A DNA stretch of 64,000 nt from Apoderus coryli (taxonomy: Eukaryota > Arthropoda > Insecta > Coleoptera > Attelabidae). The notes beneath the pieces are model-generated. The model did not search any database and was not told where the DNA came from. It was given only the letters and a program-made list of their open reading frames with translations. The DNA lies in contig OU452207.1 in assembly GCA_911728435.2 (NCBI GenBank), forward strand, positions 14,240,182 through 14,304,181, read 5' to 3'. Position numbers and translations under genes: made by a program. Positions 1-64,000 of this stretch are shown here, piece after piece (the first letter of the stretch is position 1; every line of letters begins with the position of its first letter).

Positions 1-548
1 ATATTTGATTCTTTTGAAACTCTATTTTTCCGTAAAGTACCAGTTACTACAAATTGAATAATAATTTCTAAATTGCGTACTGAACGTAATAAATACCTAC
101 TGGTGCGTGTTTGACAGTCAAATACTAAAAATAGAACAACGCCAACTGCGCATGCATATCTTTGAAATAGACATCATGTCTGCCCACTGGCACGTTTATG
201 TGCCAATGGTTTTTTTTCCTTCATAATAAAATTTATGTTATAAACAAACTTATGGTTTTGTTGAATATCGTTACAATGAATATTTATCAATAACAAAATG
301 AAAAATGTAACAACTAGTAAAGTAATTAAAAGTGGAAAAAAATGTATATTTACATCAGTGCAGACAGGTGTAGTTAGATGCTTCAGAGTGGGTTAGGTTT
401 TCATTCATTTCTCAAAAATAAAGCACTGTAAAATCAAAAAAAAAAAATATGACCTGTAAATAACTACGCAAGGAACAGTTCAGTATGTATCTAGAACAGC
501 TCAGTTTAGGGAGTTTTGCAAAAATAAAAGAAAATAACGCTGGCACAT
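1..548. other. AT-rich sequence without a recognisable gene
   Basis: I see no coding potential. A short palindromic motif, TGGCAC-R-TTTA-TGTGCCA followed by ATGG, occurs at about 187-208 and again at about 541-563, bracketing roughly 330 bp. The second copy abuts the LINE remnant that follows. The bracketed piece may be a small insertion, but I found no further support. Confidence 0.4.
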
Positions 549-1824
549 TTATGTGCCAATGGGCTTTAATGGGTTAAGCACTTCAGTAAATTCTTGATAG
601 GTATTGTTTTTGTGGGGATACGTGTTGGATTTGGAAAAAGCTCGTACTACATTCCAGATCTTACTTAGCGGCGTTTCTCTATTTAATGTATCGCAAAATG
701 TTCTAAAACTTTCTTTCTTTATTTTTCTCGTATATCTTCGAGCGCTTGCTGCTAGTCTTTTGTAGTCCACATAATTCAGTTCTGTTGGATTATTTTGATA
801 CCTTTTCACGGCTGAAGCTCTCTCCTTATATTTCCTGTTGCATTCTTCGTCCCACCATATAGGTTTTTTCGGAAATCTCTTTTGTTCAATGTTTATTAGA
901 GTTTTGGGTATAGTTTTGTCTGCAGTTTCTGTGATGTTTCGTATCGGCACGTCATAGTCATTTTGTTTACTTGTAAGTCGTGGAAGTTGTTCTTGAAATT
1001 CTGTCCAATCGACTAGGTTAGTTTTCCATCTGGATATAGGTGTATTTTCGATTATTTTCCCATGTGGTGTGTTCTTATGGTATGTACATATTGTTGCATG
1101 CTATTTCCTGCATCTTCATGAACGCTCCAATGACAGTTGCCTGCTATATCGGCTGATGTGATAGTGAGGTCGCAGGAACTCACTCCGGTTCCTGGTCTGT
1201 GTACTCTTGTGGGAGTTCTGCATGGTGATGGAAATAGTTGGTTTCTGTGAGCTGTTTTGTCATAGCCAGCATAAGGTGATGTAGATTTTCGTTTATTTGA
1301 AGTGAAACTATTTTTTGAGTTATGTGATTCACTATATTTTGTTATTTGGGAGGCTGGTGTGTTAAGTCTTTTGCTTCGTGCGGCTATTTCATTATATGTT
1401 GGGCTTTGCATATGTGATATTGAGTTTTCTCTTCTTTGGTGTACTTCTATTACAGTTTGTTTTGGATTTCCAATGATGCTGGGAAAGTGAAAGTCATCTT
1501 TTCTTATCAATGGAATTATTGCTGGGTGCTGTGATTTTTTCTTGAATTGACTGGAAACCTTTGCTTGGCTTCCAAATAGGATAAGTTCTCGAATGACGTA
1601 ACCTCCTTAATTTTCTTCTGTCTTTCAAATTCTACACATCTTCTGTCACTTGACATATGATTTTCTCCACAATAAAAACATGTGGCCGGTTTGTTACACT
1701 TTTCGGTATCATGTTCTTCCGCACATTTTGCGCAGCGAATTTTGCTTCTACACTGTTTAGATGGATGTCCATATCGCCAACAGTTTCTACATTGGGTGAC
1801 TGGGTTGATGTACGTTTCTACTTT
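549..1824 (-). pseudogene. LINE (jockey/I-type) remnant, 3' portion: ORF1 zinc knuckles, endonuclease tail, linker to RT
   Basis: Read on the minus strand. The segment at 1516-1824 encodes the C-terminal part of a LINE ORF1 with CCHC knuckles (CRNCWRYGHPSKQC, then CAKCAEEHDTEKC and CFYCGENHMSSDRRC). Next, 1052-1510 holds the tail of an AP-endonuclease-like domain (SSCDLTITSADIAG...WSVHED). Then 549-1030 holds the spacer that precedes reverse transcriptase in jockey/I-type ORF2 (WWDEECNRKYKERASAVKRY). Most of the endonuclease and all of the RT are missing and the frame shifts between segments, so the copy is dead. The N-terminal part of ORF1 continues at 8253-8615, on the other side of a BEL/Pao insertion. 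The clade within the jockey/I group is not decided. Confidence 0.75.
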
Positions 1825-2120
1825 TGTTACCAACCAAATAATACTCGAAGGACCGTCATTAATCTCATTGAATTTTAAACATAACTTTTAATAATCAACT
1901 CTTAACAATAATTAAATTACATAAATTGTGTTTGGCGTGCACATTACAATTATTATATTATATTAATTAACAAATTAGTACTGCGCGTGGGTGAGAAGAT
2001 GGCGCTATAGGGTGGCAATTAAGTGACTATGATTATGTAATCATCAATTTGCAACAGGACCGTAATATAAATTTAGAAAAAATTAAAAATAATAATAATT
2101 TGTATTTACATGTTGGAATA
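1825..2120 (-). repeat. 3' LTR of the BEL/Pao element
   Basis: 296 bp, near-identical to 7952-8247. Plus-strand start TGTTACC; the last two bases are TA where the other LTR has CA. The polypurine tract is immediately to its right. Confidence 0.93.
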
Positions 2121-2484
2121 TTCTCCCCCCCTTGAAGCATTTGCTTCAACTAAGCATTATTACCTTCAAATGGTAATGGGCGTATTTTAGTAATTGGACG
2201 AGTATATACTCCTTCCTTTGTTTTAATTTTAGCCATTCTAACTTTACTATCAGAACCTACAAAAACTTCTAATATTAGACCCAAAGACCAATTTAAAGGT
2301 GGAAGGTTTTCATCCTTTAAAAGAACTACTGTACCTTTTTTCAAATTTTTACTAGGATGTAGCCACTTTGGCCTATTTTGTAGTCGAGTTAAGTACTCTA
2401 CTGACCACCTTTTCCAAAAGTTTTGTTCAATCTGTTTTCAGGTGTGTCTGACACGTCCTTCTCGGGAACAGAAGTTAAAGGTTC
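2121..2484 (-). pseudogene. Broken C-terminal (DUF5641-like) end of the BEL/Pao polyprotein
   Basis: After the stop that closes the main ORF, the protein homology continues in other frames. A 64-codon minus-strand stretch (2150-2344) with the pattern KKGTVVLLKDENLPPLNWSLG is the characteristic C-terminal tail of Pao-type polyproteins. At least one stop and one frameshift separate it from the integrase, so this copy probably cannot make a full-length polyprotein. The polypurine tract next to the 3' LTR follows at 2123-2134. Confidence 0.75.
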
Positions 2485-5400
2485 TCATATTAAAAAATGT
2501 GAAGGTGTAAGACAACTTAAATCAGCCGGGTCAGACGAAAGAGGGCATAGGGGCCTAGAATTTAGTATTGCTTCGATCTGAGCTAATACCGTTGTCATTT
2601 CCTCAAAAGTTAAAACCAAATTACCTACGATTCGCCGAAGATGGTATTTTGTGGATTTTATTCCTGCTTCCCACAACCCACCCCAGTGTGGACTGGCTGG
2701 TGGAATGAATTTCCACTCAACTTCTCGGTTAATCAGAAAATCATTTATTTTTGCCAAATTGTTGTTGCTTTTAAAAAACCTGTAAACATCCTTCAATAAA
2801 TTATTTGTGCCAGTGAAATTTGTTGCGTTATCGCTGTAAATAATAGACGGACAACCTCGCCTAGCAATAAATCTCTTTAATGTGTGGAGAAATGCCTCTG
2901 CAGTCAAACTACTCACTAATTCTATGTGGATGGCCTTAGATACCATGCACACAAATAATGCAATATAAGCTTTACTAGTTACAGAACCTCTTATTCTAGA
3001 TTGCTTGATAGTAATTGGACCCCCAAAATCTATACCTATTTTTAAGAATGGGCGGGAAACAGAAACTCTATCTACTGGAAGCGCACCCATAATTTGTGTT
3101 AAAGTTTTCGCTCTAAATCTGAAACAGATTACACAATCCTTAATAGCGGACTTTACTTCTCGCATGCCATGAATTGGCCAAAATTTTAATCGTAGATTCG
3201 CTAATACTCCCTGTGGACCTGCGTGACCAAGTTTAATATGTTCCAATTTAATTAGCAGCCTGACTACATGATTTTTAGCAGGAAGTAATATTGGAAATTT
3301 TTTATTATAATCTATGTCAAGTTTACTTAACCTACCATTTACTCTAACTATTCCCTTATTATCTAAAAATAGATTCAAATGATTTACCAAACTATTACTT
3401 GAAACTGCCTGAGTATCATGTTCTACTTGGGATTTTAAAATCTTAATTTCACTTGAAAAACATTCCTGTTGAATAAGCCACACAATTTTTTCTGTCGAAT
3501 CTTTCATTTCTGATAATCTTAGCGGACCAGAAATTTTATTTTTATGTGAAAATCTTAAACAATAAGCAACAGTACATTGCAGTTTGCTAAACTTTGAAAA
3601 TCTTTTCCAATCTATTACTGAATCTATGACAACTTGAGTGAGCACAACATTTCGCTGTTCTGGTAATTTTTGATCATGCGAAATAGTAAACTTAGAATAA
3701 TTTATATTATAGTCCAATAAAAATGTAGGCCCATGCCACCAAATTACCTTTGATAAAATATCTGAAACTGTTGATCCTCTAGAAATAATATCCGCAGGAT
3801 TATCCTGAGACCGAACATGATTCCATTCATAATTTAATGTTAACTCCTGAACCTCTGACACCCGGTTAGCTTCAAATGTAGTCCAACGGTTTGGCGCTGA
3901 ATTTAACCAACATAAAACGATTTTAGAGTCTGTCCAGAGGTAAACTTTTGAATTCCGTAAGTCTAATGCAGATACTACTTTATGAACTAGTCTGGATAGT
4001 AACACCACCCCACATAGCTCTAGCCGTGGTAAACTTACCGTTTTTAACGGTGCTATACGAGACTTTGAACAAAGAAGATTACAAGTAACAGATTTATCAG
4101 AATAAGTAGCCCTAATATAAATGCATGCTCCATAGGCTAACAGAGAAGCATCTGAGAAGCCGTGAATTTGAATTTCAATAACTTCCTTGTTATCAAACAA
4201 ACATCTACGTATTTGTAAATCACATAATTTTTGTAAATCACCAAAAAATTCTTTCCATTTTTGTAAAATTGTAGAGGGCAATTCTTCATCCCAACCCACC
4301 TTACTAACCCATATTTCCTGCATGATAATCTTAGCTTTTACAACAATTGGACCGATATAACCCATGGGATCAAATATTTGTGCTACCTTAGATAACACCA
4401 TACGTTTAGTAATATTTGTAACACCATGCTGATCACATTGATCAACTGCTGGCAAAGTCACTTTAAAAACATCATGATGTGGAAGCCACACTATGCCTAA
4501 AACTTTACTAGACGAACCCTCATCACAAATATCCACCTTGGTATCTTTGTGATTACTTGTTTCAACGGATTCGATCAAATGTGGGTTATTAGAACACCAC
4601 TTATGTAGAACAAATCGTCCTGAACCCAATAACTTAATTAATTGATCCCTAAGTTCAATTGCTTCAGACATCGTATTTGCTCCACAAAGAATATCATCCA
4701 CGTAACACTGTTCCAACACTGCCCTACTGGCAAGTGGATAATTTAAGGATTCTTCTTTAGCTAGTTGATTCAAGCATCTAGTAGCCAAAAAAGGTGCTGA
4801 ATTTGTCCCATACGTTACTGTCTGAACTTCTATAATTTGAAGCAAATTTTCAGGATTATCCCTCCACAAGATATTTTGGAGAAAACGTTGATTTGGATTG
4901 ATTTGTATCATTCTGTACATTTTCTTTATATCAGTAACCAGAACATAAATAAAAGTACGAAACCTGCATAAAATTTCAAAGAGCTCGGGCTGAACTGGAA
5001 ACCCTTTTAACATAATGTCATTTAATGACAACCCAGATGAAGTTTTACACGAACCATCAAAGACGACACGTAATTTTGTCGACACTGCTTCTTCTCTTAT
5101 GACACAATGGTGAGGCAAAAATACCCTATGTTTATTGCACCTATCATCAACCTTTGATTCTATTACTTTTCCATGTCCTAATCTGACATACTCATCAATA
5201 AAATCTTTATATTGCGAAAACAATCTTGGATTCCTAGCAAACCTATTTTCCAATGATCTAAACCTTTGTACCGCTGCAGTTATAGAATCGCCTAATCTTA
5301 AATGATCATTACTATTTCTCATGTGTAAATCCACCTGAAATCTTCCATCATTATATCTGATACATGATTTCATGAACTGCTGTTCACACAATTTATCTTC

Positions 5401-7473
5401 AAAGGATAAAACTCTTTTATTATTAATCTCCTCCATTTGCCAAAACTTAGGAATTATTTCATTTAAATCACCTACATCTGATTGACAAAATAAACTAGTA
5501 TTTACACAAGAATATTTAGTAACTTCAAATACACTTGAATCCATATTTTTATTAGCACTTGTTGGTGCCTGACCACCAACAATCCATCCCAGTAGTGTAT
5601 TTTGAAGCACTGGCAACCCTGGACCTAACCTAATTATATCCGGAAGAATAATAGAAAAATAGCAATCTATTGACAATAGCATGTCAATTTCGGAAGGCAC
5701 ATAGTATTTAGGATCTGCCAATTTTAACCCATTTGGTATAGATATCTTATTTGCATCTACCAAAATTTGTGGCATTTTAGCCGTAATTGTATCCAATATA
5801 GCACACCTAGTTTCCATTTTAAACAGATTATTTTGTGATTCCAATATTAAATTAACAGTTTTATCAACCCTACTTATGGTGTTCCCAATACCCAATATAT
5901 TGGTATCATAAATCTTTGTGCCCCTTAACTTTTGAAATAGACTGGAACTAATAAAATTATTTTGTGAACCTGAATCTAACAATGCTCGTGCCTGTACCTT
6001 AATTCCTTCATATGTAATTAAATTAACCTGTGCCGTAGCCAATAAAATTTGAGAATTATAGGTTCCCAAAAATACTACAACAGCATCTTGTTTGGTCATT
6101 TGTTCTGAACTTGCATAAACCCTGTTTGATTTATTATATACACCTACAAGTGCATTGCTTTGAGAAAACCCTTGATTTGTAGTTTGTCGTGAATTATCTT
6201 CCCGGTCATTATTTCTAGCCTGAGTGTTCCCGTTTTGACCCGGGGATAATCTTTCGATAGTTACCCTTTCCTCATGTACTAAAACATGATGTCTTCTGTT
6301 GCAAGCATTGCATCGTTTAGCCTTACACTGGTTGACAGTGTGTGTTTTTCCGAAGCACATATAACATAAACGATTATTTTGCACAAACTGACGTTTCTCT
6401 GTTATATTTAAACCTATAAATTTGAAACATTTAACAATATCATGTCCTTCACGATGACAAAAAATGCATTTTAGTTTATGTTCATTAGATCCTTGCCCTT
6501 GAGCTACCAGAGAAGTTTTATTATGTTTTTCCTTTACCCCTGAGTGATAACCAGCCTTACTGGTATCACTCTCTATATTTTCCAAAGCTACACAACGTTT
6601 TTCCAAAAACCCAAGAAAGTCGTCAACCGTTGGCAACATTGCCGAAGCCGCGGAAACATCCTTTTCTAACTGGTAAGCCTTGTGTGTTTGATAATCCAAT
6701 TTTTGAGTAAAAAGATACACTAAAAGCACATCCCACTCCTTAACCGGCAATTTAAGGGCTTTTAAGGAATTTAAATGTTGTCTAATATGTGTTAAAAATA
6801 GCCTCAATTGTTTACCTGTCCCTTTTGTCATAGGAGGAGTGTCAAGCACACCCTTTAAATGAGCATTTATTACAATTAATTTATTATCAAATCTTTTTTT
6901 TAATAAATCGAGGGCATTTACATAATTATCATTTGTTAATGGCAAATCATTAATTATATTAGAAGCCTCTCCAGACAAAGCTCCCTTGAGATAAAGAAAT
7001 TTTTGAACATTATCTAATGCTGAATTATTATCAATAATAGCTGTAAAGAGATCAAAGAATGTTCGCCAATCCTCTATTTTACCTGAAAAAGAAGGTGTAT
7101 TCAAATTTGGTAATTTATTAGTGTTGTTATGAACATGAGGTGCAATACAATTTTGAGAAGACTGTTGCAAATTTGAATTTATTTCATTATTAAGTTGCAA
7201 ATCGCTAAATTTTTTAATAACACCTCTTATTTTTGACCATACTGATAAATACTTTTCTTCAATTCCATCCCTATCGCCACTCTCATCTAAATCTATAGCT
7301 TCAATTTGCATTTGTAAATTACAATATTCCTCGTATTTACGTTGTAAAAAACATTCTCTAGTAATAAACTCACTTACATCTAAATTCACATTATTTATAT
7401 TATTTATAACAAATGTTTCTAACTTAGTGATTGAGGTTTTCACAACAGCTCTTTGTTTTTTAAGAACTTCCAT
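2485..7473 (-). CDS. BEL/Pao Gag-Pol polyprotein (C-terminally truncated)
   Basis: 1662 codons. Visible in order: Gag region with the Pao-type [10 protein letters not shown] block (about residues 136-145); zinc knuckles ([14 protein letters not shown] near 340, [14 protein letters not shown] near 370); an aspartic protease centre [10 protein letters not shown] (about 499); Pao-type reverse transcriptase with YVDDILCG (about 924); an RNase H-like region; the integrase H2C2 zinc-binding segment (about 1413-1449); and the integrase core with IDFGGP (about 1481), [10 protein letters not shown] (about 1544) and WEAGIKS (about 1597). The start is the first Met downstream of the primer site. The reading ends at HFLI followed by a stop, short of the usual tail, which persists in broken frames at 2121-2484. 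All catalytic centres appear present. Confidence 0.93.
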
Positions 7474-7930
7474 AGTTTATAACTGCTCCAACTACGTATG
7501 AATATGAATTAATTTTACTAAAGACTAAACCAAAAACTTAATTAACTTAATAAATCAACACTTTTTAAAAAACCTTAACTATACTCCTGCCCTGTATTAC
7601 CTAATACCTAACGAAATAAAATATTATGTAGGTACCTATCCTGGTGCACCCAAACAATGAAAATTTAATAATTTTACAAAATAAATATTTATCTTTACCC
7701 CAATCTATCAAATAAACATATTTTCAAATGAAAACACTAATAGTTTTTTACCACTCAATTCCAGTTGTTTCTTCTTGTTAGAAGTATTACTCTTCAAAAT
7801 AATTAAATAGGTATCTGACCTGCTTTTATCCTGTTACTCGACTTCTTTTTCTTACAGTAACCAAACTTTACGTGTGACGTGAAAATTCAAATTTTCAAAC
7901 ACATTTTTTTTTTCAGTTAATTTTCCAAAT
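7474..7930 (-). other. 5' untranslated leader of the BEL/Pao element
   Basis: AT-rich non-coding stretch between the primer binding site and the polyprotein start codon. No ORF of note. Confidence 0.7.
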
Positions 7931-7948
7931 ATCCGGCTCGAAGGACCA
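7931..7948 (-). other. tRNA primer binding site (tRNA-Tyr type) of the BEL/Pao element
   Basis: On the minus strand this reads TGGTCCTTCGAGCCGGAT, 3 nt inside the 5' LTR. Its complement ends ...GGCTCGAAGGACCA, which is the usual 3' end of a eukaryotic tRNA-Tyr (whose 5' end begins CCTTCGA) plus CCA. The tRNA assignment rests on memory of tRNA-Tyr sequences. Confidence 0.8.
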
Positions 7949-7951
7949 AAA

Positions 7952-8247
7952 TGTTACCAACCAAATAATACTCGAAGGACCGTCATTAATCTCATTGAAT
8001 TTTAAACATAACTTTTAATAATCAACTCTTAACAATAATTAAATTACATAAATTGTGTTTGGCGTGCACATTACAATTATTATATTATATTAATTAACAA
8101 ATTAGTACTGCGCGTGGGTGAGAAGATGGCGCTATAGGGTTGCAATTAAGTGACTATGATTATGTAATCATCAATTTGCAACAGGACCGTAATATAAATT
8201 TAGAAAAAATTAAAAATAATAATAATTTGTATTTACATGTTGGAACA
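7952..8247 (-). repeat. 5' LTR of the BEL/Pao element
   Basis: 296 bp, TG...CA, near-identical to 1825-2120; followed by the target duplication ACTTT at 8248-8252. Confidence 0.93.
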
Positions 8248-8252
8248 ACTTT

Positions 8253-8615
8253 AACTTTATAATAATTTATGTCTAATTCTGCCTTCAAATGTAATGACGA
8301 CAGATTGAGTCGGTGTGTATTCAACTACTTCTTCTCTTTTGTTACTCTTCTGTGTAGTCGTCTAGCTGCTAATAATTTGAACGGTGATTTACCTGTATTC
8401 AGTATTTCGTCCATTGAAATATCAAGAGGTATACCTCGAATTACACCTTTGGATGTTGTTAGATTGACAGGGATGTATGCTTGTAAATTGTTTTCAGTAA
8501 TGATTTTATGTGATTTAATTGTATTAGCTGATTTAGGAGAATGAAATTCGATGCCCACTCGATTTCGACCTTTTTTAGTAAAGAAGAAAAAGGTTTTTTA
8601 TATTTAGGTTTATAG
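8253..8615 (-). pseudogene. LINE ORF1 N-terminal fragment (other side of the BEL/Pao insertion)
   Basis: The minus strand encodes a stretch with KKGRNRVGIEF, KIITENNLQAYIP and SKGVIRGIPLDISMDEIL. This matches the region that precedes the CCHC knuckles in jockey/I-type ORF1 proteins, where NLxAYIPxN...GVIRGVPLD is a recurring pattern. It joins to the zinc-knuckle segment at 1516-1824 if the BEL element and one copy of ACTTT are taken out. Upstream, to about 8770, no further coding was recognised. Confidence 0.75.
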
Positions 8616-8774
8616 TAGGAAAGTTGTTGAGGTCAGTAGCAATAAGCGTTAGTATTAATATTATTAAATTTTGGCACAGATTTACCTTGTCTATTGTTCT
8701 TTTGCTCTTCACTCACACACTCAAATATTTGAATTAACTATGTATCAAACTCCCAAAATGACCATTCGAAAAAA

Positions 8775-9190
8775 AAAACAATTACTGCACTAGGGACTTT
8801 CAGATACTAAACTGATATATTTTAGGGTACCTACTACACTTTGTTTTTGGTTTTATAGTTGTCATAGACAAGAAGCAGTTACTTCACTAATGACCTTCAG
8901 ATATTAAACTGATACATGTTAGGGTTTTTTTTTTATAGTTAAATAATAAGATTTCGTGTTTCGAAAGACTCGCCCTATTAAGGGCGTCCCCTAATGAAGG
9001 TTTACTGAAGGGGAGGGGAATGAAGCTGACTGCCTCCGCGCGGTGTTCCCTGGAAACGTTTTTGACGGCTAAACAGTCAGCAATATTAATTTACAGTAGT
9101 TTAGTGCAGGTTAGGTCAGTTTAGGTTATCTTAGATAGCACAGGTAGGTTAGGTTAGGTAGATTAGGTTGGTTAGGTTAGGTGTGGAGCC
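8775..9190 (+). repeat. Satellite-like repeat ending in TTAGG-like pentamers (copy 1)
   Basis: About two copies of a roughly 110-bp motif (core GGGACTTTCAGATAYTAAACTGATA) are followed by an 80-bp GC-richer block with CGCCCTATTAAGGGCG and then a degenerate (TTAGG)n run at about 9105-9185, ending GTGTGGAGCC. The same arrangement, with more copies of the first motif, is at 44253-44893. No ORF. Confidence 0.8.
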
Positions 9191-9369
9191 TCTTGGTTGA
9201 CTTCTGGAGGTGTTTGGCCCACTTCCTTTGCGTGTGCTTTCTCCTTGTTGTGGTCGTCTGTCTGCAAAACTCTAAATTATAGTTTGATATATAACTTACC
9301 GTTTTTATTTCTTTTGGAGTGCTGTCTTCTTCCTGATTGCATCAAGGTCATAATTGGCATTTTGGACGC

Positions 9370-10046
9370 TTGTTTTTTCTCGTCTCTGCCAATACATCGT
9401 AGTCGACTGCTAGTCTGACGAGAGGGTTCTCGTGGGCTTCGATCACCGCAAAGACCTTCTTGGCCCTGTTCCTCATTACGCCCCTAAGCGCGGTGAGGTT
9501 CAGGTCCCTTCTAATCTGTGCGTTTGACGTAAACTATATGGAGCCGGGCTGGCGTAGATTAAGGCCGGTCAAACGACCGCTTTGATCATGTGGAGCTTGG
9601 TTTGCAAGGACAGTTTGCTCCTTCTCCATACCATCGGACAGAGCTTCGATAATATGCCTTTGTCATTCGCGATGCTCTTTTCGATATGTGGTTTCCATGT
9701 CATACTTCTGTCCAAAGTTACCCCAAGGTACTTTGCATTCTACGTCGACGTGATCGTGGGCACTGATTCTTGTCTTCCTGATAAGTATCGAAGTGCTCTT
9801 CTCCGCGTTGATCTTTATTTTCCATTTCGCACACCATTCCGTGAAGTCATCGGCAGCATTTTGAAGATATCTAGTGACGAGTTCTATACTACGACTGCTA
9901 GCTATCAATGCTGTGTCGTCCGCGTAGAGCACTATAGCGTGTTATGCTGTGTTCTGGGTATGTCGCTGGTGTAGATGGCGAACAAGTGCTTTGAGAGGAC
10001 AGAACCTTGCGGAACCCCCGCCTCCAGTGTCTTGGGCTCCGAGAGA
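9370..10046 (-). pseudogene. LINE reverse transcriptase fragment (jockey/R1-like)
   Basis: The minus strand encodes the RT catalytic box LLYADDTALIASS (near 9932), followed by DFTEWCAKWKIKINAEKS, and further downstream the C-terminal motif IEAHENPLVRLAVDYD near 9400-9450. The upstream edge near 10046 carries GGSARFCPLK, a shifted remnant of the SGVPQGSVLSP box. Several frameshifts and stops are present. Both ends are truncated: it abuts the TTAGG-type repeat on its 3' side and unrelated AT-rich DNA on its 5' side. Confidence 0.8.
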
Positions 10047-10603
10047 TGTTGACCAATTTTTGCGCGGATTAAATTTCTCATTAATTTTGGTAGAGCTTAA
10101 ATTAGAACGTATATATATAATCCCAATAGGATGCGTATGGGCCATCTAGTGTTTGAACACGCAACATGTCCGGTGAAACAATGTTCACAAACAATGGCCG
10201 GACAAGAAGTAAGAACTCCTATAATACCAACTGATATAAATTTATGTTTATAAATTCTGACAAATGTGCAATCTGTGGACAATTTGCGGAAAATTAAAAC
10301 TGGTTCAGGTGATCAAGGTTCGATGAAACATAAGACATACGTGCCCGAGTAACTATCCACCTTCTGCTTTCGATGCTCATGTCTGACTCAGGTTAAACAT
10401 TTTCAGTCATAAATAGAGCTTTTTCATGAGCTGCGATAGGAAAATGTAAATTTCTCTCACTTTTTATCCTCTTATGAAAAATTATTCCATATTTCCAACA
10501 AGTTTATATAGGAAATATTGTTTTTTATTGTGGCACTTTTTTCACTATTTATGTACGCAAGTTTTTCATTATACATTTGATAGGATATATTCTATCAAAG
10601 CTA
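10047..10603. other. AT-rich spacer, no gene seen
   Basis: No convincing ORF or homology on either strand. Confidence 0.4.
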
Positions 10604-10700
10604 TAAATAATAATAATAATAAATGACTTTATTGTGATTATAATTTTTACAACAAATTACATCACAAAAGGCGAAGTTGAGGCATTGCATAGCCTCTTAT
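10604..10700 (-). repeat. LINE 3' tail with (ATT)n end
   Basis: On the minus strand the sequence runs through CAATAAAGTCATTTATTATTATTATT. This is the AATAAA-plus-trinucleotide tail seen on the CR1/jockey-type LINEs elsewhere in the window (for example near 36770, 40490 and 41400). Confidence 0.5.
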
Positions 10701-10799
10701 CTTAACTTGTCAATATTTCTGCTATGTTTAGGAAATATGTTTTATTTTTTAAAGTTTTTAACCCCTTTTTACACTATATTCGAACGCCAATGTGAACTA

Positions 10800-12430
10800 A
10801 TTTTTAGCTCTCAATATCATATATGTAATATATGTATATATAGACTATTAGTTTCATGAACAAATTTTTTTTTAATTCCACCGGAAATACTTGTTTTTGG
10901 TCATTTTATACATAAATAAGTAGTTTTATAAAAATGTCTGTCTGCCAGTCTGTCTGTCTGTATGCACGAAAACGCAAAAACCACATAATAGATTTGAACC
11001 AAATTTGGTACAAAAATACTGTTGGAAATGGCAAGGAGCTGATTAGATTTTGGGAAACATTGAGCGTAGGCAAGGGGTTTAAAAGAGGGTACAAAAATTA
11101 AAAAATTCATAGTTCTTAAACTTATCCGAAATACTACATAATTTAATTGAATATAACCTAAAATATTGAACATAAAATATCAGACCACATTGGCGTTCGA
11201 AAATAGTGTAAAATGGGTTAAAAAATGTTTTAAAAAAACGTACTTCTTAAACATAGCAGAAATATTAACTAATTATTTATAGCTTTAATAGAATATAACC
11301 TATAAAATGTGTCATAAATAACTTACTTTCATAGGGGTTCGTAAATAGTGGAAAAGGGGTTAAAACGTAAGAAATATATATTTCCTAAACTCGAAATATG
11401 GAATAATTTGTCATAGTTGTAATAGAATATAACCTAATAAATGTTACATAAAAGAATTGGTTCACATAGGGATGTTTCCCAAATATACCAGAAAAATTGG
11501 CTAATTATATATAGCTTTGATATAAGATAACCTAAAAAATGCAGCATAAAATTTTTATTTACATAGGCGTTCGTAAATAGTAGATAAAAGGGTAAAATAA
11601 AAAAAAATGTAAAAAATTTAAATTTAACTTGTTGAATTGGTGTTAAAAATACACGACAAAAATTAATGTACCATGGCGTCCGTGAAAATTCTATAAAAAG
11701 GTCAAAAAAAATTTGTATTCGTGATAAATCAAAAACCACTTAACGGATTTTAACCACATTTGGCACGAAAATACTACAGGATATTTATAGGTGGTGATTA
11801 ATATTGAGCGTAGGCGAGGGGTTTAAAAGAGGGTTCAAAAATTTAAAAAATCATAGTTCTTGAATAATTTTTTGTGCGTTTAATGAAACATAACCTAAAA
11901 TACTTAACCTAAACAATTAGACCACATTGGCATTCGAAAAAAGTGTAAAATGGCGTTAAAAGGTTAGAAAAAACGAATTTCTTAAACATAGCAGAAATAT
12001 TCACTAGTTATTTATAGCTTTGATAGAATATAACCTAAAAAATGTGTTATAAATAACTTGTTTTCATAGGCGTTCGTAAATAGTGTAAAAGGGGTCAAAA
12101 GAAAAACATATATACTTCCTAAACTTATAATAAGAAGAATACGGAATAATTTTTCGTAGTTGTGATAGAATATAACCTAAAAAATGTTACATAAATGAAC
12201 TGGTTCACACAGGCGTTCGAAAAAGGGTCAAAAACGAAAAAAAAAATGTTTTTCCAAATATAACAGAAAAATTGGCTACTTATATGGTATAGCTTTGATA
12301 TAAGATAAGCTACAACATGCAGCATAACAATTTTGTTTACATAGGGGTTCGTAAATAGTAGAAAAGGATGCAAAATAAATTTTATAATAAAACTAAAAAA
12401 AATCAATTATTTTGCGTACAAGAACTTGGC
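10800..12430 (+). repeat. Helitron-like repeat family H, copy 1 (empty of the mariner insertion)
   Basis: Non-coding. It starts with the ATATGTAATATATG block and a (GTCT)n run (about 10935-10965), then contains diverged tandem units with recurring phrases such as CATAGGCGTTCGTAAATAG, GAATATAACCTAAAA and AACGGATTTTAACC-ACATTTGG. The last phrase resembles sequence common near the ends of insect Helitrons. It is closely similar to 28104-28141 plus 30327-31990. At 10826-10832 it shows the uninterrupted TA target at which copy 2 carries a mariner-like element. Confidence 0.75.
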
Positions 12431-13230
12431 CTAGAAGATGTGAAATCTATTTTTTTTTTCTAACTTCTATGCCCCTCTATATTTTATTTTTAAAATAAAA
12501 TTTTATTATGACAAATGAGTTTGCGGTAGATCTAGGTAGTTCATCCTATTGTTACTTGTGGGTCCTCCTGTCAAATTATGATCATGTTAAGGTTTCAAGT
12601 GCCATCATCAACAATATTTATATTTTAAACATTTTGTGTATTTCATTGTTAGAAACCCAAAAACTCAGGTGTAAAAATACTACCTAGTACATAAATATGT
12701 CGTTCTAAAATATTTTCAATTATGTAGTATTACATATATGTTGGTATTTATTTTTAATTGAAGCAGGTAGCGGGGTATTTTTATAATTTAACGAGCACAT
12801 TTAAAAAAAAAACACTATATTAGTCTTCAAAATAAAAATTTAAAGAAGTAAATAGTTATTTATTATACATATATATCATACTAGTAGGAAATGGTCATTT
12901 CATGTGAGTTTCACACTATACTTTTTCTACGACTGTTTTAATGCTTTTGAATAAATTTAACATAATTTTTAGGGAAATATTTGTTTTTCGAAACTTGCCA
13001 TTGTTAGCGTATAAGCCTAAATACGATAAATTAGAAGTATTAAATTGACTAGGTGGTGTTAAACTATATTCACTATCACTGTTTATGTGTTTCGAAATGA
13101 TCGAAATACTTAATTATAATTATTATTAATTATAAATACCAAAACTGTCAATTTGTTGTTTGTATTTTCGGCGTTGCTATCGTGATTTTTCATGCCCGCC
13201 GCTACTTTTGTCATTACCAGGAAATTTTAT
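12431..13230. other. AT-rich DNA, no gene seen
   Basis: No ORF or recognisable homology on either strand. A 63-bp hairpin and a foldback element follow directly. Confidence 0.4.
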
Positions 13231-13293
13231 CCGTGCGTAATAATATTTCGCACTAGTTGCTAGGCAACTAGTGGGAAATATTATTACGCACGG
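13231..13293. repeat. 63-bp near-perfect hairpin
   Basis: Left arm CCGTGCGTAATAATATTTCG continues with CACTAGTTGC. After a 3-base loop (TAG) the reverse complement follows to ACGCACGG, with one mismatch in about 30 pairs. The outer bases stay partly complementary beyond the arms. This is the shape of a minimal foldback/MITE relic. Confidence 0.85.
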
Positions 13294-13404
13294 GTAAATG
13301 AAAAACAGCATTACAATGTACTACATTTTCAAATCATGATTGAACATATAATAAAGGTATTTAAAAACAGTAGAAAAAGTATATTTTCGATTTATATATT
13401 TTTT

Positions 13405-14310
13405 AATTATACTTAGTCTACCACTGACACCCACTATTAATAAACAAATAATAGAATATTCTGACAGTTTGCCAAATATAACCCCAAAGTGTCATATTGA
13501 CAGTTATTTTAACTGAGATACCCATTATACTATACTACATACGTAAGCACCGTCTTATTGTTATTTCACAGGTGTTTATTTGTCAATAATAATTACAGAT
13601 GTAGCGGGTGATGATATGTTTTTAATTTTTTGTTACTTTATATTGACTTACATTTACTTAAATATGCCAGCGATGAAAAAACTCTCCAAATAAACATTGT
13701 AGAGATTTAAGTACTCTATCATTTGATATGTAACATCGGTATTTTCTATTAACAATGAAAAAAATTTGATTTTTTTAAAACTTTGACAGGCCGCCATTTT
13801 GAAATTAGCTCTCTGATTTCAATCGCCAACGAACTCACGCGATTCCATGACCTAGCCGATTTTTCAACCAAATTTTGTTTCGAGTGGTCAAAAAATGCGG
13901 CCTAGAACGTGGCGCAAAGTTTTCTATATCCCATATATATATACATATAATGTATTTATTTTGTTTTTCTTGATTTTAGGTCGATTTTTACGTAATAATT
14001 AATATTTAGTTTTTTCATCGCTGGCATATTTAAGTAAATGTAAGTCAATATAAAGTAACAAAAAATAAAAAAAATATCATCACCCGCTATACTTGTAATT
14101 ATTTTGACAAATAAACACCTGTGAAATAACAATAAGACCGTACTTACGTATGTATTATAGTATAATGGGTATTTCAGTTAAAATAACTGTCAATATGACA
14201 CTTTGTTATATTTGGCGACTGTCAGAATATTCCATTATTTGTTTATTAATAGTGGCTGTCAGTGGTAGACTAATTATAAATAAAAAATACATAAATCAAA
14301 AATCTACTTT
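13405..14310. mobile_element. Palindromic (foldback) MITE with arms of about 280 bp
   Basis: The left arm (about 13410-13690) contains TAGTCTACCACTGACA and TTGACTTACATTTACTTAAA. The right arm (about 14010-14300) is its reverse complement. The centre (about 13690-14010) contains CATTTTGAAATTAGCTCTC and an (AT)-rich stretch. The centre and right arm recur at 25765-26310. No transposase. The central 13967-14008 string is shared with the neighbouring foldback element. Confidence 0.8.
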
Positions 14311-14339
14311 TCCGACTAGCTGCCATCGGGATTTTTTTT

Positions 14340-14868
14340 TCTTGATTTTAGGTCGATTTTTACGTAATAATTAATATTCTTTCCAATTTTTTTTTTATTT
14401 TTATTTGACGTTTCGATCATTTTTTGATCTTTTTATATCAGTACATCATGAAATGATTTAAAACTATACATCGACGAGTAACAACAAAATTGACGATACA
14501 TATTTACGTTCTACATTACACTTTAAAATGTTAAGTAATTACATACAAAATCATGTCACTGGCAATTACATTGGTTTATTTATTTTTAAAATATTATTTT
14601 GATTAGAAAAATAAGAAAACCAATGTAATTTCCAGTGACATGATTTTGTATGTAATTAGTTAACATTTTAAAGTGCAATGTAGAACGTAAATATGTATCG
14701 TCAATTTTATTGGTACTCGTCGATGTATAGTTTTAATTCATTTTATGATGTACTGACATTTTTGAAAAAAGATTAAAATATGGTCGAAACGGCAAATAAA
14801 AATAAAAAAAAAATTTGGAAAGAATATTAATTATTACGTAAAAATCGACCTAAAGTCAAGAAAAAATA
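14340..14868. mobile_element. Second palindromic (foldback) element
   Basis: The first arm begins CTTGATTTTAGGTCGATTTT and runs to about 14580; the second arm, from about 14610 to 14866, is its near-complete reverse complement and ends AAATCGACCTAAAGTCAAG. Each arm carries GTCACTGG next to ACATTGGTTT. Spacer about 30 bp, no ORF. It lies directly against the previous foldback element. Confidence 0.85.
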
Positions 14869-14889
14869 AATAAATACATTATTTATAAG

Positions 14890-15121
14890 AAAAAGGTCAA
14901 AAAAAAATATATATATATATAAACAAACAAAGATAATGGTCAACTAGGTTGACAGCGTTTAGTACATCACCGATATACATGTTTGCATATATATAATATA
15001 TAAATATAATACAGAGAGAAAACGAACGTCTGTAAGTTGCAAAAAACATTCGCTTCAGGTGGGAATCGAACCCACTTCTCACGCTTTCCTGGCATTTGGT
15101 CTACCATTGAGCTACCGAGGC
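14890..15121 (-). mobile_element. tRNA-derived SINE (candidate)
   Basis: The minus-strand segment 15121-15052 folds roughly as a tRNA: 5' GCCTCGG pairs with a CTGAAGC end (one mismatch, one wobble), the A box is TAGCTCAATGGTAGA and the B box is GGTTCGATTCC, giving a pol III promoter. The anticodon loop (CAGGAAA) lacks the invariant U33, so this is unlikely to be a working tRNA. A further 150 bp of body ends in a (TA)n/poly-T tail near 14900. Boundaries are approximate. Confidence 0.6.
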
Positions 15122-15529
15122 ACGGGTGATAGTAGTGCATCAACGCGATACTATTATACCAATGTCCCCTCCAACTCACAAACGCTATGCTATTTTGTGG
15201 TTCTGCTGCTGTTTCGACATTCAGTTCGAAGGCATCAAAGACACAGACCACGTCGCAGTGTTTCTTCTATTGCATGTCCTGCACGTCGTATTAAATACAG
15301 AGAAAGAAAATATTCACTTAAAGTGAGTCAACTTGTAGTTTAATAATTTCTATATATATTATATAGAAAAGCCAATGTGTTAATTATTCTAGAAGATGTG
15401 TTGAAAATTAACTTATGTAAGTAGTCTTTTTGGCACTAAAAACTAGAATTGAGTACATAAGTCACCACACATTAAAAGAAAAAATCTAAAACTTTTATAC
15501 AACTTGCTATTGGACAGCTCTTATCCAAA

Positions 15530-15960
15530 AAGAAAATAAGCCATGTTTATAAAGTGTTTAATGGCGTTATTGATTGTCTGGACGTGCTTGGAGGATTCCA
15601 TCTGACTGTTCCTCGAATAAACTGGAGAAGTCATTTATTATTTCGTTCTGATAGAACTAGAACCAACGTTATGTTGAGGTCTCCATTGTCCACCATGTCT
15701 CGCACGTTCAATGTGGTGTGCCGGCATTGTGATTTGTTTCATGACACATTGAGACATATTTTGGCGGCCATAGAACTTGTGCTTGGTCGTAATTATTGAA
15801 TTTTATTACATGTTTATATTTTTTTATGTTTACTTCTTTATTTATATTTCTATTAATTTATTTATGTTATGTAAAGTTATCAAGTTGATTGATTGTGTTA
15901 TATATATTTATATTCTTTGTATTGTTACTTTTGTGTAATTGCATTTATTATTATTATCAC
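15530..15960 (+). pseudogene. LINE RT C-terminus and 3' UTR (CR1/jockey-type)
   Basis: Plus-strand codons to 15799 encode a C-terminal LINE domain with RTRTNVMLRSPLSTMSRTFN and CDLFHDTLRHIL. The same domain occurs in the LINE ORF ending at 40361 (RARTNVLLRSPV...CDIFNSEMREVL). The 3' UTR ends in TTATTATTATTATCAC near 15958. It is 5'-truncated. The tail is the left edge of a segmental duplication shared with 22150. Confidence 0.8.
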
Positions 15961-16395
15961 CCTGGACACGTTGCGTAGGAATCTTTCCTTACCTGTATAG
16001 TTCTGGCTAATCCGCTACCTGTTTCGGTTACTCGCGTTGCCCGTATGTTGCAAAATATCATATTGCTTTGTGGGTGGAATTCTTGAAGAAAAAAGTTACT
16101 TTCATGAGGCCCTATCTAAAATATAGGACTGTGAGAGGTGTCACCGTTTGTCTCAAAGTCTCAGTTTACAGTTTAGACTTACTGTAAATTAAATTACAGC
16201 TTAAATAGTTATTTGCTTAGTATCAAACTTTTTTAAAAATACTTAGACACCAATAATGACAAAGTAAAATATGTATGAAAAAATTAGTTAAGTGACGTTT
16301 TTAATTTTTTATTAAAAAAATCTTATTATAAAATTTCAGTATTCTTTGTAATAAAATATAATTTTACTTTTTTATCGATCAATGATAATATGATA
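15903..16395 (+). repeat. Segmental duplication, copy S1 (upstream of cnc copy 1)
   Basis: Nearly the same sequence as 22150-22806 minus its 236-bp insertion, including GGACACG...CTTTCCTTACCTG and GAGAGGTGTCACCGTTTGTC. Its right part (about 16350-16385, AATAAAATATAATTTTA...TATCGATCAAT) matches 24222-24257, next to cnc copy 3. In S1 these two parts are contiguous. In S2 they are 1.4 kb apart, with the ADE2 exon between. Confidence 0.8.
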
Positions 16396-16402
16396 TCTTC
16401 AC

Positions 16403-17752
16403 CAGAGAACAACAGAGAATATGAACTCCCACCACTTTCTATTGTCCTGTGCGAGGCAGGTGGTAACCATTTTTTAATATACTCGACAGATACGTATTTA
16501 CGTTTCATTGAAATTACAGGATAGGTAAAGAACAGGGGAGTAATAGAATTATTTTATAATAGAATTACATCTTTATTATAAAAACAAACAAACACTTTTT
16601 TACTTTTATTCATGTTTCCATATAATCATTTTATTTTTATTTATATTTTTAAAATTTCTATTGATTAATTTTAATGTATAAAATAACCTTAACCTAAAAT
16701 ATAATTTCGTAACATATTTTTTTGGGAAATTAGAACATGGATGTTCAAACTTTACATTTTTGCTTCAATTAATAAAATTATTAATAATATTGAACTAGCA
16801 ATTAAATATAGTTCAGCTCTAAAGAAAAAAAAAGTGTAATTGATTACGGGAAAATATAAATGTATTAATTTTAGATAGAGTAAAATAAAATTGTTCTAAT
16901 TTATACAATAGGTCTACCGATTTTCAATTCCTTAAGTATAATTGAGAATGTATTATATTTTACCTGTTTATGGCCTTCAGAAAAACAACGCAAGCACACA
17001 TGTTGGGAATTTCCCATTATATGCCTACAAAACATGCCCTCCAATAAAGGCAATAAAACCTGAGACGTGAATTTACTACCTGGTAATATCTATAATAGTT
17101 AAAATATGTAATTCAAATTTAATAAACACTGTCAGAATTTAATAGAATTTTTGCACTCATCTAGTAAGACTTAAGATGTATTGGACTTTTATCGGCAAAT
17201 AGACTGAACCAAGTTATAAAAGATGAGACCCATTGTGCGAAATTAAGCGATGTTATTCATGTTTTTTAAAAAATTTGTGTGATTTTTTTAGGCAAGTAAG
17301 CTCAATCTTTTAAACAGTTTGTTTAGAAATATTTGTTTTTCAAAATAACAATTAGTAATTTGATTTAATGTACCTATGTGATATTATTTGAATGTAATTT
17401 TATATGCATCTAATTCAAATACTACATAAATATCTTACCTTTTATTATCCATCGGGAAACTAAAGAATGATAAATTGCAATTCTTCGCAGCACACATCAT
17501 TCCGCCTCTGCTTTTTTGCATTTCAAAATAAACAATATCACTATCAAAAGTTTATAAAACAAAAACACACAATATAACTACATAACACATAGAATACTAC
17601 GGCACTGGAAAACAAATCATTTGAAATGGCAAAGCACAAATAAAATATCCCGACGACAATGAGAGTATAAGAAAACATGGCGATTTTGAGTGCGCAATTA
17701 TATGCGCAATCTCTTCTCCCACCAGCAAGATCACATTCTCTGTTGTTCTCTG
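16403..17752. mobile_element. 1.35-kb terminal-inverted-repeat element, hAT-like by ends
   Basis: The ends are perfect inverted repeats (CAGAGAACAACAGAGAAT at left, its complement at right), with further imperfect matching inside (CTCCCACCA / TGGTGGGAG). The flanks repeat TCTTCAC (16396-16402 and 17753-17759). CAGAG-type ends and a 7-8 bp duplication suggest hAT. No transposase ORF survives; the interior is AT-rich, so it is non-autonomous or decayed. It separates segment S1 from cnc copy 1. Confidence 0.7.
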
Positions 17753-17808
17753 TCTTCACCTCTCGAAACAAAGGAAATGGCCGTTCTAAAAAATCTATTT
17801 TGTTCTAG

Positions 17809-18751
17809 GAATGTACACAATGCGCATGCTAGATGCAAACCCCATAAGCAATTTGAGTATGAATGGTACCACACCAAGTTCAAATGCTATGTCCAGACAC
17901 GATATGGAATGCTTAGATACATCTAGTGCTGTTAGTTCTATGGGTTCCGAACGTGTACCATCACTGTCACATAGTGAATGGTGTGATGCGGGATCAGACT
18001 CTGGTCATACAACTAATGGCGAACATTATGTGAGAGATTACAATAAATTCAGACCTTACGACTACAGCTACTCCAGTCGTCAGTTAAATGCTAGTATTGG
18101 TAGTCCTGACGCTTCTAGATTACTGCCCGTAGCACAGAAAAAACATCAAATGTATGGAAAAAGATACTTCCAAGATCAAGGAGCTGCTAGTGCTGTACAC
18201 CAACCGCACAGACCAATTAAGTATGAATATCACAACCTGAAGGCACCGTGGATCAACAAATTACTGAAATGAAATACTCAAGCCAAATGGATTTTAATAG
18301 ACATCCTATTGTTAAAAATAATATCGATCATATTCAACACAACCATTCCTATCATTTACCAGCTGAAAACCACCTATTTCTAGAGATAAACAAAAACACG
18401 TAAATCATCTGAAGAGGAACATTTGACAAGAGATCAAAAAGAGCACGAGCTCTTAACGTATCAATAATGGTTGATGACATTATTAATTTACCTATGGATG
18501 AGTTCAATGAACGACTATCAAAATACGATTTAAGTGAAGCACAACTTAATCTAATCAGAGATATTCGCCGATGAGGAAAAACCAGCACAAAACTGTGAAA
18601 ACGAAAATTGGATCAAATATTAAGTCTTGCCGATGAAGTCAAAGAAATGAGAGATAGGAAACTAAGACTCATGAATGACCATGAATTTGTTGTAAATGGA
18701 TGTAAACGTTTGAAAGAAAAATGTCAACAACTCTATAGGCATGTATTTCAG
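17809..18751 (+). pseudogene. cnc: cap-n-collar (CNC bZIP transcription factor) exon fragment, copy 1
   Basis: An exon-like segment with a splice acceptor (TTCTAG, 17803-17808) and donor (GTAAAT at 18752). It encodes the C-terminal part of the CNC bZIP factor: an acidic/serine-rich stretch, the YVRDYNKFRPYDYSYSSRQ block, the CNC domain (PMDEFNERLSKYDLSEAQLN, about 18490-18550), a damaged basic region and a leucine zipper (LDQILSLADEVKEMRDRKLR...). Disablements: frame loss after about 18230, a stop at the start of the basic region (RR-stop-GK) and a second stop with a small deletion where the DNA-binding residues should be. CNC factors bind antioxidant-response or Hox-cofactor sites as dimers; this copy cannot. 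Confidence 0.9.
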
Positions 18752-19623
18752 GTAAATAAATGTTTAACAATTAATTAATTAATTAATAGAAGTATATTTC
18801 TAGTAATATTATTATGAATATATTGTTGTGAGAGATTACAATAAATTCAGACCTTACGACTACAGCTACTCCAGTCGTCAGTTAAATGCTAGTATTGGTA
18901 GTCCTGACGCTTCTAGATTACTGCCCGTAGCACAGAAAAAACATCAAATGTATGGAAAAAGATACTTCCAAGATCAAGGAGCTGCTAGTGCTGTACACCA
19001 ACCGCACAGACCAATTAAGTATGAATATCACAACCTGAAGGCACCGTGGATCAACAAATTACTGAAATGAAATACTCAAGCCAAATGGATTTTAATAGAC
19101 ATCCTATTGTTAAAAATAATATCGATCATATTCAACACAACCATTCCTATCATTTACCAGCTGAAAACCACCTATTTCTAGAGATAAACAAAAACACGTA
19201 AATCATCTGAAGAGGAACATTTGACAAGAGATCAAAAAGAGCACGAGCTCTTAACGTATCAATAATGGTTGATGACATTATTAATTTACCTATGGATGAG
19301 TTCAATGAACGACTATCAAAATACGATTTAAGTGAAGCACAACTTAATCTAATCAGAGATATTCGCCGATGAGGAAAAACCAGCACAAAACTGTGAAAAC
19401 GAAAATTGGATCAAATATTAAGTCTTGCCGATGAAGTCAAAGAAATGAGAGATAGGAAACTAAGACTCATGAATGACCATGAATTTGTTGTAAATGGATG
19501 TAAACGTTTGAAAGAAAAATGTCAACAACTCTATAGGCATGTATTTCAGGTAAATAAATGTTTAACAATTAATTAATTAATTAATAGAAGTATATTTCTA
19601 GTAATATTATTATGAATATATTG
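18028..19623 (+). repeat. 798-bp perfect tandem duplication within the cnc fragment
   Basis: The unit 18028-18825 is followed directly by a second copy, 18826-19623. The encoded peptides on both strands are identical and I found no mismatch by eye. The unit holds most of the cnc exon plus 74 bp of the following intron. Either very recent or an assembly duplication. Confidence 0.9.
18826..19549 (+). pseudogene. cnc: cap-n-collar exon fragment, copy 2 (tandem duplicate)
   Basis: Second copy of the CNC and leucine-zipper coding sequence, with the same stops and frameshifts as copy 1. It lacks the first about 220 bp of the exon and its splice acceptor, because the duplication began inside the exon. 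The donor GTAAAT at 19550 is kept. That the disablements are shared shows the duplication happened after copy 1 had already decayed. Confidence 0.9.
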
Positions 19624-20142
19624 TTTCCAATTTTAACATGATCACAGATCTGGTAGGTAGTTAGAAAACTCAATAATCAGAACCTCAAATTGTTAATATA
19701 CAAACAGCCCTGAACTAGTACCTGCTAAGGAAACTCTATATTATGTTAATGAATTAAAAAAAGAAACATGATAGAACAAAGTGATACACAAAACTAACAT
19801 TGTCTAAGAGATATACCAATTTCTTTTCAACCAATCCGTGTGCAAAAAAAGTCTTATTGGTTTAGATCGCAGAGTAAGAAATTTGTCAGACTCTTGAATC
19901 TAGGGAAGAATGCATATAAAAAGCAAAAGACACCCTCACCATGAACAACTATCCAATTCAATTCATAAATAAAATTGAACTAGAACTCACGACTCCCCAA
20001 AATAATACCCCAAAAAATAAATCAGTAAATAATATATTACTATTAGTTCTCAAGAAGTAGTCCATCTAATGGCGTTGTATATATGTTTCAACTATCGATT
20101 TGAGAAGTTAAATTCAGTTTATTAAATACATTTATTTTGCAG
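19624..20142. other. Intergenic AT-rich DNA
   Basis: Nothing recognised on either strand. It ends in a splice-acceptor-like TTTTGCAG before the first eya exon. Confidence 0.4.
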
Positions 20143-22130
20143 AGTGTTGAATACGGAACCTACGGTACATCATATTCCGATACACAAACCTCACAATATG
20201 CTTCAAGTTACTACGCTCTCAAACATATTACCGTATGTCAGCTCACCTAGTTCTAGTGGTAGTATAGGACCGTCAACGTATCAATTAGCATCTGCGTCTG
20301 TATCAGGTAAATATTTACTACGATATCCAAGGATCCAATAATTAATTGTTTTTCTATAAAAAGTCTAGGGACACATTACTCTGTGCCTTCGGTTGATGGC
20401 TATGTAAAAAGAAGATATAATGGTGACGTTCCTTTTATATCACATTTCATATAATTTCAAACAACTACAATTTATTGTACGTTCCATTTCCAAAGCTAAT
20501 TTCGTTTTAACATTCATAAATATTTCAAATGCATCAGTAATCTCAAATCAGATAAACTGATGTAAGGGGTAAAGGCAACGCACCAGACCTATTATGAATG
20601 AATATTGAAGTAATACATAACCTTTAATTTCTATGTGATTTATGTTGTTTACATTTAAATTATATTTTATTTTGTTTTGGTATTATATTATAATACATGC
20701 AACTAAAACCAATAATGTTAATTAATAGCTTTTAGCGTGCAGCACAATGTTATTGTTATTGTGTCTTACGGTTCTCTTACGTGGTTCCCAGTGTGTACAA
20801 TGATTCAGAGATTGGAGAACAGTTCCTGAACCTAAGTTACAACTCTTTTAAAAAAAAGGATCGATTGCTCTTTAATAGTGGATAATGGGGTTAATTTTCT
20901 AGTATATTTATGTCATTTTAATTTTATATGGGAGTGGGTCTCTTTAGTTTTAGTTGTAGTTTACTGTATTATTATATGCTTATTGTTATGAATATATTAT
21001 TATATGCTTAGTGTTATGAATAATGATGTATTGTAAAACATACATGCTCGGTTAACAAAACACCTTTGCTGCCCTTCGCCGAGTTAAAAATAAACACGTT
21101 TCTATTCTATTCTATATAGTGATACCAGTGACTCGGACTCTTCTGGTATTATTGTTTTCCGTTTGCTATCGTGCATTTGTTATTTTTATTGTCTTACAGA
21201 GAGTCTATCAAATGGTATTTCACTGGCAGACGGCCACACATCACCATTGAAAATAGTTGGTAGTAATAGTGCCAGAAGATCAAGGGATTCATCAGGCAGT
21301 TTAGGCTCAGAGACGCGAAGTTCGCGTGGCAGATGTCGAATAACGAATACGGTATCACCCACGACACCTGAATCAACGACTGATAGAGTTTTTATTTGGG
21401 ATTTGGATGATACTATAATTATATTTCACAGTTTGTTAACGGGTAGTTACGCCAGCAAATATCAAAAGGTTTCTACATTAAGATGTCTATTGTATTATTA
21501 TTAATAATAATCGTTTGTGTTTTTTTTAAAGGATACACAAAGTGTCGTTCAATTAGGATTCAAAATGGAAGAAATGGTTTTTAATTTAGCCGATACGCAT
21601 TCTTTCTTCCAACGATATTGAGGTGAGCTGGACAATTTTACTGGTACATTATAACCCTCTCACATAATGATTTTATTTTTAGGAATGCGACCAAGTACAT
21701 ATAGACGACGTTTCGTCAGATGATAACGGTCAGGATTTGAGTAACTACAATTTTACCACAGACGGATGTCATGCGTCTGCTACAGGTGGCGGTAATTTGT
21801 GTTTACCTACTGGGATGAGCGGTGGGGTTGATTGGATGCGAAAATTGGCCGTCCGGTATAGGAAAATTAAAGAAACATATAACAACTGTAGAAATAGGTA
21901 ACATTAGTAAACAGTACTTGAACGTTTAATACAATTTCCTGAATTATATTTGGTTTTAGTGTAGGAGGTCTGCTAGGCTCCAGTTGATGTTTGAAATTGT
22001 TTAATTCGCGTAGTAATTGTGTAAATGTTTTGGTGACCATAACGCAGTAGATACCAGCATTAGAAAAAGTATTATTGTTTGGACTAGGAAACGTGTGCCC
22101 TATTGATAATATATTCGGCAACAAAAATAG
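20143..22130 (+). pseudogene. eya: eyes absent (EYA transcriptional coactivator/phosphatase), five decayed exons
   Basis: Exons with AG/GT borders at 20143-20306, 21200-21468, 21532-21622, 21683-21897 and 21960-22130. Exon 1 encodes the Tyr/Ser-rich N-terminal part (GTYGTSYSDTQTSQYAS, then in another frame YVSSPSSSGSIGPSTYQLAS). Exon 2 enters the EYA domain with the phosphatase motif [17 protein letters not shown] (DxDxT kept). Exon 3 has MEEMVFNLADTH, exon 4 has [20 protein letters not shown] and exon 5 has NCVNVLVT and KVLLFGLGN. Breaks: a frameshift in exon 1, a 1-base shift at the end of exon 3, and in exon 5 a stop, a deletion of roughly 20-25 codons after VGGLLG and another stop. Introns are kept, so it is a DNA-level copy. 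The end of the EYA domain is absent. Confidence 0.93.
20600..21117 (+). repeat. Possible LINE 3' tail inside the eya intron
   Basis: The stretch ending AATAAACACG-TTTCTATTCTATTC looks like a non-LTR 3' end with a short repeat tail; a duplicated ATTATATGCTTAKTGTTATGAATA lies at about 20970-21030. No coding sequence supports it. Weak call. Confidence 0.3.
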
Positions 22131-22149
22131 GTACGTAATGTTTTTTTCT

Positions 22150-22806
22150 TGTATATATTTATATTCTTTGTATTGTTACTTTTGTGTAATTGCATTTATT
22201 ATTATTATCACTCTGGACACGCTCCGTAGCGAATCTTTCCTTACCTGCCCGTATATTGTAATATCATATTTCTTTTCGGGGGGAATTCTTGAAGAAAAAA
22301 AGTTACTTTCATGAAGCCCTATCTAAAATATAGTACTGTGAGAGGTGTCACCGTTTGTCTCAAAGTCTCAGTTTCACATGTTTAGACTTACTGTGAATTA
22401 AATTACAGCTTAAATGGTTATTTGCTTGTAACAAACTTTTTTAAAAATACTTAGTCACCAATAATGACAATTTTTTTTACTAGTAGAATTTCTTGGGAAT
22501 GAGGTTCATATGAAACTAGTTTTTTGAAATAATATTTATTTCATGTCATATCTTTCGTACAACGTTTCGACAACATTACGTTGTCTTCTTCAGGCAACAG
22601 AATCTTCTTTTTTTTTAATATAATTTCTTACAACATCTTTTCATTTTGACCAAGACATTAATGTCTAGTAAAAAATTAAATAATAAGGTTCAAGAAAACT
22701 TTCAAGAATAATGACAAAGTAAAATATGTATGAATAAATTAGTTAAGTGACGTTTTTAATTTTTTATTAAAAAAAGCTTATTATAAAATTTCAATATTCT
22801 TTGTTA
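22150..22806 (+). repeat. Segmental duplication, copy S2
   Basis: Nearly the same as 15903-16350 (LINE tail, GGACACG block, GAGAGGTGTCACCG block) but interrupted by a 236-bp insertion. It starts right after the last eya exon, in the middle of a LINE 3' UTR, so the duplication breakpoint is close to 22150. Confidence 0.8.
22471..22706 (-). mobile_element. 236-bp retroelement tail inserted in S2
   Basis: Flanked by the 11-bp duplication AATAATGACAA (22460-22470 and 22707-22717), which occurs once in copy S1. On the minus strand it contains CTGAAGAAGACAACGTAATG and TCGAAACGTT and ends in an A-rich tract, as in 3' ends of insect non-LTR or Penelope-like elements. A 5'-truncated insertion. Confidence 0.75.
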
Positions 22807-23471
22807 ACTAATATAAACCGCTAGCTAACTTATTCACTCTAATCTACAACCAAAATCAGTAAAAGTTTGTACGTATCTCCTCCAAAGAAAAATAATTGTA
22901 AAATATGTCATGTGTTTTTACATACAGTTAAATATTAATACCGAATAGTCGGTAGGCTACTTTTCGTGAGGCTTCTTTGAAGGGAAACATTTTTAAAATA
23001 GTTTCCAAATCGTCACATTTTTCATTAAAGTAAAGTCAGAAAAGAAAACAGATTTGTATGTTATTCTTATGGAATCTACTCGATTAAACAACTTACCAAC
23101 TTACAATGCTTTGCTGCCAGAATATTTTTCAAATTATCTCTATCCTACACCTCGTACTTATTATTCGCGCAATAGCTTAATTAAACTGAAACCTATTTAC
23201 ACACGACACATCTCCAGATGTTTAATTAAATATAATCTTAATTTCCCCAAGTTTATTTTATTTTACCTTTGCCTTAAAAATTGATAAATAGAAAAATCCA
23301 TTGAAAAATAACGCCCTGCAAAACGCTTTTGGTTTGATTAAAATGGAGTAAGTGGTTTTTGAAATATGCGAAAAAATATATTTTGATTCCTGCAACCTTC
23401 GTAGCAAATATGTTCTCTATATTAATTATAGGGACAAACAGATTAATCCTATTTAAATTTCTTTGCTATAG
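22807..23471. other. Intron-like DNA upstream of the ADE2 exon
   Basis: AT-rich, no SAICAR-synthetase coding visible. A 76-codon ORF at 23054-23284 has no recognisable domain and AT-rich composition. Ends in CTATAG, the acceptor for the ADE2 exon. Confidence 0.4.
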
Positions 23472-24139
23472 GTGAGTTAATGGTAGCCGATGTCATCGAT
23501 TCAGACAGCTGGCGATTATGGCCTGCCGACGATAAATGGTTAATGGTGGACAAACAAGTATACAGAAACTTGACTAATGTCACATCACAGGATCTCGATA
23601 CTGTTAAGCGTAACTTTGAATGGGTATCTGACCAATTAGACCACTTATTACCACCCAGAGATCATTTGGTCGTGATTGTAATGGGCAGTCCTACTGATAA
23701 AGATTACTGCAACAAAATCAGGAAATACTGTGAGGATTTGGGTTTGAAAGTGGAACTTCGCGTGTCCTCCGCGCACAAAACTACCGAATCCACATTGAAA
23801 TTGATCAGTTATTATGAATCTGTGAATTTGAAGATTGTTTTTATAGCAGTAACAGGTAGATCCAATGGTTTGGGCCTGGTGATTTCCGGTAATTCCGATT
23901 TTCCGGTTATAAATTGTCCACCGGTGTCCAAAGATGATGTGGATAGAGATATTTGGTCCAGTTTGAATGTTCCTTCAGGACTGGGTTGCGGAACAGTTAT
24001 TTATCCGGAAACTGCAGCGTTAAATGTTGCCCAAAGTGTTGCGTTGAACGACTACATTGTTTGGGCTAGGTGGAGAGTGCGAAGATTGAACAATTATGAT
24101 AAGTTGCCCAAGGCTGATGAAGAATTTAGGTATAAGTGA
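23472..24139 (+). CDS. ADE2: ADE2/Paics terminal exon: AIR carboxylase domain, uninterrupted
   Basis: The last exon of the bifunctional purine-synthesis enzyme (SAICAR synthetase plus AIR carboxylase), which carboxylates aminoimidazole ribotide. An acceptor (TATAG) precedes the exon and about 222 codons run to the stop at 24137-24139. Visible: VADVIDSDSWRLWP (end of the synthetase part), QVYRNLTNVT, VVIVMGSPTDKDYC (carboxylase P-loop-like motif), VSSAHKTTES, AVTGRSNGLG (usually AVAGRSNGLG), FPVINCPPV, SGLGCGTVIYPETAALN and LNDYIVWARWRVRRLNNY. No stop or frameshift seen. The upstream exons for the synthetase domain are not in the window, and cnc and eya pseudogenes surround it, so it is most likely an orphan exon, despite being the best-preserved host fragment here. 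Confidence 0.88.
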
Positions 24140-24281
24140 TTTATTAAATATTTTTGACTTATATGTAATTGTTGTAAAAATATATTATTTTATTTCTTTT
24201 ATTTGATGACTTTGTTTTCTGATAATAAAATATAATTGTATTTTTGTATCGATCAATTCTAAAAAATCTATTTTGTTCTAG

Positions 24282-25159
24282 GAATGTACACAATGCGCAT
24301 GCTAGATGCAAACCCCATAAGCAATTTGAGTATGAATGGTACCACACCAAGTTCAAATGCTATGTCCAGACACGATATGGAACACTTAGACACATCTAGT
24401 GACAGTGCTGTTAGTTCTATGGGTTCCGAACGTGTACCATCACTGTCAGATAGTGAGTGGTGTGATGCGGGATCAGACTCTGGTCATACAACTAATGACG
24501 AACATTATGTGAGAGATTACAATAAATTCAGACCTTACGACTACAGCTACTCCAGTCGCCAGTTAAATGCTAGTATTGGTAGTACTGACGCTTCTAGATT
24601 ACCGCCCGTAGCCCAGAAAAAACATCAAATGTATGGAAAAAGATACTTCCAAGATCAAGGAGCTGCTAGTGCTGTACACCAACCGCACAGACCAATTAAG
24701 TATGAATATCGATATGCTGCAACAGGTTCTTATAATTCACCTTCACAACCTGAAGGCGCCGTGGATCAAAAAATTACTGAAATGAAATACTCAAGCCAAA
24801 TGGATTTTAATAGACATTCTATTGTTAGAAATAATATCGATCATATTCAACACAACCATTCCTATCATTTACCAGCTGAAAACACGTAAATCATCTGAAG
24901 AGGAACATTTGACAAGAGATGAAAAAAGAGCACGAGCTCTTAACGTACCAATAACGGTTGATGATTTTATGAATCTACCTAAGGATGAGTTCAATGAACG
25001 ACTATCAAAATACGATTTAAGTGAAGCACAACTTAGTTTCATCAGAGATATTCGCTGAAGAGGAAAAAACAAAGTGGCAACACAAAACTGTCGAAAACGA
25101 AAATTGGATTGGATTGGAAAACGACGTGGAGGGCCCTCCGGAATCTGCAAACGTTATCA
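24282..25159 (+). pseudogene. cnc: cap-n-collar exon fragment, copy 3 (best-preserved N-terminal part)
   Basis: Same acceptor context as copy 1 (AAATCTATTTTGTTCTAG). 201 codons stay open from 24284, including a TGSYNSPSQPEGAV stretch that copies 1 and 2 have lost or scrambled. A frameshift after HLPAENT moves the CNC domain (LPKDEFNERLSKYDLSEAQL) into another frame (24822-25058). An Arg codon of the basic region is TGA (DIR-stop-RGKNKVATQNCRKRKLD). The sequence after KRKLD is then replaced by unrelated DNA, so the leucine zipper is absent; possible splice donors are near 25160. Copy 3 descends from the same source as copies 1 and 2 but decayed independently. Confidence 0.9.
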
Positions 25160-25731
25160 GTGTGAGTGCTTTTCACCATTTTTAATATTTTTTCCATCTT
25201 TCCTTATTTAATATATCTAATACAATAAAAATAATCAACCAAAAATACAGTCCACTTAACAGACGATCCTCGTCCCAACAGTTATTGTTGTCTTCTTGTT
25301 TATTTAGTCCGTGCCGTAGTGTGAATTTAGTGTTAGTACGTGATGAAGGATCTAGGTTTTTTTCTTTTATTATTCTAATTTCAATTGTTCCTATGCCAAG
25401 TAAATTAGTTATTTTTGCTTTGAAATATATGCCACGTGGTGTGTGTGTTTGTGCCAGTGGTGTACATACAATGAAACTAGAGCCAAAGAAGTAATATTCA
25501 AAAATAAAATAAAACGGCGTGATAGCTAAGAGTGTTCAAGTTTGGCTATGTGTCAACGTTAATTCTTCGTAATCGTAAGGTTGCGAGTTCAAAACTGGGT
25601 AATGGCACTTTTAGTAGATTTTTAAAAAAAATCTAACTATTCAGGAGATCGACACAACCGAAATTTTGAAAAATTTTTGTGCAGTACTTCATTTTATGAC
25701 CCCTGGATCCTAAAAATGACCTCAGTTCAAA

Positions 25732-25734
<3 letters not shown>
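25160..25734. other. Spacer, no gene seen
   Basis: A 69-codon ORF (25285-25494) has no recognisable domain. Otherwise AT-rich non-coding. Confidence 0.35.
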
Positions 25735-25766
<32 letters not shown>

Positions 25767-26310
25767 GATATAGAAACTTTGCGTCACGTTCTAGGCCGCA
25801 TTTTTTGACCAATCGAAACAAAATTTGGTTAAAAAATTAAGATTGAAATCGGAGAGCTAATTTCAGAATGGCGGCCTGTCAAAGTTTTAAAAAAATCATA
25901 TTTTTTTCGTTGTTAATAGAAAATACCGATGTTACATATCATTTGATAGAGCACTTAAATCTCTACAATATTTATTTGGAGAGTTTTTTCATCGCTGGCA
26001 TATTTAAGTAAATGTAAGTCATTATAAAGTAACAAAAAATAAAAAAAAATATCATCACCCGCTATACCTGTAATTATTTTGACAAATAAACACCTGTGAA
26101 ATAACAATAAGACCTTACTTACGTATGTATTATAGTATAATGGGTATTTCAGTTAAAATAACTGTCAATATGACACTTTGGTTATATTTGGCGAATGTCA
26201 GAATATTCCATTATTTGTTTATTAATAGTGGGTGTCAGTGGTAGACTAAGTATAAATAAAAAATACATAAATCAAAAATCTACTTTTCCGACTGGCTGCC
26301 ATCGGGATTT
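25735..26310. mobile_element. (AT)n run plus half of the 13.4-14.3 kb foldback MITE
   Basis: After an (AT) microsatellite (25735-25764), the sequence matches the centre and right arm of the element at 13405-14310 (CCGCATTTTTTGACCA, CTCTCCAAATAAA-type block, ATCATCACCCGCTATACCTG, and a terminal AGTGGTAGACTAAGTATAAA). The left arm is missing. Confidence 0.8.
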
Positions 26311-27408
26311 TTTTTTTATTGCAATTGTAGCCTGTCTGCGCATATTGTTATCTGACATGTTTATTAAATTCGTTTTACCAAAGATATTTCATTAATTAAC
26401 GTAGTAAGTATCCAAACTCATGTTTAACAAATTTGTGTCTTATCCCTTCTAGTCCCAAGGTCTTCAATTCTGTTGTCGTTATACTTATACACGTGGTTGA
26501 ATCCATAAGACCCATATCACCCTGTATACGGCATGCCTAATGCATTTAGAGCGCTGACAGCTTTGTAATATAACAGCTTAAGTACATCTTTTACAGAAAT
26601 AATCAACCATCAATTTTTTGGATGGACGCCTTAATGCACTGTCAAGTGAAAATATTGATATCTTACCTAATGCATGAATGTATATAATATACAAACACAT
26701 GTAATAATATTTTAGGTTGATTAAAGCCGCAAAGAGTAATTTTAGATGGTGGAATAAATTATAATGTGATTTATAAACAAAATTTGGAACGATTTATTTA
26801 CACAAAACATCTCGAGCGCGCTTCTACAATTTAAAGAAAATCTATTTGTATATATGAAAGATATGTTGATGATATGCTGTTTATTATTTTATATACAAGG
26901 TGTTTCTAAAAAAGCTGGGCAAAATTTGTGAGCGAATTGGGGACATCTACTCATGAAAAAAACCTGAGGATGATTTTTTTGAAATATTTTCGAAACGAGT
27001 AAAGATGAATTAACTAAATGTAGCATATTTATTCGCCTAGTTAAATGTCGTAAACTGACATGAAAATGAATAAAAAAGGATGACCATAGGCGGTAAACGG
27101 GGGGGGATCCTTGCCTTAATTATAACCTAACTTTTTTTCCTTTTGGTTTTTATTCATTTTGTGTCAAAAATGTGATAAAATAAAGTTTTCTACTGCACAC
27201 TGCTTTTTTCTCGAAAAACTTAGAGGTTTTCGAGAAATTCGAGTTTGAAAATTTAGGACAAAACTGGTTCTTAGTAAAGAGCATTAATAAAATTATTTAA
27301 ATACAGTTTTGGTTTGATGTATGTATTTTGGGTTCAAATAATTGCAAAAGAGAGTCGCCGAAGTTTATTCGAATTTACCTAAATGAATATTTCCTTTTGT
27401 TGTTACAG
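26311..27408. other. AT-rich DNA upstream of the islet LIM1 exon
   Basis: No ORF. At about 26890 a CAAGGTGTTTCTAAAAAAG string resembles the end of a mariner/MITE-type repeat. Otherwise nothing recognised. Confidence 0.35.
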
Positions 27409-27584
27409 AAAAGCCCCGATGACTGAGCCACTGTGTCGGATGTGGAAGTCAAATCCACGACCAATACATACTTAGGGTGGCATGCCGCCTGTCTTACATG
27501 TCAAGAGTGTCGACAGTTTCTCGATGAGTCTTGCACACGTTTCGTACGGGATCGTAAAACGTACTGAAAAATGGATTATGTGCG
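27409..27584 (+). pseudogene. tup: islet/tailup LIM domain 1 exon, decayed
   Basis: Acceptor TTACAG and donor GTACGT border an exon encoding [16 protein letters not shown], then in a second frame [19 protein letters not shown] and FVRD. This is the first LIM zinc-binding domain of the LIM-homeodomain factor islet (tailup), which specifies motor neurons and other cells. Breaks: a stop near the start (KPR-stop-LS), a deletion of about 17 bp that removes the residues between RV and WHAAC, a Cys-to-Arg change before FVRD and a TGT-to-TGA change that removes a zinc-binding Cys. The second LIM domain exon is 10.2 kb downstream; the homeobox exon is not in the window. Confidence 0.92.
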
Positions 27585-27652
27585 GTACGTATTTTTTTTT
27601 TAACTATTTCTGATGATGACTCGTATTATAAGCGAATGAACAAATGAAACAC

Positions 27653-27897
27653 AACCGTTTTTAGGCTTTCTTAGAAATTAAAAAAAAATATATATTCTAA
27701 TACTAATCAGAATTATATAACTAGTTAATTTTAATTGATTTTTAAAATAATTAATACGTTTTTTTTTTTGGTAATGGCGATTCTAATCCCACTGGTTACG
27801 CCTATGATAAATAGTGGTTCAAATATCGCTAGCCGTACTATTAATAGTGTTAAATAGTAAAATTATATTGCCCTTCGTATCTTCATCTCATTTCATA
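27653..27897 (+). repeat. Duplicated intron segment, copy X1
   Basis: About 245 bp (AACCGTTTTTAGGCTTTC ... CTTCATCTCATTTCATA) directly downstream of the islet LIM1 exon. The same segment recurs at 34248-34393 plus 36787-36893 (X2), where a LINE has split it. Confidence 0.9.
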
Positions 27898-28141
27898 TGA
27901 CAGATGTATATGCATAATATACGTTAGTGGATAATAATACCAACAAAAATTATAATTTATAAATTATTCTGTAGCAAAAAGATTTTAGGTAATCGTTTTA
28001 ATTATTTTTATAATATGTAACTATTTTATTCAAGGTTTATAGTCTGAAAAAATTAGGACTACATTCATAGTAAATTAATATGAAATAATAAATGTCTATT
28101 CTATTTTTAGCTCTCCATATCATATATGTAATATATGTATA

Positions 28142-30326
28142 CAGGGTGGTCCAACTTTTACCGGCATAAATTTCAGAATCGATAGATAATCGACAAATAA
28201 TGTGAGTTTTGTTAATAAACTATGTGCGAAAAATGCTTCGTTACAAAGTTACAGGGTGTTGAAATTTAAGAAAAAAAATGGAATTTTATTAATATCTTTA
28301 TAACCAATTGAGATATTTAAATGAAATTTGGCATGTGTAGAGGGGTAATTTTCATGTAATAATATTATTTTTATTTCCACCAGTGGCGTGCGTACGGCTA
28401 CCGTTTGCGATATTTTGAATGACAAAACAGATACGACACTGGTTTTTCTCAAGATAAGAACTATATCTGCAATCCTTATTCAATTTAAAAGAAAAAAGTA
28501 CTCTTGGCTTTTTTTCGTATGACTCAACATTTTCGAGTAAAAAGATAAAAATCGTCTAAATCAAATTTATTGAAAACCAACATAAACATAACATCTCATT
28601 ACACGTTTTAACAGATTTTACAGTTTTTTTACAGAAACTGTCCAAAATGACCTCCGCCATTGTCAATACATAATTGACATCTTCTGCTGATGCTCTTAAT
28701 TGCTGCTTCTTGAATTTTTAAGACTAATTCTTCGCGGTTTCTGGCCGGCACCCTATACACTTTTTCTTTTTGGTAGCCCTCAATAAAGAAATCAAGTGGA
28801 GTCAGGTCAGGCGACCTTGGGTCCAAGATATAGGTCCCTCATGATTCTTTTCGATTTCTCCAGAGAAACGGCCAATCCTTTGATTTCCGTAATGCTCTGT
28901 TATCCAGTTTCCCACATTCCGCCCGAAATGTGCTGGTGCTCCATCCATTTGAAACCAACCATTCGTACGTAAATGAAGTGGCACGTCATCCAATAAATCA
29001 TTTAAATTATTCTGTAAAAAGTAATTGTGCTGAGACCCTAGCTGGTAAAAAGAATGGTCCGAGGAGATTATTGGATATTACTCCTAGCCACACGTTCACA
29101 CTGAATTGGTGAACTTTCTGGTGAAAGTTGTGGTAATTCGTTATACCAGTACCTACTTGCAAATGAAGCTTCAGCAGTCCAGCAAAACTTTTGCAGGAAA
29201 TCTTCATCTACTTGAACTTTATTCAATAACCAATTGCAATGCAGTTACGCGTTTTAACATAGTCCTCAGGCAACAAATCTTGCACAGGCCTAAAATGGTA
29301 AGCCTTTCTACCATCTTTATGAAGTGACCTAAGAATGGTTGACCTTGATATGTTAAGCATGACAGCAGCTCTTCGTGAACTTAGGTTTGGATTTCGATCA
29401 AACGTTCTTAAAATACGCCTTTCATCGGCCAAACTGTTTCTTCTAGGGCGCTGTCTATTGTTATTTATGTTAAAAGTAGTATTTAAACCTCGTTCTCGAG
29501 ATACCCGATGAACTTGAGAGAAAACTTATCTCGTTGGATGACGTCTACTGCGTGCATACTCCCTTGCGGCTGCTACTGCATTTTCTTCGCAAAAACCGCA
29601 AATTAAATGAATGTCTGCGTATTCTTGGTTAGTAAATAGCCGCGGCATTATTATTAACACTAAAAAGAACACTTAAATGCAACACAATTTTGTGGTGACA
29701 AAATGATTGACATTTCTGTTTTGTAACCAAGTGTTTTGTTTTAATCAAAGCTAATTGATAATTATGCGCCTTTTACTAATTCAGTATTGACAATGACGTT
29801 AGTCATTTTGAACAGTTTCTGCAAAAAAAAAACTGTAAAATATGTGTAAAACGTGTAATGATATGTTATTTTTATGTTGGTTTTCAATACATTTGATTTA
29901 GACGATTTGTATTTTTTTACTCGAAAATGTTGCGTCAAACGAAAAAAGCCAAGATTATTTTTTTCTTTTAAATTGAATAAGGATTGCAGATATAATTTTT
30001 ATTTTGAGAAAAACCAGTGGCGTATCTGTTTTTTCATTCAAAATATCGCTATCGGTAGCCGTACGCACGCCACTGGCGGAAATAAAAATAATCTTATTAG
30101 GTGGCAAAATTAAGCTAGATTAGCTCTCTACACATGCCAAATTTCATTTAAATATCTCGATTGGTTATAAAGATATTAATAAACTTCCATTTTTTTTCTT
30201 AAATTTCAACACCCTGTAACTTTGTACCGAAGCATTTTTCGCACATAGTTTTTGAACCAAACTCACATTATTTGTCGATTATCTATCGATTCTGAAATTT
30301 ATGCAGGTAAAAGTTGGACCACCCTG
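28142..30326 (-). mobile_element. Tc1/mariner-superfamily element with inverted repeats of about 500 bp
   Basis: Ends CAGGGTGGTCC...GGACCACCCTG, flanked by the TA target. The left terminal repeat (28142-28642) and right one (about 29811-30326) are imperfect inverted copies over their whole length. They enclose a degenerate transposase gene on the minus strand. The empty site is visible in copy 1 of the host repeat at 10826. Unusually long terminal repeats for a mariner-type element. Confidence 0.88.
28629..29647 (-). pseudogene. Degenerate Tc1/mariner (IS630-type) transposase
   Basis: The minus-strand start MPRLFTNQEYADIHLICG is near 29647. It is followed by an in-frame stop after RSRRHPTR, a helix-turn-helix region (NPNLSSRRAAVMLNISRSTI, 29223-29432), a central part broken by frameshifts, the second catalytic Asp context FQMDGAPAHFGRN (about 28945) and the third catalytic region PRSPDLTPLDFFIEGY (about 28800). 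It reads as the insect group of mariner-like transposases with the SPDLTPLDFF motif. Several stops and shifts; not functional. Confidence 0.85.
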
Positions 30327-30429
30327 TATATGGAGACTATTAGTTTCATGAAAAAAATTTTTTTTTTTAATTTCACCGGAAATACTTGTTTTTGGTCATT
30401 TTATACATAAATAAGTAGTTTTAAAAAAA

Positions 30430-30464
<35 letters not shown>

Positions 30465-32167
30465 ATCCACGAAAACGCAAAAACTGCTTAACAGATTTTA
30501 ACCAAATTTGGTACAAAAATACTATTGGACATGGCAAGGAGCTGATTAGATTTTGGGAAACAATGAGCGTAGGCAAAGGGTTTAAAAGAGGGTTCAAAAA
30601 TTAAAAAAATTCATAGTTCTTAAACTTATCCGAAATACTGTATAATTTTTTACGCATTTAATTGAATATAACCTAAAATATTTAACATAAAATATTAGAC
30701 CACATTGGCGTTCGAAAATAGTGTAAAATGGGGTAAAAAATATTTTAAAAAAACGTACTTCTTAAACATAGCAGAAATATTAACTAATTATTTATAGCTT
30801 TAATAGAATATAACCTATAAAATGTGTCATAAATATCTTACTTTCATAGGCGTTCGTAAATAGTGGAAAAGGGGTCAAAACATAAAAAATATCTATTTCC
30901 TAAACTTATTCGAAATATGGAATATTTTTTTATAGTTGTGATAGAATATAACCTAAAAAATTTTACATAAAAAAATTGGTTCACAAAGGCGTTCGAAAAT
31001 AGTTTAATAAGAGGGTCAAAAACGAAAAAAAAAAATGTTTCTCAAATATACCAGAAAAATTGGATAATTATATATAGCTTTGATATAAGATAACCTAAAA
31101 AATGCAGCATAAAATTTGTATTTACATAGGCGTTCGTAAATAGTAGAAAAAGGGGTAAAATAAAAAAAAATTAAAATGTAAAAATTTTTATATTTAACTA
31201 GATGAATTGGTGTTAAAAATACACGACAAAAATTAATGTACCATAGGCGTCCGTGAAAATTCTATAAAAGGGTCAGAAAAAATTTGTATCTGTGATAACT
31301 CAAAAACCACTTAACGGATTTTAACCACATTTGGTACGAAAATACTACAGGATATATATATATATAGGTGGTGATTAACATTGAGCGTAGGCAAGGGGTT
31401 TAAAAGAGGGTTCAAAAATTTAAAAAATCATAGTTCTTAAACTTATCCGAAATATTGAATAATTTTTTTATAGTTGTGATAGAATATAACCTAAAAAATG
31501 TTACATAAAAGAATTAGTTCACACAGGCGTTCGAAAATAGTCTTAAAAAAGGGTCAAAAACGAAAAAAAAAATGTTTTCCAAATATACCAGAAAAATTGG
31601 CTAATTATATATAGCTTTCATATAAGATAACCTAAAAAATGCAGCATAAAATTTTTATTTACATAGGCGTTCGTAAATAGAAAAAAAGGGGTAAAATAAA
31701 AAAAAAATTAAAAAGTAAAAAAATTTATATTTAACTAGTTGAATTGGTGTTAAAAATACACAACAAAAATTAATGTTCCATAGGCGTCCGTGAAAATTCT
31801 ATAAAAGGGTGAGAAAAAAAATGTATCCGTGATAACTCAAAAACCACTTAACGGATAACCTACAACATGCAGCATAACAATTTTGTTTACATAGGCGTTC
31901 CTAAATATTGGAAAAGGCGGCAAAATAAATTTTATAATAAAACTAAAAAAAATCAATTAATTTGCGTTCAAGAACTTGGCCTAGATCTGAAATATAAAAT
32001 ATCTGCGTATAAATAGTGCCTCCAAAGAGAAGAGTAAGGCACAAAACCCGATACTTAAAAAAAAATAGCTGATGTCTAAAACAAAACAAAAATTTATTAA
32101 ATTTAGATAAATGACAAAAAGGTCATAAAATTATTACTTTTACACTTAAATATGGAGAGCTATTCGT

Positions 32168-32187
32168 GCCTCGAGGGCAACAGCTAG
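32168..32187 (+). other. Candidate Helitron 3' terminus (hairpin plus CTAG/T)
   Basis: TGCC-TCGAG-GGCA hairpin, 4 nt, then CTAG followed by T. This matches the layout of Helitron ends, but the hairpin is short. Confidence 0.45.
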
Positions 32188-32456
32188 TTTTTTTTTGTAT
32201 GAATATAATAATAACGACAATAAATAGATAACGAGCACATATTTTAGTCTAAATATCTAAAACTCGTGCCAATGTAGCACCCCAGTAATAACCGTCTATG
32301 TATGTGATGCTTCGATGCCGTTCAGCGGAAACAGTTGTTTCGTGAGCAAGCAGGTGATCGCCTGCTGTGAGCGCCCTGTTCTCTCTCTCATAGTTTAGTA
32401 AACGTCGTTCCGTTTCGTTTTCTCGTTTACTACCTCTCCGTCTCTTCTCTGTTCAG
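32188..32456 (+). other. Spacer/5'-UTR-like DNA before prospero
   Basis: Non-coding; GC content rises from about 32280. A pyrimidine-rich tract ends TGTTCAG, an acceptor-like site directly before the prospero coding exon. Possibly the end of the prospero 5' intron or leader carried along. Confidence 0.4.
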
Positions 32457-34250
32457 GTATTGACATGGGCGAGTATTCTTAAAGTGGGGACGACCATCTT
32501 TGGAGCGGGGAACTGTGCGACCAATAACGCTGCAACTTATGATGTCATCGGAGGAGGAGACCGAATTCGGTTTGTATACAGATTAACTCCTGAAGAAAGC
32601 CAAAAGAACTAGACAGCGCGTAGACGCCGGTGAGCCCCGTAACTCGTACTCTTCAATACCGAACTTTAGTTCGCGACCCGCATTTCTCGGTGGCAGTGGT
32701 AATTTATACGGCGCGATTTTTACCCAACATCAACAGTTCGGTCTTTTCGGATCGGGGTTCGCACCCTCTAAAATGCTTAACGAGCTACTCGGACGACAAA
32801 CTAAGCCGGATAACGGCAACGAGAGTGATGAAAAATTCGATTCGGTGTGATAATAATAGTCCGTCCTCTGGAGAACAACTTGCACATCATATGTTGCGTG
32901 ATATTCTCCAAGGGCGGAAACATGATCTCCTAGCATTAGAGCAGGATATGCGTAACGGACAGGACCAAATAAACAATAACAACAACGAGTCAACGAAGGC
33001 CAGTCCAGAACGGAATGATGTGGATGCTGCGGCAGCTATGAAAGAGTGTCTCGCAGAAGCTGGTGTCGGTGAAAGGCAGCAGGCGGAACTTATGGTAGAC
33101 GCAATTAAGGGGATGGAAACAGATTCATTACCGTCACCCAAGGTAGAACCTTGAAGACCTGAACCTGAAGACGCAAAGAAAGCGCGAGTAAAAAATATTG
33201 TGTCTGGAATGAGATCAAGTTCGGCACCACCACAAGTAAACGGCTGTAAAAAACGTAAGTTTTATCATCCTCAACAACATGACAGTAATGCGGAAAGGTA
33301 TATCGACGATGAGGAAGAAGAAACAGAACCAGTAAGACAAAAACGTGTAGAAAAAAATATACTTAAATCACAATTAAGGACTATGCAAGAACAATTAGCA
33401 GAAATGCAACAAAAATACATGCAACTGTGCACTCGTATTGAACAAAATTCAGACGAAACTCAAGAAATGGATGACTTACCTAGTGATATTGAGCAAAGCC
33501 CGAAACGGTCGGCTCCTCTTTCGCCCGTGGTAACTACTTCAACTCCAACACCCACACAAATTGCTCCATCATTAACACATGAAGTAAGTAAAATGAAGAT
33601 AAGCCGTCCGGGCCCACCATTCCATAATGGACTTCTACATGCTCCCCAACACATGAGTAGTGCCGCTGCTATGTACCTGGGTGTCAGCCATAAGCTTCTT
33701 ATGAAACAGGAGGCTCGTCTCGCCAAAGAAGCTGCTGCAGCTGCCATGAGCAATGAATCACAACAACAACAGCAACCACAACAATTGCAACATAATCAGT
33801 TACAACCACAAACTCCACAAAAATCCTAGAAAATGTCTGACAGATTACATATTATGAGAAATTTCTCAACACCAACCGGTACAGACTTAGAAGGATTAGC
33901 GGATGCATTAAAAAGTGAAATAACCGCGTCGTTATCAAATTTAATAGACTCGATATTATCTCGATTTGTGCATCAAAAAAGGTGTAAACAACAAGACGCT
34001 GCTACTGCAGCGGAACAGTTAAATAAAGACTTATTGACGGCCTCGCAATTTTTGGAACGAAAATCACCACGAACAAAAGTGTCGGAACGGCCAGCAGCAC
34101 CGCCTCCACCACCTAATCACAATCAAATGGTAAATGGAAACACGGGTTGTCCTCAAATGATGCCCGTTCATAATCATAATATGCTTAACAACAACATGAA
34201 CAAACCTTCAGATGTTCATATACGACCTCCAAATTTTCAGCCTCCAAAAC
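32457..34250 (+). pseudogene. pros: prospero (homeo-prospero neural fate factor), N-terminal coding exon, decayed
   Basis: The likely original start is 32539 (MMSSEEETEFGLYT). Then come RQRVDAGEPRNSYSSIPNF, FGLFGSGFAPSKMLNELLG, a frame change, HHMLRDILQGRKHDLLALEQ, the nuclear-localisation-like [11 protein letters not shown], a coiled coil ([19 protein letters not shown]), a Gln-rich run and [23 protein letters not shown]. Prospero is a transcription factor that enters the nucleus of ganglion mother cells to end neuroblast self-renewal. Breaks: TAA at codon 16, frame loss with stops after DEKFDSV, a stop after PKVEP and TAG after TPQKS. The text stops at FQPPKP (34250), where it is fused to the duplicated islet intron segment; the DNA-binding homeo-prospero domain is missing. 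Confidence 0.93.
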
Positions 34251-34393
34251 CGTTTTTAGGCTTTCTTAGAAATTAAAAAAAATTATATTCTAATACTAAT
34301 CAGAATTATATAACTAGTTAATTTTAATTGATTTTTTAAAATAATTAATACGTTTTTTTTTTGGTAATGGCGATTCTAATCCCACTCGTTACG

Positions 34394-36785
34394 TTGAGGT
34401 GGTTTTCTCACATTTCTGGCGATATCTGAGGTGGTCTTTTGATGTGGTGTTTCCTGTGCGCCGAGTTCATTGTTCTAACAGACGAGCTTTGCGCGATCGA
34501 GTTGAGTTTTCAGATGAACTAAGAGTCAAGTATGACAGACTTCGGCACCTGAGTTGGCTAAGAAGTTACGTTTACGATGCTGAACTGGATGAGACATATA
34601 AACGTCTAAAAAAGGATGTAAACAAAAACATTCGTAAAGAAAAAATTTTTAAATTTAACCAAAGCTTGCTGACTTCCTCAAATAAATCTAGAACAGTATG
34701 GAATACGTTTAGGGATCTCACTGGAAAGAGCCGATCGAGTAACTTAATATCAGCAGTGAAAGATGCAAATGGATCTGTTGTCTCTCACCCTTCGGAAATA
34801 GCAAGGGTCTTCTCCCATCATTTTAGTACTACTGTAGTTACGAGTCTAAACCAACACTTTGTTCATGGGTTGTCAGCTCGATGTACAAATTGTCAGAATA
34901 ATCCGAGAACAATGTTCTTTACACCTGTCAGCGAGATTGACGTAAAGTTTGCTACAAATGAACTATCTAATAAAAAGTCTACTGGGGAGGACGAGCTACC
35001 GCTGTTTCTTATAAAGTCTTGCATTGAGAAATTGGCGCCGGTCTTATGTGAACTTTTGAATCAGTCTGTATCAGTGGGGGTTTTCCCAACCGAACTTAAA
35101 AATGCAGTTATTGTTCCTGTTCACAAGAAGGGTGACTCCACCGAAGTTGAAAATTACAGGCCTATAACACTATTGAGTGTGATTTCAAAAGTGTTCGAGA
35201 AGGTAATGTCGAACCGAATTGTTGACTTTTTAAATACCACTAACTTCTTGACTGACTGTCAGCACGGCTTTAGGAGAGGCTTTTCAACTGAGACGTGTAT
35301 GGCTGGTTTTGTCCAGTGTGTGCAGGATCTTACTGATAGTGGAAAGTATACGGTTGCCTTATTCTTCGATTTATCTAAGGCATTTGATACTGTTGATAAG
35401 AACTTCGTTTCAGAAAAATTAACATATATTGGACTCAGGGGAAATGTTAATCAGTGGATCTTTTCCTATCTTGACAATCGTCGTTTTCGGGTTAAAATAA
35501 ACTCCAATTTTTCCGAGTACGAGAACGTGAATATTGGCACTCCTCAGGGTAGCGTTTTGGGTCCACTTCTTTTTCTACTCTTTATAAATGATTTACCTCA
35601 ATATCTATCCTTCGCAAGGCCATTCTTGTATGCTGATGATACCTCGTTGGTAATATCGGATGAGGATCCTGAAAAACTTGAAAGTAAGATTTCCGCCACG
35701 TTGCGAGCCTTTGACTCTTGGTGCTCGAAAAACCGATTGATGGTGAACCATGATAAAACGGTTTTAATCCAATTTAATAGATATAAACCATCTTTAAATT
35801 TTCATGTTTATTTCGGTAACGGCATTTTACCATGGTCACAGTCTGCGAAGGTTCTGGGTGTTACTGTTGACTCTAGATTGGATTGGCTGCAGCATGTGGA
35901 TGATCTCTGTGGGAGGCTCAATCAGCAGTCATACCTCATATACTCATTGAAGCGTTACATGAATTCGGCGGCCCTGGTTAATATATATTACGCCCTTGTA
36001 TATTCAGCTATCTCTTTTAACATAATGGCATGGGGTAGATCTACCGAGATATATCGTGTATTTGTAATACAAAAGAGGATATTACGAACAATATTCGATC
36101 TACCATATAATTTTTCTTGTAGAGACAAATTTAAACAGGCTGATATATTAACGGTAACATCTATTTATCTATATAAATTGCTAACTTACATGTTCAGGAA
36201 TCGTACTGTGTTTGCGACAAATGGTTCACTTCATGGTTACGCCACTAGAGGCGGAAACCAATTATTATTACCTAGACCTCGGCACGAGACATTTAAGAAG
36301 TCGCCGCATTACTCTGGTATTCTTTATTTTAATATGCTGCCTCAATCGATTAAAAACTCCATATCAATTAATATATTTAAAAATAGATTGAAGAGGTTCT
36401 TCGTGGAAAATTGCTTTTACACGTTGCAAGAGTACATCGAGGCTTGCTCTAGCGAATTGTAACTTGCGCTACACAGAATGCGTAATGGTTCTCAACCGGT
36501 TTTTCAGTTGTTCATTACTGTTTTATATTGTGATATTTTATAATTTTTGTCTTTTTTATATGTATAGTTTAGATTTAAGATTTTATAATTTAATATGTAT
36601 TACTGTATATTTGACATGCCAGTATTGTATACTGATTACTGGCCAATAGTGATAATGTTATTATTTTGTCTAATTTTGTTGGTTATTGATTGTTAGTATT
36701 TGTTCGTTTGTTTGACTTGCCAATGTACCAATTATTTATTGTACGAATTGATGGCTAATAAAGTATTATTATTATTATTATTATA
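34394..36785 (+). mobile_element. 5'-truncated LINE (CR1/jockey superfamily) with intact RT ORF
   Basis: Inserted in X2. Includes a 687-codon RT ORF, a 300-bp 3' UTR with TAATAAAGT and a terminal (ATT)n run (36765-36783). No ORF1 or endonuclease. No clear target duplication; three target bases seem deleted. Confidence 0.85.
34399..36462 (+). CDS. LINE reverse transcriptase (endonuclease missing)
   Basis: 687 codons open to the stop. The N-terminal spacer is followed by RT signatures: VIVPVHKKGDSTEVENYRPI (finger region, about residue 238), QHGFRRGFSTET, ALFFDLSKAFDTVD (catalytic Asp), NIGTPQGSVLGPLLFLLFIN (about 381) and FLYADDTSLV (about 410, catalytic YADD). A C-terminal domain follows. 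The ORF has all RT catalytic residues and no stop, so the copy is young or the source active, but it cannot nick DNA without the missing endonuclease. The annotated Met is arbitrary because the true start was lost by truncation. Confidence 0.9.
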   Translation: MVFSHFWRYLRWSFDVVFPVRRVHCSNRRALRDRVEFSDELRVKYDRLRHLSWLRSYVYDAELDETYKRLKKDVNKNIRKEKIFKFNQSLLTSSNKSRTVWNTFRDLTGKSRSSNLISAVKDANGSVVSHPSEIARVFSHHFSTTVVTSLNQHFVHGLSARCTNCQNNPRTMFFTPVSEIDVKFATNELSNKKSTGEDELPLFLIKSCIEKLAPVLCELLNQSVSVGVFPTELKNAVIVPVHKKGDSTEVENYRPITLLSVISKVFEKVMSNRIVDFLNTTNFLTDCQHGFRRGFSTETCMAGFVQCVQDLTDSGKYTVALFFDLSKAFDTVDKNFVSEKLTYIGLRGNVNQWIFSYLDNRRFRVKINSNFSEYENVNIGTPQGSVLGPLLFLLFINDLPQYLSFARPFLYADDTSLVISDEDPEKLESKISATLRAFDSWCSKNRLMVNHDKTVLIQFNRYKPSLNFHVYFGNGILPWSQSAKVLGVTVDSRLDWLQHVDDLCGRLNQQSYLIYSLKRYMNSAALVNIYYALVYSAISFNIMAWGRSTEIYRVFVIQKRILRTIFDLPYNFSCRDKFKQADILTVTSIYLYKLLTYMFRNRTVFATNGSLHGYATRGGNQLLLPRPRHETFKKSPHYSGILYFNMLPQSIKNSISINIFKNRLKRFFVENCFYTLQEYIEACSSEL

Positions 36786-36893
36786 TTATGATAAATAGTG
36801 GTTCAAATATCTCGTGAAATATCGCTAGTCGTACTATTAATAGTGTTAAATAGTAAAATTATATTGCCCTTCGTATCTTCATCTCATTCCATA

Positions 36894-37423
36894 GGGCCCT
36901 CTCTTTCTAATATAAAGCTCGTTCTATATTGACAATACATGTCATCTTTCAATATAAGATAGTTTGACACTAGCAGACAATTAATAGATTTATTCCAACA
37001 TACAATTTAGAGGTGTTATTTTTTTGATCTTCTTAAATATGGCTAGCTGGACTATCGATAGTGTTAAATAATATCACATTATTCAAAAAATAACAATAAC
37101 GAAAAAATAACATACGAGGTGGTCCAGGTGTTTTAAATGATGTTCTTTAAAATAAATATTATTTGGCAAAAGCTCAAATTACCAATCCTAAATAAGTATT
37201 TTTACGTTTTAAAGAAAACATGTCACAGTTAAAGTAAAAATAATACAGGGACATACAGGGTGGACTAGAATCAATATAAAGACTAGATTTACTATATTTT
37301 AAAAAATATATACTCTTGATTTCGGCAAAGTGTTACCACAAATATAAATGGTTTGGTCTCTAGTGATGGTAGTTGGTACAATATACAGTTGACAGTTGGA
37401 CAAGTGACAGTAGAGCCAGTTAA
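36894..37423. other. AT-rich spacer between X2 and a foldback element
   Basis: No coding sequence seen. Short CAGGG-TGGACTAG type motif at about 37256 may be a DNA-transposon end. Confidence 0.35.
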
Positions 37424-37748
37424 GGGCAAGATAAGATAACCCCAAAAATTATGTGTTGGAAATTCTATAAAATAAAAGAACAACGAATTTTGTGAAAAGT
37501 CGTTTAAATCGAAAATTCAAGCTCCCAAAGTTTCGTTTATTCATTTCAGATAAGTATTCCTTTTTTCTGAACTGGAATGTCAGTATTGCTTCATTCCAGT
37601 TCAGAAAAAATGAATACTTATCTGAAATTAATAAACGAAACTTTGGGAGCTTGAATTTTCAAATTAAACGACTTTTCACAAAATTCGTTGTTCTTTTATT
37701 TTATAGAATTTCCAACACATAATTTTTGGGGTTACCTTATCTTATCAT
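37424..37748. mobile_element. Near-perfect 320-bp palindrome (foldback MITE)
   Basis: The left arm runs from GATAAGATAACCCCAAAAAT to CTGAACTGGAATG. A 12-base loop (TCAGTATTGCTT) follows, then the right arm CATTCCAGTTCAG back to GGTTACCTTATCTTATC. Only scattered mismatches and small gaps. It ends 60 bp before the islet LIM2 exon. Confidence 0.92.
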
Positions 37749-37811
37749 CATAAATTAACAAAACTTACTTCCTACTATATTAAAAATTAAATTTGAAGGT
37801 CCTTTTCGCAG

Positions 37812-38101
37812 ATTGTTCGGCACCAAATGTGATAAATGTGGTTCATCGTTTAGTTAAAACGATTTCGTCATGCGGGCGAAAAATAAAATCTACCATATCG
37901 AGTGTTTCCGGTGTTGCGCATGTGCACGCCAACTAGTGCCTGGCGACGAGTTTGCATTACGAGACGGTGGTGCACTCTATTGTAAAGAGGACCAGAACGT
38001 CATGGAGAAACGCGAAACGCCGAGCGTTGAGAGTAACAACAATACCAGTTTAAGGAACAATAATCATAGCAGTAATTCCACGGAATTGGGATGTATGTCA
38101 G
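37812..38101 (+). pseudogene. tup: islet/tailup LIM domain 2 exon with one nonsense codon
   Basis: Acceptor TTCGCAG and donor GTGAGA frame an exon encoding LFGTKCDKCGSSFS, a TAA (where a Lys is expected), [34 protein letters not shown] and [13 protein letters not shown], then a Ser/Asn-rich linker towards the homeodomain. All other LIM zinc ligands (Cys/His) are present. Better preserved than the LIM1 exon at 27409-27584. Order and orientation fit one islet copy whose intron was later filled by prospero and mobile elements. Confidence 0.92.
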
Positions 38102-38549
38102 GTGAGAATCTTATTCAAATTTCAAAGAAATCGCTCATATTTTCAGAGACGTTATTTTTTACAAACCTTGTATATAACCAGCGCAGTCAAACCGGCTTTC
38201 AAGTTAAGCCCCGGTGTAAATATTTGTACAAGTAAAAACGCCCAATGTCTTGTGTACACAAAAAATATAAAAGACTAGATCAAACAAAAATCACATCAAC
38301 ACACACAAAAAAAGAAAAAGACAAAACTAAATAAAATATACAAAACCTAAATACCTACCTATATGGCTTTTTGTCTTGACCGCAACAAAAATACTTGAGT
38401 ATAAGAGTATTATGAGACCAGGTTGCGGGCTGTACAATTTGTAAACTTTTCTTTTCCCGTCGTTTACCCAGTTTTATTTATTTGCAACATACAGATCTGA
38501 CGATCCAATTACATGTTGAAATTTATCTAGTAACAATACACTAATAAAG
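38102..38549. other. Intron-like AT-rich DNA
   Basis: No ORF or repeat recognised, apart from an A-rich run near 38578. Confidence 0.35.
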
Positions 38550-38817
38550 CTAACATTAACAACATAAAGTAAACCAAAAAAAAAAAAAAAAAAAAAGAAA
38601 TACAGAAAATCAAAAAGAGAAAAATACAATCAATAATAATTAATATAGGTACAAAAAAAGTTCCAATTATTGATTAAACTTCAAATAGTTTACTATTAAT
38701 TTCTTAAACTCAATCAGATTATCATTGAAAATATCACAATGATGTTGACATTGATTGTAGTTTCTTAACATCATTGAAATCGGGGAATTCTGCTGGTAGT
38801 TCGTTCTTGGTATTACT
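38550..38817 (-). pseudogene. LINE C-terminal fragment (minus strand)
   Basis: Minus-strand reading from 38817 gives RTNYQQNSPISMMLRNYN followed by CDIFNDNLIEFKKLI, the same C-terminal LINE signature (asparagine/Pro-rich block, then CDIF) as in the neighbouring copies. 5'-truncated. Confidence 0.65.
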
Positions 38818-38855
38818 GTCATAAATATATAACTATAACTGAGAATGAAATTTTA

Positions 38856-40502
38856 ATAGCGGGTAAAAATCTCAAGAATAAACTGACTTCTGGACCTGAT
38901 GGTATACCATCGTTTTTGGTTAGGGATTGTGTTCCGGTTTTAGTTAGCCCCTTATGTTTTATTTTTAATTTGGCTATAAATAGTGGTGTGTTTCCAACTG
39001 AGTGGAAAAAGTCGAGGATTGTACCGGTGTTCAAGTCGGCGGATAAATCAAATATTGGCAACTACAGGCCTATATCAATTCTGTCAAATTTTTGTAAGAT
39101 CTTTGAAACTGTATTGTTTGGTCGCATCTATCCCTCTGTCCGAAACATGATCACACCAATTCAGCACGGATTCATGTCAAAGAAATCCACAATAAGTAAT
39201 TTAACTTTAATATCACAAAGTATCTCGGAGGTGATTGACAGTGGTGGTCGGATGGATGTGATCTACACGGACTTCGCGAAGGCGTTTGACAGGGTGGATC
39301 ATGGCAGATTGATAATGAAATTGGACAAGTTCGGCTTTGTTAAGGACTTGCAAATCTTTTTGAAATCTTATCTGTTAAAAAGAAAACAGATTGTGTCACA
39401 TAACGGTTACAGATCAGTTCCCTTCCATGCAGTTTCTGGAGTTCCTCAAGGTTCAAACCTTGGGCCCTTATTGTTTTTATTGTTTGTTAATGATTTGGAG
39501 GAAAGACTGACCTGTGGCAAGTTAATGTTTGCTGACGACTTAAAAATTTTTCTTGAAATAAAAAATATTAATAATTGTAATGAGCTTCAAGCAAATTTGA
39601 ATCATGTATCGGAATGGTGTCAAACTAACCATTTACCTCTTAATCCAGCAAAATGTAAAATCGTGATGTATACAAAGAAAAAACAAAATATTCAATATAA
39701 CTACAGCATAAATGACACAGCCATAACATCCTCTGAGACAGTGACTGACCTGGGAATCATCTTTGACTCTAAACTTAGTTTTGCTGAGCACATATTAACT
39801 AAGACAGCGGAAGCCAATAAAACCTATGGTTTCATTATGAGAAATACAAAAGGCTTCAATAATATTCTTGCTTTACAAATTCTTTTTTCTACATACATTC
39901 GGCCTAAGCTTGAATACGGTTCGTTAGTCTGGTACCCTATATATAATGTTCATAAAGTTGCAATTGAAAAAATGCAGCGTAAATTTCTTAAACATCTTGT
40001 GTATAAGGAAGATGGAATATATCCTGAAAGGGGAGTTGACTACAATATATTGTTGACTAGATTTAATACGCGGAGCTTGGAAAAAAGAAGAATTTTGAAT
40101 TCAATTGAGTATTTGTATAAGCTTCTACATGGAAAGGTTGACTGTTCTGAAATGTTAATGAATATAAATATTAATGTTCCGAGATTTGAAACTAGATACA
40201 GTTCAACTTTTCACATTGCGAGAGCTAGAACCAATGTGTTGCTGCGTTCTCCTGTCAATATTATGTGTGGTAATTATAACTTGATTTGTGCAGACTGTGA
40301 TATTTTTAATTCTGAGATGAGAGAGGTTCTGGAAGTTGCCATCCAACACTTCGGTAATTAGATATGGGTACTCATTTTAGTTTTATTTATTTTGTGCATT
40401 AGTGAATTATGATTTAGGTTTAAAATTATTAAAGTATTTGTCCTGTAAAGGGTTTTGTACTGTTGGGCAAGTAAAGGCTATTATTATTATTATTATTATT
40501 AT
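38856..40502 (+). mobile_element. 5'-truncated LINE (CR1/jockey superfamily), RT readable
   Basis: The plus-strand reading frame runs from about 38856 (Met at 38916) to the stop at 40359-40361. RT signatures: LTSGPDGIPSFLV, RIVPVFKSADKSNIGNYRPI, QHGFMSKKSTISN, VIYTDFAKAFDRVDH (catalytic Asp), SGVPQGSNLGPLLFLLFVND and LMFADDLKIF (catalytic FADD), then the C-terminal block RARTNVLLRSPV...CDIFNSEMREVLE. The 3' UTR ends GGCTATTATTATTATTATTATT at about 40502. Endonuclease and ORF1 are missing. Confidence 0.9.
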
Positions 40503-41386
40503 AAATGTTTTATTGTTGGTGGTACGAGTTTTTATCGAGGGCACTAGTATATTAATTTTCTCTAGTATAGTTGGGTCATAAACTTTATTATTAATTATTT
40601 TGAATAAATAACATACACTCTGTAAGAATCTTCTATTAAATAATGATAGTAAATTGTATCTTGTTAGATTGCGCTCATAGTCGGAGATGTGACAGTTAAA
40701 CATTAAGAAATCTGTTTGTCTAATAAACTTTCTTTGCACCCTTTCAATCATTAGTATATACCTAGTATACATAGGCGACCAAACTATGGAGCAGTATTCG
40801 AGCTTGGAACGTACGAATGCGTTATTAAGTAGAGATAGAGTGGTTTTATTTCGAAAATCTCTGATCACAAATCCGAGATTTCTATAAGAAGCATTTGTGA
40901 TATTAATTATATGGTTGGAAAACGTTAATTTATTATCAAAAAGGATGCCCAGATCTTTAATCAAACTTGCTCTACTCAATCTGATGTTCTTAATATTGTA
41001 TGGATAGATGATCGGTGTTTTTATATAATTGTATGTCATACTTTTACATTTTGAAATATTAAAAAATAAACAGTTTTCAATAGTCCAATGATAAATAGCG
41101 ATCAAATCAAGTTGAAGATCCTCACAGTCCTTTATGCTATTAACGTCCTTGAAAATTTTCATATCATCTGCAAACATTAAGCAGCTACTATTTTTGAGTA
41201 CTGACGAAATATCATCAATAAATACAAGGAATAATAGTGGACCAAGTGTACTCCCTTGTGGAACACCTGAGGAAGGCACAAATTTGTTGGACTCGCAACC
41301 CTGGATTGTAACTAAATGAGTTCGATTTTCTAGATATGACTTTATGAAATTACACGTGCTATTTGAGAATGACTTCCGTCGTTAAC
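40503..41386 (-). pseudogene. LINE RT fragment, minus strand, tail-to-tail with the previous LINE
   Basis: A minus-strand ORF of about 260 sensible codons: SSGVPQGSTLGPLLFLVFID, CLMFADDMKIF, a C-terminal RT domain (RSKLEYCSIVWSPMY) and VPSIKTRTTNNKTF, where it runs into the (TTA)n tail of the plus-strand LINE. It lacks the first half of RT and the true 3' end, which appears cut by insertion of the plus-strand LINE. Confidence 0.85.
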
Positions 41387-43850
41387 AATAAATAATAATA
41401 ATAGCTTTATTGCCCAACGGAAAAATAATCCCTTTACAGAGCAATACAAACAATAATGATATAAATATAAAGAAAACCACTGAAATAATATCCACAAAAT
41501 GAATCAAATATATACAATCAAATAGAAAAAGTAACAGTAATACCTAATGCACATCAACAAAAAAAAAATATTTACTTATATATAATAGCTCCACCACGTA
41601 AAATACCCGATCTGAACACATGATAATAATTAACAGTAGTAACAAAATAAGCGAACGCCAAGTAATGTAGACAATTCAATTATACCAGCAAAATTCAATG
41701 TACACATATTAAAAAAAAAAAAAAAACAAAGACGAGTACACTCATGACAAACAGGACTCCGCATATTGCATAAGTTCCCGAAGCCCATCAGCAAATATAT
41801 CATATCCAGCACAAATGATATTAAAATTATTACAGAAAACATGAATGGGAGATCTCAATAAAATATTAGTTCTGGCGCGTTCAGTGAAAAACACTCTACT
41901 ACTCCTGACAAATACTCGGGGAACATTAAAATTTAATCTGGATAATAAGTCAGCACAATCTATTTTTCCATGTATTAAATGATAGAGAAATCCAGGAGAA
42001 TTCAATTTCCTTCTTAGGGTCAAACTTTGTAAATGAAATCTGTTAAGCATTAATTGATTGTCTATTCCCCTTGAAGGATTCTCTCAATCGTATATTCATG
42101 TACTCTATAATACGGATACCAGATTAGCAATCCGTACTCCAGTTTTGAACACACATAGGAAAAATATAAAATTTTCAAGGAGTCAATGTTTTTAAAACCT
42201 GTACAGTTTCTGAATATGAATCCATAAGCTTTACTTGCTTCAGAAGCTTTGGTATTAATATGCTCTACAAATGTAAGTTTAGAGTCAAATATAATTCCCA
42301 AATCCTTAACAGAGTCAGATCGAGGTATTTCAGCGTGATCAATCGAATACCGATACTCAATAAATATATTCTTCCGGGTATAACTAACACATTTACATTT
42401 AGATGGATTCAATGCAAGCCTGTTTGCGACACACCATTCCTGAACGCTATTTAGACATTGCTGCAGGATCATACAGAGAAATTCTCAACCACAGAAAATA
42501 TTTTAAGATCGTCAGCAAATATTAATCGACCACAGTCAAGCTTGCATTCAAGATCATTAACAAACATCAAAAAAAGTAGAGGCCCAAGGTTAGATCCCTG
42601 AGGAACGCCAGAAGTTGCTATATATTATCGAGAACAATAGCCATTATAGAAAACATATTGGGATCGGTTTCTTAAATATGTCATAAAAAATGTTTTCAAA
42701 TTCGTAACAAATCCAAATTGGTCCAGCTTCCGCAACAAAACACCGTGGTCCATTCTGTCAAACGCCTTTGAAAAGTCAGTATAAATCACATCCATCTGAC
42801 CATCACCATCCAAAACCTCAGATATATTCTGAGAAATGATGGCAAGATTCGATATCGTAGATCTACCCTTGACAAAACCATGTTGAAAAGTCGTGATCCT
42901 ATTCTTGACAGATTGATAGATTTTATTATACAATACAGACCCAAATATTTTCGCAAAGTTTGACAAATTGGAAACAGGACGATAATTACTATCTACTTAT
43001 CACCCGACTTCAAGACTGGCACGATTTTCGCCTCCTTCCACTGATCCGGAAACTCTTTATTTTTTTGGGCTAAATTAAAAATATAACACAAAGGCTCAAC
43101 CAAAATAGGAATACAAATGACGGAATGCCATCGGTTCCAGCAGTTAACTTTGGCTTAAGCCTCTTCGCAGCTTTTATAATCATATCCTCATCAATATTCG
43201 GCATATATGTAATATGATCCGAGTAAATACCAAAGTCATCCGAATGTACATCCGAGGGGAGATCAGAATCCACATACTTATACGCTCTTCAAAAAATCTG
43301 CGAACGCATCAACAATCCCACCCGGAGTATCATAGCTAATACCATCGTGAACTATTAACGCGGGTATTCTTTCAGGATCGGTTGCTATATTTCGCTCGAC
43401 TTCCCTGACAAACGACAGATAACGTTCACGAATCTGTACCGGCCGGTCGATACTGGTTGCATTCCATATTAAAGAGCATCAAGTTGTTTGCGCGCTTATG
43501 TCTATCAACAACCTATCGAACCTGAATCACATTCCTTCACCCTGATATTTGTTCTGCGTCCGCTAATTGACGGCCTAGAAATTGATGACGACTCGAGTTT
43601 GGAAACAATAGAGTCAATCTTATTTTCCAAAGATTCTATCCGTAGTTTAAGTAATGGCACAGCCTTTAAACCCTCTTCACATTCAGGGCAAAAGTATTTA
43701 AGGCTTCGTTTTCAATTCAATTACCTTTGATTCGGATGACGTAAGGACGCTACATCTGTAGTGGAAGCTCTTCCTGAACTATCACATACCAGAAACTTCT
43801 CATCATCGCGTATAACTTCGCTACATTCATCATTTCCACAAATGTTAACC
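41387..43850 (-). pseudogene. Decayed LINE with PHD-like ORF1 relic, minus strand
   Basis: The 3' tail (ATT)n is at about 41389-41404, with GTTGGGCAATAAAG as in the LINE at 40502. Coding relics in order on the minus strand: an ORF1 piece (43480-43845) with a PHD-like zinc finger (CGNDECSEVIRD...FLVCDSS...YFCPECEEGLKAV) and a coiled-coil start; RT spacer and KLTAGTDGIPSFVF (43070-43450); YTDFSKAFDRMDHG (42625-42966); the FADD-equivalent region near 42500 (broken); C-terminal RT (42062-42472); and the terminal ARTNILLRSPIHVFC block (41742-42050). The endonuclease is absent and at least four frameshifts or stops separate the pieces. Same family as 38856-40502. Confidence 0.85.
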
Positions 43851-44029
43851 ATTATGAGGACAGCCGGTATACAGCAACAATTCCAAACACACAAACCAAT
43901 ATCGATGAAGTCGGTAGAAAAACGAATACCTCTCAGTGCCACCAACAAAAAAGGATACATTGATAATGTATCTAAATATCGGATATCACAGCTTATATTG
44001 ATATTATGATTTTAATCAACACCTCTTCA

Positions 44030-44250
44030 CTTATTTAACAAAAAAAGAATTAAAATTTTCTGTTAGGTTTTAAACTCAGAAAACTAAATAATACAGGAGG
44101 TATCGCTATTGTAGTGTATTGTGTTATACTCGCAAGTGGATAATTAAACACATGAGTCGCCCTAACAGCTTTGGGAGGAAGATAGAGCCGAATCTGTGAG
44201 ACCAAGATAGGTGATGAACGAATGATATTATTAAGAATTTTGTAAAAAAT
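44030..44250 (-). pseudogene. LINE C-terminal fragment of another family
   Basis: The minus strand encodes RRSLVNLTIFYKILNNII, then LYLPPKAVRATHVFNYPLAS and VLFSFLSLKPNRKF, a C-terminal domain pattern of RT proteins from jockey-type LINEs. Truncated on the 5' side by the satellite-like repeat that starts at 44253. Confidence 0.55.
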
Positions 44251-44252
44251 TG

Positions 44253-44893
44253 TAAGGTTCACTAGGGACCTTCGGATATTAAACTGATACATTTTTGAGT
44301 ACTACACTTTGTTTTTTGTTTTATAGTTAAATACCTAATAAGATTCAAAATTCCATAGACAAGAAGCAATTACTTCATTAGGGACTTTCAGATATTAAAC
44401 TGGTATAGGTATGTTAGGGTACTATACTTTGTTTTTTACTAATATAATAATAAGATTCAAAATTATATAGAAATTACTGCACTAGGGACTTTGAGATATT
44501 AAACTGATAGATTTTAGTGTACTACACTTTGTTTTTGGTTTTATAGTTGCCATAGACAAGAAGCAATTACTTCAGTAGGGACATTAAGATATTAAATTGA
44601 TACATGTTAGGATACTACACTTTGTTTTCTTTTTTGTATATTTAACTAATAAGATTTCGTATTTCGAAAGACCCGCCCTATTAAGGGCGACCCCTAATGA
44701 AGGTTTACTGAAGGGGAGGGGAATGAAGCTGACTGCCTCCGCGCGGTGTTCCCTGGAAACGTTTTTGACGGCTAAACAGTCAGCAATGTTAATTTACAGT
44801 AGTTTAGTCCAGGTTAGGTCAGTTTAGGTTATCTTAGATAGGTCAGGTAGGTTAGGTTAGGTAGATTAGCTTGGTTAGGTTAGGTGTGGAGCC
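44253..44893 (+). repeat. Satellite-like repeat ending in TTAGG-like pentamers (copy 2)
   Basis: Four to five tandem copies of a 110-130 bp unit (core ATTAAACTGATACAT, ACTACACTTTGTTTT, CATAGACAAGAAGCA), then the block with CGCCCTATTAAGGGCG and a (TTAGG)-like run at about 44805-44885, ending GTGTGGAGCC exactly as in copy 1 (8775-9190). Confidence 0.85.
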
Positions 44894-45404
44894 ATTTTTA
44901 CTCTTTTCTTCAAGAAAAAATGTGATTTATTTAGTATTTAAATAAATTTAATATTGACATAAAATATACCTAATTAATCACAATTAGTGTTCTATTTGTA
45001 TATAGGTATGTTTAAAACTTGTAATACATACATACGTGTCGTATGGCGTGAATTTTTTTTCTTTTTTTTCTGTGACTGTTATAAAATGTATTTATAATGT
45101 TATGTCTTTTATAATTAATGTTGAATTTTAGTTCCTTATATATTAAGGAGTAATTAATTAATAATTATAAATTGTGATAGTGCTGTCTTTGTCATCGAAA
45201 AGCTGCAAAATTGGCAAAAGTTCGGGTAAGCGATCTGCGAATCCGCTGCCAGGATGGATCGCACCACAATACAAATGGAAAATTTATTTTTTTCTCCACT
45301 TTTCAACTGTGATTTAATGCGGTTTCACTATTTAATCAATTAATTTAATTATATCTACACAGTTCATTTAAGTGTGTGACGCAGAGGGAGATATCAACTA
45401 TTCT
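44894..45404. other. AT-rich spacer, no gene seen
   Basis: Nothing recognised on either strand. Confidence 0.35.
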
Positions 45405-46179
45405 TCTTGAGCTATTCACAAACATTTGATCACATCCATCCATCTGACGGCTTTCATGTCACTTTAGGTTATTAAGGTTATTATCACTTTTTCACTAAAA
45501 TTACTTTAAATACACAATGACAACTTCTAAATTTACTCCAACTATATCGAATAACCTTTTTATAACACTACAATATACAACATGTTGATAGAAATTGATC
45601 TTAAACATGAAAATAATGCCGAAAACTTTTAGACTATGAATGTAAACAAAGAAAATAATAAACTATTTGACACAAGCAATTTGTCTGACGCGTTAGAAAA
45701 AACATTCTAACCAAAACCAAATTATGACGTGAAACTAGAAGTGTCAACAAAACTAAAATAAGTGACACCAACGTTAGAAATATTAGCAAATTATGACGTG
45801 AAACTACAGGCGCAACTATATTGGAATTTGTCGATTTTTCTTTGAAAACCATTTTCATGACTATATTCTTAGAAAAACATATGGGAAAAGCAATTTCGTA
45901 TATTTTTATGCGCAATCGTGTCAAAGAATGACGTACAAATTCATAAATTCTATTGAAAAAGTATGAATCTTTAAAAATATGATTCACTTCACACATACTA
46001 CATTCCTTTTATAAATATCACTATTCCAAATGTCATATAAATTGTGACAGCTACCCCACACAAAAATATTTCGATATCAATAAATAATTGATAGATTTTT
46101 TTTTTGCAACCCTCAATGACTTTTTTCATAGATAAAACTACCACAAAACGACTGGGAAATCCCAAAGGGATTTCTTGTT
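45405..46179 (+). mobile_element. Hairpin-ended (HL) non-autonomous element, copy 1, 3' part
   Basis: Contains ATCCATCCATCTGACGGC, ACATGTTGATAGAAATTGATC and CATGAAAATAATGCCG, all shared with copy 2 near 49390-49570. The end is CCCTCAATGACTTTTTTCAT, then TAAAACTACCAC and the hairpin GAAATCCC-AAA-GGGATTTC (46156-46174), then TTGTT. No ORF. The 5' part is different from the other copies or missing. Confidence 0.7.
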
Positions 46180-46443
46180 GTTTTATTTAATTAAAAGCTG
46201 TTCAATTAATTGTGCATGTAATTCTAAGCTGTTCTTTTTATTTAAGCCTTAACCTTTAAAGAAAATTGATTAATTTATTAAATAAAAAAATATACAAAAA
46301 CAAAACTGAATAAAGAGAACAGTTTTACAAAATATTTCCAATTTCTTATTAGAGCCAAATAAAAATTGTAGAAAATGCATGCAAATATTCGAATGAGGTC
46401 AATATGAACGAAACATCCTAACCGGAATTTGATAACTTTTTAG
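46180..46443. other. Junction DNA between HL copy 1 and the Dscam exons
   Basis: AT-rich; ends in the TTTTTTAG acceptor of the first Dscam exon. Probably Dscam intron sequence. Confidence 0.35.
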
Positions 46444-48932
46444 TACCACCAAGATGGATATTAGAACCAACTGATAAAGCATTTGCACAAGGTTCTGATG
46501 CTGCAGTTGAATGTAAAGCCGATGGGTTTCCTAAGTCTGTAGTTACATGGAAGAGCGCAACAGGTAAACATTTTGAAAGATTAAAATTATTAGTTTTAAT
46601 GAATTTATGTATTTTCTCTTTTAGGGGTCTCACCTGGCGATTACAAAGATTTTAAACCAAACAATCCAGATATTCGTGTTGAGGATGGTACATTAATGAT
46701 TAATAATATTCAAAAGACTAATAAAGGTTACTATCTTTGCGAAGCTGTAAATGGAATTGGTTCTGGTTTATCTGCTGTAGTATTAATCAGTATACAAGGT
46801 ACTTATTGATAAATTAATATTTCATGGATATATTTGTTAATCTTGGTTTATAAAGCTCCACCACAGTTTGAAGTCAAATTCCGCAATCAGACCTCACATA
46901 GAGGTGATCCAGCTGTATTACAATGTGAAGCAAAAGGTGAAAAACCTATTGGTATTTTATGGAATATCAACAACAAACGGTTAGAACAGAACCAAAAGGC
47001 GAGAATCGTTATACGATCAGAGAAGAAATTTTACCAAATGGAGTTTTATCAGATTTGTATCAAACGAACAGAACGTTCTGATTCAGCAATTTTCACTTGT
47101 GTCGCAACTAATGCATTTGGAAGTGATGATACCAACATCAATATGATTGTACAAGAAGAGCCCGCAATTCCATATGGTTTGACGGTTTTGAATAAGTCTG
47201 GGAAGACTGTACAGTTGTCTTGGGTAGCACCATATGATGGAAATTCACCCATTAAGAAGTAAGAAGCATCTTGTATTTAATTAGTTTAGGTTGTATTTTT
47301 CTGTTCCAACAACTAACAATTTGTTTTTAATTTGAAGTTATGTTATCGAGTACAAACCAAGTAAAGGGAGTTGGGAAAAGAACTCTGAACGTGTCCTGGT
47401 ACCAGGTGATCAAACTGAAGCCGGTATATTTACGCTGCGTCCAGCCACTACATACCATATCCGAATTGTAGCCAAGAACGAGATCGGAACATCAGATCCT
47501 TCTGATACCGTTACAATAATTACAGCCGAAGAAGTACCTGGTGGTCCTCCGACAAATATCAGAGTTGAAGCTGAAGATCAAGATTCATTAGTTGTGTATT
47601 GGAAACCACCATTAAAAGATCATTGGAACGGTGATATCCAGGGTTACTATGTTGGTTATAAACTCGCTAATACTGATAAGCCATATCTTTTTGAAACTGT
47701 TGAATTTTCAAGAGAAGAGGAAGGCAAAGAACACCATTTGAAGATCTCAAATTTGAAGACATACACTCAATACTCAGTGGTAGTGCAAGCTTTTAATAAA
47801 ATCGGTGCTGGACCTACAAGTGAAGAAGTCAAAGCTAATACTGCTGAAGGTGTACCAGAACAACCTCCAGACAAGGCTACCTGCACCACTCTTACTGCAC
47901 AAACAATTCGCGTATCTTGGGTATCACCACCATTGACCTCAACTAACGGCGTTATTAAAGGTTATAAAGTTATCTACGGCCCTTCAGACACTTGGTTCGG
48001 TTAGTAATTATTCCATTATAAGTAGGTTGTTTATTTAAAGTTGATTTTATTGCAGATGAGAATACCAAATATACTAAAATCACAGCCTCCAGTGAAACTA
48101 TTTTACATGGATTGAAGAAATACACGAATTACAGTATGGAGGTTCTTGCATACACTTCTGGTGGAGATGGTGTTAGAACGACACCAATTGCTTGCCAAAC
48201 TGAGCAAAATGGTACGTAATTCGTATAGATTTGTAAAGTTCCTACTCATAGTAAAATGTATAATTTTTGCAGTACCCGAAGCTCCTACTGCAGTAAAAGC
48301 CTTAGTAATGTCAGGTGACGCAATCTTAGCTAGCTGGAAACCGCCTGCTGAACCAAATGGAATATTACATGGTATACTATAGAGTAGCTGGTGATACTCA
48401 AGAAAAACCTAAATCCCAAAAGATCGTACCCAATTTGAGAAATCAGAATTTAAGCTTCCAAGCCAAGAATTTAGATAGTAACTTGAAATACGAATTCTGG
48501 TTAACAGCTGCAACAACAATTGGTGAGGGTCAACCGTCGAAGAAAGTTACTGTATCTCCAAGTACAAGCGGTGAGTGTACAACAATTTTTGCCAAAGAAA
48601 ACTATGAAATCGAATGTACCTTTGCTTGATTTACAGTCCCTGCCAAAACTGCGTCTTTCGATGACACTTTCACCACAACTTTCAAGGAGGATGTCACGTT
48701 ACCATGTTTGGCTGTGGGTGTACCTCCTCCAGCGATCACATGGACCATTAAAGGTGTAAAATTCACACTGAACTCCATCGATAGAATCCGACAACAACCT
48801 GATGGTTCCCATTTCATACGAGACGTCACTAGAACCGATGCTGGCGAGTATTTATGTCGAGTAGAGAACGATTTCGGCCAAGACTCTGTTACACATCAGT
48901 TGATTGTGAATGCTCCACCATATGCACCTCAG
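46444..48932 (+). pseudogene. Dscam1: Dscam1-like fragment: seven exons, Ig8-Ig9, FN1-FN4, Ig10
   Basis: Exons with AG/GT borders: 46444-46563, 46625-46798, 46856-47258, 47338-47999, 48056-48211, 48273-48570 and 48637-48932. The first two encode Ig8 (VPPRWILEPTDKAFAQGSDA, YYLCEAVNGIGSGLSAV); the third Ig9 (RGDPAVLQCEAKGEKPIGIL, SDSAIFTCVATNAFGSDD) and the start of FN1; then FN1-FN4 (GYYVGYKLANT, QYSVVVQAFNKIGAG, ASSETILHGLKKYTNY, VPEAPTAVKALVM); the last Ig10 (LPCLAVGVPPPAITW). Dscam is a neuronal and immune homophilic receptor. Frame breaks: a compensating pair in the Ig9 exon and a shift near 48362. The N-terminal Ig1-7, with the alternative-exon clusters, and everything after Ig10 are absent. 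Introns are short and intact. Confidence 0.93.
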
Positions 48933-48987
48933 GTAACTGTCTTCATAGTAATTAATAATAGACGAAATACACCAAAGGCAACTTGTT

Positions 48988-51072
48988 AATATATAATAAC
49001 GAGTGATCTTCGCGTCTTTGTCTAAAAACTGGATAAAATGGCCCGATTTGCGTGACAGTTGGCTTAATTGCACGCCGGAGCTGATTCAGTGCATTACAAT
49101 TATGTATTTTATTAAATTATTTACCTCTACAAAACCGAAATTAGAGAGTGAGTGAGAGGTGAGTAACTTTTTCTACGAGGAAAATAAAGAAAACAACAGT
49201 ACAAAACTGAAAAATGCTACTACTAAATCAATAAATTTACCTTTTGCAACATCCACACACACAATAAAAGCATTTTGATTTATACTAGGAACCGTTCTAA
49301 ACACGGGAGTGCACTTTTACGGTATGGTACGGCCCTTTATTAGATTTTTAATTGTAAACTAAAAATGTTGGAAAATCTTCGAGACGTTGTACATCCATCC
49401 ATCTGACAGCTATCACTTTAGGTTAACAACACTTTTTCAGTAAAATTACTTCAAATACACAATGGCACCTTCTAAATTTACTACAACTATTTTTAATAAC
49501 CATTTTATAACAATACAATTTACAACATGTTGATAGGAATTGATCTTAAACATGAAAATAATGCCGAAAACTGTTAGGCTATTAATACTATTTGACACAA
49601 GCAATATGTCTGTCGGGTTAGAAAACACATCTTACCAAAACCAAATTATGACGTGAACTAGAAGTGTCAACTAAACTAAAATAAGTGACACCAACGTTAG
49701 AAAAAAATACTGCCAAATTATGACAAACCAACGACTCATGATAGAGAGATATGGTAGTCCTAAAATTAACGTCCGCCGCTATTAACGTTAATTTAACCCC
49801 AACGATTTTCAAACAGAGGGATGCGGTAGTTCTAAAATAACGTACCTATGATGATAATCATATTATATGCAGCCATTTTTAGGATAGCAGATTTAAAATA
49901 CCTATCTAATATATTTATAGTAGGTATTTGTATAAAATTTTATGAGGTTATTGAATTTGACAAGTGGATTTATGATTTAAATTAAGTATTTATCAGATTA
50001 TAACAACATTAATTAATAAGCAGCATGTACAGGGTGATACAAAAAAACATTAATGTGGGCTAATTTAAGAAATTTTAAATGTATAGAGATTTATATACGG
50101 GGTGAATCAAAAATGTATTTATTTATTTTGTTAAGGACAAAAAAGTAATATTTTGAATAATTTTTTGATTTCTTTAGATTTCCAATCAAGATTTTTTTGA
50201 AAGTTAAACTATAACCTCCGAGAGGCTATCTACGGGGTAACTCAAAAATATTTATTAATGTTATTTATTATTTAAGACTTTTAGACACGGCAGCACCTTA
50301 TCAGCTATATGTGACTTTTTATTTTCTTTAAAAGATAAATTTTTAGGGTAGGCTTTAAATATATATACGGGGTGAGTCAAAAATGTATTTCATTATTTTG
50401 GACAAAAAAGTAATATTTTGAATAATTTTTTGATTTCTTTAGATTTCAATTCAAGATTTCTTTGAAAGTTAAACTATAACCTCCTAGAGGTTATCTACGG
50501 GGTAACTCAAAAAAGTTTATTAATGTTATTTATTATTTAAGACTTTTAGACACCAAAGAAACTTATCAGCCATAGGTGACTTTTTATTTTCTTTAAAAGA
50601 TAAATTTTTAGGATAGGCTTTAAATTTATATACGGGGTGGGTCAAAAATGTATTTCATTATTTTGGACATAAAAGTAATATTTTGAATAATTTTTTTGTT
50701 TCTTTGGATTTCAATTCAAGATTTCTTTGAAAGTTAAATTATAAGCTCCTTGAGGTTATCTACGGGGCAACTCAAAAATGTTTCTATTTATTTTCAATTT
50801 TTTTTTTTCTTGAAAATTTTTTTTTGGAAACTTTTTTTTTGAACTTTTTTTTTTAATTTTTTTTTTTTGATTTTTTTTTGAAATTTTTTTTTGAATTTTT
50901 TTTTTAATTTTTTCTTTTATTTGTTTTTTGAATTTTTTTTTTCAACTTTTTTTTTTTATTTTTTTTTTGTTGAAATATTTTTTCTCGATTTTTTTTTTAT
51001 AACCCTCAATGACTTTTTTCATAGATAAAACTACCACAAACCGACTGGGAAATCCCGCAGGGATTTCTTGTA
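48988..51072 (+). mobile_element. Hairpin-ended (HL) non-autonomous element, copy 2
   Basis: Starts AATATATAATAACGAGTGAT, shared with copy 4 (63241). The body shares GGGAGTGCACTTTTACGGTAT with copies 3 and 4 and ATCCATCCATCTGACAGC with copy 1. Then come three to four units with TATACGGGGTGARTCAAAAATG (50090-50790), a T-run region (50790-51000) and the end hairpin GAAATCCC-GCA-GGGATTTC (51049-51067). No ORF. It begins 56 bp after the last Dscam exon and ends 283 bp before the ATPase exon. Confidence 0.8.
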
Positions 51073-51354
51073 ATTAAAATAAATATCTTTAATTTCATAC
51101 AATTTATCTTAGTTCCTTTAAATTTGCCGGTATCTATATACCGGCAAATTGGGTTGTATGAAATTTCATGAAGAAAAGAAAAAAGAAAAATGTGCTGGGA
51201 AATTGTAAATCGACTACTTTTAGGGATTGTTTTGAACACCTCTTATCCTAAAAATGTGTATATTATATTTTAATTTCGGCTACTATTAATTTAATATCAC
51301 ATTAATCACTCATATTCGTCAAACAATTTCTTTATGTATGTATTTATTTTGCAG

Positions 51355-51707
51355 GTATATTTTCATATTATCAAGAAAGTAAAAGCTCTAAAATTATGGA
51401 ATCTTTCAAAAATATGATGCCTCAATTCGCCACCGTTATCAGAGAATGCGAAAAGTTGACTCTTCGTGCCGAAGAAATTGTACTAGGTGATGTTGTAGAA
51501 GTTAAATTCGGGGACAGAATACCTGCCGATATTAGAATAATTGAATCTAGAGGATTTATAGTTGACAATTCATCACTGACTGGAGAATCCGAACCGCAAA
51601 GCAGATGTCCTGAATTCACACATGAAAACCCATTGGAAACGAAAAACTTGGCATTTTCTCCACCAATGCGGTTGAAGGCACAGCCAAAGGTGTTGTAATA
51701 AGTTGTG
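51355..51707 (+). pseudogene. Atpalpha: Na+/K+-ATPase alpha subunit exon with a frameshift
   Basis: Acceptor TTTTGCAG, donor GTATGT. Encodes [60 protein letters not shown] and [15 protein letters not shown], the actuator domain with the P-type ATPase TGES motif. After ETKNLAF one T is missing; the remainder (coding for a [17 protein letters not shown] end) is in another frame with stops following. One conserved-looking Gly in the IREGEK context is Cys here. The pump exports Na+ and imports K+; only one exon of it is present. Confidence 0.92.
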
Positions 51708-52371
51708 GTATGTACTCAGTTTCAGTAATTCACAAGTTCAAGATTATATCGACAATTAAGTGTAAATGTTTGATTGAGAATTTCCAAGTCATATATTATC
51801 TTGATTTATTAGTTTTAGTTAAACTAGCTATTTATCTATCAATAACACATCAGAATTTACAGTTGAATTGATTTATACATTTTTACATCTGACTTATATT
51901 TATTTGGATTATCAGCAAAAACACGTCGATTTTTTGTATAGGAAGTGAGATATAAAATTAAAGCACTGTATATATACCTGGAATACCATCGGGAAGGGTT
52001 TCAATCGATTATGGAGAAACTACACTGTGGAACAATCTGATGTAGTATAGTTCTGTTTTCAAGAATCTAGTACTTCCGGTTATACCGGAAATGGGCGTCA
52101 ACTTCCTTATTTTAAATACGACTTCATATAAATTATATATATTTTTGGGATTCTGCTTGTAATTCTAAAGATAGCTCATGTATAATTATGTTATACCTAT
52201 GTCCAGCCGATTTGGAAATATTTGAAATTTTATGCCAAAAATGCAGATTAAAGAATAATTACAATTTTTTATTCTACGGAAGCTTTAATAATTTAATTTG
52301 GTGGGATATCTTAGTAGTTATAGGTCTACTTTAGGACCTATTGAATCATTCATAAAAAATTAATATTTTAG
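51708..52371. other. Intron-like DNA between the ATPase and membrane-protein exons
   Basis: No coding sequence recognised. Confidence 0.35.
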
Positions 52372-52786
52372 GTTGTTACAAGTTTAAATTATTACAGTAA
52401 CATTAATATGAGTTATGCGAAAAAACCTTCTACTGGTACGCCCAGTGTATACTCGCACATTACAACCCGAAGCACAGGAAACTTACGTAGTACTGTAAGT
52501 TTGAAATCGTTGAAAACGCCTTGGTACAAGAAGCCAATTATTGAAGATGCTATTGTAATGGATGTGCAAAACGCTTCTATGATGGCCGCTGTGTTTTCAT
52601 TGGTAATAAAGTACATACTTATGTATTTGGTTTATGACTCTTAGCTTGTCTTTTAGGTTCTCTCCGTTTTTACCATAATCACAGGAATTTTTGATTTGTA
52701 TTGTTACTATATGGCTGCTCCAGGTTCGACACATTATGGTTATTATGTGATTTCCTACCAGTTTGTATATGTGGGTTCGAGACATG
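52372..52786 (+). CDS. Two exons of a small insect multi-pass membrane protein (partial)
   Basis: Exon 1 (52372-52602) has its start at 52408 (MSYAKKPSTGTPSVYS), a Ser/Thr-rich cytoplasmic-type N-terminus, KTPWYKKPIIEDAIVMDVQN and the start of a hydrophobic segment. Exon 2 (52657-52786) continues the segment (VLSVFTIITGIFDLYCYYMA) and has APGSTHYGYYVISYQFVYVG before the donor GTATGT. The joined frame is open and both splice borders are kept. It looks like an insect four-transmembrane protein of the pasiflora/fire-exit kind; that family name is a guess. Later exons are absent, so the locus is partial like its neighbours. Confidence 0.6.
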
Positions 52787-53175
52787 GTATGTATTATATT
52801 TAATTAAAAGTAATTTAGACCTCTTGCAACAATGCAACGTATTCAGATTAATTTCTTGGTTAACTGTTAATAAAATTTATACAAGAAAAATGTATTAGAG
52901 AAAGTGAACAAAAATCTAATGTTTGAATTAATAATTCCAAATCTAAATTCCCAGAAAAAGATTGAACAAAATCTGGAGCAATAATATGACAACGCCGCTA
53001 TACTCCGTCACCAGTCACCAGACCTGAATAGTTCTGCAAAAATCCGCACAACATATCATAAACATCCATAATCCATACTGATCACAGTTATAAGTAATAA
53101 ACACGAGCAAATATTCATAAAAGAAGAATTAAACTAAAATAGATTTAATTTGTGTTAAAACAAATAATACATAAC
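52787..53175. other. Spacer before the Prat exons
   Basis: No coding sequence recognised; possibly remnant intron and 5' UTR. Confidence 0.35.
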
Positions 53176-53898
53176 ATGGATCAAACACTTGTTGATTGGA
53201 AAGATAGGAGAATTAAACAAGGTGAACTCAACAGTGGACTAACACGAATGTGGAGTTTTTGGAGCAATAAGAAATGAAAATTGAGTCAACGACGCAGAAA
53301 TTGGTCAACTAATTGCAATTGGATTAGAGGCACTGCAACATAGGTATAAAACATACTTTTAAAAATAACTGATATTTTTCCTGAGTATCTAAACCCACGT
53401 GATTGATTTTTAATTATTTTATCGTAAAATTCTTGTATACCTAAGTAAGAAATATACCTAGGTATACTTCACCGAAAAAAAAAGAAATACTTTGACTATT
53501 AGAAGGAAAAACTAAATACTAAAAGTACTAAATTTCACATAAATAAAATCATATTGAAAATACTCATCCATAATTAAGGACTAACATTTGTACTCGTTAA
53601 TTTAAAATTGACTGTATTACTTATTTTTTTAAGAGGCCAAGAGTCAACAGGTAAAGTAACAAGCGAGGGGAGCAATGAGTTTCACATTCACAAAGGTATG
53701 GGACTGGTTAAGAATGTATTCAACAAGGAATGTTTGGCCAAGTTGAAAGGAATAATGGGTATAGAACATACTAGATATTCTACAAGTGCCAAATCGGAAC
53801 AAATCAATTGCCAACCGTTTGTGGTACATTCCGTGCATGGTTCTCCTGCTGTGGCCCATCATGGAGAGCTGGTTAATGCTGCAGCTTTAAGGAAACAA
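53176..53898 (+). pseudogene. Prat: Prat/PPAT (amidophosphoribosyltransferase) N-terminal glutaminase, two broken exons
   Basis: Exon 1 (53176-53343) starts at an ATG and leads into ECGVFGAI-like sequence containing the catalytic Cys. It has a frameshift just before CGVFGAI, a TGA after RNEN, then EIGQLIAIGLEALQH. Exon 2 (53634-53898) carries GQESTGKVTSEG, HKGMGLVKNVFN, IMGIEHTRYSTS and SPAVAHHGELVNAAALRKQ. The enzyme makes phosphoribosylamine from PRPP and glutamine, the first step of purine synthesis. The usual AHNGEL motif is AHHGEL here; that Asn helps form the oxyanion hole in this family. The phosphoribosyltransferase half is not in the window. Confidence 0.9.
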
Positions 53899-54375
53899 GT
53901 TAGTTCTTATTGTTATGCTATCTCTACACGTAGGTACATAAAAGTCATTCTATGAACGCGTAGCCTATCCCCGCAGTTTATGCCCAATCCGTAAATGGCG
54001 CATCGGATATAAACTATATATAGGGTTATTTAAATTAGAGGACAATCATTGGATGTCGAATTTTAGCGGGGTAGTTTAGACTCTTTCTTTCTTATTTAAA
54101 TGCACAAGAAATCTTTAGCAAATGTAGATCTAAATTTAGTGTATCCATTCTAATTTTAGAGAGATCCAAAAATTTCATGCATTTCGTAAAGAACATAATA
54201 GTAATACAGGGATATTCACGCCATACGACACGGAATAGTGTGGCTATACTATTTCATTTCCTAAAAGTTTTATTCATGGGTTCGATAAATATGATGTATG
54301 GCAACATTTTAAAAATATTGTCAATATATTCAGGGTGTCCCAAATATAAGAAATGAACTATAGTTGCGTTTTTTG

Positions 54376-54424
<49 letters not shown>

Positions 54425-54844
54425 TAAACTTTTATTAAAGGACACCTTATCTAAACCTTACAGTTTTTTAAATATTTTCATTTTTATATAAAAATAGAAA
54501 TAATTTTAATGGAAAAATTCACATCTATTCGTTTGTTCGTTGTAAACTAGTCTGACTTGAAAAATATACCCACTCATCACTTGTTAAAAAACCCCAATAC
54601 TAGATACAGAAACCCCCAATACTAGATACAGGGTGTTCAATATATAAGTTATATGAACGTAAAGTTTAATTCTAAATAACTTGTTTATTTCAAATAGAAC
54701 ACCCGGTATATGAGTGAAAATTAGAGGCATAAAGTAATTATCTGTCAAATATAATACTTTCCTATGGATAACTCTTGACGTTTTCGTGGAAAAATAAATT
54801 CATATTATTAGGCGAATTTTTAATTGAATCTGTTAGTTTCATGT
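53899..54844. other. AT-rich DNA with DNA-transposon-like scraps and an (AT)n run
   Basis: (AT) microsatellite at about 54380-54419. CAGGGTGTCCCAAATATAAG (about 54331) and the related CAGGGTGTTCAATATATAAG with an AGAACACCCGGTATATG counterpart (54625-54715) suggest a small inverted-repeat element. No gene. Confidence 0.45.
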
Positions 54845-55548
54845 TGTTATGATCCTTCCCACAGGACACCCTGTATATCATTTATTATACTTCCACATGT
54901 TTTATATTCAGTTGTTCCCTATTGTAAATAATATTAGAGTTCCTTATTTTATGATGTAAACCATATTTAACAATTGATAAGCTGTTTTACCTAATTTTAT
55001 TACTTTTCGGGATCCCTTAATTTTACGGTGTGAAACCACATTTATGTTTTATAGGGTATATTTTTCTTTTAGCATGGTCATAACATTGTAAACTTTATTG
55101 TAAGATAACATAAAATATTATGTTACCATAATAGGTTTCACACCTTTCTTTCTATCAATATAAAAACTAACCCCTAATAAATGTTTAACCATTTTTAATG
55201 ACTCTGTAGATATAAGATATAAAAAGGCATAATCTTGTAAGACAGTTCAGTGGAGTCAGTTCAGTCAAGTAAGTAAGTTCAGTTAGTTCAAACCAGTCAG
55301 ACCGTTCAGGTCATTTTTATTCTTCAAACAGAAACCTTGTGAAACAATATTAATAAAGTAGTAATTAAAAATTAAAGTGTTTGAATGATCTTTAAAGTAT
55401 AGTACCAAATTAAATTAAATAACTAAATATAATAGAAACAAACTAAATTAAACTAAAACATAACTTTGGTGTTAGCAATAGCGCCAAAGTAAATTAAACA
55501 TAACATTGGAAAGCAATACGTGTTTTTCAAACTAAATCAAACACAACA
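54845..55548 (+). repeat. 5' LTR of the errantivirus-like element
   Basis: 704 bp, TGTTATGATCC ... AAACACAACA; matches the 3' LTR base for base as far as I can see. Confidence 0.95.
55218..55251 (+). promoter_or_regulatory. LTR core promoter: TATA box and arthropod initiator
   Basis: TATAAAAAGG at 55218-55227 is followed by TTCAGTGG with a TCAGT initiator at 55247-55251, about 30 bp downstream. The second LTR has the same arrangement. Confidence 0.7.
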
Positions 55549-55549
55549 T

Positions 55550-55561
55550 TGGTGGCAGCGG
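55550..55561 (+). other. tRNA primer binding site of the errantivirus-like element
   Basis: TGGTGGCAGCGG lies one base after the LTR. Its complement CCGCTGCCACCA matches the 3' end of a tRNA-Leu (AAG type) plus CCA as I remember it; matching stops after 12 nt. Confidence 0.6.
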
Positions 55562-55996
55562 AAAACTCTACGTGTTTTTCAAAGGAGCGTCTGACGCAGT
55601 GAAAAATACAGACGTCAGTTACGGAACAACTGGTAATTTTGGAGGAGCGCCCAGTACGCAACAAAGTTCCAGCTAAGGACTCCTGTGTTTTCATCTGAAA
55701 ACCTGATCAAGCCAATCTACTGCAGCAGACATTAAGACTTGGGACGCCAAGTTGGTCTTAAACAGATTGTTGGTGACCAGATTCGGGATGAAGTTTTGGT
55801 AAGTCTTTATTGTTTCTGTTAGTGACGTTGTTTTCTTACTTTCTCTCCAGTTTTTTCTTTTGAATTTATTTTTTTATGTAAAAATAAAAATATTAATAAA
55901 AAAACTGCAAATAACTTCGTGTCTACTTAAAAGTAAAAATACCTTTGCATAAATTAGCAATCTTAATTTTTTTAAGTATTTATTAATTTTTACAAA

Positions 55997-58900
55997 ATGT
56001 CAGGTAAAGACGCTATCGATATCTTAAATCAAATTGATTCCTTTGATGGTTACGGCGATGGCAATTCGCTACAATTTTTCATTAAGAATTGTGATACTAT
56101 GATGGAAGTAGTAAAAGAATCTGAAAGAGCTAGATTAACTAAACTAATTTTTGGTACGAAATTGAAAGGAAAAGCTCAAGAAGCTACCCAATATAAACAT
56201 TTTGCTAATTGGGTAGAAATTAAAGACTTTCTAATAGAATATTTTAGTGATAAAACTCCTTCATCTCATTATTTATCGCAAATCATGCATATCAAACAAA
56301 CTTTTAGAGAAAATATCGAAAGTTATTCAAATAGATTAAATATTTTAGTAAATAAATATAAAGAAACGTGTTACTTAAATAATAGTCCACCTGAGGCTAA
56401 AGTTTTAATAGATTCGATGAACTCAAACTTAGTTAATAATTTTCGAAAAGGTTTGATTAATGAAAAAATACAAATCCGTGTTATAGCAGAAAACACGAAT
56501 TGTTTAGATAGAGTAATTTCAACAGCTTTAGAAATGGAATTGGAACAAAATGAAAATTTTAAGCACAATCAAAATTTTAGAAATGTAAATTTTGTTAGAA
56601 ATCAAAATGTTCAAAGAAATTTTCAGAGTTCTAGGAAAAATTGTTTATATTGCGGTAAAAATAACCACTATACATCTGAATGTAGATTTTTAAAACAATT
56701 TGAAAATAGAAATAATTATCCACAAAATTCTCATCGACCAAACTATAGAGACCAAAATACAAATATTAATCGTAATACTAATTTTGGGACAAATAATTCT
56801 TTGCAGTCATCAAATTTTCACGAAAACCAATATAGTCGACGTTTTCCAACAAATTTCAATCATAATGTCTCTAATTCGAGAAATAACAATTATTACAATC
56901 GGCAAAATACAAATACACCTCCGTACAATCAGAATACTAGAAATGTACAAGATTCAAGACAAACACAAATTATTCAATCTGAAAATATTACTCACGAACA
57001 AGCCAATATTCATAGGTATCATACACAAGACAACAACGTTTCTTGTCCATCAACTTCAGCAGCAAATGTAGAAAATGTTTTAATAAATGAGCAACCTATT
57101 TCTCATAGAACCGTTTTATTATCACAAGAACAGATTCAGTTAGATATTGTTAAACTTCAATCGCTAGATATAATAGATTCTGATTTAAATTTAATTTTAG
57201 ATACAGGCGCAGATGTATGCTTAATTAAAGCATCTAAACTTAAAAATTGTAACATCAATAAAAATTCTATAATTGAGTTAAAAGGCATATCCCAAAAATC
57301 TGTATATACCATGGGTACTTATTCACTTTCGATTTTATTAAAAGACAATAAAGTAATTGAACATGTATTTCATATAATTCCCGAAGATATATCAATTAAA
57401 GCCGATGGACTTTTAGGACGTGATTTTATGCAAAAATATAAAGTGCAAATAGATTATAATAACGAATCAATATATTTTAACAATAATAATTTTAAAATTT
57501 TACCTTCAAAGTCTCTCATAACAATTCCTGCTAGATGTGAAATTGCAGTAGCCACTAGAGCAAATATTGCCAATGCTGAAGGACTCGTAGAAGCCAAACA
57601 AATTTCGGAAAACATTTACTTAGGTTCGACAGTAACAAATACTCAAAATTATAAATGTCTGGTCAGCATTTTAAATATTTCTAATGAAACGTATCGTATT
57701 CCGTTACCAAGGGTTAATATAGAACCTATTTCTAATGATTTATTAATTGAAAATGAAAAATATTCTAATTTAGTTGATAGATTTCATAGAATAAAAGACC
57801 TTATTAAATTAGAACATGTTAACGTAGAAGAACAAAACTCATTATTGGATATAATAAGAAATTTTTCAGACATTTTTTATTTAGAAGGTGACAAATTAAC
57901 TTACACTGACACTATTAGACATAAAATTCCAACAGACCCTAATAAAGGACCTATTAACATTAAACCATACAGACTCCCTTATACACAAAGAGCAGTTATA
58001 AAAAAACTGGATAACGAATTAAATAAAGAGCAAAAATATATAAAGTATTTAAGTATGAAAAATTATTTAGACGAACATATAGTACTAACAAATATGATGT
58101 TAAATCAATTACAACTTGAGATTATTACATTATCAAATGCAATTTTATTAGCAAAAAAGGGATTGTTACATCCAGTAGTTCTTACTCCAATTCAATTAAT
58201 TGATGAACTTAAACCAATTATTGAAACACTACCTCATGGTCTTGAATTTCCAATTCCAGTGGACACTTCAAATGCAAATGTTTTATTGGATATAATCGAT
58301 TTACAGGTATATTTCGAAAATAGTCGGTTAATATATATTATAAATATTCCACTAATTGAGACGGAATTATTCTATCTATACAAAGTATCACCATTTCCAA
58401 AATTATTATCATTAAATAAATTCATTTTAATTAAACCATCTTCTAAATATATTGCCGTTGATGAAACCAAACAGAAATTTGTAACACTTTCTGAAATTGA
58501 ATTCAGCAATTGTTTGAAACTATCAGAAGATAAATTTATTTTTTCTCATCAGAAACAAGTTTCTTTGGCACATGTTGTAGATAATTGTGAGATGAAATTA
58601 CTTCAAGGTATAACGAGTAATATACCTGATATATGTGAAATTCATTTTTTATATACAAACAAAGGTATTTTTATTCAATTAATCACTTCAAATACTTGGC
58701 TATTCGCAGTATCTCATCCAGAGACTCTAACTATTTCTTGTAGTGATCAATTAAAACCAGTCGATATCACATTAAAAAATTTCGGAAGCGTCACTATAGG
58801 AAAACAATGTAAGGCTTATAGTGCGTCAACAACATTGGTACCACATGGCAACATCTTCAACTCCAAAGTATATACAAACTTTGTTCCTGCATTTGAAATT

Positions 58901-59374
58901 AGTGAAGAGTGCTGTGAAAAAGTGAACTTTACAAAAATTAACATGTCGGAACTTATATTGAATGAACATTATAAGACATTGGCTAAGCATATCCCAGAAC
59001 TTAATATTGCTAGTCATAAATTAGATGACATTGAAAAACTAAGTGATGATATTTATAAAAAGAATATTTTATCAAATTACACACTTACAGGATCTCTAGT
59101 AGCATATATTCTAGCTATAATGGTATTGTTGTTCATTTGTTACAAGATTTACATTAAGTGTTTCAAACGAAGTTCTTGTTGTGGAATTGTTCCAAATATT
59201 TGTGTAAGAGTTAACCAAACAATTGAACCAAATCAAAGTAGATATATTGCAGAATATCACCGTGATCAACAAATTGAAAATAGTTGTCATCATGATGAGG
59301 ACATTGTTCATCCAAAACGTAAATCTATAGTATTTACACCGACACGTAGGCCATCAGTCAGAGAGACACAGTAA
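55997..59374 (+). CDS. Fused Gag-protease-envelope(TM) ORF of a deleted errantivirus
   Basis: 1125 codons, uninterrupted. Residues about 1-200: Gag capsid-like region. About 215-229: CCHC zinc knuckle (CLYCGKNNHYTSEC). Then an Asn/Gln-rich stretch. About 398-410: aspartic protease centre (LILDTGADVCLI), with LLGRDFM further on. About 641-661: the extreme N-terminus of the RT region (HKIP...PYRLPYT). Near residue 680 the sequence switches, still in frame, to the envelope ectodomain stem. A membrane anchor is at about 1031-1052 and a short cytoplasmic tail follows. The RT palm, RNase H, integrase and envelope N-terminus, normally several kb, are missing at that junction. Whether the protein is made is unknown. 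Confidence 0.88.
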   Translation: MSGKDAIDILNQIDSFDGYGDGNSLQFFIKNCDTMMEVVKESERARLTKLIFGTKLKGKAQEATQYKHFANWVEIKDFLIEYFSDKTPSSHYLSQIMHIKQTFRENIESYSNRLNILVNKYKETCYLNNSPPEAKVLIDSMNSNLVNNFRKGLINEKIQIRVIAENTNCLDRVISTALEMELEQNENFKHNQNFRNVNFVRNQNVQRNFQSSRKNCLYCGKNNHYTSECRFLKQFENRNNYPQNSHRPNYRDQNTNINRNTNFGTNNSLQSSNFHENQYSRRFPTNFNHNVSNSRNNNYYNRQNTNTPPYNQNTRNVQDSRQTQIIQSENITHEQANIHRYHTQDNNVSCPSTSAANVENVLINEQPISHRTVLLSQEQIQLDIVKLQSLDIIDSDLNLILDTGADVCLIKASKLKNCNINKNSIIELKGISQKSVYTMGTYSLSILLKDNKVIEHVFHIIPEDISIKADGLLGRDFMQKYKVQIDYNNESIYFNNNNFKILPSKSLITIPARCEIAVATRANIANAEGLVEAKQISENIYLGSTVTNTQNYKCLVSILNISNETYRIPLPRVNIEPISNDLLIENEKYSNLVDRFHRIKDLIKLEHVNVEEQNSLLDIIRNFSDIFYLEGDKLTYTDTIRHKIPTDPNKGPINIKPYRLPYTQRAVIKKLDNELNKEQKYIKYLSMKNYLDEHIVLTNMMLNQLQLEIITLSNAILLAKKGLLHPVVLTPIQLIDELKPIIETLPHGLEFPIPVDTSNANVLLDIIDLQVYFENSRLIYIINIPLIETELFYLYKVSPFPKLLSLNKFILIKPSSKYIAVDETKQKFVTLSEIEFSNCLKLSEDKFIFSHQKQVSLAHVVDNCEMKLLQGITSNIPDICEIHFLYTNKGIFIQLITSNTWLFAVSHPETLTISCSDQLKPVDITLKNFGSVTIGKQCKAYSASTTLVPHGNIFNSKVYTNFVPAFEISEECCEKVNFTKINMSELILNEHYKTLAKHIPELNIASHKLDDIEKLSDDIYKKNILSNYTLTGSLVAYILAIMVLLFICYKIYIKCFKRSSCCGIVPNICVRVNQTIEPNQSRYIAEYHRDQQIENSCHHDEDIVHPKRKSIVFTPTRRPSVRETQ

Positions 59375-59558
59375 TTTTACGATTTACATAATAATTCTTT
59401 AATTTTAGCATATTATTTTAAGTGTTTTTATATTTAAGTTTTTTTCATTTATGTAGATAGACCTAGCAATTTTAATTATGCTATATCATATTTTAATAAT
59501 AATAATTGAGATTTTCTAACAATTTCATTATTATAAAATCTCTCACTTAGGGGGGAGG
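59375..59558 (+). other. 3' untranslated region and polypurine tract of the errantivirus-like element
   Basis: AT-rich, ending in CACTTAGGGGGGAGG directly before the 3' LTR (plus-strand priming tract). Confidence 0.85.
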
Positions 59559-60262
59559 TGTTATGATCCTTCCCACAGGACACCCTGTATATCATTTATT
59601 ATACTTCCACATGTTTTATATTCAGTTGTTCCCTATTGTAAATAATATTAGAGTTCCTTATTTTATGATGTAAACCATATTTAACAATTGATAAGCTGTT
59701 TTACCTAATTTTATTACTTTTCGGGATCCCTTAATTTTACGGTGTGAAACCACATTTATGTTTTATAGGGTATATTTTTCTTTTAGCATGGTCATAACAT
59801 TGTAAACTTTATTGTAAGATAACATAAAATATTATGTTACCATAATAGGTTTCACACCTTTCTTTCTATCAATATAAAAACTAACCCCTAATAAATGTTT
59901 AACCATTTTTAATGACTCTGTAGATATAAGATATAAAAAGGCATAATCTTGTAAGACAGTTCAGTGGAGTCAGTTCAGTCAAGTAAGTAAGTTCAGTTAG
60001 TTCAAACCAGTCAGACCGTTCAGGTCATTTTTATTCTTCAAACAGAAACCTTGTGAAACAATATTAATAAAGTAGTAATTAAAAATTAAAGTGTTTGAAT
60101 GATCTTTAAAGTATAGTACCAAATTAAATTAAATAACTAAATATAATAGAAACAAACTAAATTAAACTAAAACATAACTTTGGTGTTAGCAATAGCGCCA
60201 AAGTAAATTAAACATAACATTGGAAAGCAATACGTGTTTTTCAAACTAAATCAAACACAACA
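59559..60262 (+). repeat. 3' LTR of the errantivirus-like element
   Basis: 704 bp, same as the 5' LTR; followed by the target duplication ATGT. Confidence 0.95.
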
Positions 60263-60486
60263 ATGTAGACCTCCCTGTATGTAGTCTTACAAGTAATTGA
60301 ATTCAAATTTGTACATGTGCCAGGACCAAAATCATAGAAAATGAAAACTCTCTTAATAATGGCTTATTTAGTGACGAATACACATTCCACAATAACGGCA
60401 ACATCAATAGATATAATTTTCATTATTATTGTGATTAAAATCCACACGAATTTCAAGCTGTAGATAATCAAAATAAATAGCTAGTT
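60263..60486. other. Spacer between the LTR element and HL copy 3
   Basis: No ORF or repeat recognised; it starts with the ATGT target duplication. Confidence 0.35.
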
Positions 60487-63240
60487 AATTATACTAACGA
60501 GCGTACAGTCCGTTTCTTTCTAAAATGGGGAAAAAAAGCACAAAGTTGTGTGCGAATAAACGCAAAGGAACGCCGGAGGCGTTCCAACAGTGTTTCCTAT
60601 ATGGCAACTTTATTTTTTGCATCACCCGATAGGCTATATATCAAAGCTGATTCAATGCATTAAAATTATGTATTTTAATCATTTATTTACCTCTGCAGAA
60701 ACGATATTTTAGCGTGACAAGGAGGTGAATACGATTTTCTACGAGGAAATTCAAGAAAACCACAGCACAAAACTGCAAAAAATGCTACTACTAAATCAAT
60801 AAATTTACCTTATTGTAACATCCACAAATACAATAAAAGCATTTTGATTTATACTAGGCACTGTTCTAAATACGGGAGTGCACTTTTACGGTATGATACG
60901 GCCCTTTATTACATTTTTAATTGTAAACTAAAAATGTTGGAAATTCTTCCGAGACTTTGTACATCAATAACCTAGAAAAATTGCGAAAATCGCGGTTGCC
61001 ACACTTTATTTGAACACTTTCATCATACACATATTCCTCATAGTTTCACGCAATATATTTACACATGGAATATGATTAGATACTTAATTTTACAACCAAT
61101 TTAATTTACGCAACTCCCACAATAATATAACAAATATTAAAACATTATTTTATGTAAAAAAACTAATAATTTATACTTATTTTTATTTTACTGCTATTCA
61201 CATGAACTAAATCTGGCAGAGTAGTAAAATTTATTCCCACCAGAAAGGTTACAATTTCAATTAATAATGCAAAAAAGTTCAATGACCCGTGAAGTGGGAG
61301 GAGTTGAGTATGTGCAGACGGGCTACAACCCAAACCAATCAATGACCTTTATTTAATATCTTATGCTTATGCAACCTCCAACACATCATTATGGTATTTA
61401 CGGTTGCATAACCTCAGCGATAGGTGACTTTATTTTCTTTAAAAGAGAAATTTTTAGCATAGGTTTTAAATTTATATACAGGGTGAATCAAAAATTTATT
61501 TCCTATCGTCAAAAAAGCAATATTTTGAATAATTGTTTGATTTCTATAGATTTCAAATCAAGATTTTTTTAAAAGTTAAACTATAAGCTCAAATTTATAT
61601 ACGGGGTGAACCAAAAATGTATTTCTTTATTTTGTTATGGTCAAAAAAGTTATATTTTGAATAATATTTTGATTTCTTTAGATTTGAAATTAAGTTTTCT
61701 GTGAAAGTTAAACTATAAGCTCAAATTTATATACAGGGTGAATCAAAAATGTATTTCTTTATTTTGTTAAGGTGAAATAGTATTGTTTTGAATAACTTTT
61801 TGATTTCTTTAGATTTCAAATCAAGATTTTTTTAAAAGTTAAACTATAAGCTCAAATTTATATACGGGGTGAACCAAAAATGTATTTCTTTATTTTGTTA
61901 TGGTCAAAAAAGTTATATTTTGAATAATATTTTGATTTCTTTAGATTTGAAATTAAGTTTTCTGTGACAGTTAAACTATAAGCTCAAATTTATATACAGG
62001 GTGAATCAAAAATGTATTTCTTTATTTTGTTAAGGTGAAATAGTATTGTTTTGAATAACTTTTTGATTTCTTTAGATTTCAAATCAAGATTTTTTGAAAG
62101 TTAAACTATAAGCTCAAATTTATATACAGGGTGAATCAAAAATGTATTTCTTTATTTTGTTAAGGTGAAATAGTATTGTTTTGAATAACTTTTTGATTTC
62201 TTTAGATTTCAAATCAAGATTTTTTTAAAAGTTAAACTATAAGCTCAAATTTATATACGGGGTGAACCAAAAATGTATTTCTTTATTTTGTTATGGTCAA
62301 AAAAGTTATATTTTGAATAATATTTTGATTTCTTTAGATTTGAAATTAAGTTTTCTGTGAAAGTTAAACTATAAGCTCAAATTTATATACAGGGTGAATC
62401 AAAAATGTATTTCTTTATTTTGTTAAGGTGAAATAGTATTGTTTTGAATAACTTTTTGATTTCTTTAGATTTCAAATCAAGATTTTTTTAAAAGTTAAAC
62501 TATAAGCTCAAATTTATATACAGGGTGAATCAAAAATGTATTTCTTTATTTTGTTAAGGTGAAATATTTTGAATAACTTTTTGATTTCTTTAGATTTCAA
62601 ATCAAGATTTTTTGAAAGTTAAACTATAAGCTCAAATTTATATACAGGGTGAATCAAAAATGTATTTCTTTATTTTGTTAAGGTGAAATAGTATTGTTTT
62701 GAATAACTTTTTGATTTCTTTAGATTTCAAATCAAGATTTCTTTGAAAGTTAAACTATAAGCTCAAATTTATATACAGGGTGAATCAAAAATGTATTTCT
62801 TTATTTTGTTAAGGTGAAATAGTAATATTTTGAATAATTTTTTGATTTCTTTGGGTTTCAATTCAAGATTTCTTTGAAAGTTAAACTATATGCTCCTAGA
62901 GGTTTTCTACGGGGTAACTCAAAAATGTTTCTGTTTATTTTCAATAATAGATAGAAACATTTTCAGATTTTCAGCTCTGGCAATACTTTTTTTTTAATTA
63001 ATTTTTGAATTATTTTTTTTTTAATTTTTTTTTTTTTAATTTTTTTTTTTTGAAATTTTTTTTTTTGAAATTTTTTTTTTTAAATTTTTTTTTAAATTTT
63101 TTTTTAATAATAGAAACATTTTTTTCCTTGAAATTTTTTTTTTTTGATTTTTTTTTTCATGTTTTTTGCCACCCTCAATGACTTTTTTTATAGATAAAAC
63201 TACCACACAACGACTGGGAAATCCCGAAGGGATTTCTTGT
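60487..63240 (+). mobile_element. Hairpin-ended (HL) non-autonomous element, copy 3, full length
   Basis: Begins around TACTAACGAGCGTACAG. A subterminal hairpin GGAACGCC-GGA-GGCGTTCC is at about 60570. Shared body with CATCACCCGATAGGCTATAT and GGGAGTGCACTTTTACGG; an internal tandem array (61471-62930); a T-run zone (62985-63165); then CCCTCAATGACTTTTTTTAT and the terminal hairpin GAAATCCC-GAA-GGGATTTC (63218-63236). No ORF. Class uncertain: the end hairpin, internal repeats and T-rich zone recall Helentron-associated (DINE/HINE) elements. Confidence 0.8.
61471..62930 (+). repeat. Internal tandem array, about 11 units of 120-131 bp
   Basis: Each unit begins TATACAGGGTGAATCAAAAA or TATACGGGGTGAACCAAAAA and ends GTTAAACTATAAGCTCAAAT. 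Two subtypes differ in blocks (GTTAAGGTGAAATAGTATTG versus GTTATGGTCAAAAAAGTTAT). Starts near 61475, 61597, 61728, 61861, 61993, 62122, 62253, 62386, 62518, 62641 and 62772. The order, roughly A-B-A-B-A-A-B-A-A-A-A, suggests unequal exchange. Earlier, diverged units are in HL copy 2 (50090-50790). Confidence 0.9.
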
Positions 63241-64000
63241 TATATATAATAACGAGTGATCTTCGCGTTTCTTTCTAAAATGAGGAAAAAAAGCACAAAG
63301 TTGTGTGCGAATAAACGCAAAGGAACGCCGGAGGCGTTCCAACAGTGATTCCTATATGGCAACTTTATTTTTTGCATCACCCGATAGGCTATATATCAAA
63401 GCTGATTGAATGCATTAAAATTATGTATTTTATTAATATATTTAGATCTACAAAACCGAAATTAAAGTGTGAGAAGGAGGTGAATAACTTTTTCTACGAG
63501 GAAATTCAAGAAAATAACAGTACAAAACTGCAAAAAATGCTACTACTAAATCAATAAATTTACCTTTTTGCAGCATCCACACATACTATAAAAGCATTTT
63601 GATTTATACTAGGCACTGTTCTAAACACGGGAGTGCACTTTTACGGTATGATACGGCCCTTTATTACATTTTTAATTGTAAACTAAAAATGTTGGAAAAT
63701 CTCCGAGACTTTGTACATCAATAACCTAGAAAAATTGCGAAAATCGCGGTTGCCACACTTTATTTGAACACTTTCATCATAAACATATTCCTCATAGTTT
63801 CACGCAATATATTTACACATGGAATATGATTAGATACTTAATTTTACAACAAATTTAATTTACGCAACTCCCACAATAATATAACAAATATTAAAACATT
63901 ATTTTATGTTAAAAAACTAATAATTTATACTTATTTTTATTTTACTGCTATTCACATGAACTAAATCTGGCAGAGTAGTAAAATTTATTCCCACCAGAAA
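63241..64000 (+). mobile_element. Hairpin-ended (HL) element, copy 4, head-to-tail with copy 3, cut by the window end
   Basis: Starts directly after the hairpin end of copy 3: TTCTTGT then TATATATAATAACGAGTGAT. It repeats the 5' body of copy 3 nearly exactly (GGAACGCC-GGA-GGCGTTCC at about 63323; TGGCACTGTTC-type block at about 63610; AAAATCGCGGTTGCCACAC), and continues past the window. Confidence 0.85.

What the first reader, a model, noticed from the sequence alone, without database searches (positions are those of the whole stretch)
17809..53898. Fragments of nine unrelated host genes, all on the same strand, most with introns kept
Seen directly: exon pieces of cnc (three times), eya, ADE2/Paics, islet/tailup, prospero, Dscam1, Na+/K+-ATPase alpha, a small membrane protein and Prat lie in 36 kb. 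Every one reads on the plus strand and most are bordered by AG/GT splice signals. With nine independent sources, one shared orientation has a chance of about 1 in 256. Introns exclude processed pseudogenes. No piece is a whole gene. Known biology: Helitrons and related rolling-circle elements capture gene pieces at DNA level and keep splice sites. Inference: an oriented capture process, or a chromosome that collects duplications (B, Y/W or heterochromatic arm). It could also yield a chimeric spliced transcript.
Basis: partly seen in the sequence, partly recalled or inferred. Interest (0 to 1): 0.88.

Follow-up and report, generated by a model that had tools for sequence, protein, structure and literature searches.

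The report
Sense-strand graveyard of gene fragments
In an insect (probably beetle) genome, pieces of at least nine unrelated genes, most with introns kept, lie end to end and partly inside one another beside a satellite array, all in the same reading direction; the joins resemble known break-repair or duplication processes, but the one-way orientation is unusual and not yet explained.

Summary
Eight of nine pieces were traced to one parental locus each in the same assembly (eight loci, five other contigs, 90-97% identical, introns included); ADE2's search did not complete. "Cnc three times" is one large cnc duplicate, an exact 799-bp tandem copy and a second copy. Blocks abut or nest: ADE2 lies in cnc, prospero in islet. 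A both-strand scan of 184 kb plus two genome searches added three upstream pieces: castor-like, Maf inside it, and an unnamed coiled-coil piece. All 12 recognised pieces are sense on plus; transposon ORFs in the window are mixed (4 plus, 5 minus). Six of nine window sources have broken frames and copies differ from parents by about 1.5-6%, which argues against misassembly. The Maf piece lacks its parent's 57-bp GT-AG intron, so at least one piece came from RNA. Dscam and ATPalpha start at the 3' hairpin end of a tandemly arrayed, HINE-like repeat that forms the satellite beside the window. Best reading: a heterochromatin-like sink where distant gene pieces were inserted or duplicated at breaks. 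The uniform strand suggests sense-RNA templating or purging of antisense copies; chance is not excluded, and neither idea was testable here.

The parts
15536..20084 (+). cnc copy 1 (intronic LINE end, exon 17809-18753, introns), with exact 799-bp tandem duplication 18029-18827/18827-19625; part of a larger cnc duplicate with pieces 17-35 kb left of the window start
   Evidence: parent G000:C25 about 5.007-5.021 Mb (-)
20091..22152 (+). eya copy, about six exons (by eye) with introns, frameshifts and a 72-bp exonic deletion; about 340-bp dispersed repeat inserted
   Evidence: parent C5:41570363-41572061 (+)
22149..25109 (+). cnc copy 2 (22149-about 22812 and 24223-25109), interrupted by the ADE2 insert
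22813..24222 (+). ADE2/Paics last coding exon (open, about 23473-24139) with flanking sequence, inserted in cnc copy 2; cnc resumes at about the next base (edges read from the junctions)
   Evidence: parent not found (searches unanswered)
25110..25160 (+). short exon-like piece with a splice donor, source unknown
   Evidence: search of 25100-27420 did not complete
27412..27892 (+). islet LIM1 exon and intron (17-bp exonic deletion)
   Evidence: parent C17 about 14.3157 Mb (+)
27910..34252 (+). prospero copy (27910-28108 and 32188-34252), inserted in the islet intron and itself interrupted by transposon and tandem-repeat sequence 28109-32187; two in-frame stops
   Evidence: parent C5:32357260-32359304 (+), 97%
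34250..38477 (+). islet intron resumed (about 34250-34393, 36787-37518) and LIM2 exon with flanks 37746-38477; LINE 34394-36786 inserted
   Evidence: parent C17:14317161-14317903 (+), 91%
46094..46178 (+). H1: 85-base 3' hairpin end of the HINE-like repeat H; how far H extends to the left was not established
46178..48987 (+). Dscam copy, about seven exons and introns, small exonic deletion near 48370 (read by eye); lies between the H1 3' end and the H2 5' end
   Evidence: parent C19:5029740-5032245 (-), 97%
48982..51071 (+). HINE-like repeat H2 (5' unit, tandem repeats, T-rich tract, 3' hairpin end)
51071..52343 (+). Na+/K+-ATPase alpha copy (one exon, 1-bp frameshift, flanking introns) starting at the H2 3' end
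   Evidence: parent C5:29452464-29453737 (+)
52336..52829 (+). small membrane protein copy, two open exons and intron; joined to ATPalpha with CCTATTG microhomology
   Evidence: parent C1:12539736-12540233 (-), 97%
53137..53932 (+). Prat copy, one open exon and flanking introns, five amino-acid changes
   Evidence: parent C1:11971436-11972229 (-), 93%
60481..64000 (+). start of the head-to-tail H array (131-bp monomers), continuing beyond the window to about +99 kb, with further H or satellite copies to about +123 kb

Best explanation
This is a degenerate mosaic of host-gene pieces at a repeat-rich, probably pericentromeric or otherwise heterochromatic site. Shown: pieces with a known parent are duplicates of distant loci, with introns in all of them but Maf; they abut or nest; six of nine window sources have broken frames; all 12 recognised pieces are sense on one strand. 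Inferred: a large cnc duplication was an early layer; other pieces were inserted at double-strand breaks by templated insertion or microhomology-mediated joining, from DNA or unspliced RNA and in one case (Maf) from spliced RNA; nesting implies more than one step. Tandem rolling-circle-like repeats (H) carried or anchored two pieces. The one-way orientation most likely reflects either sense RNA as template or loss of antisense insertions that would trigger RNA interference against essential genes. No coding function of the mosaic was shown.
For: Parents for 8 of 9 window pieces and 3 of 3 flank pieces at loci off C16. Collinearity through introns; no gap of 15 bp or more in Dscam. Nesting: ADE2 in cnc2, prospero in islet, Maf in castor-like, itself between two parts of a C12-derived block. 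Junctions with 5-7 shared bases, CCTATTG, TTGTT, CTTGTT (103) and AACCG (judged against the left islet intron copy, 19, 82), or fillers: 6 bases cnc/eya, 12 bases castor/Maf. Satellite array next door. Spliced Maf. Sense in 12 of 12 recognised pieces versus transposon ORFs 4+/5-, Fisher p 0.006.
Against: The cnc block covers at least 12.6 kb of parent span with an intronic LINE, better seen as a segmental duplication than a templated insertion. Prospero is flanked on both sides by about 150 bp of the same islet intron (8, 82), unlike a simple blunt insertion. Step order is not well dated: castor-like 2.0-2.2% versus Maf 1.5% and islet 4.3% versus prospero 2.0% total substitutions, but Maf and prospero are mostly exon, and on noncoding sites prospero (4.0%) and islet (4.7%) hardly differ. 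Six blocks have statistically equal noncoding divergence (p 0.46), nine do not (p 0.044, 135), so a burst is possible. Parents cluster on C5 (4 of 11) and C1 (3 of 11). No transcription or small-RNA data. Heterochromatic status rests on repeats only.
Confidence: 0.55

Rival explanations
1. Rolling-circle capture: Helentron/HINE-like elements (H) read through their 3' ends and transduced downstream gene sequence, building the array.
For: H has a 3' hairpin, central tandem repeats and head-to-tail arrays. Dscam and ATPalpha start at H 3' ends; three C16 ATPalpha copies share that junction but match the parent up to different right ends. Maize Helitrons gain fragments stepwise (PMC3288121 passages) and Helentrons can capture gene fragments (PMC4067079 passages).
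Against: Between -6451 and H1 no H tail was found on either strand at E 0.01, apart from one weak 51-base match at 45827, so seven of nine window sources have no adjacent H 3' end. No exact subterminal inverted repeat of 8 bp or more. No Rep/helicase was seen, but only 20 selected ORFs of the window were scanned. The ATPalpha and Dscam parents show no H at the breakpoints.
Confidence: 0.2
2. Ordinary pericentromeric segmental-duplication mosaic, as in primates, with orientation by chance.
For: Large cnc duplication, distant donors, satellite neighbour, microhomology junctions. Interchromosomal duplications with a gene fragment are known on an olive fly Y (PMC3049792 abstract).
Against: 12 of 12 recognised pieces on one strand, two-sided 0.0005 (128), while transposon ORFs are mixed. 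A spliced piece (Maf) needs RNA.
Confidence: 0.35
3. A one-strand transcribed locus (for example a unistrand piRNA cluster) from which antisense gene pieces are purged because they would silence essential genes.
For: In this window the bias holds for host-gene pieces and not for transposon ORFs; most donors are essential genes in insects and beetles have strong RNA interference (both recalled).
Against: No expression data. Transposon ORFs are not biased as in flamenco-like clusters (strands; flamenco recalled, PMC10643416 seen only in the listing).
Confidence: 0.2
4. Assembly error or haplotype chimera.
For: C16 holds a 5-kb N gap about 38 kb right of the window; the exact 799-bp tandem repeat (8) could be artificial.
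Against: Pieces differ from their parents by about 1.5-6% substitutions plus indels, and H-ATPalpha recurs at three C16 places; misjoined reads would be near identical to the parents.
Confidence: 0.05

Closest known systems
Class 2 templated sequence insertions (TSIPs), PMC5110952 (passages)
   Same: Distant, often transcribed sequence inserted with microhomology or added bases, no target duplication, no poly(A); RNA source supported by experiments described there
   Different: Here many insertions lie nested at one locus, span several exons, and share one strand
Pericentromeric segmental-duplication mosaics of primates (search listing only; otherwise recalled)
   Same: Distant donors, introns kept, abutting duplicons, satellite neighbour
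   Different: Small pieces, single sense orientation, a spliced piece
Helentron/HINE rolling-circle elements and their gene captures (PMC4067079, PMC7492417, passages)
   Same: H has a 3' palindrome, central satellite repeats and tandem arrays; two gene pieces lie at its 3' ends
   Different: No exact subTIR found; most pieces not bounded by H
[quoted passage not shown]
   Same: Insect heterochromatic chromosome collecting a duplicated gene fragment
   Different: One gene fragment named in the abstract; here 12 donor genes in one orientation

Membership tests
HINE (non-autonomous Helentron), for repeat H | Palindrome/hairpin near the 3' end | tested here: met
HINE (non-autonomous Helentron), for repeat H | Central tandem repeats (reported for some copies) | tested here: met
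HINE (non-autonomous Helentron), for repeat H | 12-15 bp subterminal inverted repeats | tested here: not met
   no exact match of 8-14 bp between the first 165 bases of one H unit and the last 91 of another; degenerate ones not excluded
HINE (non-autonomous Helentron), for repeat H | T-rich insertion site, no target duplication | tested here: inconclusive
   most copies seen are in tandem; ATPalpha parent site AAAT/AATT
Helitron/Helentron gene capture, for the whole cluster | Captured pieces lie between element ends | tested here: not met
   only Dscam is bounded by H on both sides and ATPalpha on one
Helitron/Helentron gene capture, for the whole cluster | Autonomous Rep/helicase partner | not tested
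   no genome-wide search made
Class 2 templated sequence insertion | Distant donor left intact | tested here: met
   donor loci present for 11 of 12 pieces; whether the donor genes are whole was not checked
Class 2 templated sequence insertion | Microhomology or added bases, no TSD, no poly(A) | tested here: inconclusive
   met at the junctions read; prospero has a repeated islet intron on both sides; not every edge was resolved
Class 2 templated sequence insertion | Derived from RNA | tested here: inconclusive
   Maf spliced; the others compared keep their introns
Processed pseudogenes | Introns removed, poly(A), TSD | tested here: not met
   introns kept; Maf spliced but without poly(A) or TSD seen
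B, Y or W chromosome | Sex- or individual-limited presence | not testable with these tools
   no read data

The most novel reading that the evidence does not exclude
A sense-only archive of transcripts: at a one-strand transcribed, break-prone satellite border, breaks were patched again and again with copies of host transcripts, mostly unspliced and once spliced, and antisense insertions were removed by selection because antisense RNA would silence essential genes in an insect with strong RNA interference. The locus would then record which genes are transcribed in the germ line and which strand is tolerated.
Probability: 0.15. Interest if true: 0.85.

Novelty: new variant of a known kind. Interest (0 to 1): 0.55.

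Why it matters
It would show that DNA inserted at breaks can be screened by strand, linking break repair, heterochromatin growth and RNA silencing. It also offers a nested series of gene-piece insertions in an insect, including a spliced one, in which RNA-templated repair in the germ line becomes testable.

Tried and rejected
Rejected: processed pseudogenes (introns kept); parts of intact local genes (parents on other contigs, six of nine sources frame-broken); misassembly (divergence from parents); three independent cnc captures (one large copy plus two duplications); one gigantic Helitron (no H ends around most blocks). A single event for everything is disfavoured by nesting but not excluded; noncoding divergence is equal for six blocks (p 0.46) and unequal for nine (p 0.044). 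A 13-bp apparent target duplication at ADE2, noted, was dropped after reading the junction. Pfam on ten flank and minus-strand ORFs gave only bZIP_Maf, so 'castor-like' and 'coiled-coil' are labels by eye. Paper searches in which I found nothing closer: no paper; listings. The codon scan of six other 10-kb loci (four from C16, two beside the cnc parent) listed 14 or fewer short segments per call on both strands: some transposon-like, some not identified, one parental cnc; it is a small control, not a genome-wide rate. Confidence in the best explanation was lowered from 0.60 to 0.55 on checking, because the step order is less well dated than I had first written.
Full report
What is there. The window is G000:C16:14240182-14304181 of a 428-Mb, 129-contig assembly. 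The best hit of the ADE2 piece that carries a beetle name is Anoplophora glabripennis (74%; other named hits there are flies, a bee and one record without organism), and the only named hit of the prospero piece is Callosobruchus chinensis, so a beetle is likely but was not tested further.

Parents. Own-genome searches placed the sources of eight of nine pieces off C16: cnc C25 minus, eya C5 plus, prospero C5 plus, islet C17 plus, ATPalpha C5 plus, a small membrane protein C1 minus and Prat C1 minus, Dscam C19 minus. The search scores only the best candidates. ADE2 did not complete. Alignments run through introns; in Dscam no gap of 15 bp or more occurs over 2.8 kb (117). Noncoding substitutions per aligned site: cnc 24/478, eya 50/778, ATPalpha 54/885, memb 7/170, Prat 23/530, islet 20/427, Dscam 28/690, castor-like 10/422, prospero 34/855 (counts; compared). 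Left out before the comparison: the islet LIM1 side (53/290, repeat-laden), the cnc LINE part and 19 cnc2 bases. Exon bounds were set by eye, for castor-like only approximately.

Decay. Frame-breaking indels against the parent occur in cnc1, cnc2, eya, islet and ATPalpha; Dscam has a small exonic deletion read by eye, and the prospero frame has two stops (the parent's frame was not checked). Memb, Prat and ADE2 pieces are open; Prat differs from its parent by five amino-acid and four silent codon changes.

Architecture. Cnc is one large sense copy: parent span at least 12.6 kb, with pieces at -35071..-33375, -17922..-17498 and 15536-20084 in window coordinates. A 15.4-kb element with inverted-repeat ends (17 bases seen) and a direct repeat of about 9 bp splits its upstream part. 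An exact 799-bp tandem repeat and a second cnc copy follow. Eya lies between the two cnc copies, joined by a 6-base filler on the left and a short overlap on the right. ADE2 sits inside cnc copy 2, which resumes at about the next base. Prospero sits inside the islet intron, with about 150 bp of that intron present on both sides. ATPalpha joins memb through a 7-base microhomology, and a dispersed 300-bp repeat lies between memb and Prat. In the left flank a castor-like block (name recalled, no Pfam hit) from C1 lies between two parts of a C12-derived block and is itself split by a Maf block from C11 (Maf domain); a block with an unnamed coiled-coil-like reading frame, from C5, lies at about -41118 to -40110.

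RNA evidence. The Maf copy lacks exactly a 57-bp stretch that begins GT, ends AG and interrupts the reading frame of its parent. I saw no poly(A) tail or target duplication. None of the other gaps of 15 bp or more in the compared blocks looks like a removed intron (117); the cnc blocks and islet LIM1 side were compared only.

Repeat H. A unit with a defined start, 131-bp monomers, a T-rich tract and a hairpin end (...GGGAAATCCC...GGGATTTC) is repeated head to tail from 60481 to about +99 kb, with interruptions, and on the minus strand at C16:13.0 Mb (the printout of 36 was cut). Dscam lies at an H/H junction; parent and junction share TTGTT and CTTGTT (103). ATPalpha starts at an H end here and at two other C16 places (14.38 and 17.22 Mb), all plus, with different right ends of the match to the parent. 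This fits 3' transduction or segmental duplication; the subTIR test for HINE membership failed on exact matches.

Strand. A codon-usage scan of both strands over 184 kb, trained on pieces from the window itself, gave 63 segments. The host-gene ones that I recognised all read plus; with the window pieces that makes twelve donor genes, 12 of 12 sense. Transposon ORFs in the window number four plus (15476, 34345, 38778, 55976) and five minus (549, 2485, 29223, 40407, 41742) by my count; Pfam supports four of them, the rest are by eye or by similarity. Fisher p is 0.006 for 12 and 0.029 for the nine window genes; one search had been given 5/4, p 0.021; without the LINE end inside the cnc block p is 0.0036. 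Some short minus-strand segments stayed unidentified. The test is post hoc, and memb/Prat may be one event.

Interpretation. The data show a nested, one-strand mosaic of donor-gene duplicates near a satellite array. The way of joining fits templated insertion at breaks (PMC5110952, passages) or segmental duplication. Why only sense is open: RNA templates, purging of antisense copies, or chance.

Noticed in passing
L005 5178-5766 (window -54822..-54234): Maf bZIP piece inserted in a castor-like piece; lacks the parent's 57-bp GT-AG intron
   Followed up: yes
L005 3701-3777 and 6443-7002: Low-copy C12-derived block, 89-94% identical, on both sides of the castor-like block; identity unknown, possibly non-genic
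   Followed up: partly
L006 8882-9890: Unnamed coiled-coil-like piece, parent C5:34652979-34653988 (+), 97%, bounded on both sides by dispersed repeats
   Followed up: partly
window -33375..-17922 (L007-L009): 15.4-kb element with terminal inverted repeats and about 9-bp direct repeats inside the cnc copy, perhaps Polinton-like (label recalled)
   Followed up: no
window 54845-60265: LTR element with 99.86% identical 707-bp repeats, so probably recent; its long open frame matches aspartyl protease and baculovirus F-like envelope domains, with no reverse transcriptase domain reported in that frame
   Followed up: no
window 1825-8245: LTR-like element on the minus strand with 99.66% identical 294-bp repeats and one 1663-codon open frame
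   Followed up: no
window 30583-31996 and 10833-12449: Sequence with about 142-bp tandem repeats, two related blocks (80%), repeat type unknown
   Followed up: no
C16:14380749-14385775 and C16:17222372-17222726: Two more copies of the H-ATPalpha unit on the same contig
   Followed up: partly
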